Of a stretch of 64,000 bases of DNA, positions 1 to 64,000 are shown one piece after another. The translations under genes were made by a program, and so were the position numbers. The stretch lies in the NCBI RefSeq assembly GCF_016745235.1, contig NZ_JAELVM010000002.1, positions 1 to 64,000 of the forward strand, given 5' to 3'. Within the stretch, counting starts at the first letter, position 1, and every line of letters begins with the position of its first letter. The notes below the pieces were generated by a model. That model ran no database searches and was not told the origin of the DNA. It worked only from the letters and a program-made list of their open reading frames with translations. The stretch is from Chryseobacterium endalhagicum. GTDB taxonomy: Bacteria; Bacteroidota; Bacteroidia; Flavobacteriales; Weeksellaceae.

Positions 1-96
<96 letters not shown>

Positions 97-235
97 ATGT
101 TTTTCCTGACCCGCTCAAAGTTTATTACGCTTTAGTTTTTTTCTTACTTGGTTGTTATATTGTATGTCAATGATCTTTTTTCTTTCCGCAATCTATAAGG
201 AATCTTTTCTGTCGTTCTGTTCCTTATTTGCGGTT

Positions 236-268
236 GCAAAAGTAAGTATTTATTTTTTAATGGCAAAA
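236..268 (-). promoter_or_regulatory. rRNA promoter, proximal (TTTTG-N19-TACTTTTGC)
   Basis: The minus strand carries a -33 box TTTTG (268-264), 19 bases, then a -7 box TACTTTTGC (244-236). This matches the Bacteroidota sigma-A consensus TTTG-N19-TAnnTTTG. Transcription would start near 230, giving about 135 nt of pre-16S leader. It is the closest of three tandem elements to the 16S gene. Confidence 0.75.
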
Positions 269-361
269 TGTTTTTAAAGAAAATTTAAAGTTTTTTAACT
301 AACCCTAAATCCTTTCAAAACCTTTATCCTTATTAACTTCTGCTCCCCGTTTAACCGGACT

Positions 362-392
362 GCAAAGATACAAACTTTTTTAACTCCCACAA
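362..392 (-). promoter_or_regulatory. rRNA promoter, middle (TTG-N19-TATCTTTGC)
   Basis: The minus strand shows TTG (392-390), a 19-base spacer and TATCTTTGC (370-362), a full match to the TAnnTTTG -7 box. It points toward the 16S gene and lies about 125 bp upstream of the proximal element. Confidence 0.65.
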
Positions 393-508
393 CTTTTATT
401 GCTAAAAATTTTAAAAGGTTTTTTCCTATATCCTAAAGTTAATCCTAAATAATTATGCTTATCTAAAAGCTCTTCTGCGCTACTGTATAACTCTCGTTTT
501 TCAGTGGG

Positions 509-542
509 GCAAAGATAACAACTTATTAATACGCAAAACAAA
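509..542 (-). promoter_or_regulatory. rRNA promoter, distal (TTTG-N21-TATCTTTGC)
   Basis: TATCTTTGC occurs at 517-509 on the minus strand. A TTTG lies at 542-539 (21-base spacer) and another at 537-534 (16 bases), so the -33 box is less certain than in the two downstream elements. The 9-bp core is identical to the middle promoter. The rest of 97-601 is AT-rich and holds no gene I can support. Confidence 0.5.
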
Positions 543-601
543 CTTATTTAACATAAAATTCATGATTTTGTAATATTTAATTCTAAACAATTGATATTCA
601 A

Positions 602-634
602 ATAGAAAAAGTTTAAACAATAGTTTAAACTTTT
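602..634 (-). terminator. Rho-independent terminator after the 659-1342 gene
   Basis: On the minus strand a perfect 12-bp stem (AAAAGTTTAAAC / GTTTAAACTTTT, 634-607) with a 4-nt loop ends in a short T-rich tail. It lies about 25 nt past the stop codon at 659 and separates this operon from the rRNA promoters. Confidence 0.7.
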
Positions 635-658
635 ATGTTATTTATGCAGGAAAAGGCT

Positions 659-1342
659 TTATGGCTTATTTTGTGAGTAGATAAGGCTTAAGAATTCGGC
701 AAAAGATTTTTCCAATCCTATAATATCGCCGGATTTAAGGTTTAATCCGCCAGTTCCTGAAGTGTCTGATTTTATTTTTGCTGAAGAAGCCTGAAAATAC
801 AGGTTTTCCTCATTGTTTTTAGGCTGAACTTTAATTGTAGACCCTAAAAGCTTCTTTGTAGATACTGTGTATATTTCTCCCGGAATAATATCAAGGGTAA
901 GGTAAGACCTCGGAGCCAATACATAGTCCTTCTTATTGATATTAATTTTCTGATCTTTATCTGAGGAAGCAAAAACATACAACCTTCCCTTCTGCACCGC
1001 CAGATTTTCTTTAGGCGTATAGTAAAGGGCTATTCTATAGTTTGCCGGATTGAGAGGCTGCGGAGTTCCATCAATATTCTCAAACGGTTTAAGTGAAAAT
1101 GTATTGGCTCCTATTTCTTTTGCCTTCTTATATATTAAGGAAAAAACTTCTGCATCATCATTTGAGAATCCCTGGACTTCAATTTCGCCCAAATATTCGG
1201 CACCTGTTACCGACTCTGCTTTTTTATAGAGAAACTTATCTGTATTGTCATTCGTTTTTTCAACTTTTGAAAGGTATACATTCTGCGCATTGCAGAAGGA
1301 AATACAGAATATGGAAAGGGCAAGTGCCAGATTCTTCATCAT
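659..1342 (-). CDS. Hypothetical secreted protein
   Basis: A 227-residue protein I do not recognise. The N-terminus (residues 1-20) is a clear Sec signal peptide with a hydrophobic core ending CNAQ, so cleavage before or after the Gln is likely and the product is periplasmic or surface-exposed. The mature part has no transmembrane segment and no motif I can assign. The start is one of two adjacent ATG codons (1342 or 1339), right after the rfbD stop at 1344, so it is translationally linked to rfbD and probably the last gene of the thioesterase-rfbD operon. A strong terminator follows. A function in the envelope is possible but unsupported. Confidence 0.8.
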   Translation of the reverse strand: MMKNLALALSIFCISFCNAQNVYLSKVEKTNDNTDKFLYKKAESVTGAEYLGEIEVQGFSNDDAEVFSLIYKKAKEIGANTFSLKPFENIDGTPQPLNPANYRIALYYTPKENLAVQKGRLYVFASSDKDQKININKKDYVLAPRSYLTLDIIPGEIYTVSTKKLLGSTIKVQPKNNEENLYFQASSAKIKSDTSGTGGLNLKSGDIIGLEKSFAEFLSLIYSQNKP

Positions 1343-1343
1343 A

Positions 1344-2207
1344 TTATGGGTGTATTAGTAATTTAACGGATTCTTCAAGACTGTTCTCCCAATGTTTAGG
1401 CTCAATCCTGTAGATTTCTTCTATTTTATCGAGAGACATTGTACTTCTGGCCGGTCTTTTAGCAGGCGTAGGATACTGTTCTGTTGTAAGAGGATTTAAT
1501 TTAACTGATGACTCTGAAAACTCTGCAATCTTTTTTGCAAATTCAAACCAGGTTGTTTCGGGATAGTTTGAGAAGTGAAAGATTCCGAAAGTTTTATTGG
1601 GTGTTTCAATAATATCCATGATTGCTTCTGCAAGATCATTCGCGTTGGTAGGCTGGCCGAACTGGTCTGCTACAATTCCTAGTTCTTCTTTCTGAGAAAA
1701 CAGGCTCAGCATGGTTTTAACAAAATTCTTATTGAATTCTGAATATAACCAGGAGGTCCTTAAAATGATGGTCTTTGGATTGATCTCTAACGCCAATTCC
1801 TCTCCTTTTCTTTTTGATTCACCATATATTCCTGTAGGATTGGTGAAATCATCTTCAGAATAAGGAAGATTGGTATCTCCGTCAAAAACATAGTCGGTAG
1901 AAATATGAATGAGGATGGTTTTATGGTCTGTACAGGCCTGCGCAAGATAGGCAACTCCATCAGCGTTCACGGCAAATGCCTTGTCTGCTTCTTTTTCTGC
2001 CTGATCTACGGCTGTATACGCTGAAGCGTTGATGCAATAGTCAGGCTTGTTATCATAAAAGAAACTACTGACCTTATCTTCGTCTGTAATATCTAAGGTT
2101 TGTGAATCTGTGAATATGAATTCGTATAAGTGTTCAAAATCCGGTGCTATTTTTCTGATACAGTTACCCAACTGTCCGTTACTTCCTATTACGGCTATTT
2201 TTTTCAT
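1344..2207 (-). CDS. rfbD: dTDP-4-dehydrorhamnose reductase
   Basis: RmlD/RfbD reduces dTDP-4-dehydro-L-rhamnose to dTDP-L-rhamnose with NAD(P)H, the last step of dTDP-rhamnose supply for surface polysaccharide. The protein is an extended SDR: the N-terminal Rossmann motif GSNGQLG lies directly after the start, STDYVFDG and the catalytic YGESK (YxxxK) follow mid-protein, and the C-terminal sugar-binding part includes RPARS. I place the start at the ATG at 2207, giving 287 residues. The longer frame to 2234 adds nine residues ahead of the conserved MKKIAVIG start and is less likely. The other rml genes are not in the window. It is followed one base later by the secreted-protein gene. Confidence 0.93.
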   Translation of the reverse strand: MKKIAVIGSNGQLGNCIRKIAPDFEHLYEFIFTDSQTLDITDEDKVSSFFYDNKPDYCINASAYTAVDQAEKEADKAFAVNADGVAYLAQACTDHKTILIHISTDYVFDGDTNLPYSEDDFTNPTGIYGESKRKGEELALEINPKTIILRTSWLYSEFNKNFVKTMLSLFSQKEELGIVADQFGQPTNANDLAEAIMDIIETPNKTFGIFHFSNYPETTWFEFAKKIAEFSESSVKLNPLTTEQYPTPAKRPARSTMSLDKIEEIYRIEPKHWENSLEESVKLLIHP

Positions 2208-2262
2208 CTGCAATATTATTAGTTTACTTTTCAAATGACTGCTAAAACTGATTTTTAGCTGA

Positions 2263-2748
2263 TCAAGAATTTTTTGCGTTCTGGGATCTTAAGAACTTCA
2301 CTCTCGGCTGGAAATCTTTCTGCTCAAGGTCTACATAGAACTTTCCGAAGGTTTCTCTGATATCTTCCGGATGAACTTCTGACCTTCTGGTTTTAAGATT
2401 AAAATAAATCACAGTCACCCACAGTACGGCATGAACTGTTTTTTCATCCAGGCTTTTCATGAGGATCTCAACTTTAGCGGTTCTGTCCTGAACTTCGATG
2501 GTTTTGCTGCTGATCACAACCTGGGTATTGTACCTTACTTCTTTCAGATAAGCAATTTCGTTCTGAATAGCAATCCATGTACATCCTGTCTTTTTGGTAT
2601 ATTCTTCGTACGTAAATCCATAAAATGTTTCTACATGGTCTTCTCTGGCATTGAACATATAATCCAGATATTTCACATTATTCAAATGCCCAATTGGATC
2701 ACAATCGCTGAACCTGACTTTTACGGTTGTTGATACTTCTTTTTCCAT
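2263..2748 (-). CDS. Acyl-CoA thioesterase, 4HBT hot-dog family
   Basis: A 161-residue single hot-dog protein related to 4-hydroxybenzoyl-CoA/YbgC thioesterases, which hydrolyse acyl-CoA or acyl-ACP thioesters in the cytoplasm. Family features are seen near the N-terminus: RFSDCDPIGHLNNVKYLDYM has the Asp expected as catalytic residue and the N-x-x-Y-x-x-x pattern. The substrate cannot be read from the sequence. It starts the operon that continues with rfbD; the gap to rfbD is about 55 bases. A -7 box (TATTTTTGC, 2760-2752) sits three bases before the ATG, so the mRNA may be almost leaderless. Confidence 0.88.
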   Translation of the reverse strand: MEKEVSTTVKVRFSDCDPIGHLNNVKYLDYMFNAREDHVETFYGFTYEEYTKKTGCTWIAIQNEIAYLKEVRYNTQVVISSKTIEVQDRTAKVEILMKSLDEKTVHAVLWVTVIYFNLKTRRSEVHPEDIRETFGKFYVDLEQKDFQPRVKFLRSQNAKNS

Positions 2749-2751
2749 AGC

Positions 2752-2760
2752 GCAAAAATA
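2752..2760 (-). promoter_or_regulatory. Possible -7 box of the thioesterase-rfbD operon
   Basis: TATTTTTGC on the minus strand fits TAnnTTTG. It lies in the T-rich tail of the preceding terminator and only 3 nt before the ATG at 2748. I see no good -33 TTG at the right distance, so the call is tentative. Confidence 0.4.
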
Positions 2761-2787
2761 AAAAAACCGCCCCTAAAAGAGACGGTT
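2757..2787 (-). terminator. Terminator of the DUF6089-uppS-bamA-ompH operon
   Basis: On the minus strand AACCGTCTC / GGGGCGGTT form a 9-bp stem with two G-U pairs and a short T-rich loop, followed by seven T residues. It is about 25 nt beyond the stop codon of the second OmpH gene. Confidence 0.85.
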
Positions 2788-2811
2788 AATTTATAAAACT
2801 TTGTTAATTTA

Positions 2812-3315
2812 TTAGTTGATTCCTAATTCTTTCTTAACAGCAGCTGTTGCATCAGGACCTCCTTTGTAAACAAAAGCACCAGAATTTGCATCCAGGATAA
2901 ATTCGTATCCGCTAGCTTTAGCTACTTTCTCGATAGCATCATTCAGTTTTTTCTCGATAGGACCGAAAGCTACATCCTGCTTACCTTGAAGATCTTTCTG
3001 AGCTTTGTCCTGCATTTGCTGGATTTCTTCTCCTAATTTCTTCATTTCAGCTTCTCTAGCTGTGTTTTCTTCAGCAGTTTTTTTAGGAGCTTCAGTTTGA
3101 TATTGCTGATATTTAGCTTGAGCAGCATCCGCTTTTTTCTTGATTTCAGCTTGTTTTGTATCAAGGAAAGTCTTTATGTCTGCATCTGCTTTTTTCTTTT
3201 CAGGCATTGCATTAAGAATTCCCATTAAATCTACAGAAGCTATTTTCTGAGCTTTTGCCATACTTACCGATACAACCATTATAACCGCGGCAAATAATAC
3301 ACTTAATTTTTTCAT
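2812..3315 (-). CDS. OmpH/Skp-like periplasmic chaperone (second copy)
   Basis: A 167-residue secreted protein of the OmpH/Skp family, which holds unfolded outer-membrane proteins in the periplasm for delivery to the Bam complex. A signal peptide covers residues 1-22 (ending AKAQ). The mature start IASVDLMGIL is the usual first strand. Then comes a long Lys/Glu/Gln/Ala-rich coiled coil (about residues 45-115), and the C-terminal core strand contains YEFILDANSGAFVY. It is the last gene of the uppS-bamA operon and lies 67 bp after a paralogous copy. Two adjacent Skp-like genes after bamA are common in Bacteroidota. Confidence 0.92.
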   Translation of the reverse strand: MKKLSVLFAAVIMVVSVSMAKAQKIASVDLMGILNAMPEKKKADADIKTFLDTKQAEIKKKADAAQAKYQQYQTEAPKKTAEENTAREAEMKKLGEEIQQMQDKAQKDLQGKQDVAFGPIEKKLNDAIEKVAKASGYEFILDANSGAFVYKGGPDATAAVKKELGIN

Positions 3316-3382
3316 AATTGGTAAAATAAATAATTTAATTTGTTTTTAGATTTTAATTTTTGGTAAAAGTTAATTGAGTGAA

Positions 3383-3934
3383 TTACTTTTTACTTTTACT
3401 GCTTGTCTTTTCTTTTTTTTCTGTACCCTTCAGTAAGATGGTCAATACTTTTTCTGTATAATCGTATCTTGGAAGAAGGAAGATAACATTGTCACTAGTT
3501 TTATCAAGAACTGTGCCCAATCCGTTTTTCTCAGCCATGGTTTTTACAGCACTCCAGATCTGATCCTGAAAAGGTACCACCAGATTTGTTCTAAGCTTTG
3601 TAATTTCACCATTGACTCCAAAACGTAAGCTGGTAGTGGTTTTGATGTTTTTTTCAAGATCCATTACTTCTTTTTCACGAAGTTTCAGCTGATCTCCTAT
3701 CAATAATACTTTTTCACTTTCAAATGCAGCTTTTTTTCTTTCGTATTCAGACTGCAGATTTTGAAGTTCTGACTGCCAAGTATCAATCTGCGAGTTTAAT
3801 CTCGCTTCTGCTTCTTTGTATTGCGGCATTTTATCCAGGATAAGCTGCGTATCTACTACTCCTAATTTCTGGGCGTTGGAAAACCCGAAAACCAGGAACA
3901 ATACAAATGTGAAAATGAATTTAAAATTTTTCAT
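3383..3934 (-). CDS. OmpH/Skp-like periplasmic chaperone (first copy)
   Basis: The first of two OmpH/Skp paralogues after bamA, predicted to chaperone outer-membrane proteins in the periplasm. I choose the ATG at 3934 (183 residues) because it begins MKNFKFIFTF, a proper signal peptide ending SNAQ. The longer frame to 3979 would start inside bamA and put a non-signal segment in front. The mature part starts KLGVVDTQLILDKMPQYKEAE, followed by a coiled coil (about residues 45-110), a globular core and a basic Lys/Ser-rich C-terminus. The gap from bamA is 8 bp. It differs clearly from the second copy, so the duplication is old. Confidence 0.92.
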   Translation of the reverse strand: MKNFKFIFTFVLFLVFGFSNAQKLGVVDTQLILDKMPQYKEAEARLNSQIDTWQSELQNLQSEYERKKAAFESEKVLLIGDQLKLREKEVMDLEKNIKTTTSLRFGVNGEITKLRTNLVVPFQDQIWSAVKTMAEKNGLGTVLDKTSDNVIFLLPRYDYTEKVLTILLKGTEKKEKTSSKSKK

Positions 3935-3942
3935 ATTTATGA

Positions 3943-6480
3943 TTATAATGATTGGTTCATCAAGAAGTGTGTCTTCCATCCGGATGGTTCTGTACCGCTC
4001 ACGGTTCTGTCAAATCCATAAGCAAAGTCAAATCCGATCAAACCAAAAGCTCCCATGTAAACTCTTACACCAACACCTACTGATCTTTTCAGCTGGAATG
4101 GGTTGTAGGTACTCCACGAGTTCCATACGTTCCCCCCTTCTGCAAAGGTAAGTGCATAGATCTTAGCGGTCTGGTTCATAGAGATCGGGTATCTTAGCTC
4201 TAATGTAAATCTGTTGTAGATTGTACCTCCACCTCTTTGGGTAATATCGTCTCTTTCTCCTCCGTATGTGGAAGCATTTTCATAACCTCTTAAAGGAATC
4301 AGTTCTCGACCGTCATATCTACCACCGAATAAACCAGTTCCACCTACATAGAATCTTTCGAATGGCGGAGCTCCAAGTTTTTTGTTATATCCGTCCATGA
4401 ATCCCATTTCTGCGGAAGATCTCAATACAAGTTTTCCTGCTACTTCATTATAAACATCAGCTTTGAACTTGATCTTGTAGAATTCCATCCACTTGTACTT
4501 GTCCACCGGTGTCATTGTAGAATAATCTTTATTGCTGAACAATGAATAAGGTGCCGTCAGTTTAGCGGAAAGTTCAATATTTGAACCCATTGTCGGGAAT
4601 ATCGGGTCAATACCGGCAGAGTTTCTGCTTAAACCTAAGTTAAGACTTAAGTTATTGGCATCTCCGTAATATTCCGTTGTATCTCCAAACTGGAACGGAT
4701 AGTTCTTAAATGTATATTTCTGGAACTGAAGTCCTGTGTACAGGGAGAAATAATCATCCGGCCAGTTCAATAATCTGTTCAGACCTACTGATGCGGAGAA
4801 GATATTAAGCTTCTGATCGTTTCCACTGCTGTCATTATATTTTACTCTGGATGTATTCAAACTTACGGAAAGCGCGGTAGGTCTTGTACCGAACAACCAT
4901 GGCTCAGTAAATGAGATCCCGTAGTTCTGGAAATACTGACCAGCCTGTGCCTGGATAGACAAAGTCTGACCGTCTCCCTGAGGTACCGGCTTAAAGTCTT
5001 TGAATTTAAGGAAGTTTTTTAACGAGAAGTTGTTGAACGTCAATCCAAGGGTACCGATAAAGCTGTTACCTCCGTAACCTGCCTGTAACTGTACCTGAGA
5101 AGATCCTTTTTCAACCAGTTTCCAGTTGATATCTACGGTATTATCCTGCTGATTCGGCTGAATATCCTGACCTACCTGCTGTGGATCGAAGAAGGTCATC
5201 CCTGCAAGATCGAAGTAGGTTCTTTTAATTTCTGTCTTTTTGAAAAGCTCACCCGGTTTTGTTCTCAGCGCTCTTAATACAACGTGGTCATGGGTAGTGG
5301 TATTTCCCTGCCAGGTTACTTTATTCCAGGTAGCCTGCTCTCCTTCGTTGATTCTGATCTCAAGGTTTACGGCGTCTCCGGACACAGATTTCTCTACCGG
5401 TGTTACGCTGGAGAAAAGGTAACCGTTATTCATGTAAACAGATTTGATATCTGAATCATCTTCTTTACCTCCGTCTTCTCCTACTTTTTTGTTGAAACCT
5501 ACAGCATCGTAGATATCTCCTTTCTTATATCCAAGCAATCTCTGTAAGTACTCAGTAGCATAAACTGTATTTCCGGTGAATGTAACATCCCCGATATAAT
5601 ACTTCTTACCCTCATTAAGCTTTACATTGATTTCGAAATTGTTTCTTTTGTTTCTCCATACGGAATCAGAAACGATGGTTGCATCTCTGTATCCAAGGGA
5701 GTTATAATAGCTGATAAGACTCTGCTTATCTTCCTGATATTTTTCTTCGATGAATTTTGAAGATTTAAGGATTCCTCCGATACCAAATCTTCTTTGTTTG
5801 GTTTCTTTGAATGCCTTTTTTCTAAGCTTTGCATCCGTTACGCTCTGGTTACCCTCAAATTCGATATGGTCAATTTTTATTCTCTTGCCCTTATCTACAG
5901 TGATGGTCCAGTCTACCATAGACGGATCATTTGCATTGACTTTATCCTGAATGGTGATTTTAGCATCAGCAAACCCTTTTTTCACATAGTCCTTAGGCAC
6001 TTTCGTTTTAAGGCTGGAAATCAGGTTTTGAGTGATTTTTGTTCCCGGTTTCAGGTTGTTGTCCTTTGTAAGTTTTTCATTTTTGGATTTACCAATCCCT
6101 CTCCCTGCGAATTTTACTTCTCCAAGTTCTTTAAGGTCTTCAAGGTAGAATCTTAAAACTACGGTCTGCCCTTCAATACTCTGAACATACACTTCAACTT
6201 CTGAAAAAGACTGGGTATCCCATAGCTTTTTAACAGCGTTGCTGATTTTCTGTCCGGGGATATCTACCACTTCGCCTTTCGTTAAGCCCGTAAATCGTAA
6301 GATCTGAGCCGGCGTATATTTTTTTACCCCATCTACAACAATGTCTTTAAGAGTGTAAGTTCCTGCTTCATTTTCTGCGTGTACAGCACTATTTACTTTG
6401 GTGCTGTCCTGAGGAGTTACTTGTCCATAAAAATGTGCCGAAGCAGCAAACATGATGATGGGTAATAGTCTAAACTTCAT
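3943..6480 (-). CDS. bamA: Outer membrane protein assembly factor BamA
   Basis: BamA is the essential outer-membrane Omp85 barrel that folds and inserts beta-barrel proteins. The 845-residue product has a signal peptide (about residues 1-19), a short linker, five POTRA-like repeats (about 40-450, first beginning TLKDIVVDGVKKYT), and a 16-strand barrel domain (about 460-845). The Omp85 barrel-lumen motif appears as PLRGYE, a variant of (V/I)RG(Y/F). The protein ends in alternating hydrophobic residues as expected for a barrel. It lies 27 bp after uppS and 8 bp before the first OmpH gene, so lipid carrier synthesis, barrel assembly and periplasmic chaperones are co-transcribed. Confidence 0.96.
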   Translation of the reverse strand: MKFRLLPIIMFAASAHFYGQVTPQDSTKVNSAVHAENEAGTYTLKDIVVDGVKKYTPAQILRFTGLTKGEVVDIPGQKISNAVKKLWDTQSFSEVEVYVQSIEGQTVVLRFYLEDLKELGEVKFAGRGIGKSKNEKLTKDNNLKPGTKITQNLISSLKTKVPKDYVKKGFADAKITIQDKVNANDPSMVDWTITVDKGKRIKIDHIEFEGNQSVTDAKLRKKAFKETKQRRFGIGGILKSSKFIEEKYQEDKQSLISYYNSLGYRDATIVSDSVWRNKRNNFEINVKLNEGKKYYIGDVTFTGNTVYATEYLQRLLGYKKGDIYDAVGFNKKVGEDGGKEDDSDIKSVYMNNGYLFSSVTPVEKSVSGDAVNLEIRINEGEQATWNKVTWQGNTTTHDHVVLRALRTKPGELFKKTEIKRTYFDLAGMTFFDPQQVGQDIQPNQQDNTVDINWKLVEKGSSQVQLQAGYGGNSFIGTLGLTFNNFSLKNFLKFKDFKPVPQGDGQTLSIQAQAGQYFQNYGISFTEPWLFGTRPTALSVSLNTSRVKYNDSSGNDQKLNIFSASVGLNRLLNWPDDYFSLYTGLQFQKYTFKNYPFQFGDTTEYYGDANNLSLNLGLSRNSAGIDPIFPTMGSNIELSAKLTAPYSLFSNKDYSTMTPVDKYKWMEFYKIKFKADVYNEVAGKLVLRSSAEMGFMDGYNKKLGAPPFERFYVGGTGLFGGRYDGRELIPLRGYENASTYGGERDDITQRGGGTIYNRFTLELRYPISMNQTAKIYALTFAEGGNVWNSWSTYNPFQLKRSVGVGVRVYMGAFGLIGFDFAYGFDRTVSGTEPSGWKTHFLMNQSL

Positions 6481-6507
6481 TTTATCGAGTCTTTCTTTTC
6501 TTTAAAT

Positions 6508-7257
6508 TTATTGGGCTTTGATCTGATCGCCGGTTAATCCGTATCTTCTTTCCTTATTCTGATAATCTACGATACACTGGAAGAAGATATCTTTTGTAAA
6601 ATCCGGCCATAAGACATTTAGAAACTGTAGTTCTGCATAAGCAATCTGCCAAAGAAGGAAGTTGCTTATTCTTATTTCCCCGCTGGTTCTGATCAGCAGG
6701 TCCACAGGAGGAAAGTCTTTTGTATAAAGGTAGCTTTCGAATAATTTTTCATCAATATTCTCAACATCTACATTTCCCTCTTTCACATCGGAGCTCACCT
6801 TTTTCACGGCCTCCAATATTTCATTCTGGGATCCGTAGCTTATTGCCAGTACCAGGTTTCCTTTTGTGTTTTCTTTTGTAAGCTCTATTACACGCTCCAG
6901 CTGCTCTCTCACAAGGAGAGGTAGTTTCTCAAGATTTCCTATCACATGCATTCTGAGTCCTTTGCTGAAGATCTCTTCTGCTTCAAGCAGTAAGGTTTCT
7001 ACCAGCAGATTCATCAGTGTACTTACTTCCTCAGCCGGACGGCTCCAGTTTTCGGAAGAAAATGTATACAGTGTTAAATAGGGTATATCTATTTCATTAC
7101 AGGCATTAATGGCATTTCTTACTGCATTAATGGCATTCTTGTGGCCGAAAGTTCTTTCTTCGCCACGAGTTTTTGCCCATCTTCCATTACCATCCATAAT
7201 GATGGCGACGTGTTTCGGTAAATTCTCAGAATTTATTTTATCTTTAATCAACGACAT
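6508..7257 (-). CDS. uppS: Isoprenyl transferase (undecaprenyl diphosphate synthase)
   Basis: A cis-prenyltransferase that condenses eight isopentenyl diphosphates with farnesyl diphosphate to make the C55 carrier for peptidoglycan and O-polysaccharide. The 249 residues carry the whole family signature: IMDGNGRWAKTRG near residue 21 (with the catalytic Asp), the TFSSENW substrate loop at about 67-73, and the C-terminal RTSGEIRISNFLLWQ region that binds diphosphate. Length is typical. It is the second gene of the operon, 5 bp after the DUF6089 gene, and lies just upstream of bamA. Confidence 0.96.
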   Translation of the reverse strand: MSLIKDKINSENLPKHVAIIMDGNGRWAKTRGEERTFGHKNAINAVRNAINACNEIDIPYLTLYTFSSENWSRPAEEVSTLMNLLVETLLLEAEEIFSKGLRMHVIGNLEKLPLLVREQLERVIELTKENTKGNLVLAISYGSQNEILEAVKKVSSDVKEGNVDVENIDEKLFESYLYTKDFPPVDLLIRTSGEIRISNFLLWQIAYAELQFLNVLWPDFTKDIFFQCIVDYQNKERRYGLTGDQIKAQ

Positions 7258-7262
7258 ATTAA

Positions 7263-8153
7263 TTAATCACAATAGCATGGCGGTCTTCCGAATGAATAGG
7301 TAAGACCCAAACTGAAAGTATTCATCCAGTCTTTGGACCTTTCATCACCAATATTTCTTTTGCCTAAAAGTTCTTGTTCTCTTTCTTTTGAAACTGCATA
7401 ATAGTTTCCTGACTGCAGCAGTGAACCACCGGTAGCAGGATCCAGAATATCTCCATTAAAACTGGACGTTAAATCACTAGACAATAGTCTGCTGTGATCC
7501 AGCTGATCCGTAAGTGTATATCTGAATGTAGCTTCCGCAAATATAGCCCAGCTGTGGTTGAACTTATATTTTAAACCTACCCCAAACGGGATATGCATTG
7601 TTACTTTTTTTCCTAATGAATATACCGGTGTACTTTTAAAGTCCAGTTCATTAAGAGGAGCCTGTGCTACCCCGTCTGCATCTCTTCTGAAATCATGCAC
7701 AAGATCTGCTTTGGGAGCATCAAACATCAATGCACCGATACCTCCGAAGATGTATGGGCTCACCATGCTTACCTGCTCATTATTAACAGGGAAAAGATTG
7801 TATTCGAACATTAAGCTTGCTTCGTATACGTTATTTTTTCCGTATGAGTTTCTATTCACTCTATATTCTTCTTTCGCAGCTTTATCGCTGAACTGGATCT
7901 GGTTGTATCCAAGGTCCAATCTCACGGTTTGATGCGGATTAAAATTAAATCTATATAATAAACCTCCATAAAAGGGGAATCCCCACTCTGACATCCTGTC
8001 CAAATCCAACGGCTTTTGTAAAATATAATTGGTCCTCCCTATGTCCCCCACCAGGTTACTCATACCTAGACGAACTCCCAATTCGTTTCTTTGTGCTTTA
8101 ACACTTACCATTCCAAGGAAGGCAATAAAGCTAAACAATAATTTTTTATTCAT
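7263..8153 (-). CDS. DUF6089-like outer-membrane beta-barrel protein
   Basis: A secreted barrel-like protein of unknown role; the N-terminal ELGVRLGMSNLVGDIG block resembles the DUF6089 family common before uppS-bamA in flavobacteria. The ATG at 8153 gives 296 residues with a clean signal peptide (MNKKLLFSFIAFLG... ending VKAQ); the frame to 8198 adds an unlikely 15-residue extension. Many short alternating beta-strands, an aromatic girdle and the phrase PFGVGLKYKF support an OmpA/porin-like barrel. The final residues PPCYCD are Cys-rich, which is unusual for a barrel C-terminus. First gene of the operon with uppS, bamA and the two OmpH genes. Its role in envelope assembly is inferred from context only. 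Confidence 0.85.
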   Translation of the reverse strand: MNKKLLFSFIAFLGMVSVKAQRNELGVRLGMSNLVGDIGRTNYILQKPLDLDRMSEWGFPFYGGLLYRFNFNPHQTVRLDLGYNQIQFSDKAAKEEYRVNRNSYGKNNVYEASLMFEYNLFPVNNEQVSMVSPYIFGGIGALMFDAPKADLVHDFRRDADGVAQAPLNELDFKSTPVYSLGKKVTMHIPFGVGLKYKFNHSWAIFAEATFRYTLTDQLDHSRLLSSDLTSSFNGDILDPATGGSLLQSGNYYAVSKEREQELLGKRNIGDERSKDWMNTFSLGLTYSFGRPPCYCD

Positions 8154-8194
8154 AAAAGAATATGGATTTATGGTTATTTTAAAATTTAATTTTT

Positions 8195-8203
8195 GCAAAT
8201 ATA
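8195..8203 (-). promoter_or_regulatory. Possible second -7 box upstream of DUF6089-uppS-bamA
   Basis: TATATTTGC on the minus strand matches TAnnTTTG and lies 42 nt before the ATG at 8153. No -33 TTG is found at 18-21 bases, so this is weaker than the element at 8290-8321. Confidence 0.35.
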
Positions 8204-8289
8204 AAACTTTTTTATATTAATGATATTCTTAATGTATAGTTAAAAATAAACAAAAAAACATAATTTGTTATAAAGTAAACGGCAAAGTG

Positions 8290-8321
8290 GCAAAAATATT
8301 CTTTTTTCCTTAGATTCCAAA
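8290..8321 (-). promoter_or_regulatory. Promoter of the DUF6089-uppS-bamA-ompH operon
   Basis: The minus strand has TTTG (8321-8318), exactly 19 bases, then TATTTTTGC (8298-8290), a full Bacteroidota promoter. It lies just past the terminator of the wzc operon and would leave a 5' leader of about 130 nt before the DUF6089 start at 8153. Confidence 0.75.
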
Positions 8322-8333
8322 TACTGACCGTAT

Positions 8334-8361
8334 AAAAAAACCCCCATTTGCTGAGGGTTTA
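8334..8361 (-). terminator. Terminator after the Wzc-like gene
   Basis: On the minus strand AAACCCTC / GGGGGTTT pair as an 8-bp stem (one G-U) around AGCAAAT and run into seven T residues. It ends the exopolysaccharide operon six bases after the wzc-like stop codon. Confidence 0.9.
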
Positions 8362-8366
8362 AAACG

Positions 8367-10859
8367 CTATTTTTTATTAAATATTGTTTGTACCTTATTC
8401 CGTATTCTTATCAGTAGCGGTTCTTTATAATTTTTATCTTCATCAAAATAACCGTAGCCATATCCATATCCGTAACCATATCCGTAGCCCTGCTTCGTGT
8501 TATAATCATTATAAATAAGTCCTAAATGATTGATCTCTTCGCTATGATACTTCTCAGTGATCATTTTGAGCATGTATTTTTCAGTATATTCATGACGCAC
8601 CACATAAATATTGGCATCAGAATGTTTCATCAGTTCATAGGAATCCGCTACCAGACCTACCGGCGGCGAGTCGATGATAATGAAATCATATCTTTCTTTA
8701 AGCTCTTCAATAAATTTGATATTCCTTTCACTCATCAGAAGTTCTGAAGGATTGGGAGGGATCGGTCCTGAAGTTGCTACGTCCAGATTCGGGATCTTGG
8801 TATTGTTGATGATCTGCTCCAGTCCTACTTCACCGGTAAGGTAATTGGAGATCCCATATTTATTATCAATTTTAAAGTCTCCGAAGATCTTAGGTTTTCT
8901 AAGGTCCATCCCGAGTAATATGGTTTTCTTATCGCTTAATCCTATTACTGAAGCAAGGTTGATGGAAACATATGTTTTTCCTTCTCCACCAATGGAAGAG
9001 GTCACCAAAATAGTTTTTCCTTTTCCTTCTTCCTTATTATTTTCCATCAGAAACCTTATACTGGCTCTGATTCCTCTGAATGCTTCTGATACTGATGACT
9101 TAGGCTGTTCAAGAACAGTAAGCATATTCTCGTTGCTGTTGTTTCCGATCACCCCAAGAAGCGGGATCTTCGTTGCGCTCAATAGTTCTTTAATGTTTCT
9201 GATCTTATTATCCAGAGCCTCTCCAATCAGGATGAAAAGCAACGGGAATAAGAGCAGCCCGCCCATAATTGCCAGCTTAATGGCTTTTACATTAGGGCCT
9301 ATAGGAGACTGTCCAAGATTCTTGGCAGGGTCAATTACTGTAATATCAGACTGGTTGGTCGCTACTTTCATCTGCGCCTCATTCTGTCTGGACAACAAGC
9401 TATTGTATGTAGCTTCTATCATATTATATCCCCTTTCTGCATCTAAATATCTTCTTTCTTTTTCCGGATATGAGTTCAGATCACTATTAGCTTCAGCTAC
9501 CTGATTGTCTATTTTACTGATCTCATCATAATATTTCGTATAATAATTTCTTAAAGTACCGTTTGCCCCCGTTTTGGCTTCATCAATAAGCCTGTTTACC
9601 TCTTTAATAGGTTCAGAATTGGGCCTGTAAATAGTGGCCATTTCTCTTTTCTTAGTATACAATGCTTTCAGTTCTGTAACGGATGCAGAAAAGAAACCGT
9701 CCTCAAAACCAGCAGCATTGGTGCTGATCATCCTATCAAAATCCTGGGCCTGAAGTGTTGATTTAATGCTGTTCAGAGAGGTTATTTTACTTATAATATC
9801 CGCTTTCTTGGCTTCAAGGTCTTTTATTTTATCCAAAGACTTTTCGTCTCTGTCTTTAATATTATATAGTTTCTCAGAGGTTTTCAGATAATTCAGCTCT
9901 GCCGCACTCGAATCCAGCTTTTTACGGATATTGTCAAGATTGGCCTGCAGATAAAGGTCTGTATTCTTATTAACGATATTCTTGTCGGCAAGTCTTTTCT
10001 TCTGAAGCTCAGTTACCGATTTATTTAAGAAGTTGACTGTACTGTTAAGGTTAAAGCCTTTTTTCTTAATGATCATGATGGTTCCAATTTCCTTATCGAA
10101 ATCTACCCCAACTGTGGATATAATCTCATTAACGCTCTGATTGACAGAACTAAGCACAACAATAATGTTATCAACTTTTATTTTAGGGATCTCCGGGTTT
10201 CTAACCAGTCTGAACCTAAGATTCGGGGAATTGTACCATTCATTGATCTTTATGATCTTGTTGGCAGGTCTGTTATAACTGCTCACCGGCTGAAAACCTT
10301 CCACTTCAAAATTATACAAATTTGTAGATTGTCCCTCTTCCGGAAGAATCACTTCATAGGAATCCCCTCCTTTCGGGATCAGGGTAATCGCGTAATTGAT
10401 CTGCTGAAGGTGCTTTTTGTCTATCTGCAGGAAAACCGGTGAATCCGTTTTGTCTATATAAGTTGATTTAATAACTCCTTTAGTCGAGTAATTAACGAAA
10501 AGATCAAGCTCTTTTACCAGGAACTCGTTATGAGATCTGGACAAAAGCATCTTTTTCAGGTACATTCCATCCTGATTTCCACTCTGCCCCCAGATAAAGT
10601 TGATAGACTGGTTGGGTGTAAAATAACTGGACGTATTATTGGACACACTCAATGAAAGGTCCGAAGAATAAATATTCTGCGCGTAATATTTACCATATAC
10701 CCACGAAATGATATAACCTATCAGTAATACAAATGCAAACCAATACCAGTTTTTGAGAATTCTTTTCACAAAATGCTCCATATCAAATAATGCAAACGAT
10801 CCGTACTTTTCCTTCGGGGTATCGTTTTTTGCTATTTTCGCGTCGTTCTCTGGAATCAT
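8367..10859 (-). CDS. Wzc-like polysaccharide co-polymerase / tyrosine autokinase
   Basis: An 830-residue inner-membrane protein of the BY-kinase (Wzc) type that controls chain length and export of surface polysaccharide by cyclic tyrosine phosphorylation. Order of domains: cytoplasmic N-tail; TM1 (about residues 38-56); a Wzz-like periplasmic region with long coiled coils (about 260-500); TM2 (about 530-550); and the cytoplasmic kinase with Walker A SSIGGEGKTYVS, Walker A' LLGMDLRKP and Walker B FIIIDSPP. Near the C-terminus seven Gly-Tyr repeats (codons 8448-8489) form the tyrosine cluster expected as autophosphorylation site, in an unusually regular form. It follows the Wza-like gene by two bases. 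A cognate phosphatase is not in the window. Confidence 0.93.
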   Translation of the reverse strand: MIPENDAKIAKNDTPKEKYGSFALFDMEHFVKRILKNWYWFAFVLLIGYIISWVYGKYYAQNIYSSDLSLSVSNNTSSYFTPNQSINFIWGQSGNQDGMYLKKMLLSRSHNEFLVKELDLFVNYSTKGVIKSTYIDKTDSPVFLQIDKKHLQQINYAITLIPKGGDSYEVILPEEGQSTNLYNFEVEGFQPVSSYNRPANKIIKINEWYNSPNLRFRLVRNPEIPKIKVDNIIVVLSSVNQSVNEIISTVGVDFDKEIGTIMIIKKKGFNLNSTVNFLNKSVTELQKKRLADKNIVNKNTDLYLQANLDNIRKKLDSSAAELNYLKTSEKLYNIKDRDEKSLDKIKDLEAKKADIISKITSLNSIKSTLQAQDFDRMISTNAAGFEDGFFSASVTELKALYTKKREMATIYRPNSEPIKEVNRLIDEAKTGANGTLRNYYTKYYDEISKIDNQVAEANSDLNSYPEKERRYLDAERGYNMIEATYNSLLSRQNEAQMKVATNQSDITVIDPAKNLGQSPIGPNVKAIKLAIMGGLLLFPLLFILIGEALDNKIRNIKELLSATKIPLLGVIGNNSNENMLTVLEQPKSSVSEAFRGIRASIRFLMENNKEEGKGKTILVTSSIGGEGKTYVSINLASVIGLSDKKTILLGMDLRKPKIFGDFKIDNKYGISNYLTGEVGLEQIINNTKIPNLDVATSGPIPPNPSELLMSERNIKFIEELKERYDFIIIDSPPVGLVADSYELMKHSDANIYVVRHEYTEKYMLKMITEKYHSEEINHLGLIYNDYNTKQGYGYGYGYGYGYGYFDEDKNYKEPLLIRIRNKVQTIFNKK

Positions 10860-10861
10860 GG

Positions 10862-11734
10862 TTAAAGGTTTTTAAGAAGCAGATAGATTGATAATGCTGT
10901 CGTAATCACCGATACCCCAGTCGTTAAAGTCTGTACAGGATCTTTTCCGAATCCGTTCAAGCTTTTTCCTCTGGTATTCAGATAGATCTCATCTCCATTC
11001 TGTACATAATAGTATGGGGAATTCATAATATCTTCACGGGTAAGGTCTATTTTTGCCACCTTGATTCCTTCCGGCAGTTTTCTGTGGATAACGATATTTT
11101 TACGGTCAATGGTCCTGTTTAAACCTCCGTTAATAGCTATCGCTTCTGTAATTGTCAGCGTATTTTTATGGGCTACTTTTTCACCTGAAAGGCCTGTAGT
11201 TTCCACATCTCCCAGTATATAATAAGTGATTCCGTCTGTATTCAGTCTTACTTCCGCTTTACCTTCCTGAAAGTTTTCATTTACTTTTTCCTGAAGCTCC
11301 AGGGTAATATCTTCAATTGTTCTTCCTTCAGCTTTTACATATCCTATTCCGAATACATTGATATCTCCTTTGGAATCCACCTTCAGACCATTAAAATAAA
11401 AACTGACGTTTCCTCCATTAGATCCACCGCCGCCGCCGATTCCTCCTACTCCACCACGGCCTCCCATTGGAGAGCTTCCGGAACCCGTAACGCCTCCCGA
11501 AGAGTTCAGAGAAGAATAAAACTGAGCCGCATCTCCTTTTGGAGTGGTCACAATATTAAGGTTAAGAATGTCGTTTTTGGTAATTCTGTACGTGGGAATA
11601 TTGTAGGGAATAAGTCCTTCTTCATTAATGACCAGGCTTTCGCTGGGCTGCATGTATCTTACATCTTTTTTGGTGATGCAGGATGTAATAAAAAAGGGGA
11701 ATAGTAAAAATAAATACTTTAAGTTCTTCATCAT
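10862..11734 (-). CDS. Wza-like polysaccharide export lipoprotein
   Basis: A 290-residue outer-membrane lipoprotein of the polysaccharide biosynthesis/export (PES, Wza) family that forms the exit pore for capsule or exopolysaccharide. The N-terminal signal ends with the lipobox FITSC (Cys at about residue 19). The PES domain starts near YRITKNDILNLNI. A Gly-rich low-complexity insertion (about residues 80-108, coded at 11410-11495) interrupts it. SLBB-like domains follow, including YYILGDVETTG. A C-terminal hydrophobic helix (TGVSVITTALSIYLLL) could cross the membrane as in Wza. The gene sits 2 bp before the Wzc-like gene, and the two products should interact in the periplasm. Confidence 0.93.
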   Translation of the reverse strand: MMKNLKYLFLLFPFFITSCITKKDVRYMQPSESLVINEEGLIPYNIPTYRITKNDILNLNIVTTPKGDAAQFYSSLNSSGGVTGSGSSPMGGRGGVGGIGGGGGSNGGNVSFYFNGLKVDSKGDINVFGIGYVKAEGRTIEDITLELQEKVNENFQEGKAEVRLNTDGITYYILGDVETTGLSGEKVAHKNTLTITEAIAINGGLNRTIDRKNIVIHRKLPEGIKVAKIDLTREDIMNSPYYYVQNGDEIYLNTRGKSLNGFGKDPVQTLTTGVSVITTALSIYLLLKNL

Positions 11735-11747
11735 GTTTGAATGTATT

Positions 11748-11756
11748 GCAAAAGTA
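11748..11756 (-). promoter_or_regulatory. Possible -7 box before the Wza-like gene
   Basis: TACTTTTGC on the minus strand fits TAnnTTTG and is 14 nt before the ATG at 11734, in the gap after the WecA-like gene. No -33 TTG is present at the usual distance, so an internal promoter is possible but unproven. Confidence 0.35.
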
Positions 11757-11760
11757 AAAA

Positions 11761-12888
11761 TTAAATTGTTATTTTCTTATTATTTCGTAAACGATAGATC
11801 AAATCCGGTAAATATGCTCCAAAGAAACCTAATAAAACAATAATCAGCAGCAACAGATTGATATTAATATGCCTCAGATAATAAGCTACCGCTACGATCA
11901 TGAGATAATACACAATAATATAAAATGTGGAACGCCTGTGCGTAAGATCCAGTTTCAGAAGTTTGTGGTGAATATGGTTTTTGTCTGCGTCGAAAGGCGA
12001 TTTCTTATTGCAGAGTCTTATAATAATCACATTCAGGGTATCCACAATTGGCAGAATAAGAATTGCTACGGCTACCGCAGGAGCAGACTGAAGGTGATAC
12101 CTCGGTACATTGGGAAGCTCTCTATCTATAAAAATATCAATAAAGCAAATGGAGGTAAAAGCCAGCAGGAAACCTAACAGCATAGATCCCGTATCGCCCA
12201 TGAAAATTTTATTGGTTCTGTAATTGGATAAATTGTAATAAAGAAAAGCCAGCACGGTTCCTATAATGATTGCCGACAAAACGACCAGCGGATAATTATA
12301 TTCCCCCAATCTGTAGTAGCTTATCCCGAAAAGAGCACTGCATATCACCGAATATCCTCCGCCCAGACCATCAATCCCATCAATAAGGTTGAATGCATTG
12401 ATCAGAACAATAAACGTAATAATGCTGAAAATCACACTGACAATATATCCCATCTCATAGATTCCGAAGATCCCGAAAAGACTTCTGATCCTGATGTCCG
12501 ATCCTATGACCACCAGTGAGGATACGATGATCTGTGCCACAAGTTTTTTATAAGCCCGCATGACCACAATATCATCCATCACCCCAACATATAAAAGGAT
12601 AATTAAAGACGCGAATAAAAATTTATAGAGATCAAAAAGTTCATAGGCAAAGATTGATGCACAGATTCCGATGGAATAAAAAATGGCAATTCCTCCAAGA
12701 TTGGGAATTTTTCTGAGGTGGGAACTCCTTATTCCAGGCTCATCCATAAGATTTTTTCTTCTGGAAATCTTAATGATGGTAGGTATAGAAAAAAAGGTGA
12801 TTAAAAAAGAGAATAGAAAACCTAACCCTATTTTTACGTAAAAAATAGAAATCCCTGATTCGCTTAAGAACAATTCAAAATTCTTCAT
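11761..12888 (-). CDS. WecA/MraY-type undecaprenyl-phosphate sugar-1-phosphate transferase
   Basis: A 375-residue polytopic membrane protein of glycosyltransferase family 4. It would transfer a sugar-1-phosphate (often GlcNAc-1-P) from a UDP-sugar to undecaprenyl phosphate and so start a polysaccharide repeat unit. About ten or eleven transmembrane segments are visible. Family motifs are present: a cytoplasmic GGIAIFYSIG, the catalytic FNLIDGIDGLGGG with Asp pair, MGDTGSMLLGFLL, and the basic loop DADKNHIHHKLL that contains the HIHH motif. The sugar specificity cannot be read from sequence. It lies upstream of the Wza and Wzc genes, which suits a Wzy-type export locus, although flippase and polymerase genes are not seen here. 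Confidence 0.92.
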   Translation of the reverse strand: MKNFELFLSESGISIFYVKIGLGFLFSFLITFFSIPTIIKISRRKNLMDEPGIRSSHLRKIPNLGGIAIFYSIGICASIFAYELFDLYKFLFASLIILLYVGVMDDIVVMRAYKKLVAQIIVSSLVVIGSDIRIRSLFGIFGIYEMGYIVSVIFSIITFIVLINAFNLIDGIDGLGGGYSVICSALFGISYYRLGEYNYPLVVLSAIIIGTVLAFLYYNLSNYRTNKIFMGDTGSMLLGFLLAFTSICFIDIFIDRELPNVPRYHLQSAPAVAVAILILPIVDTLNVIIIRLCNKKSPFDADKNHIHHKLLKLDLTHRRSTFYIIVYYLMIVAVAYYLRHININLLLLIIVLLGFFGAYLPDLIYRLRNNKKITI

Positions 12889-13001
12889 TTTTTTTTATCA
12901 AGTACAGCTCAATGCGTCTCATAAAACCTATCAAACAGCTCACAAGAAGCTATGTGTCAAAGTCTTGCTGATGGCTGAAACCATTGCACTTATCATTTGT
13001 G

Positions 13002-13985
13002 TTAAATTATTTTTCTTATCAGTTTCTTTTGCCCGGCAAAAAACAGCAGATAAAAAATCTTTTTTTTCAACGGCAAAGATAAAAGATAATTCTTACCAAA
13101 ACGACTATAGTTCAATATATCTTGAATATTTATTTTCCTTTCTTTCATAAAAACAGCCAGTTCATCCGCCATTTTATTAAAAGTTTTCTCATCCTTCACA
13201 AAAGCGACATACGCGAGAAAAGAGTATACTCCTTCAAAGATCTGAAAATTTTTCAGTTCCTTTTTTTTATGGGAGTAAGCAGATTTTTCAAATGCATATT
13301 CCACATCTTTTACGGCTTTCAGGATATCCAGTCCTTTTTCGGTGTGCGTTTTCGTGATAGAATCCGTACGTTCCAGATACTGATAATGAAAATTCTGGGT
13401 CTGGGCAATAACAGGACATTCCAGAAGCAGCTGCGGAATGAGTTGAATATCTTCAAAATGAACTCCTTTTTTGAATTTCTTCTGATCAAAAAGTTCTTTT
13501 TTAAACAATTTGTTGCAGGCAAAATAACTGAGGTCTGAAAAAACGGAAAAATGATCTTCCATCTCTATCTTTTCAGCCATATTGGGAATCTGCGTCAGTT
13601 TTTGGGTGATTTCACCATTCTGATCCACTTTCTGGATATTGCAGATTACCATTTTAGCGTTATGTTTCCGGGCGAGCTGCAGCATTTCTTCAAACATCGT
13701 TGCTGTAACATAATCGTCGCTGTCCACAAAACCTATATATTCTCCCGAAGCTCTTTCCAGTCCGAAATTCCGGGCATCACTCAGACCGCCATTTGCTTTG
13801 GTGAAAGCTTTTATTTTATCAGGAAATTGAGCGGCATACTCATCAATGATCAGTGCAGAATTATCTTTGCTGCCATCATCCACCACCAGGATTTCGATGT
13901 CCTGAAGGCTTTGGTTCACCAGAGAATCCAGACATTTGGCCAGATAATTTTCTACATTATATACGGGAACTATAATTGAAACCAT
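13002..13985 (-). CDS. Family 2 glycosyltransferase
   Basis: A 327-residue GT-A fold glycosyltransferase. The N-terminal 100 residues carry the GT2 signature: IIVPVYNVENYLAKCLDSL, EILVVDDGSKDNS with the nucleotide-binding Asp residues, GLSDARNFGL, and FVDSDDYV as the DxD metal motif. The C-terminal 130 residues are Lys/Phe-rich and variable. It would add a sugar from a nucleotide donor to a growing surface glycan on the cytoplasmic face; donor and acceptor are unknown. Its ATG overlaps the stop of the SGNH hydrolase gene (TAATG), so the two are translationally coupled. Confidence 0.93.
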   Translation of the reverse strand: MVSIIVPVYNVENYLAKCLDSLVNQSLQDIEILVVDDGSKDNSALIIDEYAAQFPDKIKAFTKANGGLSDARNFGLERASGEYIGFVDSDDYVTATMFEEMLQLARKHNAKMVICNIQKVDQNGEITQKLTQIPNMAEKIEMEDHFSVFSDLSYFACNKLFKKELFDQKKFKKGVHFEDIQLIPQLLLECPVIAQTQNFHYQYLERTDSITKTHTEKGLDILKAVKDVEYAFEKSAYSHKKKELKNFQIFEGVYSFLAYVAFVKDEKTFNKMADELAVFMKERKINIQDILNYSRFGKNYLLSLPLKKKIFYLLFFAGQKKLIRKII

Positions 13986-14761
13986 TATTTTACGCCTTCT
14001 AAATTAACGATACTTTTAGCTAAAAAATCACTGAATTTCTGATAACCCAGCTTATTTAAATGAAGCGGGTCCGCATATAAATTACGGTCTTTATCAAAAT
14101 CACGGCTTACTTCATCAAAATTCAGCATCACTACTTTCTGATCCAGTCCGCTTGTTTTCAAATCTTCCTGTAAAGTCTTTCTGTAGTCAGGGATTTTAAA
14201 TGCTGTGCCACCGTTCAAAACCAGCTCTGCGCTTTTGTTACTGAGTGCGCTGATGATATTTTTCCGTTTAAAATCTTCTTCCAGTCCGAACTCCGGCATG
14301 GAAACCACTACCGGTTTGATGTTGTAATTCAGCAGTGTTTTAATGATCATCACCATATGATGGCTGTAAAACTGAGGCCCCAAATGCATCGCAGCATCAT
14401 TTACCCCAGCGATTACAATGCAATACTCCGGTTTTTCCTCGATGATTTTTTTGGAGGAAAATTCTTCACCATCCTCTTTAAAAAGGTTTTCGTAAATCCT
14501 TTTGGTCTTGGCTCCGGGATTTCCGGATGAATAAATTTTCGCGGGAACTCCCTGAGCTGAAAGCTTTTTTTCTAAAAGCGAATCCAGATTCAGCCGTACG
14601 ACCCAGCTGTCGCCGAGAATACCGATCTTAAGCCCTTTTTCCGCCTTTGCTTCGGAAATGAAATAGCTTTTCTCGCCTGCATAGGAGTATTTATTCCAGA
14701 AATAGACCACAGTGAATATTCCTAACAGCAGAATAGCACTTAAAAATATCTTCTTTTTCAT
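13985..14761 (-). CDS. SGNH/GDSL hydrolase, membrane-anchored or secreted
   Basis: A 258-residue protein with an N-terminal hydrophobic segment (about residues 5-22) that is a signal anchor or signal peptide, followed by an SGNH-type esterase domain. Block I is GILGDSW (nucleophile Ser), block III is GVNDAA (oxyanion Asn), and block V is DPLHLNKLGY (catalytic Asp and His). Such enzymes often remove or add O-acyl groups on glycans in the periplasm. The gene lies between an arginase-fold gene and a glycosyltransferase gene and overlaps the latter by one base, so polysaccharide modification is the likely but unproven role. Confidence 0.87.
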   Translation of the reverse strand: MKKKIFLSAILLLGIFTVVYFWNKYSYAGEKSYFISEAKAEKGLKIGILGDSWVVRLNLDSLLEKKLSAQGVPAKIYSSGNPGAKTKRIYENLFKEDGEEFSSKKIIEEKPEYCIVIAGVNDAAMHLGPQFYSHHMVMIIKTLLNYNIKPVVVSMPEFGLEEDFKRKNIISALSNKSAELVLNGGTAFKIPDYRKTLQEDLKTSGLDQKVVMLNFDEVSRDFDKDRNLYADPLHLNKLGYQKFSDFLAKSIVNLEGVK

Positions 14762-14776
14762 CTTGTTTGTGTATAC

Positions 14777-15844
14777 TTAAAAGGTCAGCCTGGGATTAAG
14801 CGTTCCTCTTTTTGCTTCTTCAAAATCCTTTTTGGAACACGGAATACAATTTTCTATATTATCATCGTCTCCGAAATACCACAGATTGCTGAATGTATCC
14901 CGCTTGAAAGCATATTGGTCATCATCAATCAAAACATAGAACAGTTCAAAATGTCTTTCTCTCGGGTGCGACCTTTGGATATTGATTCCTTCGATCAGGT
15001 ACCAGATCATCTGAGCCAGCAATTGATGATTCAGCTGGTTTTCTGAATAAATATTATAATTGAAAATTCCAACAGATTGTAAATTTTCGCTCAATCCGAT
15101 TTCCTTCATGTAAGCACAGATTTCTCTTCTGTTCAGCCCATTCACCTGTGGATTCATTGAAAAAGGCTCACTGAAACTTTCAATGGCATCACAGTTCAGG
15201 GTAACCAGATCTGCCTTCCTGAAAAACGGCTCGGTTTTCTCTGTTGAATTCATCATTTCTGCCAGACGGACAATATCAAACTGTACTTCTTTAATCAACC
15301 TTACAGAATCTGTTTCGTTCAGATGTTTCTGATAGCCTAAATGATGATAGTTTTTAATCGAAAAATTCTTGGACCCCAATATTTTTCCTAAAAAGGTCAA
15401 TTCATTAATAGTTTCGCCCTGCTGAAGGGAGATAATATTGCTGATCTGGGTATAGTTTATGTTTTTCTTGTGAAAATTCAGCGTTGAAAACATGGAAAAG
15501 GCAAAATCATTGGACCCGCCGATAACTACCGGCAGCGCTCTTTTGTAATGACACGCAGACAAAACCTCCTGCAGAATATAATGAGAATCCTGAACCGATT
15601 TCCCCGAAACCAGATCTCCAAGATCTACAATGGGAATATCAAAATCCAGTTTTGAAAGTTTATAAAATTCTTTTCTTACCGATGTGAAATCCTGTACTTC
15701 CGCATCACCGCCCGCTCCTCTGTAATCCGAAACAAAGAGAAGCACAATGCTGTCTTCTTTGATATCTTTCGTGATTCTGCTGCCGATCTGCCAGCTTTCT
15801 GCTTTGAAATTCCTTGGTGAAATGATAAAATCTTCAAAATCCAT
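14777..15844 (-). CDS. Arginase-fold protein lacking the metal ligands
   Basis: A 355-residue protein with the overall pattern of the arginase/agmatinase/formimidoylglutamase family, as often found beside topA in flavobacteria. The ureohydrolase signature positions are not conserved: the GGDHS block reads GGSNDFAF, the block that should be DAHxD reads SLQQGE, and the SxDxDxxDP block reads LNCDAIESF. At most one or two of the usual six Mn ligands remain. It is probably not a ureohydrolase and may be a binding or structural protein. It lies 16 bp upstream of the SGNH hydrolase gene in the same direction, after two terminators that separate it from topA. Confidence 0.8.
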   Translation of the reverse strand: MDFEDFIISPRNFKAESWQIGSRITKDIKEDSIVLLFVSDYRGAGGDAEVQDFTSVRKEFYKLSKLDFDIPIVDLGDLVSGKSVQDSHYILQEVLSACHYKRALPVVIGGSNDFAFSMFSTLNFHKKNINYTQISNIISLQQGETINELTFLGKILGSKNFSIKNYHHLGYQKHLNETDSVRLIKEVQFDIVRLAEMMNSTEKTEPFFRKADLVTLNCDAIESFSEPFSMNPQVNGLNRREICAYMKEIGLSENLQSVGIFNYNIYSENQLNHQLLAQMIWYLIEGINIQRSHPRERHFELFYVLIDDDQYAFKRDTFSNLWYFGDDDNIENCIPCSKKDFEEAKRGTLNPRLTF

Positions 15845-15908
15845 ATTTTTAATCTGAAAACTTGAGAATAAGTTAGTGTATTAAATTACTTTTCCGAACA
15901 AACATACA

Positions 15909-15942
15909 AAAAAACCACAGCAAGTATACAGGCTGTGGTGTA
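15909..15942 (-). terminator. Second terminator between topA and the arginase-fold gene
   Basis: The minus strand shows CCACAGC / GCTGTGG, a 7-bp stem, then TTTTTTTG. It lies downstream of a stronger hairpin and so backs up termination of topA. Confidence 0.7.
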
Positions 15943-15953
15943 TTTTGTTCATA

Positions 15954-15986
15954 AAAAAAGCCGTCAACACTTAATGTTAACGGCTT
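15954..15986 (-). terminator. Terminator of topA
   Basis: On the minus strand AAAGCCGTTAACA pairs with TGTTGACGGCTTT (one G-U pair) and runs into a T tract. It begins 19 nt after the topA stop codon at 16005. Confidence 0.88.
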
Positions 15987-16004
15987 TGTATACTTCTATT
16001 AATA

Positions 16005-18563
16005 TTACTTCTTTTTTGCGGCGGTCTTTTTTACTGCCGTTGTTTTTTTAGCAGCAGGTTTTTTGGCAGCAGGCTTCTTTTTCTCAGCAAAAGCGTTCTT
16101 GTCCTGATCTGTGATCCACTTTTTAACCTCATCCAGGGATACATCTTTCAGCTCTTCCGCATCATATTTTGTATCATCTTTTTTCTTCGGAATCTTGAAC
16201 ATGGCTTTCCCGAATTTTACAAAAGGTCCCCATCTTCCATTCTCAATAGAGATTTTTTCTTTCTCCCATTGCTGGATATAACGGTTGGCTTCTTTTTCCA
16301 GTTTGGCATCAATCAGTTCATCGATGTCACTCTGGGAAAGGTTGTCGAAATTATATCTCTTCGGAACATTTATAAATATATCCTTGTATTTGATGAACGG
16401 TCCGAATCTTCCAGTTCCTTTTGTTACAGGATCTCCTTTGTAGCTGGCAATCGGAGCATCTGCTTTTTTCTTTTCGTTGATGATCTCTTCTGCACGCGCC
16501 TGGCTTACAGAAAGCGGATCTTCACCTTTTGGAATACTGATAAATGTTTCGCCCCATTTCACATAAGGTCCGAATCTACCTACTCCCACGGAAACGGGTT
16601 GTTCTTCAAATGCATTCAGTTCAAAAGGCAGTTTGAAAAGTTCCAGTGCCTCTGCCAGAGAGATGGTTGCAATGTTCTGCCCTGTCATCAGTGAAGCAAA
16701 GATTGGCTTTTCTTCATCTTCCGTCTCACCGATCTGGATCATAGCTCCGAATCTTCCGATTCTGGCATGAACATTTTTACCGGTTTTAGGATCTACTCCA
16801 AGAAGTCTGTCGCCATTCGCACGATCTGCATTTTCTTCTACATCTTCGATTCTCGGGTGGAACTTGGAGTAGAAATTGGTCATCATTTCCTTCCACTTCT
16901 GGTCTCCGTTGGCAATTTCGTCAAAACTTTCTTCTACTCTTGCCGTAAATCCGTAGTCCAGGATTTCTTTGAAGTTATCCGTAAGGAAATCATTCACTAC
17001 TTCCCCGATATCTGTCGGTACAAATTTATTCTTATCGCCCCCGAATTTTTCTTCAAGAACTTCTTTTTTGATCTTATCTTTTGTAAGAGACATTCTCACC
17101 ACTTCACGGGTTTGAGGATCTATCTCCCTTTTATCTACATATTCCCTGTTTTGAATGGTCTGGATCGTCGGTGCATACGTAGACGGACGTCCGATTCCCA
17201 ATTCTTCCAGTTTCTTCACCAGACCTGCTTCCGTGTATCTTGCGCTTGGTCTTGTGAATTTTTCTGAAGCTGTGATCTTTTTGTAGCTTAAAATTTCGCC
17301 TACACTGACTTTAGGAAGGAGTTTTTCATTGTTTTCTTCATCATCATCCTCTGTTTTTACGATTCCGTAAGCTTTTAAGAAACCATCGAAAATGATCACT
17401 TCACCCTGCGCTTCAAAATGCTGAGGCAATGATGCATTCCCAATTTCAATCACCGTTTTCTCAATTTTGGCATTAGCCATCTGAGAAGCAAGGGTTCTTC
17501 TGTATATTAACTGGTATAATCTGTTTAATTGAGCATCCCCGATACTTTTCACGGCAAAATCTGTAGGACGGATCGCTTCGTGAGCTTCCTGTGCCGATGC
17601 AGATTTCGTAGTATAATTTCTTGGTGAGGAATATTCAGCTCCGTATTCTGAAGTAATCTGCTTTTTAGCGCCTTCTATAGCTTCCTGCGAAAGGTTCACA
17701 GAGTCCGTTCTCATATAGGTAATGTATCCTTCTTCGTACAGCCTTTGTGCCAGACGCATGGTATTGGTTACATTGTATCCCAGTCTTGAAGAGGCTTCCT
17801 GCTGCAGCGTGGAAGTGGTAAACGGTGCAGATGCGGAACGGGTTCCGGGTTTTGTTTCTACATTCAGAACTTTGAATTCCGTTGTTTTTGCTTTTTCAAG
17901 GAATTTTTCTGCGTCTTCTTCTTTTTCGAAATCTTTTTTAAGTTTGGCTGCGATTTCCTGTTCGTTGTTATTCAGGAAGATCCCGTCCAGCTTGAAACTT
18001 GCTTTCGGACTGAACTCTCGGATTTCTTTTTCTCTTTCAACAATCAATCTTACGGCTACAGACTGCACCCTTCCTGCGGAAAGACCCGGTTTTATTTTTT
18101 TCCAAAGAACGGGAGACATTTCAAAACCTACGATCCTGTCCAGAACTCTTCTTGCCTGCTGGGCATTTACAAGGTTCTGGTCAATATCTCTTGGATTATC
18201 AATGGCTTTCAGAATGGCATTTTTAGTAATCTCGTGAAAAACGATTCTTTTCCTGTTTTCAGGCTTCAGTTTCAACTCGTCAGCAAGATGCCATGCGATA
18301 GCTTCTCCTTCGCGGTCCTCATCGGAAGCCAGCCATACCATTTCGGCTTTCTTTACAGCAGCTTTTAATTCTGTAACCAGTTTCTTTTTGTCCGCCGAAA
18401 CTTCGTAATCGGGACTGAATGTGGCAAGGTCAATTCCCATTCCTTTTTTCGGAAGGTCACGGATGTGTCCGAAACTTGATTTCACTTCAAAATCCTTCCC
18501 TAAATACTTCTGAATAGTTTTTGCTTTTGCCGGTGACTCTACGATTACTAAATTTTTCGACAT
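16005..18563 (-). CDS. topA: DNA topoisomerase I
   Basis: Type IA topoisomerase that relaxes negative supercoils. The chosen ATG at 18563 begins MSKNLVIVESPAKAKTIQ, the Toprim start; the extra six residues of the longer frame are not conserved. Motifs in order: Toprim SDEDREGEAIAWHL, catalytic-Tyr block GYITYMRTDS, GIGRPSTYAPT in the core, then C-terminal strand repeats of the GRFGPYVKWGE type (four or so, about residues 590-815) in place of the zinc fingers of the E. coli enzyme. A Lys/Ala-rich tail (AKKPAAKK type) ends the protein. About 852 residues. The gene appears monocistronic: a -7 box lies 15 nt before the start and two terminators follow. Confidence 0.97.
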   Translation of the reverse strand: MSKNLVIVESPAKAKTIQKYLGKDFEVKSSFGHIRDLPKKGMGIDLATFSPDYEVSADKKKLVTELKAAVKKAEMVWLASDEDREGEAIAWHLADELKLKPENRKRIVFHEITKNAILKAIDNPRDIDQNLVNAQQARRVLDRIVGFEMSPVLWKKIKPGLSAGRVQSVAVRLIVEREKEIREFSPKASFKLDGIFLNNNEQEIAAKLKKDFEKEEDAEKFLEKAKTTEFKVLNVETKPGTRSASAPFTTSTLQQEASSRLGYNVTNTMRLAQRLYEEGYITYMRTDSVNLSQEAIEGAKKQITSEYGAEYSSPRNYTTKSASAQEAHEAIRPTDFAVKSIGDAQLNRLYQLIYRRTLASQMANAKIEKTVIEIGNASLPQHFEAQGEVIIFDGFLKAYGIVKTEDDDEENNEKLLPKVSVGEILSYKKITASEKFTRPSARYTEAGLVKKLEELGIGRPSTYAPTIQTIQNREYVDKREIDPQTREVVRMSLTKDKIKKEVLEEKFGGDKNKFVPTDIGEVVNDFLTDNFKEILDYGFTARVEESFDEIANGDQKWKEMMTNFYSKFHPRIEDVEENADRANGDRLLGVDPKTGKNVHARIGRFGAMIQIGETEDEEKPIFASLMTGQNIATISLAEALELFKLPFELNAFEEQPVSVGVGRFGPYVKWGETFISIPKGEDPLSVSQARAEEIINEKKKADAPIASYKGDPVTKGTGRFGPFIKYKDIFINVPKRYNFDNLSQSDIDELIDAKLEKEANRYIQQWEKEKISIENGRWGPFVKFGKAMFKIPKKKDDTKYDAEELKDVSLDEVKKWITDQDKNAFAEKKKPAAKKPAAKKTTAVKKTAAKKK

Positions 18564-18577
18564 TCTAAAAATTTTTT

Positions 18578-18586
18578 GCAAAAGTA
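18578..18586 (-). promoter_or_regulatory. Possible -7 box of topA
   Basis: TACTTTTGC on the minus strand matches TAnnTTTG exactly and is 15 nt before the ATG at 18563, so a short leader of about 10 nt is predicted. A -33 TTG at 18-21 nt is not obvious. Confidence 0.45.
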
Positions 18587-18615
18587 AACCTTTTTTATTA
18601 GATAGGTTTTTGGAA

Positions 18616-19764
18616 TTACATTTTATTTAGCAATTCAAGGGGAGCAACAAACACTCTATAAAGAATTCCCTCGAATGTAAAACCTCTTCCCGACATCTCG
18701 ACTCTGTAGATTAATGAGAAAATAATAATGAACAGTGTGATATAAAAGCTTTTATTAATAACGATAGGTCTAAACACGTATGCACAAACGTTTTTCTCTA
18801 ATAATAAAGCAAAAAGTACAATCGTAAGCATCATGTGAATATACATCCACCTCCCCCAGTCTATAGCCAGATAAAACAGTGGAAAAGAAAATAAGAACGC
18901 ACCAATTAATAAAATAGATACCACCTTTCGGTTATTTAGATATTTTAAATAATACCCGATATGAAAAATACTTAAACCCAGGCTTATCAAATACAACAGG
19001 TATTCGTTAAGATGCTGTTTAATATAATCTCTTTCATTTATATTCCAATATAAAATTCCGTAGGTAGGATGAACTCCCTTTTTGGCAAGAATCTGCAGGG
19101 ACATTCCTTCGTTGATATTCTTACCGAACTTTAAAATCAAAAGTGCAGGGATTCCAACCGAGAGGAAATATTTAATATATCTTTTAAATTCCCGCTCCCC
19201 GGTTTTCAGATATAATGCAATGGCAAAATAAGGAACATAAAACAAAACCACTTCATGAAAAAAAGTTGCTAAACAAAGTGTAGCACAGAAAATATATTCT
19301 TTATTTTTCGAAAGCTTTTCATTATCCAGAAGGTATACAAACCATGTGAATAAAAGAAAAACTATAAATTCTTTTTTTCCTACATAACTCACTGTATTTA
19401 AAAGCCCTACAAATCCTATGGGTGAGAGCAGCAGTGACAGATAAAGAAAGTCAGTAAATTTATACCGGATGAGCTTAATGAACAGTAAAAAAAATCCTGA
19501 AATAATTGAAAACTGGGCCAAATAAACAAGATAATTGAGTCTTAAATTCGTAAAATCCTGAAGCAAAAAGAAGAAACTTCCCGACAAGCCTCTTCTTTTA
19601 AAACCGCCATCCTGATAATTGATCAGCCAATCTGCAAGGATATATCCGTCGTCTTTAAGATTGTAATAATAAGTAAATAACAGTGTATAAGCAGCCGTAA
19701 CTGCAACAAGAAGATAAATAAAAATCTTGAGATTGAAATAGGGTACAATTTTTTCTAGCATCAT
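18616..19764 (-). CDS. Polytopic membrane protein of unknown function
   Basis: About 382 residues with roughly ten hydrophobic segments. I start it at 19764 (MMLEKIVPYF; the second ATG at 19761 is equally possible) because the longer frame adds a phenylalanine-rich stretch with no support. The loop between the first two helices holds YQDGGFKRRGLSG, a pattern I associate with polytopic envelope proteins of unknown function, and a later loop holds a short HxE-type pattern (FFHEVVLFYVP). The overall look is that of a polysaccharide polymerase or lipid-linked sugar enzyme, but no family can be named. It lies between topA and a T9SS-secreted protein gene on the same strand. Confidence 0.75.
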   Translation of the reverse strand: MMLEKIVPYFNLKIFIYLLVAVTAAYTLLFTYYYNLKDDGYILADWLINYQDGGFKRRGLSGSFFFLLQDFTNLRLNYLVYLAQFSIISGFFLLFIKLIRYKFTDFLYLSLLLSPIGFVGLLNTVSYVGKKEFIVFLLFTWFVYLLDNEKLSKNKEYIFCATLCLATFFHEVVLFYVPYFAIALYLKTGEREFKRYIKYFLSVGIPALLILKFGKNINEGMSLQILAKKGVHPTYGILYWNINERDYIKQHLNEYLLYLISLGLSIFHIGYYLKYLNNRKVVSILLIGAFLFSFPLFYLAIDWGRWMYIHMMLTIVLFALLLEKNVCAYVFRPIVINKSFYITLFIIIFSLIYRVEMSGRGFTFEGILYRVFVAPLELLNKM

Positions 19765-19787
19765 TTGTGTGTTTAAAATCTGGAACA

Positions 19788-19846
19788 AAAAAAAGAGAAA
19801 CAAAACAGCTTTTGTTTGGATTTCATCATTTTAGAGCGTCTAAAAT
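19788..19846 (-). terminator. Two small hairpins, possible weak terminator after the T9SS protein
   Basis: A perfect hairpin ATTTTAGA-GCG-TCTAAAAT (19828-19846) is followed on the minus strand by AAACAAAA-GCTG-TTTTGTTT (19817-19798) and then a run of eight T residues. They lie in the gap after the gene ending at 19905. Confidence 0.4.
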
Positions 19847-19904
19847 ATTGAAATTAAACTAATTAGCTTTTTGTCTCTCCTTAATTACGTACCGAATTTC
19901 TTAC

Positions 19905-22900
19905 CTATTTCTTGATAATTTTCACAATTTCTTTTAAATCATTAATTGTTAAAAAGTAGATACCGGAAATCAAAGAAGAAAGATCCGTTTTACCGTTTTT
20001 AAACTGCCCTGATTTTACAAGCTGACCAGACATATTAAAAACCTGATAATCATAATCTTTATTCTCCTGTGTCTGAATATGAAGCACATCCTTTACAGGA
20101 TTCGGGAACAGGGAAATTTTGTTTTCACTTACTTTTTCCTTCACCTCATCACTGCTCAGCGCGACAGATTCTCTACCTGAAGCAAGAGCGGTGACCTGCT
20201 GTCCCGGGATAGGTCCGGCTTCATTGCCCCGAGCATCATACTTCATTTTTACACATCTGCAGCTGGCCCCGAAATAAGGATCATTATTATCGTTAAGCGC
20301 TATAAACCTGTTGGCTGAAGAGGCTGCATCAAACAGGACATTAATGGATCTGCCCAGATAATTCGCTGCGAGAGCACCCGTCCATGCTCCCGGATACTGG
20401 AAATTAACGGTATTAAATGTACCCTGAGCAGATTGGTTGGCAATCACACTTCTGAATCCTCTTGAGCCTGAGTTAGGAAAATTCCCTACTCTGTACGATG
20501 GACCTATGAACATATAGCCAATTGTAGATGTTGTAGAAGGGTTTCTCACCCTTGTTCCTGAATACTCCGTCATCACACTGTAAAAAGTACCTACCTTTTT
20601 ATCTTTCTTATACCATGGTGACATTCCGAAGTCTTTATTTGAAACCAGTGCAACATCTGAAAGGTCCGGAATTCTCCAGCCTTCTGGACATGGGTCAAAC
20701 GGGGATTTCTCTCCACCTCTTCCCCATCTGTCCGCAGCAAGATTAGGCTCATCTGCCAGCCAGTCTGTTCCGTTGGTATAATTGGGATTGGAGCCGTTAT
20801 AAGACGCAAAAGCACTCGGAATCATGTATACCAGTGGGTTTTTCACTGAGTAAGATAATACTTTCGCAACTTTATCGGCAGGCCTGTCCGTACTCTGCAC
20901 TGCTGAACCTGCTGCATAGGTATTGTAAGGAATGATATAACCTCCCGACATATTATTATACGCGGCCTGACTGAGCGTGGTATAGGTAACGGTGCCTTCA
21001 CTGGACACCCTTCCCAGGAAAATACTAAAAGAAGCCCTGTTATCTGCATTCTGAAATGTAGGAATCGGGTCTTTTCTTCCCCACTGATAATGCATTCCGG
21101 TAGAAGCCCGGATTTTTGCCAGCTCTGAAGCGGTTGGAGTAAGCCCGTTAGCCACCATCGGGAACGCATCTACAGCTCCCAGATTCCTGTCCATAAATTC
21201 AGTCTGAAGCACGACATCTGCTTTATTCACATAATTGATATAATTGGTTGCCCCAGCCTCCGGAAGTTCTGTGACATAGTTAAAAGAACCTATTGCAGAA
21301 TCTGTGATCCAGATGTGCCAGCTCCAGTAGACCGGAGCCGTAATATTTCCATTATGAAGGGTTATTACAGCGTTTCCACTCTGATTGGGATTGATCTCAA
21401 CTGAAATCATTGAGGAACTGAGATCCTGCAGCGATGAAGGACTGGGTTTAATGACTGAAACTTTACCGATGAGCCCGGTATTTGTGCTCCATAATACGTT
21501 GGCTTTTAGATTATCAAAACTTGAAGGGATCAGTATTTCCGGATTGTTCAGAATCTGGCTTTGTACAGCAAATGCTTTGCTTACAGGAATATCAATCTTA
21601 AAACCCTGAGGACTTTTTACAGCCTGATAGGTATTGGGATTATTAATTCCCTCCCTGTATTCCTGCGGCGGGGCGAGATATTCTGTTGGGAAATCGTATT
21701 CATTGACAATATAGAGCGGATCTTTTATGCATCGGCAGCCATTGGCTTCGGAAGTATACATTCCTGACATCGGCATATAAAAATACCGCCCTACGATTCC
21801 GGGATAGCCGGGATCGGGAATATCAGGCTGTCCTTTATCGGGAATCATAAAAAGCCCTCTGGTAATAACTGCCGGTGAAGCGTCAAAATGCCTCGCCATC
21901 GTTGCCGTCCAAAGTGCCACATGATGCTGGTCGGTATACTGCCCCAAATGAGCTGCCCTGATCAGCTGCCCAGTTCCGGGGAAAACGCCCATATTATTGC
22001 CTCCTGCATTTGACAGATCAAAACCCAGATTAGGATATACTTTAAACCCGGTCATAAAAGCAGGAGCTCCAGCATCAGTAGGTTTTACAATATGGTATTT
22101 GCTTGCCTCAAAAACATTTTTGCCCATATTGGTCCTTACTCCAAAAGGAGAGAAATCCATCCTGATATCGTCAATATAGGACTGCGACCCTAAATTGGCA
22201 ACAAGCATTGACGGAATTCTCCATCCGTTCGGACACGGATCATAGGAAGATTTATCCTTGTAAGGTTTTGCATTTCCATCGTTATTATACCCCGTGCTGA
22301 TCATTCCCTCGGAATTATCGGACCAAAGATTAAGCTCCGAAAGCCGGTTATCCGGAAGTCCTGCAAAACGCCCAAACCAGTTGACCGGAAGATTCACGTT
22401 GTTGTTATAGTATGCCTGGCCGCTGTTATCATCTTTATTGACGTAAATAAGACTCAGGGGATTTTTTACAGCCGTTCTTACATTATTGATCACTTCCGCG
22501 CTTGCAAGCGGGATGAATTTCGTAAGGTTATCAATATTGGTAGCATTGGCAAAGTTCTTTGCTCCTCTATGTCTTACACGTCCTACGGAACCTGATACTT
22601 CATAGAAATCATTTCCTCTGGTGACAAGAGGTGGAATCGGGTCTTTTCTTCCCCACTGGAAGAGCAGTCCGCCGCTTCTGTTCCAGTCTGATGAAGTAAT
22701 GGAGTTGCTTAAAGCTCCAAGATTACGGTCCATCCAGCCCCAATCGGAATCCGGAATAGTTTCTACTGTTCCATCCGATCTCATTCTGGAAATATTATCA
22801 AAACTTTTATAGACGGATCCGTTGGAAGGATCGTCAGTCACCCAGATATGCCAGCTCCAGTAAATCTCACCATTGACTCTAAAGGCTATGACTGCATTTC

Positions 22901-23336
22901 CTTTTTTGGTTTTATTGATGGGGACTTTTATTTTGGCATTCTGATCAGAATCCAGAATTTCAAGTGAATATTTGGTTCCTGACTTAATCAGTCCGTGAGT
23001 GTCTTCCCACAACACATCAGCTGTCACTTTTCCGGAAGGGATTCCGGTGCCTTTAATGTATTGATCTTCCGTCCACATGGCATATGCCTTTCTTACGGGA
23101 ATCAGCAGGCCTTCACTGTTTTGAGCGGGGTCAAAAATATAGCTATTGGGGGCTTTCGTCCAGTCGGGAGCAGTTACCCTGGCTGCAGATGTACGTACTG
23201 TATCTGCTCTTGACGTTATGGTCTTCGTAAATGTATACGAAGGAAGAATTTCATTTAATTCTCTACTATTCTTGGAATAGGCACAAATCGACACTAAGCA
23301 AAAAATTGCCGCAAAATTTTTAACTGAATTTTTCAT
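19905..23336 (-). CDS. Large T9SS-secreted protein with duplicated FISUMP-like module
   Basis: An 1143-residue secreted protein. A signal peptide covers about residues 1-22. The C-terminus (about residues 1070-1143) is a T9SS type A sorting domain: it opens LFPNPVKDVLHIQ, has VFNMSGQLVKSG and SGIYFLT, and ends KIIKK. Between them are two diverged copies of one module (about 90-550 and 590-1050), each with SWHIWVTD or SWHIWITD, MDRNLGA, QWGRKDPIP and DPCPxGWRIP. These words are typical of FISUMP-like domains of Bacteroidota surface proteins. The product should cross the outer membrane by the gliding/T9SS apparatus and be exported or attached to the surface. Ligand unknown. Confidence 0.88.
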   Translation of the reverse strand: MKNSVKNFAAIFCLVSICAYSKNSRELNEILPSYTFTKTITSRADTVRTSAARVTAPDWTKAPNSYIFDPAQNSEGLLIPVRKAYAMWTEDQYIKGTGIPSGKVTADVLWEDTHGLIKSGTKYSLEILDSDQNAKIKVPINKTKKGNAVIAFRVNGEIYWSWHIWVTDDPSNGSVYKSFDNISRMRSDGTVETIPDSDWGWMDRNLGALSNSITSSDWNRSGGLLFQWGRKDPIPPLVTRGNDFYEVSGSVGRVRHRGAKNFANATNIDNLTKFIPLASAEVINNVRTAVKNPLSLIYVNKDDNSGQAYYNNNVNLPVNWFGRFAGLPDNRLSELNLWSDNSEGMISTGYNNDGNAKPYKDKSSYDPCPNGWRIPSMLVANLGSQSYIDDIRMDFSPFGVRTNMGKNVFEASKYHIVKPTDAGAPAFMTGFKVYPNLGFDLSNAGGNNMGVFPGTGQLIRAAHLGQYTDQHHVALWTATMARHFDASPAVITRGLFMIPDKGQPDIPDPGYPGIVGRYFYMPMSGMYTSEANGCRCIKDPLYIVNEYDFPTEYLAPPQEYREGINNPNTYQAVKSPQGFKIDIPVSKAFAVQSQILNNPEILIPSSFDNLKANVLWSTNTGLIGKVSVIKPSPSSLQDLSSSMISVEINPNQSGNAVITLHNGNITAPVYWSWHIWITDSAIGSFNYVTELPEAGATNYINYVNKADVVLQTEFMDRNLGAVDAFPMVANGLTPTASELAKIRASTGMHYQWGRKDPIPTFQNADNRASFSIFLGRVSSEGTVTYTTLSQAAYNNMSGGYIIPYNTYAAGSAVQSTDRPADKVAKVLSYSVKNPLVYMIPSAFASYNGSNPNYTNGTDWLADEPNLAADRWGRGGEKSPFDPCPEGWRIPDLSDVALVSNKDFGMSPWYKKDKKVGTFYSVMTEYSGTRVRNPSTTSTIGYMFIGPSYRVGNFPNSGSRGFRSVIANQSAQGTFNTVNFQYPGAWTGALAANYLGRSINVLFDAASSANRFIALNDNNDPYFGASCRCVKMKYDARGNEAGPIPGQQVTALASGRESVALSSDEVKEKVSENKISLFPNPVKDVLHIQTQENKDYDYQVFNMSGQLVKSGQFKNGKTDLSSLISGIYFLTINDLKEIVKIIKK

Positions 23337-23498
23337 ATCCTTGAACTTGTGTGCCGTTCAAGCAATACAACATTTAAGCCTTTACCGTAACAATAAATCA
23401 TAAATAACACAAATAAAATCATAAATATTCTAATTGTATTACCGATAATCTAACAGTAAAAGATTACAAATACAAAAACGGCACAAATCGTTTCAGCT

Positions 23499-23507
23499 GC
23501 AAATGTA
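23499..23507 (-). promoter_or_regulatory. Possible -7 box upstream of the T9SS FISUMP-like gene
   Basis: TACATTTGC on the minus strand matches TAnnTTTG and lies 163 nt before the ATG at 23336, past the terminator of the EpsG-like gene. The -33 region is not convincing. Confidence 0.35.
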
Positions 23508-23577
23508 ATTTTTTCAGCGTAAATAATTGAGCAGAAAAATTAAATTTAATGGAACCTTAAATCATAAACTGCAATAC

Positions 23578-23607
23578 ACAAAAAAAAGACAACCTTCAGG
23601 CTGTCTT
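23578..23607 (-). terminator. Terminator of the EpsG-like gene
   Basis: On the minus strand AAAGACAGCC pairs with GGTTGTCTTT (one G-U pair, tetraloop TGAA) and continues into a T tract. It lies 28 nt beyond the stop codon at 23635. Confidence 0.88.
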
Positions 23608-23634
23608 TATATCATTTAATTCTATAAATCTGCT

Positions 23635-24774
23635 TTACGGGAGAATATGGTTGTTATAAAGTTCAATAGTAAATCTGCCGACTTTGATGTTATTAAAGTA
23701 AGAGAATACGACAAAATTGAAAATAACAAGGGCAATGATAAAAGAGTAAATCATTTTTTTCATCCCGCTCGACACCACATACATCGTATTGACAATGATC
23801 ACATAAGAAAAACCAATAAATGCTCCCACAAGTCTGGATGAGAATACGGGATTATTCCTGAATATAAAGTAAAAACAGATCCCCACCACCGCATAATTCC
23901 TGTGGTATTCATAATACGGATAGAGCTCTTTCATCTTGGTATCGAAGAAGAACAGGAAGAATGTGAGAATCATCATCATGGCCTCAGGAATCCCGAATCC
24001 CCCGTTCAATCGTTCTATGGACTCATTCATATACCCGTTTAAGCCATCCACAAGAATGTTATCCGACGCCATACTGTTCATAAAATCCCCAAAAACCCGG
24101 TATACTTCAAACGGAGAGAGAAATACTGAAATGATGATCATAATCAGCATAATGGTTTTATTCAGCGGTACGCGCGCAAACCAGTACATGGGAAGAAACA
24201 GGTAACTCACGGTGTGAATCCCTGATGCTATAAATATGAAGAACAGGTAATGCCAGAGCTTCCGCTGTTTGATGTACCGTACGGCAAAATAAACAATAAA
24301 TGTAGCAAGGTTCTGCCTGATCTGTCCGCTTTCCCCCACAAAGAAGTAAGGAATAAACATGAACAGGGTAAAAGTAAAGGGATAAAATGTATTGTCTTCC
24401 GTATATTCAATCTTAAAGAAAATAGCAAAGATGGATATGACTAAGGTGAGCGCAAAGAAAGGGGCATCAAAGACATTCAGAAGGATCTTATTAATTAAGG
24501 TATAGAGCCATTCCACATCCAGCTGGTCGGGACCTTCCATATGGAGCATCTTCATGAAAATACTGTAGTAGCTCTTCGTGTCGGAATAGATGTACAATCC
24601 TTTGTAACTTCCATAATCCGGTCCTACGTTGTTACGGAAACCTACCAGTAAAATAAGATAAATTCCCAGAAACCAAAACCATTTCTTATCTACTTTTTTT
24701 CCGAAAACCTCCTGTACACTGAAAAAGAGCATATAGGCAATGGCCACTATAAAATATGGATGCAGTATACTCAT
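23635..24774 (-). CDS. EpsG-family membrane protein
   Basis: A 379-residue polytopic inner-membrane protein (about ten helices) that fits the EpsG family of putative exopolysaccharide polymerases. Supporting patterns are the N-terminal FLGIYLILLVGFRNNVGPDY block, where the R-x-x-x-G-x-D-Y is the family hallmark, and the mid-protein GQIRQNLA plus GIHTVSYLFLP blocks (R-Q and H residues conserved in EpsG). It would act in polymerising or exporting a surface polysaccharide. It is transcribed alone, divergently from the pigment operon, and ends in a strong terminator. Linkage to the wzc locus is by theme, not adjacency. Confidence 0.87.
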   Translation of the reverse strand: MSILHPYFIVAIAYMLFFSVQEVFGKKVDKKWFWFLGIYLILLVGFRNNVGPDYGSYKGLYIYSDTKSYYSIFMKMLHMEGPDQLDVEWLYTLINKILLNVFDAPFFALTLVISIFAIFFKIEYTEDNTFYPFTFTLFMFIPYFFVGESGQIRQNLATFIVYFAVRYIKQRKLWHYLFFIFIASGIHTVSYLFLPMYWFARVPLNKTIMLIMIIISVFLSPFEVYRVFGDFMNSMASDNILVDGLNGYMNESIERLNGGFGIPEAMMMILTFFLFFFDTKMKELYPYYEYHRNYAVVGICFYFIFRNNPVFSSRLVGAFIGFSYVIIVNTMYVVSSGMKKMIYSFIIALVIFNFVVFSYFNNIKVGRFTIELYNNHILP

Positions 24775-25106
24775 ACGGATTCAAAGTTTTTAAACCGCTG
24801 CGGTATACAAAAGGAAAGCCCAGGCCTTGAAAAAGAAAGGCAGGACCGCAGAAAAGGGAATACTATTGATAATAGAAATCCGTTTATTTTTTCATCATTT
24901 TTTTTCAACATATCTAAAACAGATTCTTATTTCTTTTAAAATAATATGGGTTTAAAATATATTTTCTGAAAGGGAACTTTTGCAAAAGTAGAATATTTTT
25001 TTATTCTTCCTAGAATATTTTGTTGATTTTCAGACAAAACTTATAGCCTAAATGTTTTGAACTAATACTGAAAAAATTAAATTTGCAGACTTGATCTCAC
25101 CATGTA
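24775..25106. other. Divergent intergenic region between EpsG-like gene and pigment operon
   Basis: 332 bp without a gene. It holds a 14-bp perfect palindrome ACTTTTGCAAAAGT (24976-24989), whose right half on the minus strand is a TACTTTTGC -7-like box (24990-24982), and the plus-strand promoter at 25056-25085. The sequence between is AT-rich with no other structure I can support. Confidence 0.6.
25056..25086 (+). promoter_or_regulatory. Promoter of the dialkylresorcinol/flexirubin operon
   Basis: TTTG (25056-25059), an 18-base spacer and TAAATTTGC (25078-25086) form a near-consensus Bacteroidota promoter. The start of transcription would be near 25091-25093, giving a leader of about 15 nt before the ATG at 25107. 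A start-stop pair ATGTAA (25102-25107) overlaps that ATG. Confidence 0.7.
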
Positions 25107-28100
25107 ATGCATCGCTTTTTTATTTTTTTATATTATCTGATTTCTAAAAACAGAATTCTTTCTGCAGTTATTGCTTTAGGAGTTGCTTTATTGTGTGGAT
25201 TTTTTGCTTCAAAGATTAATTTTGAGGAGGATATCAACCAGATTATTCCTAAAAATGAAAAGTCTGACCTTACGGCAAAAGTTCTCAAACAGCTTAATTT
25301 TTCGGATAAGATCATCGTTATTATAGAAAACAAATCCAATGAAGACAGTTTTCAGCTTTCTGAAACCGCCGACACTTTTCTGCAGAAAACAGAGCCTTTA
25401 AAGAAATATATCGGTTCGGTTCAGGGAAAGGTGAACGACAGTGAGATTTCGGAAACATTTGATTTTGTCAATCAGAATCTTCCTCTCTTCCTTGATGAAA
25501 ACGATTATAAGGAAATTGAAAGAAAGCTTCAGAAAGACAGTATTTCCAGGCAGGTAGAGAATAATTATGTGTCTCTGGTTTCGCCAACCAGTCTTGTCAC
25601 AAAAGAATTTATCAAAAAAGATCCGCTAGGTATTACTTATTTAGGTATTAAAAAATTAAATGCTTTAAATATCAGCAAAGATTTCAAGCTGGAGGACAAT
25701 TATATCGTTACCAAGGACGGCAAAAACCTTCTGCTTTTCATTGATCCGAAAAACAAAAGCAACGATACCAAGGGCAACGAAGTCTTCATTAATCAGCTTA
25801 ATGAGATAAAAAACAGTATTAACAAACAATTCAAAGGAAAAACCGAGATCAGCTATTTCGGATCTCCGGTGATTGCCGTAGCGAATGCACAACAGATCAA
25901 AAAAGACATCCAGAACACGGTGATGATCTCCATGACCGTTTTATTGGTTCTGCTGATTTATTATTTCAGAAACTTTTTCACCCCCATCATTGTATTTCTT
26001 CCGACTGTTTTCTCAGTATTGCTGGCGTTGCTGATTCTTTACTTTATTAAAGACAAAATTTCAGCAATTTCTTTAAGTGTGGGAGCTATTCTTATAGGGA
26101 TTACGATAGATTACGCACTGCATATACTGACGCATTACAAGCACAATAACAATATTGAGGAGCTTTACAAAGAAATCACACAGCCCATTGTTCTGAGCAG
26201 TGCCACGACGGCAGTTTCTTTTCTGTGTCTGGTTTTTGTACGTTCTGAAGCCCTGAAGGATCTTGGCCTTTTTGCCGCGATTACCGTTATCCTGTCTTCC
26301 GTTACCGCATTGATTATTGTTCCGCAGCTTTATAAACCCAAACCGACAGAAGAAAAACACAGCACGAATTTTATTGACAAAATTGGCTCTTACCCATATG
26401 AAAAGAACAAACCTTTAATCATAGGATGCTCTCTTATTATTATTGCCTGTCTTTTCGGTTTCAGGCATGTGGGTTTCAATGAAGATATCGGAGACCTGAA
26501 TTATATTCCAAAAGAATTAAAAATAAGTGAAGCCAAGCTGCAGAAGCTTTCCGACATCACTTCAAAATCCATTTATACCATTTCTTACGGAAACTCAGAG
26601 GAAGAAGCACTGGCCAGAAACTCCCGACTGAGCAGTTTCCTCGACAAAGAAAAAAAGGAAGGAAAAATCCTGAGCTACAGTTCCCTCGGAAATGTGGTGC
26701 TCTCTGAAAAAGATCAGAAAAAAAGGATTGAAACCTGGAATACATTCTGGGATGCGGATAAAAAAAGCCGTACCGTTTCTGAACTGGTGAACAGCGGGAA
26801 TCAGTTTGGGTTTAACAGCAGTGCTTTTGACAATTTTAATGAAGTTCTGAATAAAAATTATACGGAGTTAACTCTCAAAGATTACGAAAAAGTAAAAGCA
26901 TTACAGATCTCCGAATTCCTGAGCAATGAAAACGGTTTTTACACGGTTTCCAATGTGGTGAAAGTAGATGAAAAGAAAAGAGATGCTTTCATCAGAGATG
27001 TTGAGAAAAACCATGATGCCCTTGCCATCGACCGCCAGCAGATGAATGAGAATTTTCTGGGATTACTGAAAAGAGATTTCAGCACGCTGATTAATTACTC
27101 GCTTCTGGCCATTGTTCTGACCATCATTGTTTTCTTCAGAAATTTTGAACTTACCCTTCTCACCATGTTTCCTATCGTACTGACAGGAATTGTAACCGCG
27201 GGGATTCTTTATTTTCTGGGTCTTGAGCTTAATATTTTCAGTACCGTTGTCTGTACGCTGGTTTTCGGTGTGGGTGATGATTTCAGCATCTTCCTGACCA
27301 AAGCCATGCAGAAAGAGCATACGACAGGAAAAAATGAACTTCCGACTTACAGAACCTCTATTATTTTAGCGGTTTTCACCACCATATTATCCATCGGATC
27401 CCTGATCTTTGCAAAACATCCGGCCTTACATTCACTGGCACTGGTGGCGCTGATCGGGATGTTCTCTGTGATCATCATTACCTCAACGCTTTATCCGTTC
27501 TGGTTCAGATTACTCATTACAAACCGGGCAAAGAAAGGGCTTTCTCCTATCACGTTCAGACTCCTGTTAAGATGCATTATTTCATTCACTTATTATGGAT
27601 TGGGAGGATTGGTCTTTTCCCTGATCGGAAGTGTGTTTATCAAGAGATCAAAGGGGAAAACCTTGGATATTATTAAATTAATTTTAGCTAAATTCTTAAC
27701 ATCAGTACTGCACATCAGTCCTTTTGTAAGAAAAAGAGTGATAAAAAATCCGGCCGAAGATTTCAGCAGACCGGCCGTTATCATTGCCAATCATACTTCT
27801 TTCCTCGACACACTGGCCATTGCCATGGCAACGCATAAAATCATCTATCTGGTGAACGACTGGGTATATGATTCTCCGGTTTTCGGAAAGCTGGTAAGAG
27901 CACTTGGATTTTATCCTGTTTCTCAGGGGATAGAAAATGGGGTGGATAAGCTGAAAGAAAAAATTGCTCAGGGATATTCTCTGGTTGTTTTCCCGGAAGC
28001 AGAACGCTCTTACACGAATGATGTGAAAAGATTCCATAAAGGAGCATTTTATCTCGCTGAAGAATTCGGGCTGGACATTCTCCCGATTTATATCCACGGA

Positions 28101-28760
28101 AATTCCGAAGTCCTGCCAAAAGGAGATTTTATTATCTACGACGGAAGCATTACCGTAAAAGTAGGGGAAAGAATCAGCAAAGATGATTTGAATTTTGGAA
28201 AAACCTATTCCGAAAGAACAAAGAAAATCAATGCTTATTTCAGAGAGCAATTTGCAGCATTGAGGAATGAACTGGAAGATGAAAATTATTTCAGAAAAAA
28301 ACTCTTCTTAAGTTATTTATATAAAGATAATGAAGTCGTAAACGAGGTTAAGGATGACTTTAACGCCAACAAATCCGTTTATTTTGAATTGAATAAACAC
28401 CTTCCAAAGGATGCTTCTATTCTTCACATCGCAGATGATTTCGGTCAAAAAGATGTTCTTCTGACCCTTTACCAGGCAGAAAGAAGGATTTTCTCGCTCA
28501 TTGATGATGAGGAAAGAAGACAAACCGCCATGCAGACGTATCTGGTGAAAAGGAGAAAAATCTATTATATCAAAAATGTTTCGGAAATTCACAAGAATAT
28601 TGATACGCTTTTGGTTTCGGATCAGAATTTTAACATCAATACCCTGGAGAAGCTTCCGGAGACTATTATCCTGCTGAATACTATTCATTCAAGCTTTGAT
28701 AATTCAGATTATTACCAGGAATTTAATTCAAAAGGAATAAAAATATTCAAAAAACACTAA
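25107..28760 (+). CDS. Trifunctional MMPL exporter / lysophospholipid acyltransferase / methyltransferase-like protein
   Basis: A 1217-residue fusion typical of flexirubin and aryl polyene loci. Residues 1-800 form an RND/MMPL exporter: TM1 near 20, a periplasmic domain, a TM bundle at about 270-410 containing a conserved Asp (GITIDYALH), and a second periplasmic domain and bundle at about 640-810 (GVGDDFSIF). Residues 880-1060 are a PlsC-type acyltransferase with NHTSFLD (HX4D) and FPEAERS. Residues 1080-1217 resemble a truncated Rossmann methyltransferase without a clear SAM-binding glycine motif. It would lift pigment or its lipid precursor across the inner membrane and possibly acylate it. 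First gene of the operon with darA and darB. Confidence 0.93.
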   Translation: MHRFFIFLYYLISKNRILSAVIALGVALLCGFFASKINFEEDINQIIPKNEKSDLTAKVLKQLNFSDKIIVIIENKSNEDSFQLSETADTFLQKTEPLKKYIGSVQGKVNDSEISETFDFVNQNLPLFLDENDYKEIERKLQKDSISRQVENNYVSLVSPTSLVTKEFIKKDPLGITYLGIKKLNALNISKDFKLEDNYIVTKDGKNLLLFIDPKNKSNDTKGNEVFINQLNEIKNSINKQFKGKTEISYFGSPVIAVANAQQIKKDIQNTVMISMTVLLVLLIYYFRNFFTPIIVFLPTVFSVLLALLILYFIKDKISAISLSVGAILIGITIDYALHILTHYKHNNNIEELYKEITQPIVLSSATTAVSFLCLVFVRSEALKDLGLFAAITVILSSVTALIIVPQLYKPKPTEEKHSTNFIDKIGSYPYEKNKPLIIGCSLIIIACLFGFRHVGFNEDIGDLNYIPKELKISEAKLQKLSDITSKSIYTISYGNSEEEALARNSRLSSFLDKEKKEGKILSYSSLGNVVLSEKDQKKRIETWNTFWDADKKSRTVSELVNSGNQFGFNSSAFDNFNEVLNKNYTELTLKDYEKVKALQISEFLSNENGFYTVSNVVKVDEKKRDAFIRDVEKNHDALAIDRQQMNENFLGLLKRDFSTLINYSLLAIVLTIIVFFRNFELTLLTMFPIVLTGIVTAGILYFLGLELNIFSTVVCTLVFGVGDDFSIFLTKAMQKEHTTGKNELPTYRTSIILAVFTTILSIGSLIFAKHPALHSLALVALIGMFSVIIITSTLYPFWFRLLITNRAKKGLSPITFRLLLRCIISFTYYGLGGLVFSLIGSVFIKRSKGKTLDIIKLILAKFLTSVLHISPFVRKRVIKNPAEDFSRPAVIIANHTSFLDTLAIAMATHKIIYLVNDWVYDSPVFGKLVRALGFYPVSQGIENGVDKLKEKIAQGYSLVVFPEAERSYTNDVKRFHKGAFYLAEEFGLDILPIYIHGNSEVLPKGDFIIYDGSITVKVGERISKDDLNFGKTYSERTKKINAYFREQFAALRNELEDENYFRKKLFLSYLYKDNEVVNEVKDDFNANKSVYFELNKHLPKDASILHIADDFGQKDVLLTLYQAERRIFSLIDDEERRQTAMQTYLVKRRKIYYIKNVSEIHKNIDTLLVSDQNFNINTLEKLPETIILLNTIHSSFDNSDYYQEFNSKGIKIFKKH

Positions 28761-28803
28761 ATAAATATGAAAAGCATATTTTTGTAACCGCTAAAGAATA
28801 TTA

Positions 28804-29718
28804 ATGAAAAAAAATATACTCGTCATCTACTATTCACAGACCGGCCAGCTGGAAGATATTGTAAGGAATGTGGCCCAGCCTTTTGAAGCAAAAAAGGAAG
28901 AGTATGATGTAACCTATTACAATATTCAGCTCAAAGAAGACTTCCCTTTCCCATGGCCGGGTGATGTTTTCTTCAACACTTTCCCTGAATCCTACCTCCA
29001 GATCCCGAAAGAAATTTTTCCTCCTTCGGAAGAGATTCTGGGTAAAAAATATGATCTCATCCTGTTTGGATATCAGGTATGGTACCTTACGCCGTCTATT
29101 CCTATTATCTCGTTTTTAAAAAGCGGTTTTGCGGAAAAATTACTGAAAGGCACGGATGTGGTTACCATTTCGGGAACCAGAAATATGTGGATGCTTTCTC
29201 AGGAAAAATTAAAAGTATATTTAAAGGATCTGGGAGCAAAACTGGTAGGAAACATTGCTTTGGTAGACCGTCACGACAATTATACGAGTGTACTGACCAT
29301 TCTTCGCTGGCTGACTACAGGACAGAAGGAAAAATCTGGAATGCTTCCTGCTGCGGGTGTTTCTGATGAAGAAATTTCAGGATCTGTAAAGTATGGCAGC
29401 ATTATTGAAAAGCATTTTAAGAGCGGAAATCTTTCCGGGCTTCAGCCAGACCTGGTAGCCAACGGAGCCGTAGAAATCCGTGCTTTTCTGGTGAGAGTAG
29501 AAAAAGTGGGGAATAAAATATTCACCATATGGTCCAACCTCATTATAAAGAAAAAAGAGAAACGCCCATTGCTGATAAAATTCTTTAAGGTATATTTGAT
29601 GGCAGCGATATGGATTATCTCACCAGTCGTGTTGGTTTTACACCTGCTGACAACCCCTATATTTTGGTCCAAAAGACAAAAACAAAAAAGATATTTACAA
29701 GGAATTAATTTAAAATAG
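28804..29718 (+). CDS. darA: Dialkylresorcinol biosynthesis protein DarA (flavodoxin-like)
   Basis: A 304-residue protein of the DarA family. The N-terminus has a flavodoxin-type phosphate loop YYSQTGQLEDI (about residues 9-19), and the next strands (LILFGYQVWYL, VVTISGTRNMW) fit a flavin-binding fold. A basic C-terminal segment with one hydrophobic helix (about 260-285) may bind membrane. In the dar pathway DarB condenses two fatty acyl units to a cyclohexanedione and DarA aromatises it to the resorcinol, which suits a flavin-dependent redox protein; databases often call this family the condensing enzyme instead. It lies 43 bp after the MMPL fusion and 1 bp before darB. Confidence 0.9.
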   Translation: MKKNILVIYYSQTGQLEDIVRNVAQPFEAKKEEYDVTYYNIQLKEDFPFPWPGDVFFNTFPESYLQIPKEIFPPSEEILGKKYDLILFGYQVWYLTPSIPIISFLKSGFAEKLLKGTDVVTISGTRNMWMLSQEKLKVYLKDLGAKLVGNIALVDRHDNYTSVLTILRWLTTGQKEKSGMLPAAGVSDEEISGSVKYGSIIEKHFKSGNLSGLQPDLVANGAVEIRAFLVRVEKVGNKIFTIWSNLIIKKKEKRPLLIKFFKVYLMAAIWIISPVVLVLHLLTTPIFWSKRQKQKRYLQGINLK

Positions 29719-29719
29719 A

Positions 29720-30859
29720 ATGTACGACGTATTTATAACAAAAGCATCAACATACTTACCCAACAACCCGGTATCAAATGATGAAATGGAGACTTATCTT
29801 GGTCTGATAAATGACGCTCCTTCTAAAGCCAGATCACTGATTTTAAGAAACAACAAGATCACGACAAGATATTATGCTTTGGACAAAGAAGGAAATCCTA
29901 CTCATACCAATGCACAGCTGACAGCAAAAGCTGTAGAAGGACTGTTCGATGAAAAATTCAAAAAGGAAGATATGAAGCTGCTTTCGGTAGGAACCACTTC
30001 TCCGGACCAGATGCAGCCTTCGCATGCTTCTATGGTTCACGGTGAGCTGAATATTGGTAAATCTATTGAAATTAATACCGCTACAGGTCTTTGCAACTCG
30101 GGAATGAATGCCCTGAACTACGGATTCCTTTCCGTAAGAGCCGGCGTACATGAGAATGCCATCTGCGCAGGATCAGAGAGAATGTCTGCATGGATGACTG
30201 CTGATAAATTCAACCATGAAGCTGAAAACCTGAAAGCTTTGGAAGAGAGACCGATCATCGCGTTCAAAAGAGAGTTCCTGAGATGGATGCTTTCTGACGG
30301 AGCCGGTGCTTTTCTATTGGAAAACAAACCAAGAGAAGAGGGAATCTCTCTAAAAGTAGAATTCATCGATTTCTATTCTTACGCCCACGAAATTGAAGCC
30401 TGTATGTATGCAGGATGCGATAAGCAGGAAGACGGAAGCCTTAAATCCTGGGCAGATTACCCGTCGGACGAATGGCTGAAACAGTCTATTTTTGCCATAA
30501 AACAAGATACAAAGATCTTAGATAAATACATTCTGGTAAAAGGAGCGGAAAGCTTAAGATCTTCTTTTGACAAGCATAATCTGGATCCGGACAAGATCGA
30601 TCATGTTTTGGCTCATATTTCTTCAGGCTATTTTAAAGATGGCTTAAAGGAGGAATTTGCTAAAAAAGGCATGGATTTCCCGGCAGAGAAATGGTTTTAC
30701 AATCTGTCTGATATCGGAAACATCGGAGCAGGTTCCATCTTTGTAGCGCTTGAAGAACTAATGAATTCCGGAACTCTGAAAAAAGGCGAAAAAGTACTTC
30801 TTTGTGTTCCTGAAAGCGGAAGATTTGCTTACTCTTGTTCTTTGTTAACAGTCTGCTAA
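29720..30859 (+). CDS. darB: DarB, KAS III-like dialkylresorcinol ketosynthase
   Basis: A 379-residue thiolase-fold enzyme of the FabH/KAS III type. It has the nucleophile Cys125 (TATGLCNSG), a His at about 299 (LAHISSG) and an Asn at about 334 (GNIGAGS), a complete Cys-His-Asn triad though the classic HQAN motif is changed to HISS. DarB joins a beta-ketoacyl thioester and a second acyl unit to form the 2,5-dialkylcyclohexane-1,3-dione. It is co-transcribed with darA, and its stop overlaps the start of the next gene by one base (TAATG). Confidence 0.95.
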   Translation: MYDVFITKASTYLPNNPVSNDEMETYLGLINDAPSKARSLILRNNKITTRYYALDKEGNPTHTNAQLTAKAVEGLFDEKFKKEDMKLLSVGTTSPDQMQPSHASMVHGELNIGKSIEINTATGLCNSGMNALNYGFLSVRAGVHENAICAGSERMSAWMTADKFNHEAENLKALEERPIIAFKREFLRWMLSDGAGAFLLENKPREEGISLKVEFIDFYSYAHEIEACMYAGCDKQEDGSLKSWADYPSDEWLKQSIFAIKQDTKILDKYILVKGAESLRSSFDKHNLDPDKIDHVLAHISSGYFKDGLKEEFAKKGMDFPAEKWFYNLSDIGNIGAGSIFVALEELMNSGTLKKGEKVLLCVPESGRFAYSCSLLTVC

Positions 30860-31290
30860 TGGAAAACAGACTGCCGACATCTGATCAGGATTTTGTAGGA
30901 AGCCTTATTCCGCAGCGTTTTCCGTTTGTCATGGTTCATGAGATTACGGAATACTCTGAGAATCATCTTGTATCAGGATTTGAAATCAAAGAAGACAATA
31001 TTTTTGTTCAGGACGGGGTATTCCAGGCTTCAGGGCTGATTGAGCATCAGGCACAGAGTGTCGCGCTGCACACCGGATACAAGTATTATCTTTTAGGCAA
31101 GGAAGCGCCTACCGGATATATCGGAGCGATCAAATCTTTTGAAACTGAAATCCTGCCTGAAACGGGAGATCACCTGGTTTCAGAAGTTACGATCCTGAAT
31201 GAAATTATGGGAGTAACGCTGGTAGACATCGTCACAAAACTGAATGGCGGGATCATTGCAAAATCCCAAATGAAAACTGCTGTAAAATAA
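30859..31290 (+). CDS. FabZ-like hot-dog protein with catalytic His replaced (partner of next gene)
   Basis: A 143-residue FabZ/ApeP-like hot-dog protein; the correct start is the ATG at 30859, overlapping the darB stop. FabZ enzymes dehydrate 3-hydroxyacyl-ACP with a His in LPHR(Y/F)PF and a Glu in the following helix. Here the first block reads IPQRFPFVM, so Gln19 stands where the His should be, while the Glu is kept (GLIEHQAQ, residue 62). On its own it is unlikely to be an active dehydratase. The next gene, 5 bp away, is a paralogue with the His present, which suggests a heterodimer in which this subunit is structural. Confidence 0.87.
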   Translation: MENRLPTSDQDFVGSLIPQRFPFVMVHEITEYSENHLVSGFEIKEDNIFVQDGVFQASGLIEHQAQSVALHTGYKYYLLGKEAPTGYIGAIKSFETEILPETGDHLVSEVTILNEIMGVTLVDIVTKLNGGIIAKSQMKTAVK

Positions 31291-31295
31291 CTTTA

Positions 31296-31739
31296 ATGGA
31301 AATCAAGGAAGACAATATCATCAATATACACAACTTTCTGCCGCACCGCGAACCGATGCTGATGGCAGATTATATCCTGGAACTGACCAAAGAAAAAGTT
31401 GTGACTTCCTTTGAAATTAAAGAAGATAATATTTTTGTCCACAATGGTGAGCTTGCTGAAGCCGGACTTATTGAAAACTTAGCCCAGACCTGTTCTTCAA
31501 TTTTGGGACAGAGCTTTTTCGAAAACCCGGAAGCAGATACCAAAGTGATCGGTTTTATTACCAGCATTAAAAAGATTGATCTGTTTGCCCTTCCGAAAAC
31601 CGGGAGTAAAATCATTTCAAAAGCTTCGCTGATTTCGCAGTATGAAAATATCTGTCATATTTTTTGTGAGACTTTTCATGATGAGGAATTGCTGATCAGG
31701 GCGGAGATTAATCTGTTTATTCAGGAGGTGAAATCTTAA
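31296..31739 (+). CDS. FabZ/ApeP-like 3-hydroxyacyl-ACP dehydratase
   Basis: A 147-residue hot-dog protein paralogous to the preceding one. It keeps both dehydratase residues: His17 in LPHREPMLM and Glu60 in AGLIENLAQ. It should act on an ACP-bound hydroxyacyl intermediate of the aryl polyene chain, as ApeP-type proteins do. Similar proteins are sometimes misnamed as ABC permeases in databases. Its last 19 codons are repeated in a non-coding duplication at about 31959-32018. A hairpin terminator lies 24 bp after the stop, so it closes the first pigment operon. Confidence 0.88.
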   Translation: MEIKEDNIINIHNFLPHREPMLMADYILELTKEKVVTSFEIKEDNIFVHNGELAEAGLIENLAQTCSSILGQSFFENPEADTKVIGFITSIKKIDLFALPKTGSKIISKASLISQYENICHIFCETFHDEELLIRAEINLFIQEVKS

Positions 31740-31762
31740 GAAAACATTATTTAGAAATATAG

Positions 31763-31790
31763 AACCGTGCGATTGTCGTGCGGTTTTTTT
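31763..31790 (+). terminator. Terminator of the first pigment operon (copy 1)
   Basis: AACCGTGCG and CGTGCGGTT form a 9-bp stem with two G-U pairs and loop ATTGT, followed by seven T residues. It lies 24 nt after the stop codon at 31739 and is duplicated at 32043-32071. Confidence 0.88.
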
Positions 31791-31958
31791 GTTGTTTAAC
31801 CACAGATGGCGCGGATTTTCACATATGATTGCGTGTAATTTATGCTGAATTGGGTTTTGGCTGAAGCCGGATTGGTTTTTCATTTATTTTGGATGAACGG
31901 GCTAAAGCCCGTTCCTATTCATGTGGCTATTCGTGAAAAAATTATGGAAACTTCTAAT

Positions 31959-32018
31959 GATGAGGAATTGCTGATCAGGGCGGAGATTAATCTGTTTATT
32001 CAGGAGGTAAAATTTTAA
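31959..32018 (+). pseudogene. Duplicated 3' end of the dehydratase gene
   Basis: This stretch repeats the final 19 codons of the FabZ-like gene (DEELLIRAEINLFIQEVK) with only two or three base changes, and keeps a stop codon. There is no start codon or upstream coding region, so it is a remnant of the tandem duplication and not a gene. Confidence 0.85.
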
Positions 32019-32042
32019 TACTCCATTTTAGTTAAAATATAT

Positions 32043-32071
32043 AACCGTACGATTGTCGTGCGGTTTTTTTT
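32043..32071 (+). terminator. Duplicate terminator (copy 2)
   Basis: AACCGTACG / CGTGCGGTT form a 9-bp stem with a single G-U pair, loop ATTGT and eight T residues. It is the duplicated copy of the terminator at 31763-31790 and has a slightly stronger stem. Confidence 0.85.
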
Positions 32072-32168
32072 AACCACGGATGGCGCGGATTTTCACAGAT
32101 GATTGCGTGTAATTTATTCTGAATCAGGTTTTGGCTGAAGCCGGATTGGATTTTAATTTATTTGAGTG

Positions 32169-32186
32169 AACGGGCTAAAGCCCGCT
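32169..32186. repeat. Palindromic element AACGGGCT-AA-AGCCCGCT
   Basis: Eight-base arms around AA with one mismatch. The other copy at 31896-31913 is perfect. The remaining bases to 32398 hold nothing I can identify. Confidence 0.6.
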
Positions 32187-32398
32187 CCTATTGATGTGGC
32201 TATTCGTGAAAAAATCGTTTTATATTTTTAACCATAGGTTTCAGACCTGCTTTATTGTTCCTTTAAACCTCATCAATTTGTATAATACACGATCAGACCT
32301 TGAAACCCTGTAGGTAACTTCCAGCCTCCATCTACCCTCTTCCGCCCCCAACTACTTAATAACCCTTATTTTTCGATATATTTGATGAAAATAAAAGT

Positions 32399-32668
32399 AT
32401 GAGTGTAAAAGTAAAGTTCTATTCAGAAAATATAGAATTCGAATTTGAAAATTCTGTTGAGTTTCCCGTAGCTCCGCAGATTGGGGATGAAGTGAATCTT
32501 ATTTCATTTTTTAAATACCAGACTTCTGAAAGATTAGAATACTACAGCAATATGGAAGAGCTTGATCTGTATAATGATGCGGTAGTTTCTCAGCTTACAT
32601 GGTGCAATGATCTTGAGAAAAAAGAAGTGTATCTGCTGGTGAAACTAACTTACCGTCAAAACAGATAA
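32399..32668 (+). CDS. Small hypothetical protein
   Basis: An 89-residue acidic protein, cytoplasmic by composition (no signal or membrane segment), of no family I recognise. It has one predicted beta-rich core (KVKFYSENIEFEFENSV, VYLLVKLTY), suggesting a small single-domain fold. It begins with ATG and is flanked on the left by the duplicated terminator region and on the right by a bidirectional terminator, so it is probably its own transcription unit. Coding character is plausible, but nothing ties it to pigment synthesis. Confidence 0.6.
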   Translation: MSVKVKFYSENIEFEFENSVEFPVAPQIGDEVNLISFFKYQTSERLEYYSNMEELDLYNDAVVSQLTWCNDLEKKEVYLLVKLTYRQNR

Positions 32669-32696
32669 TTTTCTTCCAAATAATTCAGAAAATAAA

Positions 32697-32726
32697 AAAG
32701 CGGAACATTGCTGCCCCGCTAAAAAA
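32697..32726. terminator. Bidirectional terminator between convergent genes
   Basis: AAAAAAGCGG ... CCGCTAAAAAA: a short GC stem (AGCGG / CCGCT) flanked by A and T runs on both strands. It lies between the ends of the small plus-strand gene (32668) and the minus-strand M16 peptidase (32743). Confidence 0.65.
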
Positions 32727-32742
32727 TTGATATCATAAAAGG

Positions 32743-35655
32743 TTAGTACCCGAAGATTTCTTCAAGAGAAACTTCCTGGAACGTTGCCATTTTATTGATG
32801 GATTCCATATTCAGGTTTTCTTTTTTACCAATGATCGCTGTATTGTATTTTACAGGCTTAACCTCGGCATCATAGAAACCTGTAAGCTGCGGCAGTGTCA
32901 GCCCCTGGATCTCAGAGTAAATATCTTTTCTGATATCATAATCTACTCCAAGCTTTTTCAGTGACAACTGATTAAAGAAAATATTTGTCCTGTTGATTCT
33001 GCTGGAAGCGATCTGCTTCAGTGCTGAACCTTTTGAATTCTCAAACTGTGCCGGAATCTGAGGCAGAGACACCATAAGATCGTTCATTGCACTCACTGCC
33101 AAAGGAAGCTTATTAGCTTGTGTTCCGATGTAATTGGTGATATAATTCGCATGTCCCCTTTCCGTTGCATTTCCATAAGAAACATAGGCAGTATAAGCAA
33201 GCGACTTACTTTCTCTAATCTCCTGGAATACGATAGAAGAAAGACCTCTTCCGAAATATTCGTTGAAAAGATTGGCTTTTCCGAAGTTATTAAGATTCAG
33301 ATTACTCCCTTTGGCTACTTTGGCCATTTCCATCTGAACCATATCATAGTTCGTGAAATATACTTTCCCTTCTGTAGCCAGTTCCTGATAATCCTTAGCT
33401 TTTGCAGGCTGAACAGTTGTTTCGGTAATATAAGGCTTAACAGCTTTCTCTAAACCTGACTGATCCTGCCCGTAAAGCAATATCTCATACGGAGACTGGT
33501 TCAGTACTTTAACCTTCTTCATCAGCTCTGCAGCATCAATGCTCTCAAGACGTTCTTTAGAAACAATATCCGTCATTCTGGAATCTTTTCCGTATTTGGC
33601 GTAGTTTGTAAGAGCTGCCATAATCCTGGTTTTATCTTTTTTAGCCGCGCTTCTTGATTCAAGAATTGTTTTTACAGTTTTGGCATAGATCTCCTTATCC
33701 GCTTTTACGTTCGTCAGCCAGTGGTTCATAAGCTCCGTTCCTTTCTTCATATTGCTTTCCAGACCGCTCAGTGTAATAAAAATCTGGTCATTGGAAGTTC
33801 TGAAGCTGTATGTGATTCCAAGTTTGTAGAATTCACCTTTCAGCTGTTCCGGAGTATATTTGTCTGTCCCCAGATATTCGAAAAGCGTCACCGCCACAGA
33901 AAGCTCCTTGTCATTATCCGTTCCAAACGGGAAAACATAAGTGATCTGGGCAACGTCATTATATTTGTTCTTTACAAAGCTTAGTTTCTTGTCTTTGACC
34001 TGTGAGGTCTGGATCGCAGTTTTATAATCAACAAATTCAGGCTTGATGTCTGTCACTTTTGTTGCCAGAATATCTTTAAGGAATGGCGACTGTGCTTCTC
34101 TGTTCAGTTTAATCGGGGTAATTCCCGGATTCTGTACACGAACCAGTTTATCATTTACTCCTTTTTCCTTATAAACTACAACATAATTGTCCTTGAAAAA
34201 TTCATTGGCGAACTTCACAACATCTGCCTTTGTAATTTTCTCGTACTGGTTGATGTCATCCAGTTCCTGCTGCCATGTTTTCTCGTTGATATAAGTATCG
34301 TAAAGAGTGGTTGCCAAACCGTCTGCTGTTTCCCAGGATTTCATACGCTGAACTTTTTTATCATTCACGATGGCTTTCAGCATCCAGTCCGGGAACTGTC
34401 CTTTTTTCACAAGATCCAACTGATCGAGAAGCAATTTCTTGGCTTCGTCAAAACTCTGCCCTTCTTTCGGGGTAACGCTCATTGCAAATGCACCATACAT
34501 TTTATACGGTGATTCATAGGCTCCCGCTCCTAAAGTTTTCTGCTTTTGGTTAATATTAAGATCAATAAGTCCGGCATCTCCTCTATTGCTCAGAATTTCA
34601 GCCACTACATCTGCCAGTCTTGCTTCCTGTGTACCATTGGAATCTGTTCTCCAGGCCATGGTCATTCTTGGAGTACTTGGGCTTTTTACCGTTCTGGTAA
34701 CGATGCTTGTCATTGGCGCTTCAGTGACCATTTTCTTCATCGGAAGCTCTTTGTATTTGAAAGAACCGAAGTACTGATCAACCAGCCTTATCGTTTTATC
34801 ATAATCAAAATCTCCTACAAGCACTACAGCCATATTATTAGGAACATAATAGGTGTCAAAATACTTATGGATAGCTACCATTGACGGGCTTTTCAAGTGT
34901 TCTGATGTACCGATGGTTGTCTGCTGACCGTTCGGATGCTTAGGGAAAAGCGCTTCCATCATTGCATAATTCACAAGACGGCCGTCGTTATCCTGAGCCC
35001 TGTTGTATTCCTCATAAACCGCTTCCAGTTCTGTATGGAAAAGACGCAATACCAGTTCGGAAAAACGTTCTTTTTCTACTTTAAGCCATTTTTCAAGCTC
35101 ATTGGCTGGAATATTATTTTTATAAACTGTTTCATCAAGCCATGTGTGGGCATTGGTTCCTGTAGCTCCCAATGATGAAATGGCCTTATCATATTCATTG
35201 GCAATCGCATATTTAGAAGCCTCCTGTGAAACTTCATCTATCTTTTTATAGAGTAATTTTTTCTTTTCAGGATCCTTTTCTGCTTTGTGCTGCTCGTAAA
35301 GATCAGAGATCTGCTGAAGCAATGCTTTTTCCTTTGTCCAATCCTGAGTTCCCAAATGGGAGGTTCCTTTGAAAACCATATGTTCAAGGTAATGGGCAAG
35401 ACCCGTATTATCACTTGGGTCATTGTTGGATCCCGTTCTTACAGGAATATATGTCTGAATTCTCGGAGCATCATCATTTTTTGCCAGATACACCTTCAGT
35501 CCGTTTTTCAGGGTATAAACTCTTACCCCTGACTGGTCATTCTTTACCGTTTCATAAGTGTACCCCTGACTGTCTGTCATCTTCTGAGTATCAAACTTCT
35601 GTGCCATTGCATGAAGCATGCAGAAAAGCGAAACAGAAATAAAAAATTTCTTCAT
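32743..35655 (-). CDS. M16 family zinc metallopeptidase, secreted
   Basis: A 970-residue peptidase with a signal peptide (about residues 1-18, ending AMAQ). The inverted zinc motif HYLEH (HxxEH, about residues 87-91) lies in the first M16 unit and the third ligand Glu is in LEAVYEEYNRA about 70 residues later. The second half is the usual inactive M16 repeat, with the recognition region RGLSSIVFQEIRESKSLAYTAY. It would degrade peptides in the periplasm. It is monocistronic, convergent with the small hypothetical gene, and sits on the opposite strand between two blocks of pigment genes. Link to pigment is not indicated by the sequence. Confidence 0.93.
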   Translation of the reverse strand: MKKFFISVSLFCMLHAMAQKFDTQKMTDSQGYTYETVKNDQSGVRVYTLKNGLKVYLAKNDDAPRIQTYIPVRTGSNNDPSDNTGLAHYLEHMVFKGTSHLGTQDWTKEKALLQQISDLYEQHKAEKDPEKKKLLYKKIDEVSQEASKYAIANEYDKAISSLGATGTNAHTWLDETVYKNNIPANELEKWLKVEKERFSELVLRLFHTELEAVYEEYNRAQDNDGRLVNYAMMEALFPKHPNGQQTTIGTSEHLKSPSMVAIHKYFDTYYVPNNMAVVLVGDFDYDKTIRLVDQYFGSFKYKELPMKKMVTEAPMTSIVTRTVKSPSTPRMTMAWRTDSNGTQEARLADVVAEILSNRGDAGLIDLNINQKQKTLGAGAYESPYKMYGAFAMSVTPKEGQSFDEAKKLLLDQLDLVKKGQFPDWMLKAIVNDKKVQRMKSWETADGLATTLYDTYINEKTWQQELDDINQYEKITKADVVKFANEFFKDNYVVVYKEKGVNDKLVRVQNPGITPIKLNREAQSPFLKDILATKVTDIKPEFVDYKTAIQTSQVKDKKLSFVKNKYNDVAQITYVFPFGTDNDKELSVAVTLFEYLGTDKYTPEQLKGEFYKLGITYSFRTSNDQIFITLSGLESNMKKGTELMNHWLTNVKADKEIYAKTVKTILESRSAAKKDKTRIMAALTNYAKYGKDSRMTDIVSKERLESIDAAELMKKVKVLNQSPYEILLYGQDQSGLEKAVKPYITETTVQPAKAKDYQELATEGKVYFTNYDMVQMEMAKVAKGSNLNLNNFGKANLFNEYFGRGLSSIVFQEIRESKSLAYTAYVSYGNATERGHANYITNYIGTQANKLPLAVSAMNDLMVSLPQIPAQFENSKGSALKQIASSRINRTNIFFNQLSLKKLGVDYDIRKDIYSEIQGLTLPQLTGFYDAEVKPVKYNTAIIGKKENLNMESINKMATFQEVSLEEIFGY

Positions 35656-35905
35656 AAGTCTTATTTTATTTAATCCAATTTCTAAAACAGATTAGTCTAT
35701 ATTTATGATACACTTGTTACAGCAGATATGGTATATATTTTTTTAGGTTAAAGTTTGAATTCTTCTTATTATAAGCTCATTTTTGGCATTATAATTTAAT
35801 ATGATTTACATATAATGTATTTTCACTATTTTAGCCACCTGATTAAAAAGAATCAAAAAAGGTGAAGGATTTTCATCTTAAATTAAAAAAAAGAATACTG
35901 TTTAC

Positions 35906-36310
35906 ATGAAAAAGCAAGACCTGCCTCAGGACGAAAGCAATCTGAAGTCGGCAAACATGACCGAAGTCTTGTATGTGACCGATGAAAATGATAATTATAC
36001 CACGGCCAACAGCATTGGCTGGGAGGCTAAAAAAGCAGCCCTGGAAGAATCCATGGAGCTTATTCATGAAAGAATTGAAGAAGCCAGACAGGACGTCGCC
36101 AATAATTTAGTAAGTCCTATTGTTTATTTCATGGAACTGAATAAGATGGATCTGGGCGTACTTTCCTCCTATGTCGGAATGTGGCAGTGGAGAGTGAAAA
36201 GACACGCAAAACCAAAAGTATTTAGAACACTAAACGAATCCGTACTGGAAAAATATGCCGATGCATTCGGGATTTCAGTGGATGAATTAAAGAACTTTGA
36301 CGGAAAATAA
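35906..36310 (+). CDS. Small protein with XRE-like C-terminal pattern, first gene of the second pigment operon
   Basis: A 134-residue cytoplasmic protein. Residues 1-60 are acidic and partly helical. The C-terminal third resembles a Cro/C1-type HTH remnant: LSSYVGMWQWRVKRHAKP could hold the recognition helix and VLEKYADAFGISVDELKNF resembles the final helices (YAxAxGxSxDEL). The similarity is by eye only. It lies first in the long plus-strand operon, 66 bp before the BtrH-like gene. It might regulate the cluster or be a flexirubin-specific accessory factor; I cannot choose. Confidence 0.65.
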   Translation: MKKQDLPQDESNLKSANMTEVLYVTDENDNYTTANSIGWEAKKAALEESMELIHERIEEARQDVANNLVSPIVYFMELNKMDLGVLSSYVGMWQWRVKRHAKPKVFRTLNESVLEKYADAFGISVDELKNFDGK

Positions 36311-36376
36311 TACTGAAATGAAGCATAAGGCATTATGCCAATTTCATTTCGCCAATGAAAAAGATAAAAGCAGCAA

Positions 36377-37372
36377 ATGAAACTTAACTTTGAACACCAT
36401 CAGACCGCACATTGCGAAAACGGTGTCGCCTCCAATCTCTTATTAAATAAAGGCTTAAAACTCAGTGAACCAATGATCTTCGGGATCGGCTCCGGACTGT
36501 TTTTTGTCTATCTGCCCTTTCTGAAAGTCAATTTTGCTCCCGGCTTCAGCTATCGTCCGATGCCCGGTGCTATTTTCAGCAAAGCAGCCAAAAGATTGGG
36601 AATTAAAATCAAAAGAGAAAAATTTTCTAATCCTAAAGAAGCACAGTCTGCTTTGGAAAGAAATTTAAATCAGAATATCCCGACAGGACTTCAGGTAGGC
36701 GTTTTCAACCTTACCTATTTCCCTGAAGAATATAAATTCCACTTCAATGCCCACAATCTTGTAGTATATGGAAAAGAGGACGGAAAATTCCTGATCAGCG
36801 ATCCGGTGATGGATTATACCACATCCTTATCCGAAGCTGAACTGGAAAAAGTAAGATATGCCAAAGGCGCCCTGCCTCCAAAAGGCCATATGTACTACCC
36901 TACTTATATTCCAGAACATGTGAATCTGGAAGAAGCCATCAAAAAAGGAATCAAAGATACCTGTAAAAACATGCTGGCTCCGGTTCCTCTTATCGGAGTA
37001 AAAGCCATGAGATGGGTCGCCAGAAGCATCCCGAAATGGGCAGAAAAGAAAGGAACCAAAGTCACCAACCATTATCTCGGCCAGCTGATCAGAATGCAGG
37101 AAGAGATCGGTACCGGAGGCGGAGGTTTCAGATTTATTTACGGAGCATTTCTTCAGGAAGCAGCTGTCATTCTTAAAAATGATGAATTAAAAGAGCTGTC
37201 TAAAGAAATTACTGCCATTGGTGATTTGTGGAGAGACTTCGCCGTGGATATTGCCCGGGTTTATAAAAACAGAAACTCAAAAAGTGATATCTACAACAAC
37301 CTTTCAAAATCTATGCTCCATATTGCTGATCTGGAAGAAGCTTTCTATAAAAAACTGAGAAAAGCGATTTGA
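36377..37372 (+). CDS. BtrH-like acyltransferase (papain-fold)
   Basis: A 331-residue protein with a BtrH N-terminal domain: HCENGVASNLL puts the nucleophile Cys at residue 13, NAHNLVVYG a His at 126 and ISDP an Asp at 142, a papain-like order Cys-His-Asp. In butirosin synthesis BtrH moves an acyl group from an ACP to an amine. Here the gene lies among ACP and ketosynthase genes, so transfer of the aryl polyene acyl chain to dialkylresorcinol (or to another alcohol or amine) is a reasonable guess, not shown. Starts 66 bp after the small XRE-like gene and ends 1 bp before the ABC ATPase gene. Confidence 0.85.
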   Translation: MKLNFEHHQTAHCENGVASNLLLNKGLKLSEPMIFGIGSGLFFVYLPFLKVNFAPGFSYRPMPGAIFSKAAKRLGIKIKREKFSNPKEAQSALERNLNQNIPTGLQVGVFNLTYFPEEYKFHFNAHNLVVYGKEDGKFLISDPVMDYTTSLSEAELEKVRYAKGALPPKGHMYYPTYIPEHVNLEEAIKKGIKDTCKNMLAPVPLIGVKAMRWVARSIPKWAEKKGTKVTNHYLGQLIRMQEEIGTGGGGFRFIYGAFLQEAAVILKNDELKELSKEITAIGDLWRDFAVDIARVYKNRNSKSDIYNNLSKSMLHIADLEEAFYKKLRKAI

Positions 37373-37373
37373 T

Positions 37374-38132
37374 ATGGCGGAGAATATGATTGAGATCAAA
37401 AATCTCTACAAAAAATACAAAAACTCCGAGGAGTTTTCTGTCAATGACATCTCGCTGAATATTGAGAAAAATGAGATCTATGGAATTCTGGGGCCCAACG
37501 GTGCAGGAAAAACCACGCTGATCTCCATGCTTTCCGGATTGATCAAACCGACTTCCGGGCAGTTTACCATCAATGGACTTTCTCCCCAGAAGGACAGTTT
37601 TAAAATCAAAGAAATTATCGGTATTGTTCCTCAGGAATACGCATTGTATCCTACGCTTACCGCTAAAGAAAATTTAATGTTCTACGGAAGCCTGTATGGT
37701 TTAAAACATAAAGAACTTAAAAAAACCATTGATGAATCTTTAGAGATCATGGGTCTTTCAAAATTTGCCGATAAACAGGTAGAACAGTTTTCCGGAGGAA
37801 TGAAACGCCGCTGCAATCTTATCGCCGGAACCCTTCATAACCCGAAAGTTCTGTTTCTCGATGAACCGACCGTTGGTGTTGATGTTCAGTCCAAAAAAGT
37901 AATCATTGATTTCTTACAGGAGCTCAACAAAAACGGAACATGCATCATTTATACGTCCCATCACCTTTCCGAAGCGGAAGAGTTCTGTACAAAGATCGCT
38001 ATTATCGACAGGGGAAGAATCCACGCGGTAGGAACCCCGGAAGAACTTGTGAACCAGATCGCCAACGCTGAAAACCTGGAAGACGTTTTCATATCATTAA
38101 CAGGAAAAGAATTAAGAGATGTTGTTGTATAA
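37374..38132 (+). CDS. ABC transporter ATP-binding protein
   Basis: A 252-residue ABC ATPase with Walker A GPNGAGKTT (about residues 43-51), Q-loop PQEYALYP, signature FSGGMKRR (about 138-145), Walker B VLFLDEPTVGVD and switch His TSHHLSEAEEF. It is of the short type that pairs with ABC-2 permeases, and its start is followed by the matching permease gene overlapping by 14 bp. It would energise export of a pigment intermediate or of lipid. It is one of two candidate export systems in the locus, the other being the MMPL fusion. Confidence 0.95.
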   Translation: MAENMIEIKNLYKKYKNSEEFSVNDISLNIEKNEIYGILGPNGAGKTTLISMLSGLIKPTSGQFTINGLSPQKDSFKIKEIIGIVPQEYALYPTLTAKENLMFYGSLYGLKHKELKKTIDESLEIMGLSKFADKQVEQFSGGMKRRCNLIAGTLHNPKVLFLDEPTVGVDVQSKKVIIDFLQELNKNGTCIIYTSHHLSEAEEFCTKIAIIDRGRIHAVGTPEELVNQIANAENLEDVFISLTGKELRDVVV

Positions 38133-39387
38133 ACTTTGGAGAAGCTTCGTGAAGGAAATCCTTCTTCTGAAGAGAGATATTGGGGGAATTGTCATTATTT
38201 TCGTCATGCCCCTGCTGTTAATTGTAACGATCACTTTAATTCAGGATTCCACGTTCAAAAATCTGGAAGGTTCAAAAATCCCGATTATTTTTATTGACAA
38301 TGACAAGTCCGAGGTCTCAAAAAGCATAAAACAGGAACTGGAAACCAGCAAAACATTCCAGCTGCTGACCAATTACAATGAAAAATCGGCACAGGATGCT
38401 GTATTTTCCGGAGATTATCAGATGGCTATCGTCATTCCTGAAAATTTAACGAAAGATTTAAATTCAAATATAGATTCCAAAGTTCAGACGATTGTAAGTT
38501 CGTTCGGACTGGAAGGAGATTCTGCGGCCGTTAAAAAAACAGCTCCGAAAGCAAAAGAAATTCATCTGTATTTTGATCCGGCTACCAATGCAGGATTTAA
38601 AAATTCAGTGATGAACTCAGTGAACAAAATGGTTTTTGAGATCGAGAACAAAAAGATCTACAAAGCTTTCCAGGATCAGCTCGGAACCGAAGAAAATCTT
38701 GAAGAAAATAAAAACCTGATCAGTTTCAAAGAGATTACTCCGAAAAAAGGAACCATGGACGTAATGCCGAATTCCGTTCAGCACAATGTTCCTGCATGGA
38801 CGCTCTTTGCCATATTCTTTATTGTCGTTCCGCTTTCTATCAATTTAGTAAAAGAAAAAAGCCAGGGAACCAGCGTGAGAGCCAGAATCAGCCCGACGCC
38901 GTATTTTGTTCATATTTTAGGAAAAACATTTACGTATCTTATCATCTGTATCATTCAGTTTTTACTGATGGTCGCGGTAGGAATTTATCTTTTCCCGTAT
39001 ATGGATCTTCCGGCTTTCGATGTTTCAGGAAAAATGTTCCATCTTCTTGTGGTCACCCTGTTTTCAGGACTGGCGGCTATCGGATTTGGCGTTTTACTGG
39101 GAACGATTGCCGACACACAGGAGCAGTCTGCGCCATTTGGAGCCACTTCGGTAGTTGTTCTGGCGGCCATCGGAGGAATCTGGGTTCCGGTATTTCTAAT
39201 GCCTGAATTTATGCAGACCGTGGCTAAATTTTCTCCAATGAACTGGGGACTAAATGCCTATTACGATATTATTTTAAGAAACAGCGGTATCGGTGGAATT
39301 GCCAGGGAGCTTGCCTTCCTTTTTGCATTCTACATTGCGATGGTCGCGATTTCTATTTTTTACGAAAGGAAACAAAATGCAGTCTAA
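38119..39387 (+). CDS. ABC-2 type transporter permease
   Basis: A 422-residue permease of the ABC-2 type. TM1 is near residues 22-42 (IVIIFVMPLLLIVTITLI), followed by a large periplasmic domain (about 45-215), and a cluster of five further helices (about 220-410). The cytoplasmic loop holds VKEKSQGTSVRAR, the usual contact with the ATPase. Its 5' end overlaps the ATPase gene by 14 bp and its 3' end overlaps the thioesterase gene by 11 bp, so the three form one translational unit. The substrate is unknown. Confidence 0.93.
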   Translation: MLLYKLWRSFVKEILLLKRDIGGIVIIFVMPLLLIVTITLIQDSTFKNLEGSKIPIIFIDNDKSEVSKSIKQELETSKTFQLLTNYNEKSAQDAVFSGDYQMAIVIPENLTKDLNSNIDSKVQTIVSSFGLEGDSAAVKKTAPKAKEIHLYFDPATNAGFKNSVMNSVNKMVFEIENKKIYKAFQDQLGTEENLEENKNLISFKEITPKKGTMDVMPNSVQHNVPAWTLFAIFFIVVPLSINLVKEKSQGTSVRARISPTPYFVHILGKTFTYLIICIIQFLLMVAVGIYLFPYMDLPAFDVSGKMFHLLVVTLFSGLAAIGFGVLLGTIADTQEQSAPFGATSVVVLAAIGGIWVPVFLMPEFMQTVAKFSPMNWGLNAYYDIILRNSGIGGIARELAFLFAFYIAMVAISIFYERKQNAV

Positions 39388-39802
39388 AGAAAACCTATTA
39401 ACCTGTACCGAAGAGGTAAGAGTAAGATTCAACGAGACAGATCCGCTGGGTATTGTCTGGCATGGACATTATATTGTGTATTTCGAGGACGGAAGAGAAG
39501 CTTTCGGCCGTGAGCACGGACTTACTTATCTGGATATTCAGAAGGCAGGCTTTGTAACGCCTATCGTAAAAAGCACCTGTGAACATTTTCTTCCTTTAAA
39601 ATATGGAGAAACTTTCAGGATCGTTACCACTTTCGTGAATTCAAGATCTGCCAAGCTGATTTATACCTACGAACTCTTCAATCAGGACGATCAGTTGGTA
39701 TGCAGCGGAGAAACCATCCAGGTTTTCCTTGACAGTAATGGCAGCTTATGCCTGTACAATCCTGAGTTTTTTCAGGCATGGAAAGATAAAATGGGATTAT
39801 AA
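39377..39802 (+). CDS. Acyl-CoA/ACP thioesterase, 4HBT type
   Basis: A 141-residue hot-dog thioesterase. The ATG at 39377 (MQSKEN) is chosen over a longer frame from 39293 that overlaps the permease by nearly 100 bp. The catalytic block FNETDPLGIVWHGHYIVYFE has Asp22 and the HxxYxxxxE pattern of 4-hydroxybenzoyl-CoA thioesterases. In aryl polyene loci such a protein edits or releases acyl-ACP. It overlaps the permease gene by 11 bp and the ketosynthase gene by one base (TAATG). Confidence 0.9.
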   Translation: MQSKENLLTCTEEVRVRFNETDPLGIVWHGHYIVYFEDGREAFGREHGLTYLDIQKAGFVTPIVKSTCEHFLPLKYGETFRIVTTFVNSRSAKLIYTYELFNQDDQLVCSGETIQVFLDSNGSLCLYNPEFFQAWKDKMGL

Positions 39803-40956
39803 TGAGGAAGGAAATTTATATTACAGATTACAACTGCGTCACTCCTTTAGGATTTGATGTTTCTTCTAACTGGAACCACCTGGAAGAAGGAAAATCAGGC
39901 GTAGCCCTCCATAAAGTTATTGAAAATCAGGAAGCTTTTTATGCTTCAATGATTGATACTGAAAAACTGGAAGAAGAATTCAAACACCATTTTGACCGTC
40001 AGGACTTTACAAGACTGGAAAAAATGTTTCTTCTGAGCTTAAAACCACTGGTTGAAAAACATGATATTTCGGAAAAAACCGCATTCATTTTGTCAACAAC
40101 CAAAGGAAATATCAGCTTACTTAAAAACCAGACGGAATTACCGGAAGGCGTTTATCTTTCAAAATTAGCACAGAAAATTGCTGACTATTTTGGATTTAAA
40201 ACAAAACCCATCGTGGTTTCCAATGCCTGCGTTTCAGGAGTAATGGCTATAGCTGTTGCTAAAAACATGATCCAGGCAGGAAAATATAAAGACGCTTTTG
40301 TGATTGCCGGTGATGAGGTTTCTGAGTTTGTGATCTCAGGTTTCAATTCTTTCCAGGCTATCGGAACAGAACCCTGCAAGCCTTATGATCGGAACAGGAA
40401 CGGAATCAATATCGGTGAAGCAGCAGCGGCTATGTATATTACAGACAGTCATTCTTCGGCTCCACTCAGAATGACAGAAAACGAAAATTTTAGGTTTAAA
40501 ATTCTTGGAGATTCCGCAGTGAATGATGCCAATCATATTTCCGGCCCTTCCAGAACGGGAGACGGACTGTATGCCAGCATTAAAAATGCGATGACAGAAG
40601 CCAATATCACATCGGAACAGATTGATTTTATTTCTGCACACGGAACAGCCACCCTATATAACGATGAAATGGAAGCCATTGCCTTCAACAGAATGGAACT
40701 TCAAAATGTTCCTCTCAACAGTATGAAAGGCTATTACGGACACTGCCTTGGCGCATCGGGACTTTTGGAAAGTATAATCTCCATGGAAAGTGCCCGTCAT
40801 GAATTATTGATCCCTTCTAAAAACTTTCAGGAAATGGGAGTTTCCCAGCCGTTGAATATCATTAAAGAAAATCAGCCTGCAGCTATTCAGTATATTTTAA
40901 AAACAGCTTCCGGATTTGGCGGGTGCAATGCAGCGGTTGTTTTAGAAAAATGTTAA
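39802..40956 (+). CDS. 3-oxoacyl-ACP synthase (KS1)
   Basis: A 384-residue FabF-type ketosynthase for chain extension. The Cys-His-His triad is complete: Cys143 (NACVSGVM), His280 (SAHGTAT) and His314 ([10 protein letters not shown]). It is shorter than FabF (about 410) and diverges at the N-terminus, as KS proteins of flexirubin and aryl polyene clusters do. It starts inside the stop of the thioesterase gene (TAATG) and ends two bases before a half-size KS-like gene. A specific place in the chain (starter or later rounds) cannot be assigned. Confidence 0.92.
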
Positions 40957-40957
40957 A

Positions 40958-41506
40958 ATGAAAATGATGAAGAAAACTGACAGCTGTATCATAGAGCAAT
41001 CAAAAATAACCGTTAACGGAGATCTCGTTTTTGAAAGCCAGAATCAAATTTTTCATGAATTTGCGAAAGAAGCCTATAAAGGTTTAGCACTCAGCTATCC
41101 GAAGTTTCATAAAATGGACAGCCTGAGTAAACTGGCTTTCCTCGCAGCAGAAATGATCCTGAAAGAGGAAGACCACAGTAGAACCGCAGTAGTTTTCGCC
41201 AACAGATCATCCAGCCTGGATACTGATTTTAAATACCAGGAAAGTATCAATTCACAGGAAAATTATTTCCCAAGCCCTGCCGTATTCGTTTATACTTTAC
41301 CCAATATCTGTGTAGGCGAAATCAGCATCAGGCATAAAATGCAGACGGAAAATGCTTTTTTTGTTCTGGATGAATTGGATGAAGAATTTTTAAACAATTA
41401 TGCAGAACAGATCCTCCTGTCCGGAAAAGCAGATAAAGTTCTTTGCGGCTGGACAGAACTTTATCAGGAAAATTATAAAGCTTTTGTATATTTGCTAACC
41501 TTATAA
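40958..41506 (+). CDS. Half-size ketosynthase-like protein without catalytic Cys
   Basis: A 182-residue protein resembling only the N-terminal half of a ketosynthase (like the PF13723 family). Blocks fit: [24 protein letters not shown] and [19 protein letters not shown], but where a KS has the Cys elbow this reads [10 protein letters not shown], then a tail like [15 protein letters not shown]. There is no C-terminal His pair. It cannot condense chains by itself and may be a partner or scaffold for KS1, with which it is coupled (2 bp apart). The start could be any of three nearby ATGs (40958, 40964, 40967). A hairpin repeat follows before the ACP gene. Confidence 0.8.
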
Positions 41507-41514
41507 AAAATGTA

Positions 41515-41594
41515 ATAATATAACAATGTAGCAATATAACAGTGTAACAATGTAACAATGATTGGTAAACTGGTACATTGCTAAATTGGTAAAT
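41515..41594. repeat. Octamer-built inverted repeat 1 (before ACP1)
   Basis: Left arm: five octamers of the form TAACAATG (41520-41559). Right arm: four octamers of the form TGGTA(A/C)A(C/T) (about 41562-41594). They pair imperfectly to a long hairpin. The element fills the gap between the half-KS gene and the ACP gene. Confidence 0.8.
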
Positions 41595-41603
41595 TAAATA
41601 ATT

Positions 41604-41861
41604 ATGGAAAACTTAAAAACAGAATTGAAGCACAAAATCATTGAAGTCCTTAACCTTGAAGATGTTTCTGTAGAAGAGATCAAAGATACTGATCCGTTGT
41701 TCGGAGGAGGTCTTGGACTGGATTCTATCGATGCCCTTGAGCTTATTGTTCTTCTTGATAAAGATTACGGAATTAAATTGGCTGATCCTAAAAAAGGAAA
41801 GGAAATTTTCGCGTCTATTGATACAATGGCTGCGTTCATTGAAGAAAACAGAACGAAATAA
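41604..41861 (+). CDS. Acyl carrier protein (ACP1)
   Basis: An 85-residue carrier protein. The phosphopantetheine site is Ser41 in GLGLDSIDALEL. The helix I region (LKTELKHKIIEVLNLEDVS) and helix III (KGKEIFASIDTMAAFI) fit the ACP fold. It is acidic, as expected. In this locus it should carry the growing aryl polyene chain. It is bounded on both sides by octamer hairpin repeats, which separate it from the half-KS and the KS2 genes. Confidence 0.96.
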   Translation: MENLKTELKHKIIEVLNLEDVSVEEIKDTDPLFGGGLGLDSIDALELIVLLDKDYGIKLADPKKGKEIFASIDTMAAFIEENRTK

Positions 41862-41872
41862 TTCATTCAATC

Positions 41873-41934
41873 TAGCAATGTATCAATCTAACAGTGTAAC
41901 AATATTGGTAAACTGTTAGATTGATACATTGTTA
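41873..41934. repeat. Octamer-built inverted repeat 2 (between ACP1 and KS2)
   Basis: The best-formed copy. AATGTATCAATCTAACAGT (41877-41895) and ACTGTTAGATTGATACATT (41912-41930) are exact inverse complements; with flanking bases the stem reaches 23 bp with one G-U pair, and the loop is 16 nt. Confidence 0.9.
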
Positions 41935-41948
41935 CATTATACAATAAA

Positions 41949-43148
41949 ATGAGTCGAAAAATTGCCATCACGGGAATGGGTATCATTTCCTCCATCGGAA
42001 ACAATGTGGAGGAAAATTTTATTTCGCTAAAAACCGGAAAACACGGAATTTCAGATATTGAAATGTTTGAAACCCGTCATGCCGGAACCATAAAAACAGG
42101 TGAAATAAAATGGTCCAATGAAGAGCTTGTACAAAAACTTCAGCTGCCTGAGGATAATAATGTAACGAGAACCTCTTTATTGGGGATGATCGCCGCAAAA
42201 GAAGCTGTAGAATCTGCCGGAATTTCAGATCTTAATGAATACAAAACCGGACTGATCTCTTCCACCAGCGTAGGCGGAATGGATATCACAGAAAAATACT
42301 TCTACTCCTACGAAAACTTTCCCGAAAAGCAAAAATACATTGACGCCCATGATGCAGGCAATTCATCTTTGGCTATCGCTGATTATCTGGGATTAAAAGG
42401 AATGGTTTCTACCATCAGCACGGCCTGTTCTTCTGCGGCCAATGCTATTATGATGGGGGCAAAACTCATTAAAAGCGGAGTACTGGACCGCGTCATTGTA
42501 GGCGGAACAGATTCTCTTTCAAAATTTACCCTGAATGGGTTCAACACCCTGATGATCCTTACAGATTCTTACAATACTCCGTTTGATAACGACAGGAAAG
42601 GTCTGAACCTTGGTGAAGCGGCTGCTTTTATCGTCCTTGAATCCGATGAGGTTGTAAAAAAAGAAAACAAAAAAGTATTAGCCTATCTTTCCGGTTATGG
42701 GAATGCCAATGATGCCCACCATCAGACGGCATCGTCAGAAAACGGACAGGGCGCCTTTTTAGCCATGCAGCAGGCTTTGAAAATATCCGGATTGGCAAAA
42801 GAAGATATCAATTATATCAACGTTCACGGAACGGCTACCCCCAATAATGATCTTTCGGAGGGAATTGCCATGATCAGGATCTTCGGTGAAGGGCAGGTTC
42901 CGGAATTCAGTTCTACGAAAGCTTTTACGGGACATACTTTGGCCGCGGCGGCAGGAATTGAAGCGGTTTATTCAATTTTAGCAATGAAGCACGGTCTTAT
43001 TTTCCCGAATCTGAATTTCAAAACGAAAATGGCTGAATTTGATCTAACTCCGGTAACAGAACTGAAAGAAAAAGACATCCATCATGTGCTTTCCAATTCA
43101 TTCGGGTTCGGAGGCAACTGTTCTACTTTAATTTTTTCAAAATCATGA
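41949..43148 (+). CDS. 3-oxoacyl-ACP synthase (KS2)
   Basis: A 399-residue FabF-like ketosynthase with the full triad: Cys160 (STACSSAAN), His293 (NVHGTAT) and His329 (FTGHTLAAAAG). It overlaps the following chain-length-factor-like gene by four bases (ATGA), the arrangement of a KS/CLF heterodimer in type II polyketide systems and in ApeO-ApeC of the E. coli aryl polyene system. It should be the main chain-extending enzyme of the polyene acid. Confidence 0.94.
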   Translation: MSRKIAITGMGIISSIGNNVEENFISLKTGKHGISDIEMFETRHAGTIKTGEIKWSNEELVQKLQLPEDNNVTRTSLLGMIAAKEAVESAGISDLNEYKTGLISSTSVGGMDITEKYFYSYENFPEKQKYIDAHDAGNSSLAIADYLGLKGMVSTISTACSSAANAIMMGAKLIKSGVLDRVIVGGTDSLSKFTLNGFNTLMILTDSYNTPFDNDRKGLNLGEAAAFIVLESDEVVKKENKKVLAYLSGYGNANDAHHQTASSENGQGAFLAMQQALKISGLAKEDINYINVHGTATPNNDLSEGIAMIRIFGEGQVPEFSSTKAFTGHTLAAAAGIEAVYSILAMKHGLIFPNLNFKTKMAEFDLTPVTELKEKDIHHVLSNSFGFGGNCSTLIFSKS

Positions 43149-44206
43149 GCGCAGTATACATCAACAGTGCATCCTGCATCTCGGTACAGGACACTTTAAA
43201 AGATCAGTTTTTCACGGATCTCACTTCCGAAAATTCCGCTCAGATCTTAAAAGCAGTGGAACCTAATTATAAAGAATTCATTCCGCCTGCTATGATCAGG
43301 AGAATGTCCAAAACGGTAAAAATGAGCTCCGTTGCGTCACATTATGCTTTGAAAGAAGCAGGAATTGAGCAGCCGGGCGCCATTATTGTTGGAACGGGAA
43401 TGGGTTGCTCCCAGGATTCTGAAAAGTTCCTGAAAAATGTGATCGATAATAACGAGGAATTTTTGACCCCTACGTTTTTTATCCAGTCTACACACAATAC
43501 GGTTGCAGGGCAGATTGCTTTAGGGCTGCAGTGCCATGCCTACAATTTCACTTATGTGAATACTTCGTCATCCCTGGAATTTTCATTTCTGGATGCGAAA
43601 CTTCAGATCAATGACGGTGAGGCAGAAAATGTTCTTGCAGGCGCTGCAGATGAGCAGACCGACAGAACAATGGAACTGTACCGTTTAAACAATACCATTA
43701 AAAAAGAAGAAGATCTTCCAGCGGATTATTTACATTCGGCGACGGATGGCGTGATCTGGGGCGAAGGTGCCGCTTTCTTTGTGCTGGGGAAAGACCAGAC
43801 AGAGAATTCCTATGCGAAACTTACGGACATTCAGATCAGTAACCGATCAGACATCGAAGAAATTCCGTCTTTTATTACTGATTTTTTAGCCAAAAACAAG
43901 TTGAAGAGTGAGGACATTGATGCAGTGATTTTAGGATTCAGCGGCGATGCAAAATCTGATGTTCATTATACAAAAGCAATGGATTTATTTCAAAATTCTT
44001 CGTTACTTTATTACAAACATCTGAGCGGCGAGTTTAATACGGCAAGCGGTTTTTCAACATTTATGGCCTGTCATATATTAAAAGCACAGCAAATTCCGGA
44101 TATCATGATGATCAATTCAGAGAAAAAAGCTGAAATAAAGAATGTTCTTCTTTATAATCATCTGGCGGGAAGTGATCATAGTCTGGTGTTGCTGGAAAAA
44201 GTTTAA
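43145..44206 (+). CDS. Chain-length-factor-like KS partner (no catalytic residues)
   Basis: A 353-residue protein with KS fold but every catalytic residue replaced: the Cys block reads VNTSSSLEF (Ser at about 141), the HGT block reads GFSGDAK, and the KxxxGH block reads KHLSGEF. It is therefore a chain-length factor or ApeC-like partner that shapes the KS2 pocket and sets polyene length. Four-base overlap with KS2 supports an obligate dimer. After its stop comes a run of heptamer repeats before the next gene. Confidence 0.9.
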   Translation: MSAVYINSASCISVQDTLKDQFFTDLTSENSAQILKAVEPNYKEFIPPAMIRRMSKTVKMSSVASHYALKEAGIEQPGAIIVGTGMGCSQDSEKFLKNVIDNNEEFLTPTFFIQSTHNTVAGQIALGLQCHAYNFTYVNTSSSLEFSFLDAKLQINDGEAENVLAGAADEQTDRTMELYRLNNTIKKEEDLPADYLHSATDGVIWGEGAAFFVLGKDQTENSYAKLTDIQISNRSDIEEIPSFITDFLAKNKLKSEDIDAVILGFSGDAKSDVHYTKAMDLFQNSSLLYYKHLSGEFNTASGFSTFMACHILKAQQIPDIMMINSEKKAEIKNVLLYNHLAGSDHSLVLLEKV

Positions 44207-44213
44207 AGGCTAA

Positions 44214-44266
44214 TTTGCTTATTGCTTATTGCTTATTGCTTATTGCTTATTGCTTATTGCTTATTC
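44214..44266. repeat. Heptamer tandem repeat (ATTGCTT)n
   Basis: Six perfect ATTGCTT units (44221-44262) preceded by one variant (TTTGCTT). It lies 24 bp upstream of the deacetylase ATG and just after the CLF stop codon. The unit length is not a multiple of three. Confidence 0.92.
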
Positions 44267-44290
44267 AAAGAACGACTAAAATTCAAAAAG

Positions 44291-45046
44291 ATGAAACATT
44301 ATCCATTCATTATATTTTATCTTTTCTGCAACGTTTTTATTTATGCGTTTCACGGAAGTTTCTGGGTATATCTGGCCTGTTTTCTTGCTTTTTCGGCAGT
44401 CGTGGTTTGGGGATCTTTTGATATTACGCTGGGTTATTTTGTGAACAGCATTACCCATAAAAGAACGAAAATCAATGAAGTAGCCCTCACATTTGATGAC
44501 GGACCTACTGAATTCACTCCAAAATTTTTAGATCTGCTTAAAGATAATCAGGTGAAAGCTACTTTTTTCTGCATCGGAAAACAGATTGAAAAATATCCCG
44601 AAACATTCCAGAGAATCATTACGGAAGGCCACACCATAGGAAATCATACACTTTCTCATTCAAATAACACGGGTTTTTTATCTACTTCAAAAATGGTTGA
44701 AGAAATTGAAAAATGCGACGAAGTGATGGCTAAGACCGGAACTATACAAACGGATCTGTACAGGCCGCCTTTCGGGGTTACCAATCCCAGTATTGCAAAA
44801 GCGATCAAAAGGACTCATAAAAAAAGCATCGGCTGGAATGTCCGTTCACTGGACACGGTGACTGATGATGAAAAAAAGATCTACAGGAGAGTGACCAAAG
44901 GCCTGAGAAAAGGAAGCATTATCCTGCTCCACGACACGTCTGAAAAGACGTATCATGTATTGGTAGATTTATTGTTATTTTTGAAGGATAAAAAATATTC
45001 GACGTTTACGATCGATTCAATGACAAATTCAACGAAAAATGATTAA
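44291..45046 (+). CDS. Polysaccharide deacetylase family protein (NodB), membrane anchored
   Basis: A 251-residue protein. I start it at the ATG at 44291, after the heptamer repeat; the open frame continues through the repeat from 44222 and encodes only LIAYCL-type filler. Two hydrophobic helices (residues 1-50) anchor it, then a NodB deacetylase domain: motif 1 TFDDGPT, motif 2 HTLSH (metal His pair), motif 3 YRPPFG, motif 5 ILLHD. Deacetylases of this type are common in aryl polyene and flexirubin loci, with unknown substrate. It overlaps the LolA-like gene by eight bases. Confidence 0.88.
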   Translation: MKHYPFIIFYLFCNVFIYAFHGSFWVYLACFLAFSAVVVWGSFDITLGYFVNSITHKRTKINEVALTFDDGPTEFTPKFLDLLKDNQVKATFFCIGKQIEKYPETFQRIITEGHTIGNHTLSHSNNTGFLSTSKMVEEIEKCDEVMAKTGTIQTDLYRPPFGVTNPSIAKAIKRTHKKSIGWNVRSLDTVTDDEKKIYRRVTKGLRKGSIILLHDTSEKTYHVLVDLLLFLKDKKYSTFTIDSMTNSTKND

Positions 45047-45665
45047 AAATATAGCGCTGGGAGCGTTTTTATTAGTGTCCGGATTCTTTTCTGCCCAGTT
45101 GACAGCGATGTCCGGAGCGGAAGCAAAAGCATTTGTGGCCAAAGTTTCTTCTGAAACCAAGGAGATCAAAACACTTCAGAGCGATTTTACCCAGACCAAA
45201 AAAATGGATTTTCTGGACAAAAATATCGTGACTTATGGAAAAATGTCTTTAAAATCTCCCAATATGCTGAGCTGGAAATATACCAAGCCGTACCAGTACA
45301 GTATTATTTTTAAAGACAGCAAAATTTTCATCAATGATCAGGGGAAAAAATCGTCTGTAGATGCCAAGAGCAAAACATTTGAAAAGATCAATAAGCTGAT
45401 CGTGGGAAGCTCGAACGGAAAAATGTTCAGTGATCCGGAATTTACCGTTTCCTATTACAAAAACGGGAATTTCAATGTGGCGAAATTCACGCCTAAATCT
45501 TCCCAGCTGCTGAAATACATCAAGCAGATTGAACTGCATTTCCCGAAAAACCAATCTACGGTTTCTCAGGTGAATATGACGGAAGCTTCCGGTGATACTA
45601 CAAATATTGTTTTCAAAAATACTAAGATCAATGCCGCGATTGCTGCTTCGGAATTTAGCCTGTAG
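45039..45665 (+). CDS. LolA-like periplasmic carrier protein
   Basis: A 208-residue secreted protein of the LolA fold, which carries lipids or lipoproteins through the periplasm. A signal peptide covers residues 1-19. The mature part has the LolA repeat pattern: SDFTQTKKMDFLDKNIVTYGKMSLKSP and LSWKYTKPYQYSIIFKD are typical. Aryl polyene clusters include such a LolA homologue, thought to carry pigment to the outer membrane. It overlaps both the deacetylase gene (8 bp) and the following lipoprotein gene (35 bp). Confidence 0.9.
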   Translation: MIKNIALGAFLLVSGFFSAQLTAMSGAEAKAFVAKVSSETKEIKTLQSDFTQTKKMDFLDKNIVTYGKMSLKSPNMLSWKYTKPYQYSIIFKDSKIFINDQGKKSSVDAKSKTFEKINKLIVGSSNGKMFSDPEFTVSYYKNGNFNVAKFTPKSSQLLKYIKQIELHFPKNQSTVSQVNMTEASGDTTNIVFKNTKINAAIAASEFSL

Positions 45666-46272
45666 CCTGATTCTCTTGGTGACTCTTTCCTGTAAGACGT
45701 ATCAGCTTACAGAGGCAAAACCTGTTCAGAGTTCTGAAAAAACGGTTGAAAATTTATATTTTTCTTCCGGAGAAGATTATGTGTATAAATGCCAGATGGA
45801 TATTTATAAAAACCATGTAAGCGGAATTCTGATCATCAAAAAGCTGAATGAAACCACGCACCGTGTGGCCATGACGTCAGACTTCGGGAATAAATTAATA
45901 GATTTTGAGATCTCTGAGAATGATTTCAAACTGAATTACGTGCTTCCCGATCTGGATAAAAAAATAGTGATTAATTTTCTTAAAAATGATTTCCAGCAGC
46001 TACTTAAAAGGAAATATCCCGTCAGTGAATATTTTGAGAACGGCCACGCTAAGATTTATCTGTCAAAAGCTGACAACAAAGCCTATTATCTGTTTTTCAA
46101 TAAAGAAAACGGGATGCTGAAAGAAATCGTTTACACCAAAAACAATAAGGAGAAAATCGATTTTACTTTTGAGGCAAAAAAACATATCTTCGCGGATAGT
46201 TTGAACCTTCAGCACAAGGATTTCAAAATCAATATAAAACTATTTCAAATAACCGAAACGGAACAAAATTAA
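45631..46272 (+). CDS. Pigment-locus lipoprotein
   Basis: A lipoprotein of about 213 residues. I choose the start at 45631 (MPRLLLRNL); the longer frame from 45592 has an extra 13 residues without signal character. The lipobox LVTLSC precedes the lipidated Cys (about residue 21). The rest is beta-rich, resembling LolB-type and other outer-membrane lipid-binding lipoproteins, but no family is certain. It overlaps the LolA-like gene by 35 bp and is followed one base later by a beta-barrel gene. Together they suggest delivery and anchoring of pigment at the outer membrane. Confidence 0.8.
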   Translation: MPRLLLRNLACSLILLVTLSCKTYQLTEAKPVQSSEKTVENLYFSSGEDYVYKCQMDIYKNHVSGILIIKKLNETTHRVAMTSDFGNKLIDFEISENDFKLNYVLPDLDKKIVINFLKNDFQQLLKRKYPVSEYFENGHAKIYLSKADNKAYYLFFNKENGMLKEIVYTKNNKEKIDFTFEAKKHIFADSLNLQHKDFKINIKLFQITETEQN

Positions 46273-46273
46273 C

Positions 46274-46876
46274 ATGAAAAAAATTCTATTTTTAATCACC
46301 GCCCTGCTATCAGGTTTTGCATTTTCGCAGGTAGTTTTTACCCCGGGAATAAGAGCGGGAGCCAATTTCTCTCACTTTTCAAACAGTGAAAGTTTTAATT
46401 ATTACTATTACGAAGAGCTTCCCAATGCTGCACAGCCTTATCTGGATTATAAAACCAAGACAGATTTTTACATTGGTTTTCTTGGAAATATCCGCCTGGC
46501 TAAATTTTATGCCTTGCAGCCGGAAATCAATTATTCCAGACAGGGAGCGAAACTTGATACGAATGTAAATAACTGGAATGGAAAAACCCTTTCCGTATCA
46601 TATCTGGGCATGCAGCTGATCAATAAATTCTATTTCAATCAGTTCAACATACATGTAGGACCTACTTTGGAATTTGTGGTAGAGAAAAAGAATTTTGAAC
46701 CTCAAAATGAAATCGACCTTGGCATTACCGCAGGTTTAGGATACGACATTACTCCAAATTTCGGGATTGAAGCGCGTGTAAAGAAAGGTTTCATCCCTGT
46801 GGACAGCTACAACAGCAACCATTGGAATGTTGTTTTTCAGACGGGGCTTTATTATACATTTAACATGAAAAAATAA
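46274..46876 (+). CDS. Outer-membrane beta-barrel protein (PorT-like)
   Basis: A 200-residue secreted protein with a signal peptide (MKKILFLITALLSGFAFSQ) and eight or so amphipathic strands in a small barrel. Patterns GIRAGANFSHFS, YYTFNMKK at the C-terminus and the alternation of aromatic residues fit the PorT/OmpX-like barrels of Bacteroidota. It would sit in the outer membrane, possibly with the lipoprotein coded one base upstream. Function not known. It lies 4 bp before a dehydratase gene. Confidence 0.85.
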   Translation: MKKILFLITALLSGFAFSQVVFTPGIRAGANFSHFSNSESFNYYYYEELPNAAQPYLDYKTKTDFYIGFLGNIRLAKFYALQPEINYSRQGAKLDTNVNNWNGKTLSVSYLGMQLINKFYFNQFNIHVGPTLEFVVEKKNFEPQNEIDLGITAGLGYDITPNFGIEARVKKGFIPVDSYNSNHWNVVFQTGLYYTFNMKK

Positions 46877-46880
46877 CATC

Positions 46881-47252
46881 ATGCAGACGATTCTTACAGA
46901 CTTTTACACCTTACAGTCATACGAAAAAGCAGAAAACGGAAGTTTTACAGCCTATATCCATCTGAATAAAGATCATGATATTTTTAAGGGCCATTTTCCC
47001 GGAAATCCGGTAACTCCGGGAGTTTGTATGATGCAGATTGTAAAGGAACTGACGGAAGAGTTTACGGCCTCAAAGCTGTTCTTAAAATCGGCCTCGAACG
47101 TAAAATTCATGGCCATCATTAATCCTTTTGAGACACCGGACCTGAAACTTCAACTGGATATTACTGAAGATGAACAAGGTGTTAAAGTAAAGAATATCAC
47201 TTCTTTTGGCGAGACTATTGCATTAAAGATGTCTGTAAGCTATAAAAAATAA
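46881..47252 (+). CDS. 3-hydroxyacyl-ACP dehydratase-like hot-dog protein (ApeI type)
   Basis: A 123-residue hot-dog protein carrying the block GHFPGNPVTPGV (His38) seen in FabA/FabZ/ApeI dehydratases; it lacks the LPHR block of FabZ. It probably dehydrates 3-hydroxyacyl-ACP chains, with a partner or as a homodimer. Together with the two FabZ-like proteins near darB, the locus has three hot-dog proteins of the dehydratase type. It lies 4 bp after the barrel gene and 4 bp before a hypothetical secreted protein. Confidence 0.87.
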   Translation: MQTILTDFYTLQSYEKAENGSFTAYIHLNKDHDIFKGHFPGNPVTPGVCMMQIVKELTEEFTASKLFLKSASNVKFMAIINPFETPDLKLQLDITEDEQGVKVKNITSFGETIALKMSVSYKK

Positions 47253-47256
47253 TATT

Positions 47257-47733
47257 ATGAACTTTTTATTATCCTTCATCACAGCTTTTATCTTTTTCTT
47301 CCAGACGAATATGGAAGCGGTAAGAAACAGCTATGCAAAAGCCAACCTTTCCAATGCCAATACGGAAGCTTTTATCAACCTTGCGGAAGAACAGCCCGGG
47401 ACTGATGCGGTGACCAACGGATATAAAGCGGCGGCCAGTATCATGCGCGCAAAAATTGTTAAAAAGGACAGAAAAGCCCTGGTAAAAACCGGAGCAACCG
47501 CTCTTGAAGGCATTATCAGAGGGAATCCGAATAATATAGAACTGCGCCTGATCCGGTTAAGTGTTCAGGAAAACATTCCAAAAATCGTAGGCTACAGAAG
47601 CAGCATTAAGGATGATAAAACATTCCTGATCAATAACTACAGCAAGCAGAATGCAACATTGAAAAGCTATGTAAAAAAGTTTGTGATGCAGTCTAAATCC
47701 TTTACAGAAGCGGAGAGAGCCACTTTAAAATAA
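47257..47733 (+). CDS. Hypothetical secreted protein
   Basis: A 158-residue protein with a short hydrophobic N-terminus (MNFLLSFITAFIFFFQT, likely signal peptide) and an all-helical mature domain (regular patterns of Ala, Lys and Asn) suggestive of one or two helical hairpin repeats. No family recognised. It lies 4 bp after the dehydratase gene and 4 bp before the GT2-DUF2062 gene, so it is co-translated and probably part of the pigment export or glycan part of the locus. Confidence 0.72.
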   Translation: MNFLLSFITAFIFFFQTNMEAVRNSYAKANLSNANTEAFINLAEEQPGTDAVTNGYKAAASIMRAKIVKKDRKALVKTGATALEGIIRGNPNNIELRLIRLSVQENIPKIVGYRSSIKDDKTFLINNYSKQNATLKSYVKKFVMQSKSFTEAERATLK

Positions 47734-47737
47734 AACA

Positions 47738-48910
47738 ATGACCCTTCCTGAAGTACGAAATGCAATTTCTGAAAAGAAAATCTGCATTTTAATACCTACC
47801 TACAACAATGAAAAAACTCTGAAAAGAGTGATAGACGGTGTTCTGGATTACACCGGAAACATTATTGCGGTCAATGACGGTTCTACCGATTCTACTTCAG
47901 AGATCCTGGCCTCTTATCCACAAATCACCATAATTTCCCTTCCTGAGAACAAAGGCAAGGGAAACGGACTGAAAACAGGTTTCAGAAAAGCCAAAGAACT
48001 GGGCTATCATTATGCCATCACCATTGATTCGGACGGACAGCATTACCCGGATGATATTCCCGTATTTGTAGAAGCCCTGCTTCAGGAAAACGAGGATGTT
48101 CTTCTGATTGGAAACCGGAATATGTCTCAGGACGGAATTCCGAAAAAAAGCAGCTTCGGGAACAGGTTTTCGAATTTCTGGTTCTGGTTTGAAACCGGAA
48201 TTAAGCTTGAAGATACCCAATCCGGTTACAGATTATATCCCTTATTAAAAATTCCGAAGAAATATTTCACTCCAAAATTTGAATTTGAGATTGAAATCAT
48301 TGTACGGACCGCGTGGAGGCATGTTCCTGTAAAAAATGTTCCGGTGAAGGTTTTGTATGATCCGGCAGAAAGGGTTTCTCATTTCAGACCGTTTAAAGAT
48401 TTTACACGGATCAGCATTCTGAATACCATTCTTGTCACCATCACTCTGCTTTACATTATTCCGCGAAACTTCGTGAATAATTTCAAAAAAAAAAGCTTTA
48501 AAAGATTCTTAAAGGAAGATGTTCTTGAAAGCGACGGCAGCAACCGGACCAAAGCATTTTCTATAGCACTGGGTGTTTTTATAGGATTTTCTCCTTTCTG
48601 GGGTTTCCATACACTGCTTGTGATCTCGCTATCAGTTCTTTTTAAGCTGAACAAAGTGCTGGCTTTCGTTGCGTCCAATGTGAGCCTTCCTCCTTTTATT
48701 CCTTTTATTATTGCGGCTTCATTATATCTGGGTTCCCCTTTTGTACACGGTGAAAGTAATATTATAAGCGGTGAGCTGAATTTTGAGCTGATCAAGAATA
48801 ATCTTCTTCAATATCTGATCGGAAGCTGTATTCTGGCCACCTCAATGTCTGCGCTTGCGGGAATAGCTTCATTTTTTCTATTAAATAAACTGAGCCCTGA
48901 GAACGATTAG
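47738..48910 (+). CDS. Glycosyltransferase family 2 - DUF2062 fusion
   Basis: A 390-residue fusion. Residues 15-230 form a GT2 domain with AVNDGSTDST, DSDGQHYPDDI (DxD) and SGYRLYP. Residues 260-385 are the DUF2062 membrane domain with GFSPFWGFHTLL and TLLVISLSVLF helices. Fusions of this type occur in aryl polyene and flexirubin loci and may modify or transfer a lipid-linked head group. It is the last gene of the long plus-strand operon; 278 bp of repeat-rich DNA follows. Confidence 0.92.
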   Translation: MTLPEVRNAISEKKICILIPTYNNEKTLKRVIDGVLDYTGNIIAVNDGSTDSTSEILASYPQITIISLPENKGKGNGLKTGFRKAKELGYHYAITIDSDGQHYPDDIPVFVEALLQENEDVLLIGNRNMSQDGIPKKSSFGNRFSNFWFWFETGIKLEDTQSGYRLYPLLKIPKKYFTPKFEFEIEIIVRTAWRHVPVKNVPVKVLYDPAERVSHFRPFKDFTRISILNTILVTITLLYIIPRNFVNNFKKKSFKRFLKEDVLESDGSNRTKAFSIALGVFIGFSPFWGFHTLLVISLSVLFKLNKVLAFVASNVSLPPFIPFIIAASLYLGSPFVHGESNIISGELNFELIKNNLLQYLIGSCILATSMSALAGIASFFLLNKLSPEND

Positions 48911-48918
48911 GGAGATTT

Positions 48919-48967
48919 CAGATATCAGATATCAGATACCAGACATCAGACATCAGACATTAGATCT
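48919..48967. repeat. Heptamer tandem repeat (CAGAYAY)n
   Basis: Seven units: CAGATAT twice, CAGATAC, CAGACAT three times and TAGATCT. It starts 8 bp after the GT2-DUF2062 stop codon. Like the repeat at 44214-44266 it has a 7-bp unit. The bases 48968-49130 hold a few repeats of ATAACTCATAA and nothing else I can identify. Confidence 0.88.
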
Positions 48968-49131
48968 CTAGGTTGAGGCTAAGGCAAAGATTAAGTCGGA
49001 TTTGAATTAAAACAATATCGCGTCGCTCTAAAACCCGCATCATATAACTCATAATTTATAACTCATAACTTCCTAAAACCCTCATACCCTAAAATGCTCT
49101 GACTCTCAAAACTGGAAACAAATCCCAAATC

Positions 49132-49164
49132 AAAAAAGCCCCGAAGCATGAACTCCGGGACTTT
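49132..49164 (-). terminator. Terminator of the first M36 peptidase gene
   Basis: On the minus strand AAAGTCCCGGAG pairs with CTTCGGGGCTTT (G-U at two places) and runs into six T residues. A near-identical hairpin ends the other M36 gene. Confidence 0.88.
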
Positions 49165-49188
49165 ATCACATGAAAAATTATTTTACTT

Positions 49189-51816
49189 TTATTTTGAAAC
49201 GATGATTTTCTGGCTGTAATCAATGGCGTTACCCGTGATTTTTACCATGTATGCTCCATTCAGCAATCTGTTAACATTAACGGTAGTCTGTTTGTTAAGA
49301 TTAATTCTTTCCGTAGCCACAAGTTTACCTGTAAAATCATAAATGGATACGGTCGTAATTCCAGACAGATCCATTCCTGAAGGGGTTTTGATCGTAAATT
49401 CATTTTTCACCGGATTTGGATAGATTGAGATTCCTTTGGAATTTGACTCAGTTTCATTCACCGCCAGAGTTCCGCATTCTGCAGGGATGCTAAAGTTTTC
49501 CACCTGATCATCCAAATCCTGTCCGCTTCCAAAAATAAGTCCGCTAAGACCGCCCGGAGCTGCATTCACACCCAGTCCCCTTTTGGCAAAAACTTTCCAG
49601 ATCATGCATTTATCCTGTCCGCCGGTTTTTGCCTGATCTGCTGCTAAAATAGCATCTCTTCCCTGCTTGAAGTTTGGATTACACGGTTGTAATTTAAGCG
49701 CATCTACCACCAGCTGCAGTACTCTTGCACTTCCACTGTTTGGATCGGCCATTACATCACTGTTATACCCGTATTTCTCAACGTACTTCCAATGAAGATC
49801 CCAAAGCATGGTAGCCCATACAAATCCGATGCTGTGAACATCAGGTTTTGATACGGGTATTCCTATAAAAGTACCAGGAACCTTCATCCCGTTCGTTCTT
49901 CCGTAGGTATAATTATTGACGGCAAAATCAGGTGAATATTTAGCTGGTCTTATTCCACTTCCATCAATCTGCTGTTCTTTCGCAAAAGTTCCTACTCCTC
50001 TGGCTACTGACGCATTGTCTCCAGGTCTGTTGGTTAGCATTAAGGCAAAAAAGTCCGACCAGCCTTCTCCCATTTGTTCATTCGAGGTCGTAGCAGACAG
50101 GCAGGCATTTCCTGTTCCCGTCATCCGGTTGGAAATACCATGCCCGTATTCATGAATTACAATACCATTATCCAGACTTCCGTCTTTATAAATATAATTG
50201 AGTTTGTCATATTTCAATGTTGAATTAATAACTGCCCCACCTGCAATTTCATTGGCTAAAAAAGCTCCTTCAGGATTTTCAATTAAAACAGATGGAATCG
50301 TTATGGAAGCATCAGTGCCACCCATTCCGCCAAAACCTACCGATGCCGGGACGTTATATATGACAGCTCCTACAGCTCCTTTCAGCTGGGCATTTTTTAC
50401 TTTTACTGCAAATCCGCACGTTCCTCTTTGTATCACTGCTATTTTTCCCGTCAGATTTTCACTAATTGCAGTACAGCCGTCAGCAGGCGTAGTAAGAGCC
50501 AGATTGGCGGTTACAGGCGGAATAGTCTCAAGCTTTGGACCAAATTCCGCGGTTCTGCTTTTAAAAGTTCTTGATGTATAAGTGGAAGGAGAGTTGTAGA
50601 ATAGATTCTGCATATTGTCCGGCTCCCACAGATACATCTGCATTCTTGGTGGAGTACCGTCAGCAGTGGGACTGAAATTGGCATTATTGTATCCGCCTCC
50701 ATCCCATGCTTCGGCCAGAACAGCATCACCCTGAGAACTGCCTTTGCCAAAATTATTGGTCTGAAAATTTTTAGCTGTTTCTGTAAATCCAAACTTGTAA
50801 AATACATCATGCACTTTATTATTAACGTAGAACAGATTCGTGACTGATGCAGATTTGTAATTCTGTGCAGGCAGGCTGACATCCATCGGAAAGTTAAAAT
50901 TTCTTGCCGTACCGCCATCCGGAGAAAACTGCGGTGTATTTGTATTATTTTCATCCGTATAGGCATACACATTGTTTCCTCTGGTATTGGTATACGTGTT
51001 CGTCCCGTCAGAATGCCATCCTTCAGGAGAGGCAGTAATCTCCCACGGATTATTGAGCAATGCACGGCTTCCAAAGGTAGGAGCTTCTACAGGGAAAGGC
51101 AGTACATTATAGGATGCATTGTCCGGCACCAGAACAAAATTATTGCTTCCTTTACCACTTCCGTAATTCAGATGTACAGGTCCCTGGACCGGATGAAACA
51201 TTTCCGTATGATGCTCATAAGCATCTTCATGAAAATTACAGGAAAGAGTCCGTTTTTCTGTGTATAAAATGGTCCCGTCATCTGTGCTTATAATCACATC
51301 CCACATAGCGCCTGTTCCTTTTTCTTTTACATCAAACCGGTACCCAAGAATCAGCTCACCATCTTTTGCAAAGTAAACCGATTGGGTTTTTAAAGGTTCT
51401 TCCCTGCCTTCAATATTCGGGGCGGTAGAATATCCGTTGATTTTTTCGGCTGCTTCTGCAACTAATCCCTCTTTTCCGGCATTCTGCTTGCCTTTTACAC
51501 GGGAAGGATATGTTTTGATAAAAGTATCTGCAAAGCTTAAGACTTTATCCTCTCTTATCAGAACATTAGCCGAACTTCCAAAGACCGGGATCCCATTAAC
51601 AGTCTGCTGTATTCCTACAACATCACCTTTTAAACTTGTTGAATGGTCTACATTGACAATGGTAAATACTTTCAGTTCAGGATTTATTCTCTGGAATGTC
51701 TTTTCGGAATTAACGTATTCTTTGATAACCTGTTCATGGTTCTGAGCATTGGACCAGCCAAAACCGAATAAAGAACAAAGCAGTAAAAATCTGATACTTA
51801 GTTGATTTTTCTTCAT
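49189..51816 (-). CDS. T9SS-secreted M36 (fungalysin-like) metallopeptidase, copy 1
   Basis: About 875 residues (start at the ATG at 51816, MKKNQLS; the frame continues five residues further). Order: signal peptide (ending SNAQ), FTP-type propeptide with STDDGTILY (about 30-200), the M36 catalytic domain with VIHEYGHGI (HExxH) and the third ligand GEGWSDF, an inserted PA domain (about 440-530, TGKIAVIQRGTCGF), and a C-terminal T9SS type A sorting domain (about 790-875) starting ISIYPNPVK. It is secreted and degrades extracellular protein. The paralogue on the same strand is at 52150. A terminator follows. Confidence 0.93.
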   Translation of the reverse strand: MKKNQLSIRFLLLCSLFGFGWSNAQNHEQVIKEYVNSEKTFQRINPELKVFTIVNVDHSTSLKGDVVGIQQTVNGIPVFGSSANVLIREDKVLSFADTFIKTYPSRVKGKQNAGKEGLVAEAAEKINGYSTAPNIEGREEPLKTQSVYFAKDGELILGYRFDVKEKGTGAMWDVIISTDDGTILYTEKRTLSCNFHEDAYEHHTEMFHPVQGPVHLNYGSGKGSNNFVLVPDNASYNVLPFPVEAPTFGSRALLNNPWEITASPEGWHSDGTNTYTNTRGNNVYAYTDENNTNTPQFSPDGGTARNFNFPMDVSLPAQNYKSASVTNLFYVNNKVHDVFYKFGFTETAKNFQTNNFGKGSSQGDAVLAEAWDGGGYNNANFSPTADGTPPRMQMYLWEPDNMQNLFYNSPSTYTSRTFKSRTAEFGPKLETIPPVTANLALTTPADGCTAISENLTGKIAVIQRGTCGFAVKVKNAQLKGAVGAVIYNVPASVGFGGMGGTDASITIPSVLIENPEGAFLANEIAGGAVINSTLKYDKLNYIYKDGSLDNGIVIHEYGHGISNRMTGTGNACLSATTSNEQMGEGWSDFFALMLTNRPGDNASVARGVGTFAKEQQIDGSGIRPAKYSPDFAVNNYTYGRTNGMKVPGTFIGIPVSKPDVHSIGFVWATMLWDLHWKYVEKYGYNSDVMADPNSGSARVLQLVVDALKLQPCNPNFKQGRDAILAADQAKTGGQDKCMIWKVFAKRGLGVNAAPGGLSGLIFGSGQDLDDQVENFSIPAECGTLAVNETESNSKGISIYPNPVKNEFTIKTPSGMDLSGITTVSIYDFTGKLVATERINLNKQTTVNVNRLLNGAYMVKITGNAIDYSQKIIVSK

Positions 51817-51831
51817 ATTGTTTTTTTGCAA

Positions 51832-52094
51832 AATGTAAATTCATTTCACCATAAAACATAATCAAAACACAATTAAATTGAATTATTCTCAAACAAAAAT
51901 GCAAACAACAAAGAATAATTAAAATAATTTATTAAAATACTTCAAATGTATTTTTTTATAAACCTTTATGTGATTCAGCTGTATTGGAAAAACCAACTGA
52001 AATTGTTAAAATTAAACAAGCGTTTATTAAAGCGATATGAGATTCTCCGGAGAATGGATCAAATCTGGAAAATAATTAAGCTGTTACCCACCAC
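51832..52094. other. Intergenic region between the M36 genes
   Basis: AT-rich DNA of about 263 bp up to the next terminator. I see no promoter of the usual form; one 60-residue open frame (51946-52128, plus) has no start context or coding character. It likely holds the upstream region of the first M36 gene. Confidence 0.5.
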
Positions 52095-52125
52095 AAAAAA
52101 GCCCCGAAACCTGAGCTCCGGGACT
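52095..52125 (-). terminator. Terminator of the second M36 peptidase gene
   Basis: AAGTCCCGGAGC / GTTTCGGGGCTT hairpin on the minus strand, then six T residues, placed 25 nt after the stop at 52150. Its sequence is close to the terminator of copy 1, so it was duplicated with the gene. Confidence 0.88.
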
Positions 52126-52149
52126 TAATGGTATGAAATTATTCTACTT

Positions 52150-54819
52150 TTATTTTGAAACGATGATTTTCTGGCTGTAATCAATGGCGTTACCCGTAAT
52201 TTTTACCATGTATGCTCCATTCAGCAGTGTATTAACATTAACGGTAGTCTGTTTGTTAAGATTAATTCTTTCTGTAGCAACAAGTTTTCCTGTAAAATCA
52301 TAAATGGATACGGTCGTAATTCCGGACAGATCCATTCCTGAAGGGGTTTTGATCGTAAATTCAGTTTTCACCGGATTTGGATAGATCGAGATTCCTTTGG
52401 AGCTGGAAGCAGTTTCATTCACCGCCAGAGTTCCACATTCTGCCGGGATGGTGAAGTCTTCCACCTGATCACTTAAAGCCGGCGCCGGCTGATTGAATCC
52501 TTGATACATTCCTGTAAGCGCGCCAGGAGCAGCGTTTACTCCCAATCCTCTTTTAGCAAATGCTTTCCAGATCATACATTTATCTGCTCCGTTTGTTTTT
52601 GCCATTTCAGCAGCCAGGATAGCATCTCTTCCCTGTATGAAATTCGGGTTACAAGGCTGTAGTTTAAGGGCGTCTACCACCAGCTGAAGTACTCTTGCGC
52701 TTCCGCTGTTCGGATCTGCCAGTACATTGCTGTTGTAACCGTATTTCTCAACATATTTCCAGTTAAGATCCCAAAGCATCGTTGCCCACACGAACCCGAT
52801 ACTGTGTACATCTGCTCTTGTAATAGGAAGAATTCCCAAAAGGATATCATTAACCTTCATTCCGTTGGTTCTTCCGTAGGTATAATTATTAACGGTAAAG
52901 TCAGGTGAATATTTGGCGGGTCTTATTCCTCCTCCAGTAATAGGCTGACTGGATGTGAAAGTACCAATTCCTCTGGCCACGGAAGCGTTATCTCCCGGTT
53001 TGTTGGTAAGCATTAAAGCAAAGAAATCAGACCATCCTTCTCCCATCTGCTCGTTGGAAGTTCCGTAATTCAGGCAGTTGCTTCCCGTACCCGTCATACG
53101 GTTGGTGATACCATGACCGTATTCATGGGCTACAACTCCATTATCTAAACTTCCGTCTTTGTATACGTAATTTAATTTATCATATTTTAAAGTGGCATTA
53201 ATGACCGCCCCATTTGTAATTTCATTCACTAAAAACTCTCCTTCTGTTTTTCCGATCATAATCGTCGGGATCGTAATGGTAGCATCAGAACCTCCCAATG
53301 GTATCGCTACATCACTGTTCGGATGATACTGTACTACTCCAATTGCACCGGCATTCTGAAGATTTTTAGTTTTAACGGCAAAACCACAATTGGCAGGTCC
53401 TGCTGCATTAAGTACCGCTATTTTACCCGTTAAGCTACCCGCTGCTACGGCCGTACAGCCATCTGCAGGCACAGAAAGTGACAGATTTCCGGTTACCGGC
53501 GGATTTCCTTCCAGTCTCGGGCCAAACTGTGCTGTTTTGCTGAAAGGCGTTCTTGCTGTATACGCTGATGGTGAATTGTAGAAAAGATTCTGCATTTCTG
53601 CAGGCTCAAACAAATACATCTGCATTCTTGGTACAGATCCTTCAGCCGGAGACTGGAAATTCGCGTTGTTGTAAGCTCCGCCGTCTCTGGCTTCTGCTAA
53701 AACGGCATCATTCCCTGTTCCCCCTGCAGCAAAATTACTGGTCTGAAAGTTTCTGGCGGTTTCTGTAAATCCTAATTTATAAAATACATCATGCATTTTA
53801 TTATTCACATAGAATAAATTGGTTACAGCAGCAGAGGTATAGTTTTGCGGAGGCAGCGTCACATCCATCGGGAAATCAAAAGCTCTTGCCGCGCCTCCAT
53901 CCGGAGAGAACTGAACGGTATTGTTCCCGATTTCATCTGTATAGGCAAATACGTTGTTTCCTCTTGTATTGGTATAACGGGTGGTCCCGTCAAAATGCCA
54001 TCCTTCCGGGGAAGCTGTGACATCCCAAGGATTATTCAGCAGTGCTCTGTTTCCGAAAGAAGGTGCTTCTACCGGGAAAGGCAATACATTATAGGATGCA
54101 TTATCGGGAGCCAGAACAAAATTCTGGTTAAGCTTATTGGCGTTGATATCTAAATATTCCGGAAGACCGGCAGGCTGGGCATTCTGCTCTCCGGCAGGAA
54201 GTCCCGTTGGAAGATGTTCGTAGGCATCCTCATGGAAATTACAGGAAAGGGTAAGGTTCTCACGGTATAGAACTGAGCCGTCATCTGTACTGATCACCAC
54301 AGTCCAAAGGTTTCCGGTTCCTTTCTCTTCGATATTGAACTGGTATCCCAGAATAAGTTCTCCTCCATTAACGAAATAAACAAGCTGGGTCTTAATCGGA
54401 ACTTCTTTTCCTTCGCTGTTCTTTGAAGTGGTAAGTCCGTTGAATTTATTTGCTGTTTCAGCAACCAGTGCATCTTTTGCTGCACTCTGTTTTCCTTTTA
54501 TGCTGGATGGGTAAGTCTTGATAAAAGTATCTGCAAAACTCAGGACCTTATCTTCTCTTACCAGAACATTGGCTGAACTTCCAAATACCGGAATTCCATT
54601 AATCGTCTGCTGTATTCCTACGATATCTCCTTTCAAACTTTTAGAAGGGTCAACGTTTATGATGGTAAATGCTTTCAGCTCAGGATTTATTCTCTGAAAT
54701 GTTTTTTCAGAATTAACGTAATCTTTGATCACCTGCTCATGTTTCTGAGCGGACCATACGCCAAAACTTAAAAATGAACCAAGCAATAAAAGCTTTACAC
54801 TGAGTCGAATTCTTTTCAT
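52150..54819 (-). CDS. T9SS-secreted M36 (fungalysin-like) metallopeptidase, copy 2
   Basis: 889 residues, collinear with the paralogue at 49189: signal peptide (ending VWSAQ), FTP propeptide, M36 catalytic domain with VAHEYGHGI and GEGWSDFFA, PA insertion (TGKIAVLNAAGPANCGF), and T9SS type A sorting domain. Differences are spread through the body (for example a longer ELPEYLDINAN-type loop near residue 225), but the last 85 residues are almost identical to copy 1, including at DNA level. Both are secreted proteases lying between the two arms of the pigment locus; a role in pigment is not indicated. Confidence 0.93.
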   Translation of the reverse strand: MKRIRLSVKLLLLGSFLSFGVWSAQKHEQVIKDYVNSEKTFQRINPELKAFTIINVDPSKSLKGDIVGIQQTINGIPVFGSSANVLVREDKVLSFADTFIKTYPSSIKGKQSAAKDALVAETANKFNGLTTSKNSEGKEVPIKTQLVYFVNGGELILGYQFNIEEKGTGNLWTVVISTDDGSVLYRENLTLSCNFHEDAYEHLPTGLPAGEQNAQPAGLPEYLDINANKLNQNFVLAPDNASYNVLPFPVEAPSFGNRALLNNPWDVTASPEGWHFDGTTRYTNTRGNNVFAYTDEIGNNTVQFSPDGGAARAFDFPMDVTLPPQNYTSAAVTNLFYVNNKMHDVFYKLGFTETARNFQTSNFAAGGTGNDAVLAEARDGGAYNNANFQSPAEGSVPRMQMYLFEPAEMQNLFYNSPSAYTARTPFSKTAQFGPRLEGNPPVTGNLSLSVPADGCTAVAAGSLTGKIAVLNAAGPANCGFAVKTKNLQNAGAIGVVQYHPNSDVAIPLGGSDATITIPTIMIGKTEGEFLVNEITNGAVINATLKYDKLNYVYKDGSLDNGVVAHEYGHGITNRMTGTGSNCLNYGTSNEQMGEGWSDFFALMLTNKPGDNASVARGIGTFTSSQPITGGGIRPAKYSPDFTVNNYTYGRTNGMKVNDILLGILPITRADVHSIGFVWATMLWDLNWKYVEKYGYNSNVLADPNSGSARVLQLVVDALKLQPCNPNFIQGRDAILAAEMAKTNGADKCMIWKAFAKRGLGVNAAPGALTGMYQGFNQPAPALSDQVEDFTIPAECGTLAVNETASSSKGISIYPNPVKTEFTIKTPSGMDLSGITTVSIYDFTGKLVATERINLNKQTTVNVNTLLNGAYMVKITGNAIDYSQKIIVSK

Positions 54820-54993
54820 ATTTTTACTTTTTAGTGGAATTTAGGTTTAATTAATTCTATAGTTAGTAGTAAAAACAATATAATGTTACACTTTTAACAC
54901 AAAAATTACAGAAATATTTCACTTATACTCCATAAAAAGTCTGCTTACCTTATAAATTTATAAAATAAGTCCAATTTTTTGAAATAAAAAATT

Positions 54994-56247
54994 CTACTTT
55001 AAAACAAACTGTATCAGGTCGTTCAGGAACTCCTGGTCCACATTTCCTTTGATTTCGTAATCTTTTGGAGCCGGCACTCCTGAACCTTTGATGAACAGAT
55101 GATTTAATGAAGGATACAGGTGAAAAACTGCATTTTTATTATTTTTCAGCTGGTTTTTCCAAAGGCCGAAATCTTTTCCGGTCACCTGATAATCTCTTCC
55201 GCCCTGGGCAAAAAACATAGGTGCTTTTATGTTTTTAACCTCATCAAGGGGTTTATAGTGCAGAAGATAGTTCCAATAAGGCGCAGAAAGTCCCATCGGA
55301 AGTTCGGAGGTAGGTGTAGTAAGACTGAATCTGTCAGAATTCAACAGTGACACCTGTTTTTTTGTGGTATCCAGAAACTGTTCGGGAGCTTTTGAAGGAT
55401 CTACTTTACGGATGTATTCCAGCTGTTCTACAATCAGATCCTGCAGCGGCCTTGCATTTCCAGCCATGAAAATATATTTGGAAGCGTTTGCTTTTTTTGC
55501 GATTTCAGGCATTAAATAGGCTCCCAGGCTGTGCCCGAGAATGATGATCTGGTACCCTTTAAAACTTTCATTATTTTTGAAATAGGCGGCGGCATTTACG
55601 GCATCACTGATGGTTTCCTGCTCTACCGTAGACTGTTCCGTGAACGTTTCCGGGTAAGAGTAGGTCCTTTTATCGTAACGGTAAGAAGTAATCCCGTTTT
55701 TGAAAAGTGCCTCTGCAATATCTTTGAAAGGCTTATTCTCACCAAGAGTCTCATCTCTGTCCTGCGGCCCTGAACCGTGGACAAAAATCACCAGCTTTTT
55801 TTTATTGTCCTGCTCCGGAATCAGCAGGGTTCCATTCAGCTCGATATCATCACTTTTGATTTTTAAAAAGGTTTTGTCATCTGCTCTATCAAAGGTTTTA
55901 TGAGGGACAAATACAAATCCTATGATCTTATTACCGTCATTGAACGTGATCAGCATATCCAGTTTGGATTTATCAAATTCAGAATAATAGTAATAGGAAT
56001 CTTTCTCGCTATTGACTTCCAGAATATTTTTAAATGATCCCAGATTTTCCTTGATCTGTTCTGTCACCGCAGTAAGATCCGCAGCTTTAAGTTCTCCCGC
56101 AATGGAAGGATCGAAGTAGGAATGGGCTTTTACCGCATTTTTTTCTATAAATAAGGTCTTAATAAAATCATTTCCGATCTCTTTTCTGCTCTGAGAAAAT
56201 GCAAATAATGAAAATGAAATAAGGAATAGGGTTACTAGTTTTTTCAT
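54994..56247 (-). CDS. Secreted alpha/beta hydrolase with DUF3887-like N-terminal domain
   Basis: A 417-residue secreted protein (start at the ATG at 56247; two residues upstream in the frame rely on TTG). Signal peptide ends FAFSQ. Residues 25-120 look like a DUF3887 domain. Residues 140-417 are an alpha/beta hydrolase: oxyanion HGSGPQDRD, nucleophile Ser in GHSLGA, the Asp in QGGRDYQVTG and His in LNHLF. An esterase or peptidase in the periplasm, substrate unknown. It shares its operon with a DUF1648 protein; the two are six bases apart. Confidence 0.9.
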   Translation of the reverse strand: MKKLVTLFLISFSLFAFSQSRKEIGNDFIKTLFIEKNAVKAHSYFDPSIAGELKAADLTAVTEQIKENLGSFKNILEVNSEKDSYYYYSEFDKSKLDMLITFNDGNKIIGFVFVPHKTFDRADDKTFLKIKSDDIELNGTLLIPEQDNKKKLVIFVHGSGPQDRDETLGENKPFKDIAEALFKNGITSYRYDKRTYSYPETFTEQSTVEQETISDAVNAAAYFKNNESFKGYQIIILGHSLGAYLMPEIAKKANASKYIFMAGNARPLQDLIVEQLEYIRKVDPSKAPEQFLDTTKKQVSLLNSDRFSLTTPTSELPMGLSAPYWNYLLHYKPLDEVKNIKAPMFFAQGGRDYQVTGKDFGLWKNQLKNNKNAVFHLYPSLNHLFIKGSGVPAPKDYEIKGNVDQEFLNDLIQFVLK

Positions 56248-56253
56248 ATACAA

Positions 56254-56619
56254 TTATTTAAAAACAACATCCGAAAAAGATAACGGACTCATAATAAGGG
56301 TGACAAATATGGCGAGAATGATCAGCACCATCTGGTATTGGCTATGGGTTTTTGCCTGATCTTCTTCTTTCGCTTCAAAAGTAAATTTAATGGCATCCGG
56401 CTTTTTGATGATCCTCCAGATAAAGCCCAAAAGAATTAAGTTTAATGCAATGGGTGCAAAGAGGAACAGTTTGCTTCCAAACCCGTCGTTTTTCCCTCCA
56501 TAGCCATGAATAGGGATAATATCCGGAATGGAACTGTACCTTGTCATCAGATAAGCGGTATAGCAGAAAATAATGGCAAAAGGAATACAAAACAGCAGTT
56601 TTATATGTTTCGGGATCAT
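56254..56619 (-). CDS. DUF1648-family membrane protein
   Basis: A 121-residue protein with three transmembrane helices (about 8-28, 50-70, 95-112) and the DUF1648 pattern SSIPDIIPIHGYGGKNDGFGSK between the first two. Function unknown. Its start overlaps the stop of the C45 acyltransferase gene by four bases (ATGA) and it precedes the alpha/beta hydrolase gene, so it belongs to one minus-strand transcript with the pigment arm. Confidence 0.85.
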   Translation of the reverse strand: MIPKHIKLLFCIPFAIIFCYTAYLMTRYSSIPDIIPIHGYGGKNDGFGSKLFLFAPIALNLILLGFIWRIIKKPDAIKFTFEAKEEDQAKTHSQYQMVLIILAIFVTLIMSPLSFSDVVFK

Positions 56620-58298
56620 TTTAATTTTTTTAAAGTTTTTTTGAGATATTTCTCTACATTCTTCCGGTCCGGAACCGTGGTTATTTCTTTTGTCAGGGCT
56701 TTTTCAAAAGCAATTTTAGCATTTGTATATTCTTTCTTACTGTAATAATATTTTCCGGACTGATAATACACCAGCCAGAAATCAGGGTTCATGGATTGAT
56801 AGTAAGGGATAAAATCATCTGTTAAAAAGATCTGATCATTATCTGTGGCAGCATTCACTTCTGTGCTCAGCATTTTATACATTTCGTAATTCTGATAGTC
56901 GTCGGAATCCGCAAAAGGATCTCTGGCGATATTCAGCCCGGTTTTCGCTTTCAGGCTTTCTTCCGCTTTTCTGCCGGAAAAAATCTCGTTCAGATCATAG
57001 CATACAAATTCTCCCAGCTGGTAAGGATTTGACGAAACCCATACCAATCTCTTCTCAGGGGAGAAAATGACAGCATGATGAGCCAGCAGCTGGTTGATGG
57101 CTTTTTCGTTTCCGTAGCCAATTTTCTCATCTTTCAAACCGGATTTTTCGCGTAAGATGGCAGCCATTTTCTCAGGATTCAGCTTTCTGTTTTCCTGAAG
57201 AAGCTCCTGAAGCTTTTCGTAGCGGTATTCGGAGTGGCTTTCTATTATATGCTTCTGGTTTCTTTTATCATCTTTATAAGCTTCGGACTGAAAATGATTG
57301 GTACAGAAAACCCGGCTGGTATTTTCAACCCTGTACACGCCGAAATTATCCGGTGAAACTTCAATGATAACGGCATTTTTGTCATGAGCACTTCCTACGA
57401 GAATAGATTCTGACACAAATACCTTTCTTTTTTTCGCAATGGCAATCGCCTCATCAATATTTTTCGCGTATTGCAGAATCTCCCTTGTCACAAGAGAAAT
57501 CGGGGTTTTGGCCGTCAGCGGAATTTTAGATTTTCCGGCATTGATGGTCACGGTGATGCCTTCTTTATTCATCCCTGAAACTACGCCTATCATTCCCGGC
57601 CAGCTTACGGACATATAAGGAATTCCCGTATCGGGTTCTACAAATTCCACGAGTTTATTTTTAGCAAAATCATCCCCGACGTAAAAGTCAAAATTTCTTC
57701 CGATCAGTAATTCTCCGTCTTCCGTATTTTCGTTCCATACGGCCAGTGAAGTGCATCCCACCATCGCCAGATCCTGCATGGCATGGCCAATATCGTGAGC
57801 ACCGTGCAGATAAAGGTTCCGAAGATATTTAGGCGCAATAAAATTGTATTGATCCGATGAATATTGTGACAGTCCGTACAATTCTGCCTGATAATCCTCT
57901 CTTACATTCAGGTACATTTTTCTGTTGTACCATTTTAAGAATCCGCGGAGAAGCTTTTGTTTGAATTTTGAAGGAACAAAACCCTCCACTTTGGAAAAGA
58001 AGATCTCTTCCTGCTGCTGCATCAGGTTTTGAGTTAATGCTCCGTTATTATATCCGAGCTGCAAAGGATTTCCCTTGATGTAAAGTTCCCAGAGCTGCTG
58101 TTTGTTTTTGGTTAAATAATTCCGGTTAAAACTGAACGTAGAATCATTGATCTTGCTGACCTTTGGGGTTTCCAGCGTATACCTGCTGATGTCAGGAATA
58201 TGGCGTACAGATTTTGAAATACCGCAGGAAATAAGGGAAAGAATCAGGAAAAACTGAATTCCCCTGAATACTGCAGCCAGCCTGTTATTTCTTTTCAT
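56616..58298 (-). CDS. C45-family autoproteolytic acyltransferase/hydrolase, lipoprotein
   Basis: A 560-residue protein of the Ntn-hydrolase class related to acyl-CoA:6-aminopenicillanate acyltransferase. A lipoprotein signal ends LISC (Cys25). The autoproteolytic nucleophile is Cys182 in MVGCTSLAVW, where self-cleavage would free the Cys; the following NFDFY and WPGMIGVVSGMN are typical. The C-terminal 60 residues look like a TPR-type helix pair. As outer-membrane or periplasmic acyltransferase it is a candidate for joining aryl polyene to dialkylresorcinol. It overlaps the CrtI-like gene by 14 bp. Activity is inferred. Confidence 0.88.
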   Translation of the reverse strand: MKRNNRLAAVFRGIQFFLILSLISCGISKSVRHIPDISRYTLETPKVSKINDSTFSFNRNYLTKNKQQLWELYIKGNPLQLGYNNGALTQNLMQQQEEIFFSKVEGFVPSKFKQKLLRGFLKWYNRKMYLNVREDYQAELYGLSQYSSDQYNFIAPKYLRNLYLHGAHDIGHAMQDLAMVGCTSLAVWNENTEDGELLIGRNFDFYVGDDFAKNKLVEFVEPDTGIPYMSVSWPGMIGVVSGMNKEGITVTINAGKSKIPLTAKTPISLVTREILQYAKNIDEAIAIAKKRKVFVSESILVGSAHDKNAVIIEVSPDNFGVYRVENTSRVFCTNHFQSEAYKDDKRNQKHIIESHSEYRYEKLQELLQENRKLNPEKMAAILREKSGLKDEKIGYGNEKAINQLLAHHAVIFSPEKRLVWVSSNPYQLGEFVCYDLNEIFSGRKAEESLKAKTGLNIARDPFADSDDYQNYEMYKMLSTEVNAATDNDQIFLTDDFIPYYQSMNPDFWLVYYQSGKYYYSKKEYTNAKIAFEKALTKEITTVPDRKNVEKYLKKTLKKLK

Positions 58299-59820
58299 GG
58301 GTATCGATCATTTGTTTCAGGCGTTCATCTATAAGCTCTTTTCCGAGAATTTCCGCACAGGTATTGAAAGCGCCTATCGTTACGCCCAAAATTCCATGCA
58401 TATTGACAGACTGCCCGGTCAGGAATAAATTATCCGTCTTGGTTCGCGGAGAAACCATCGTTTTAAGCGGATTGTCCGAACTTTTCATGTACCCGTACAT
58501 ATTTCCTTCAAAGCTTCCGATATAATCCCTGTAAGACAACGGGGACGAAGTATAAATGCTTTCTATGGAATGCCTCAGGTTTGGGATTTTCTTTTCCAGA
58601 GCAGTAATCATTTTTTCCGCTTTTTCCAGCTTGAACTGCTCATAGGTTATTCCTCTTTCATGGGTATCTGCTACTGTATTGACCGTTTTTTCCCAGCTTT
58701 TAACCTCATCAAAATCCATATAGGAGATGGCGGTAAGACTTTCCGCATAATCCGGATGTTGTTTTGAAGGGGTGGAAGAAAGCATATAGGTCTCCGGCCA
58801 GTTTTCTTTGCGGTAGCGGAATGCATTCCAAACCATTTCCTGTGATGAATAGTGGTAAATATTGTAATTAAAATTCGGGAAAGACTGTGGTTTTAAAACC
58901 ATATAGACACTGAAGCAGGAGGAAACCGGCTTCCAGCTCATGACCCTGTTCAGAAAAGATTTTCTGAGCCTTTCTTCTCCCATCAGGTTTATAAAGGAAC
59001 GGATCTCTATGTTTGAAATAAATTTCTTTGCTGCGTATTCTTTTCCTGATTTTGTTTTCACGGAAGACAGAGCTCCGGATCCGTTAAAAATAAATTCGGA
59101 CACCTCAGAATGTTTATGTACTTCAGCCCCGTACTGACGAAGCTTTTTGATCAGCAGTTTGGTGATCTGGCTGCCTCCTTTTACACATTTCCAGGCACTC
59201 TGAATGTAAGAATTCACCGTTAGCGCATGAACATAAAACGGTATATTTTCCGAATCTCCGGCATAGAGAAAATTGGAGCCTAGCAACACAGCCTGCAGCC
59301 TTTCATCCTGAGTGACGGATTCTATAAATCTTTTGGTATTGAGGTGGAGGATTTCCTCGTTATAGCTGTCTTTTCCGATGACCTGATATCTTGGAAACTG
59401 CGCACAAACGTACTGGATCTCTTCGCAGTAGCTTTCCAGGTTTTGTTTTTCGTTGGGAAAGTGAGCTGTAAGCTGTTCTATAAAGTTTTCGTAACCCTGC
59501 GCGTGGGGATATTCAATATCTTCTTCCCCGAAAGAGATTTTATCATAGCCATCCTCGTTCATCTGATGAAGTTCCAGTTCATCTATAATTTCAAGATAGG
59601 AAAAGAACTGATGAAGATTCTGTCCTTTTGAAAGACCGCCCAGATAGTGAACTCCGGTATCAAAGATGAGCTTGTCCCGGGAAAACGTCTGCAGGTTTCC
59701 GCCGTATTGGTTATTTTTTTCCAGAACACAGACTTTCAGACCTTCTTTCGCCAAGATAAGAGCCGAAACAAGACCTCCCAATCCACTACCGATCACAAGT
59801 ATGTCGTATTCTTTTTTCAA
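58285..59820 (-). CDS. CrtI-like NAD(P)/FAD-dependent oxidoreductase
   Basis: A 511-residue flavoprotein related to phytoene desaturase/CrtISO. The N-terminal dinucleotide fold has GSGLGGLVSA (GxGxxG) and a Glu at the end of the second strand (VLEKNN); the C-terminal FAD-contact block is LFLTGQSVNMHGILG. In a pigment locus it could oxidise the polyene or the aromatic ring, or isomerise double bonds; its exact reaction is unknown. It overlaps the C45 acyltransferase gene (14 bp). Confidence 0.9.
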   Translation of the reverse strand: MKKEYDILVIGSGLGGLVSALILAKEGLKVCVLEKNNQYGGNLQTFSRDKLIFDTGVHYLGGLSKGQNLHQFFSYLEIIDELELHQMNEDGYDKISFGEEDIEYPHAQGYENFIEQLTAHFPNEKQNLESYCEEIQYVCAQFPRYQVIGKDSYNEEILHLNTKRFIESVTQDERLQAVLLGSNFLYAGDSENIPFYVHALTVNSYIQSAWKCVKGGSQITKLLIKKLRQYGAEVHKHSEVSEFIFNGSGALSSVKTKSGKEYAAKKFISNIEIRSFINLMGEERLRKSFLNRVMSWKPVSSCFSVYMVLKPQSFPNFNYNIYHYSSQEMVWNAFRYRKENWPETYMLSSTPSKQHPDYAESLTAISYMDFDEVKSWEKTVNTVADTHERGITYEQFKLEKAEKMITALEKKIPNLRHSIESIYTSSPLSYRDYIGSFEGNMYGYMKSSDNPLKTMVSPRTKTDNLFLTGQSVNMHGILGVTIGAFNTCAEILGKELIDERLKQMIDTHEKK

Positions 59821-59971
59821 AAGAAGAAAAGATGTGTGTTTAGTTTCAAAAAATTAAGAAATTCAGAGATTTAGAATTGTTCGCGGCCTGAAGAAGGTTC
59901 GAACATTCTCTTTCTGATTTTTTTAATGATCTGAGTTTATTTATTAGTTTTCAGGGATAAAATTAGAAAAA

Positions 59972-60856
59972 TTAATCAATATCATCCCAAAAATCGAAAT
60001 AATTGAACCACTGAAGGGGATATTTTCTGATCATGGTTTCAAGGTTCTGCACATAAGAATTGAGAAGTCCCTGAGAATCACGGTTTTTGATGTTTTTTGC
60101 GACTCTTGCGTATAAGTGGTAATGAAGATTTTTTTCTTTCATTACATAAACATATACTACAGGAACTCCAAGACGGGAAGCAATAAGGAACGGACCGGCC
60201 GGAAATTTTGCACTTTTCCCCAGAAGATCGGCTTCCAGATACTTCGAACCTTCGAAATAACGGTCTCCGGTGAAGCAGATGAGTTCATTATCGGACAAAG
60301 CCTGATTGATCTCAAAAATATGCGACATATCTTCTTTGACGTAGATGAATTTGATGTTACTCTGCTTTACAGCCACACTTTCAAGGTATTCTTTAATCAC
60401 CGTTACTTCCTGATCCGTAGTGACCAGGTTGATCTGGCAGTCGAAATCTATATCTGCGAAGAAATGTTCTGCAATTTCAAAATTCCCGATATGGGCACTG
60501 ATGAGGACACCGCCTCTTTTTTCAGCCAGAAGGTTCCTGAGGTTTTCAATTCCGTCAAATTCATAGGTGTATTTTTCCCTTAAACCTGCTGAAATAGCTG
60601 TTTTATCGATCAGAACTTTTCCAAATGTGAAATAACTTCTGAATACCGAAACTTTGGATTTCCAATATCCATAGCTGAGTCTTTTCTGAAAATAATAGGA
60701 AATGTAGCGGTTGCTTTTTCTAAGAAATAAAAAATAATAGGAAGCTACGAAGTAAAGCACAACATATGAACTCCGGATGCCGATATTTCTAATGCACCAG
60801 ACGAAGATTTTATATCCTGTTATGGTTCCCTTAGATTTACCTTTCCACTTGTTCAT
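59972..60856 (-). CDS. HtrB/LpxL-like lysophospholipid acyltransferase
   Basis: A 294-residue membrane-bound acyltransferase of the lipid A lauroyl transferase (HtrB/MsbB) class. The catalytic HX4E is in ISAHIGNFEIAE (His122, Glu127), and AGPFLIASRLGVPVVYVYV follows. An N-terminal hydrophobic helix (about 25-47) anchors it. Aryl polyene loci contain such an enzyme, so it may attach or load an acyl chain of the pigment. It is followed by about 150 bp before the CrtI-like gene and is preceded by a hairpin repeat and the ACP2 gene. Confidence 0.9.
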   Translation of the reverse strand: MNKWKGKSKGTITGYKIFVWCIRNIGIRSSYVVLYFVASYYFLFLRKSNRYISYYFQKRLSYGYWKSKVSVFRSYFTFGKVLIDKTAISAGLREKYTYEFDGIENLRNLLAEKRGGVLISAHIGNFEIAEHFFADIDFDCQINLVTTDQEVTVIKEYLESVAVKQSNIKFIYVKEDMSHIFEINQALSDNELICFTGDRYFEGSKYLEADLLGKSAKFPAGPFLIASRLGVPVVYVYVMKEKNLHYHLYARVAKNIKNRDSQGLLNSYVQNLETMIRKYPLQWFNYFDFWDDID

Positions 60857-60870
60857 ATCTCAATTTACCA

Positions 60871-60942
60871 ATTTATCAGTGTACCAGTGTAACAATATTT
60901 TAAAGCCATTGTTACACTGGTACATTGTTTTATTGTTACATT
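60871..60942. repeat. Octamer-built inverted repeat 3 (between ACP2 and LPLAT)
   Basis: TGTACCAGTGTAACAAT (60880-60896) and ATTGTTACACTGGTACA (60908-60924) are exact inverse complements (17 bp, 11-nt loop); imperfect octamer pairing continues on both sides, with CATTGTTA-type units in the right arm. Confidence 0.88.
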
Positions 60943-60968
60943 ATTAAAGAATAAAGTTCAATCGATAG

Positions 60969-61223
60969 TTATGCGTTTTTTTCAGCGATTTTGTTTTCAA
61001 TAGTAGTATAGAAATCATCAAATGTGACCATTTGTTTAAAATCTGCCTCGCCTAATTTTACTCCGAAATTAGCTTCAATCACTACGACCATGTCGATATA
61101 GTCCAGGCTGTCCAGCCCGAGCGTTTTTTTAAGGTTGGCTTCATTGCTGATCTCATCACCATCCACTTCAAATTCGTTTACTAAGAAATCATTAACGATG
61201 TCAACAATTTTTTCCCTTTCCAT
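60969..61223 (-). CDS. Acyl carrier protein (ACP2)
   Basis: An 84-residue carrier protein with the phosphopantetheine Ser39 in LGLDSLDYIDMV and acidic helices I-III. It lies 9 bp after the KS3 gene and shares its operon, so it probably works with KS3. It is distinct in sequence from ACP1 (41604-41861). Confidence 0.96.
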   Translation of the reverse strand: MEREKIVDIVNDFLVNEFEVDGDEISNEANLKKTLGLDSLDYIDMVVVIEANFGVKLGEADFKQMVTFDDFYTTIENKIAEKNA

Positions 61224-61232
61224 GTTTTGTTT

Positions 61233-62453
61233 TTAATCAAATTTTTTAACTATTAATGCGGAGTTGGTTCCCCCAAATCCGAAAGAATTCGACAAAAATA
61301 CGTCAATTTTTTGATTTTTCGTTTTGGAGACCAAATTTATCTTCTTCGCTTCCTCGTCAGGATTTTCCAGATTGATGTTCGGGGCAACGAAATCATTCTG
61401 CATCATGAGGATGGAATATACTACTTCACTTGCTCCCGCCATCCAGCATTCATGGCCTGTCATAGACTTGGTAGAACTCACCGGAACCTCACTTCCGAAG
61501 ATCTCATGAATGGCTTTTGCTTCATTGGCATCACCAATCGGCGTGGAAGTCGCATGGGCATTGATATAATCGATATCTTCAGCTTTTAAACCAGACTGCC
61601 TGAGCGCACGGTCCATTGCCAGAGCCGGTCCGTCTACGTTAGGGGTTGAAATATGTCCGCCATTTGAAGAGAACCCATAACCTACGATCTCAGCAAGAAT
61701 GGTTGCCCCTCTTTGCTGTGCAGACTCGAGACTTTCCACGATAAGGCTGGCCGCTCCTCCACTTGGGATCAGTCCGTCTCTTCCTGAGTCAAAAGGTCTT
61801 GAGGCTTTCGTGGGCTCATCTTCTCTTACGGAGAAAACACCCAGTCCGTCAAAGCTCGCCATTGAATATTTGTTGGTTTCCTGAGCGCCGCCGCAGATGA
61901 TCATATCCTGAAAACCGTTTTTAATCATCATATAGGCCAGTCCCAAAGAATGAGATCCGCTGGCACAGGCTGCACTGATGGTAAGATTGATTCCTTTCAG
62001 CTTAAAAATGGTTGAAAGGTTCATGGTTACTGTGGAGTTCATGGATTTAAAAATAGCTCCCGAACCCATCAGTGTGGTATCTTTTTTCTCTCTGGCAATA
62101 TCGATAGATTCTACTACTGCCTGAGAAACACTGTCGTTTCCGTAAAGAATTCCTACTTCATGGCTATCCAGGAAATCCTGATCTAAGCCTGCCTGTTTTA
62201 GTGCATCGCTGGTCGCAAGGTAAGCATATTCACTTTCCTCGCCCATGCTTACACGCTGGCGTCTGTTGAGCAGGTTTTTAAGATCCGGCTTCGGTACTAC
62301 ACCGGTAAGGCCAGACCTGAACCCGAATTCTTTTCTTTCCTGTACTAAAGTAATACCGGATTTTCCTTGATATAGGGATTCTCTGACTTCTTCCAAAGAG
62401 GTCCCGATGCAAGAATAAATTCCCATTCCGGTAATTACAACCCTATTTTCCAT
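61233..62453 (-). CDS. 3-oxoacyl-ACP synthase (KS3)
   Basis: A 406-residue FabB/F-type ketosynthase: Cys163 (SAACASGSH), His300 (NAHATST, HAT in place of the usual HGT) and His334 (MTGHECWMAG). It is longer and closer to FabF than KS1 and KS2. Its partner ACP2 follows after 9 bp. It may start polyene synthesis from the aryl starter or supply the fatty chains; the sequence does not decide. Confidence 0.94.
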   Translation of the reverse strand: MENRVVITGMGIYSCIGTSLEEVRESLYQGKSGITLVQERKEFGFRSGLTGVVPKPDLKNLLNRRQRVSMGEESEYAYLATSDALKQAGLDQDFLDSHEVGILYGNDSVSQAVVESIDIAREKKDTTLMGSGAIFKSMNSTVTMNLSTIFKLKGINLTISAACASGSHSLGLAYMMIKNGFQDMIICGGAQETNKYSMASFDGLGVFSVREDEPTKASRPFDSGRDGLIPSGGAASLIVESLESAQQRGATILAEIVGYGFSSNGGHISTPNVDGPALAMDRALRQSGLKAEDIDYINAHATSTPIGDANEAKAIHEIFGSEVPVSSTKSMTGHECWMAGASEVVYSILMMQNDFVAPNINLENPDEEAKKINLVSKTKNQKIDVFLSNSFGFGGTNSALIVKKFD

Positions 62454-62469
62454 TTGTTTTATTAATTTA

Positions 62470-62553
62470 ACAATGTATCAGTTTAGCAATGTAACAATTA
62501 TATTGAAGTCACATCAGCATTGTTACACTGGTACATTGCTATATTGTTACATT
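62470..62553. repeat. Octamer-built inverted repeat 4 (between FabG and KS3)
   Basis: Left arm octamers TTTAACAA-TGTATCAG-TTTAGCAA-TGTAACAA; right arm CATTGTTA-CACTGGTA-CATTGCTA-TATTGTTA. The arms pair with several mismatches around a short unpaired centre. It fills the 102-bp gap between the FabG and KS3 genes. Confidence 0.82.
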
Positions 62554-62555
62554 AT

Positions 62556-63287
62556 TTATGAGTAAATTCCTCCGTTAATATTCACGACTTCACCGGTGAT
62601 GTATGAGGCTTTTCTAGAAGCTAAAAATGCCACAAGATCGGCTACTTCTTCTGCTTCTCCGAACCGGTTTGCCGGGATCATGGCTTTAAGTTCGTCTTCG
62701 TTCATGTCCTGGGTCATATCTGTTCTGATAAATCCCGGAGCCACTGCATTTACGGTGATATTTCTTTTTGCCACTTCCTGAGCCAGGGCTTTCGTAGCCC
62801 CTACCAAAGCTGCTTTTGCTGCCGAATAATTGGTTTGTCCGGCCGTTCCTTTTACCCCGGAAACGGACACCATATTGATGATCCTCCCGTATTTATTGCG
62901 GAGAAGTTTCTGGATAAAGAAATTGGTAACATTGAAAAAGCCGTTCAGACTGGTATTGATAACACTGTTCCAGTCTTCACTCTGCATCCACATGAATAAC
63001 CCGTCTCTGGTGATTCCGGCATTGTTGACAATAACTTCCACAATGGCATCAGGATTTTTCTCCTGCCAGTCCGTCAAAACTTTCTGGCTTTCTTCAGCAT
63101 TGCCTACATCAAATTTAAGGATTTCTCCTGTAGCGCCCAATTCCTGCACTTTGGACAAAGTTTCCTGTGCCGCAGCTTCGTTGGAAGCGTAGTTGATGAG
63201 TATGTGGTAATTTTTTTCTTCAGCCAGTTTTATACAGACCGCTCTTCCAATCCCCCTGGAGCCGCCTGTGACAATTGCACATTTCAT
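62556..63287 (-). CDS. fabG: 3-oxoacyl-ACP reductase FabG
   Basis: A 243-residue SDR with TGGSRGIGRA (NADPH site), NNAG (residues 88-91), Ser143 in VSVSG, and Tyr154/Lys158 in NYSAAK, a complete catalytic set. It would reduce beta-ketoacyl-ACP during polyene elongation. A separate housekeeping FabG is expected elsewhere in the genome. It lies about 70 bp after the aromatic amino-acid lyase and before KS3. Confidence 0.95.
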   Translation of the reverse strand: MKCAIVTGGSRGIGRAVCIKLAEEKNYHILINYASNEAAAQETLSKVQELGATGEILKFDVGNAEESQKVLTDWQEKNPDAIVEVIVNNAGITRDGLFMWMQSEDWNSVINTSLNGFFNVTNFFIQKLLRNKYGRIINMVSVSGVKGTAGQTNYSAAKAALVGATKALAQEVAKRNITVNAVAPGFIRTDMTQDMNEDELKAMIPANRFGEAEEVADLVAFLASRKASYITGEVVNINGGIYS

Positions 63288-63355
63288 GTGTTAGTGTTTA
63301 GTTCGTTTTAGTTTTTTTAATCCTTAATTGTATGACAATCTATTATCGCTGATAA

Positions 63356-64000
63356 TTACATGGTCTTTAAATATTTCTTCACTTCCTCCAGATACGGATA
63401 CATCACCATATCATCTGAGAACGCAGGAATAATCTTTCTTATTTCGTCGTACAGTTCTTTGGTAGAAGACGAAACTTTATCCTGGAATCCAAGATATTCA
63501 ACAGCCTGAATGATGGTAATGGCTTCAATGGCCAATACTTCAAATGCATTTTCTATCACTTTTCTGCAGATCACCGCTGCATTGGTTCCCATGCTTACAA
63601 TATCCTGATTATCATTATTATTAGGGATACTGTGCACATACATGGAATTCGACAGCATCTGGCTTTCTGCCGTGGTAGATGTTGCGGTAAACTGAACGCC
63701 CTGCATTCCGAAATTGAAGCCTAATTTACCTAAATTTACAAAAGGTGGCAAAATTTCGTTGATCTTTGCATTCAAAAGGTAGTTCAACTGCCGTTCTGCA
63801 AGCATTGTAAGTTTGGTAACCACAATTTTCAGCTTGTCCATTTCCAACGAAATATAGTCTCCATGGAAATTCCCGCCGTGATAAACGTGCTGATCCTCTA
63901 CATTGATGATCGGGTTGTCATTGGCTGAATTGATCTCGTTTTCAAGAACATTTTCAGTATATTCCAAAGTATCTAAAACCGGGCCCAGAATCTGAGGAAC
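63356..64000 (-). CDS. Aromatic amino-acid ammonia-lyase (HAL/TAL/PAL), C-terminal part, cut by window edge
   Basis: The frame is open from the window end (codons VPQILGPVL at 64000-63974) to the stop at 63356, about 214 residues of the C-terminal part; the rest lies to the right. The family motif SANDNPI and HGGNFHG (compare the typical SATDNP...GGNFHG) fit histidine/phenylalanine/tyrosine ammonia-lyases. In flexirubin synthesis the lyase gives the cinnamate or coumarate starter. The MIO-forming Ala-Ser-Gly and the residue that sets substrate choice are outside the window, so substrate cannot be read. Confidence 0.9.
   Translation of the reverse strand, partial: VPQILGPVLDTLEYTENVLENEINSANDNPIINVEDQHVYHGGNFHGDYISLEMDKLKIVVTKLTMLAERQLNYLLNAKINEILPPFVNLGKLGFNFGMQGVQFTATSTTAESQMLSNSMYVHSIPNNNDNQDIVSMGTNAAVICRKVIENAFEVLAIEAITIIQAVEYLGFQDKVSSSTKELYDEIRKIIPAFSDDMVMYPYLEEVKKYLKTM

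Follow-up and report, generated by a model that had tools for sequence, protein, structure and literature searches.

DarH, a BtrH-type papain-fold protein, as the probable enzyme joining the two halves of flexirubin in Chryseobacterium endalhagicum

Flexirubins are long-established chemotaxonomic markers of Bacteroidota. Their dialkylresorcinol (DAR) half is formed by DarA and DarB alone, as was shown in Escherichia coli with genes from Chitinophaga pinensis, and the same work proposed in 2014 that a 'ligase-like' enzyme of C. pinensis, FlxW, makes the ester between the DAR and the aryl polyene; in the part of that paper dealing with this bond, FlxW is a guess only (PMC3992019). A polyene-DAR ester, arcuflavin, is also made by Azoarcus sp. 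BH72. In this bacterium, darE, annotated as a 'BtrH-like peptidase', follows darB and a small gene, darD, and precedes an ABC ATPase gene, which is the place that darH takes in the locus described here; the Table 1 entry for darE gives it no role (PMC3949708). Release 20.0 of NCBIfam (June 2026) already names family NF053550 'BtrH-related acyltransferase DarH', and the protein studied here exceeds its equivalog cut-off, so that the family, and its designation as an acyltransferase, were already recorded. A literature search, with subscription papers largely outside it, found no published paper on DarH.

The window, i.e., the whole stretch of DNA analysed, consists of 64,000 nucleotides of Chryseobacterium endalhagicum (contig NZ_JAELVM010000002.1, positions 1 to 64,000). 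Its genes alone mark it as a flexirubin cluster, with DarB over the NF053539 cut-off, a LolB2_flexi protein (NF053540, 254.5 bits) in the 44222-48910 run and a Lyase_aromatic match. The tyrosine ammonia-lyase runs on past the window end (L189). Judging by their domains, the genes of the 44222-48910 run are predicted to serve polyene assembly and export. No family model matched DarA. Both darA and darB lie in the window and had gone unmentioned in the original prediction.

Features of the flexirubin locus in the window, ordered by position
Feature	Coordinates	Strand	Evidence
RND (MMPL) exporter with C-terminal PlsC Acyltransferase domain (residues 887-996)	25107-28760	+	Domain matches
DarA (dialkylresorcinol aromatase)	28804-29718	+	Position beside DarB; DarA-DarB pairing in related loci
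DarB, dialkylresorcinol-forming ketosynthase	29720-30859	+	NF053539, 637 bits against a cut-off of 550
Two FabZ-like dehydratase ORFs	30835-31290, 31296-31739	+	Weak FabZ matches below cut-off
DarG, small protein with Cro/C1-HTH-like C-terminal domain, darH partner gene	35906-36310	+	NF053545, fold
DarH, BtrH_N + DUF4872 protein	36377-37372	+	331 aa ORF; Pfam, NF053550, triad, predicted model
ABC transporter ATP-binding protein, dar block	37374-38132	+	Pfam; relative within 8 kb of DarH in 40/42 loci
ABC-2 permease, dar block	38119-39387	+	Pfam; relative within 8 kb of DarH in 40/42 loci
Aryl-polyene ketosynthase (KS)	39802-40956	+	Pfam/NCBIfam
KS-related protein, 182 aa	40958-41506	+	Pfam/NCBIfam
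ACP1, candidate polyene carrier for DarH (putative assignment)	41604-41861	+	PP-binding; ACP within 8 kb of DarH in 40/42 loci
Aryl-polyene KS	41949-43148	+	Pfam/NCBIfam
CLF-like KS	43145-44206	+	Pfam/NCBIfam
Polysaccharide deacetylase, LolA2, LolB2, OMP, dehydratase, GT2-DUF2062	44222-48910	+	Pfam
C45 autoproteolytic acyltransferase/hydrolase, lipoprotein here	56616-58298	-	560 aa; Pfam AAT, NF040521
FAD-dependent CrtI-like oxidoreductase, adjoins C45	58285-59820	-	Pfam/NCBIfam, below the cut-offs of named carotenoid enzymes
LPLAT (Lip_A_acyltrans) protein	59972-60856	-	Domain match
ACP2, KS, ketoreductase, C-terminal part of tyrosine ammonia-lyase	60969-63967	-	Domain matches

The DarH protein contains BtrH_N (167.8 bits; gathering threshold 29.7) and DUF4872 (197.6 bits; gathering threshold 28), and scores 506.4 bits with NF053550 (DarH_acyl), where the equivalog cut-off is 300. 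Residues 13, 126 and 142 of the window protein are Cys, His and Asp, and all 70 aligned DarH proteins have the same three residues there. Basic residues R286, R294, K297 and R299 are conserved at 90-100%. No signal peptide was seen when the N-terminus was judged by eye. Some BtrH_N/DUF4872 proteins are found without carrier-protein genes nearby. The BtrH-like protein with a Cys13-His126-Asp142 triad of the original prediction is thus confirmed by Pfam, NF053550 and the residues themselves, and its candidacy for the flexirubin ester is supported by the invariant triad together with the distribution and full-length fold match described below.

In two independent genome samples, DarH goes with the joint presence of DAR and aryl-polyene genes. 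Among 159 Bacteroidia genomes, DarB exceeded its cut-off in 29 and DarH was found in 28, with both in 27; in 20 of 27 Bacteroidia, DarH lay within 10 kb of DarB. The Gammaproteobacteria sample (257 genomes, the chosen centre left out) had DarH in 11 of the 14 genomes with DarB, all 14 being positive for polyene KS, as compared with none of the 39 that had only polyene KS and none of the 204 that had neither marker. Genome draws were assumed, from their size and the handles listed, to be identical between marker searches in both samples, with genomes lacking a match listed in part. As the genomes are related rather than independent, Fisher values are descriptive only, and the Bacteroidia value takes in the window's own genome.

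A third, named set comprised the best 80 of 589 relatives by similarity to a DarB from Pseudoalteromonas, and polyene KS and DarH were tested in 47 of its genomes. Polyene KS exceeded the curated cut-off in 21 of 30 DarH-positive and 6 of 17 DarH-negative genomes; at 300 bits, a limit chosen after the Bacteroidota scores were known, it was found in 26 of the 30. Three cyanobacterial genomes of this set carry DarA and DarB, with no polyene KS above 253 bits and no DarH. Across the samples, and counting against DarH as the joining enzyme, DarH was absent from five genomes that carry DarA and DarB together with a polyene marker, namely the Gammaproteobacteria G330, G438 and G532, Pseudomonas cichorii (G327) and G284 (360 contigs), and the stretches read beside their darAB genes contained neither DarG nor the ABC pair. 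Plasmid DarB was considered as a source of DAR-only loci and rejected: the three plasmid loci viewed (Bacteroides/Phocaeicola/Prevotella) consist of just a regulator and DarB, and are therefore uninformative on the ester. Since DAR is made by DarA and DarB alone and polyene-only clusters occur without DarH, DarH is needed for neither half of the pigment. Its near confinement to bacteria with both pathway halves makes it the leading candidate for joining them.

Across 42 named DarH loci, DarG was present in all 42, the ABC pair and an ACP in 40 each, and a KS in 39, where DarG was searched for at the loci and the others within 8 kb. DarG was found in 0 of 10 other loci searched, and is an obligate partner gene of darH. 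Its residues 65-134 matched HTH domains (Z of about 9-10.6); AziU2, sought as the counterpart of DarG in the AziU2-U3 complex, was absent among the listed fold matches. Because DarG, the ABC pair and the KS are distributed nearly as DarH is, co-occurrence alone cannot single out the catalyst. KS-like enzymes making C-O bonds exist, and a dar-block ketosynthase with this linkage to DarH could form the ester, leaving DarH another task such as acyl release or loading. However, the KS relatives are ordinary members of the condensing enzymes, several of which are required for the polyene, with no ester-specific feature seen, and DarH alone among the dar-block proteins has a transferase-type catalytic triad. 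We consider this role for a ketosynthase quite unlikely.

The C45 protein had been put forward alongside DarH as an ester candidate working outside the inner membrane. It is indeed an acyltransferase/hydrolase with the family Cys at position 182 (Pfam AAT, 86.1 bits; NF040521 C45_proenzyme, 233.6 bits, cut-off 85). This Cys182 is kept in 27 of 27 homologues and is preceded by G181 in 26 of 27, which fits self-cleavage before Cys182 and does not by itself show it. The stretch around Cys182 shows a weak alignment (E-value of 0.0005) to 2x1d, a solved acyl-CoA:6-APA acyltransferase, at its GCT. At the same site, 2x1c has GAT and is evidently a Cys mutant. The predicted lipoprotein nature holds for the window's copy, whose N-terminus directs export and carries the lipobox LISC (Cys25), but a lipobox is present in only 4 of 27 homologues, this copy included.

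Within Bacteroidia, the distribution of C45 resembles that of DarH, with C45 in 25 of 28 DarH-positive genomes. The three genomes in which it is missing at E ≤ 1e-40 (G099, G168 and G206, the last 83% complete) are all positive for DarH and DarB. In the named set, C45 was tested in 40 genomes (39 of the above 47 plus L272), and 0 of 27 DarH genomes from outside Bacteroidota had a family-level match, with one weak partial match of 33.9 bits; should these genomes make the hybrid, C45 would be missing from many bacteria that join DAR to polyene. Three Bacteroidia with the CLF marker lack DarH and a flexirubin-type DarB, namely G212, G158, which has a DarB-like match below cut-off (440 bits), and G286, and of these only G212 has C45, which limits the case against C45. 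In G212, C45 belongs to a polyene cluster that contains no dar genes, in a genome without DarH; the DarB of G212 is of the plasmid-locus type, in a clade with L032 and L034 (support 1.0). Of 20 C45 regions, 14 have a coumarate ligase of the FlxY type within 4 kb, whereas none of 24 has DarB within 10 kb. Given this distribution and the linkage with coumarate ligase rather than dar genes, we reject C45 as the DAR ester enzyme and judge it to be part of the Bacteroidota polyene branch; that the lipoprotein should nevertheless form the ester outside the inner membrane is highly improbable. FlxW, two genes before FlxY, may be the C45 gene.

The original prediction also counted two lysophospholipid acyltransferase (LPLAT) domains at the locus. 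Both exist, the PlsC domain of the RND exporter and the 59972-60856 protein, but both lie outside the quoted interval 36377-58298. As members of O-acyltransferase families, either could in principle esterify the polyene to DAR. Yet LPLATs are not restricted to clusters with DAR genes, as the dar-less polyene cluster of G212 holds relatives of both (33% for the RND-PlsC protein, L150; 40% for the LPLAT, L325). Similarly, aryl polyene (APE) clusters of E. coli, which make no DAR hybrid, include a lysophospholipid acyltransferase and an acyltransferase/glycosyltransferase (PMC8253772). The LPLATs are therefore not specific to the DAR ester and were rejected as specific candidates for it; we give very little credence to either one forming this bond.

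The predicted DarH model (pLDDT 90.2, pTM 0.88) combines a papain-like fold in its N-terminal part with a C-terminal helical domain, an arrangement shared with CtaG and CcbD. Its full-length matches in the PDB were CtaG (Z 24.3, rmsd 3.4, 294 aligned residues), AziU3/U2 (Z 23.8, rmsd 4.0, 304 aligned) and CcbD (Z 21.8, rmsd 4.3, 303 aligned). The chemistry of AziU3/U2 differs from that proposed for DarH. By sequence, phmmer gave no relative of DarH among solved structures at E ≤ 1, and the 11 sequences from a profile search, most of them designed helical proteins, were taken as chance; the link to CtaG and CcbD, drawn from the predicted model, is by fold alone. C39 peptidase and PCAT structures also match the model (Z of about 12-14), and BtrH_N proteins have been described as relatives of the C39 peptidases associated with ABC exporters (PMC10318531). 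Together with the ABC pair beside DarH, this could suggest that DarH acts on acyl-ACP as a thioesterase or as a shuttle to the exporter while the ester forms elsewhere. However, the DarH C-terminal domain, which single-domain C39 peptidases lack, is included in the full-length matches to CtaG and CcbD, and such a role seems unlikely.

We propose that DarH is probably the cytoplasmic, papain-fold acyltransferase of the BtrH type that joins the two halves of flexirubin. DarA and DarB would make the dialkylresorcinol, and the type II ketosynthase genes, by family knowledge, would build the aryl polyene on ACP. By analogy to CcbD, polyenoyl-ACP would dock on the helical C-terminal domain of DarH and pass its acyl chain to Cys13. 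His126/Asp142 would then activate a phenolic OH of the dialkylresorcinol for attack on the thioester, giving the aryl ester, and the product may exit through the dar ABC pair and/or an RND-LolA2-LolB2 route. C45 and both LPLATs would belong to a polyene-lipid branch that is dispensable for this bond. This reduces four candidates for the flexirubin ester enzyme to a single gene whose nucleophile is named, and the polyene-DAR pigments of Proteobacteria are predicted to be joined by the same enzyme. More broadly, we see about an even chance that DarH is a carrier-dependent, phenol-esterifying O-acyltransferase and that darG-darH-ABC is a portable joining cassette, common to Bacteroidota, Pseudomonadota, Desulfuromonas-type bacteria and Sulfurovaceae, by which the DAR and aryl polyene pathways, free-standing otherwise, are fused into one for a hybrid pigment.

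A point against the proposed chemistry is that the solved relatives of DarH form amides or act on amines, and none of them is known to make an aryl ester. CcbD/LmbD of lincosamide biosynthesis (PDB 7yn1, 7yn2, 9dks) shares the full-length fold and catalytic Cys with DarH and has been solved with a PCP domain, its donor being on a carrier protein as proposed for DarH; it works by a ping-pong route through an acyl-Cys (PMC12945683). Residues R286, R294, K297 and R299 of DarH are as far from the C-terminus as the carrier-binding Arg312-324 of CcbD, a likeness of position and not a residue-by-residue alignment. CcbD differs in forming an amide with an amino sugar, in its Cys-His-Glu triad and in sequence (14% identity). 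CtaG of closthioamide biosynthesis (PDB 9qvj and variants) likewise has the full-length fold in common with DarH. Its variants C11A, H128A and D144N suggest a Cys-His-Asp triad with a His-Asp spacing of 16, the same as in DarH, and an aromatic acyl donor on a carrier protein has been proposed for it (PMC6772006); its acceptor, however, is the amine of beta-alanine, yielding an amide, and identity is 11-12%. BtrH of butirosin biosynthesis, which transfers an acyl group from ACP to an acceptor (PMC10318531, PMC8430323), shares the BtrH_N domain with DarH, a likeness by domain and not by sequence alignment, but N-acylates an aminoglycoside. From these likenesses we infer that DarH would take its acyl group from a carrier protein, while the co-occurrence of DarH with DAR and polyene genes suggests transfer to a phenol, giving an ester. 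If true, this would add aryl esters to the amides made by the BtrH/CcbD/CtaG group.

The 4.93 Mb host genome (10 contigs) carries a flexirubin gene cluster within the window, followed immediately beyond it, on stretch L189, by the remainder of the lyase, a halogenase and an AMP-ligase. The halogenase is FAD-dependent and adjoins the ammonia-lyase, so the flexirubin-type pigment may be halogenated. An M16 protease gene splits darAB/FabZ from darGH in the window, unlike in the same-genus genome G012, where these genes are contiguous. The two halves of the cluster are separated by genes for two M36 fungalysin-type proteases, each with a PA domain and a T9SS sorting tail. By gene order, darH of Flavobacterium johnsoniae is estimated to be close to Fjoh_1098. 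LolA2/LolB2 are described as accompanying flexirubin loci (available text of PMC11885536).

Features of the flexirubin cluster and of related stretches
Feature	Stretch	Position (nt)	Strand
darA	window	28804-29718	
darB	window	29720-30859	
M16 protease	window	32743-35655	minus
darG	window	35906-36310	
darH	window	36377-37372	
M36 proteases	window	49189-51831; 52150-54819	
ABC pair, ketosynthases, ACPs, LolA2/LolB2, RND exporter with PlsC domain	window		
LPLAT protein, C45 protein, CrtI-like oxidoreductase, ketoreductase, end of aromatic ammonia-lyase	window		
FAD-dependent halogenase	L189	1675-2931	
DarH-like protein	L090 (G183)	1465-2448	
BtrH_N/DUF4872 protein	L036 (Acinetobacter sp. DUT-2 plasmid)	5953-6924	
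BtrH_N/DUF4872 protein	L037 (Streptomyces plasmid)	7989-9002	

For the ester between dialkylresorcinol (DAR) and aryl polyene, the original prediction named the BtrH-like protein (DarH) and the C45 protein as candidates and noted two LPLAT domains at the locus. Work on Chitinophaga pinensis put forward the 'ligase-like' FlxW as a tentative candidate for this bond and found DarA with DarB sufficient for DAR in a heterologous host (available text of PMC3992019). The dar locus of Azoarcus sp. BH72 is separate from both polyene loci, and its darE is listed as a 'BtrH-like peptidase' (available text of PMC3949708). No publication describing DarH or the flexirubin ester enzyme turned up in our literature search, which was thin in subscription journals.

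Among 159 Bacteroidia genomes, DarB (NF005293 over cut-off) was present in 29, DarH (over cut-off) in 28, C45 (E ≤ 1e-40) in 27 and the CLF-like polyene ketosynthase (KS; E ≤ 1e-12) in 31. DarB and DarH occurred together in 27; DarB lacked DarH in G212 and G284, and DarH lacked DarB in G280, a genome that is 78% complete. C45 was missing at this threshold from three DarH-positive genomes (G099, G168 and G206) and was found in two without DarH, again G212 and G284. The polyene cluster of G212 (stretches L150 and L325) carries the ligase, C45, oxidoreductase, RND-PlsC, GT2, dehydratase, LolB2, LolA2, deacetylase and CLF, as well as KS2, ACP1, KS1, thioesterase, LPLAT, ACP2, KS3, KR and lyase. 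These stretches contain no DarA, DarB, DarG, DarH or ABC pair, and thus C45 and both LPLAT relatives are retained when the DAR joining genes are absent. The sole G212 DarB over cut-off lies at another site, adjoining a TetR gene, and falls into one clade with the DarB proteins of Bacteroides-type plasmids. At the loci viewed on Bacteroides, Phocaeicola and Prevotella plasmids (L032, L033, L034), such a DarB-like ketosynthase is paired with nothing but a regulator (TetR or HTH), the same pair that is present on the G212 chromosome.

The C45 protein passes NF040521, and the stretch around Cys182 gives a weak alignment to structures of penicillin acyltransferase. Four of 27 homologues, the window copy among them, have a lipobox; many of the others appear, by eye, to begin with a hydrophobic anchor, and several starts are uncertain. 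Searching 40 genomes (E ≤ 1e-5) gave matches in five, namely four Bacteroidota (482-758 bits) and G294, whose match is weak and partial (33.9 bits, 22% identity). No family-level C45 match was found in the 27 non-Bacteroidota genomes with DarH. Within Bacteroidia, DarB lies within 10 kb of DarH in 20 of 27 genomes and within 10 kb of C45 in none of 24. Of 20 Bacteroidia regions, 14 have a FlxY-type (coumarate) ligase no more than 4 kb from C45, and in four of these an AcpS gene intervenes.

In Gammaproteobacteria (258 genomes, 257 excluding the chosen centre G288), the polyene KS (NF006618) was over cut-off in 53 genomes. DarB occurred in 14, all polyene-positive, and DarH in 11, each also with DarB and the polyene KS. 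DarH was found in none of the 39 genomes with the polyene KS alone and in none of the 204 with neither DarB nor KS. We also examined 80 named DarB loci, the best 80 of 589 relatives as ranked by similarity to a Pseudoalteromonas DarB. DarH was within the stretch in 42 of these loci, 18 from Bacteroidota and 24 from others, including Dechloromonas, Pseudomonas, Paraglaciecola, Hyphomonadaceae, Desulfuromonas-type and Sulfurovaceae records. DarG accompanied DarH in all 42, compared with none of ten other loci searched, and the same 42 contained the ABC pair (40), ACP (40), KS (39) and DarA (38). Of these 80 genomes, 47 were searched whole, and DarH was over cut-off in 30 of them. The polyene KS exceeded its own cut-off in 21 of these 30 versus six of the 17 others, and 300 bits in 26 versus six. 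The three cyanobacterial genomes in which DarA and DarB occur (L243, L270, L288) had neither DarH nor any KS above 253 bits. Colwellia and Pseudoalteromonas genomes (L227, L230) have a stand-alone StlD-like DarB locus, with DarH and the polyene KS elsewhere.

DAR formation by DarA and DarB alone, polyene without DarH, and DarH where both occur together form the pattern expected of a joining enzyme, and the distribution of DarH matches what such an enzyme should look like. Five genomes depart from this rule, having DarA, DarB and a polyene marker and no DarH: G284, Pseudomonas cichorii (G327; polyene KS, L256) and the gammaproteobacterial G330, G438 and G532 (polyene KS), in whose stretches, as far as read, DarG and the ABC pair are missing too. 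Free DAR as the product, loss of the joining genes or incomplete genomes might account for the five exceptions; alternatively, they may refute DarH as the joining enzyme.

What the analysis shows directly is the distribution, linkage, conservation and predicted fold of DarH, the probable joining enzyme. Since DarG, the ABC pair and the KS have nearly the same distribution, the choice of DarH as the catalyst rests on family, triad and fold. DarG has a Cro/C1-HTH-like C-terminal domain (fold match Z about 10; Pfam HTH_26 below cut-off) and, despite this domain, is tied to darH; it may be a regulator or an adapter.

DarH carries Pfam BtrH_N and DUF4872 and passes NCBIfam NF053550, 'BtrH-related acyltransferase DarH'. 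The catalytic residues originally read from sequence, Cys13-His126-Asp142 in DarH and Cys182 in C45, proved correct, and C13, H126 and D142 are invariant in an alignment of 70 DarH sequences. A sub-cut-off DarH-like protein (161 bits, Cys and His kept) occurs in G183, a member of the Bacteroidia in which no DarB passes the cut-off. Of 50 plasmid records with a match, 44 are from Acinetobacter; in the two viewed (L036, L037), the BtrH_N/DUF4872 proteins have a TetR and a GyrI-like gene beside them and no carrier-protein genes nearby.

The AlphaFold2 model of DarH is confident (pLDDT 90.2, pTM 0.88). Taken by itself, its N-terminal domain resembles papain folds of the C39 and phytochelatin-synthase types as well (Z about 12-14); at full length, the only PDB matches among those listed were CtaG, AziU3/U2 and CcbD. 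For DarH itself, we infer the donor, the acceptor, the order of steps and the location. CtaG is proposed to transfer 4-hydroxybenzoyl off a carrier protein (available text of PMC6772006), and CcbD receives its acyl group on its own Cys from a carrier protein and hands it on to an amine (available text of PMC12945683). The basic residues R286, R294, K297 and R299 are kept in DarH and, by distance from the C-terminus, correspond to the carrier-binding region of CcbD.
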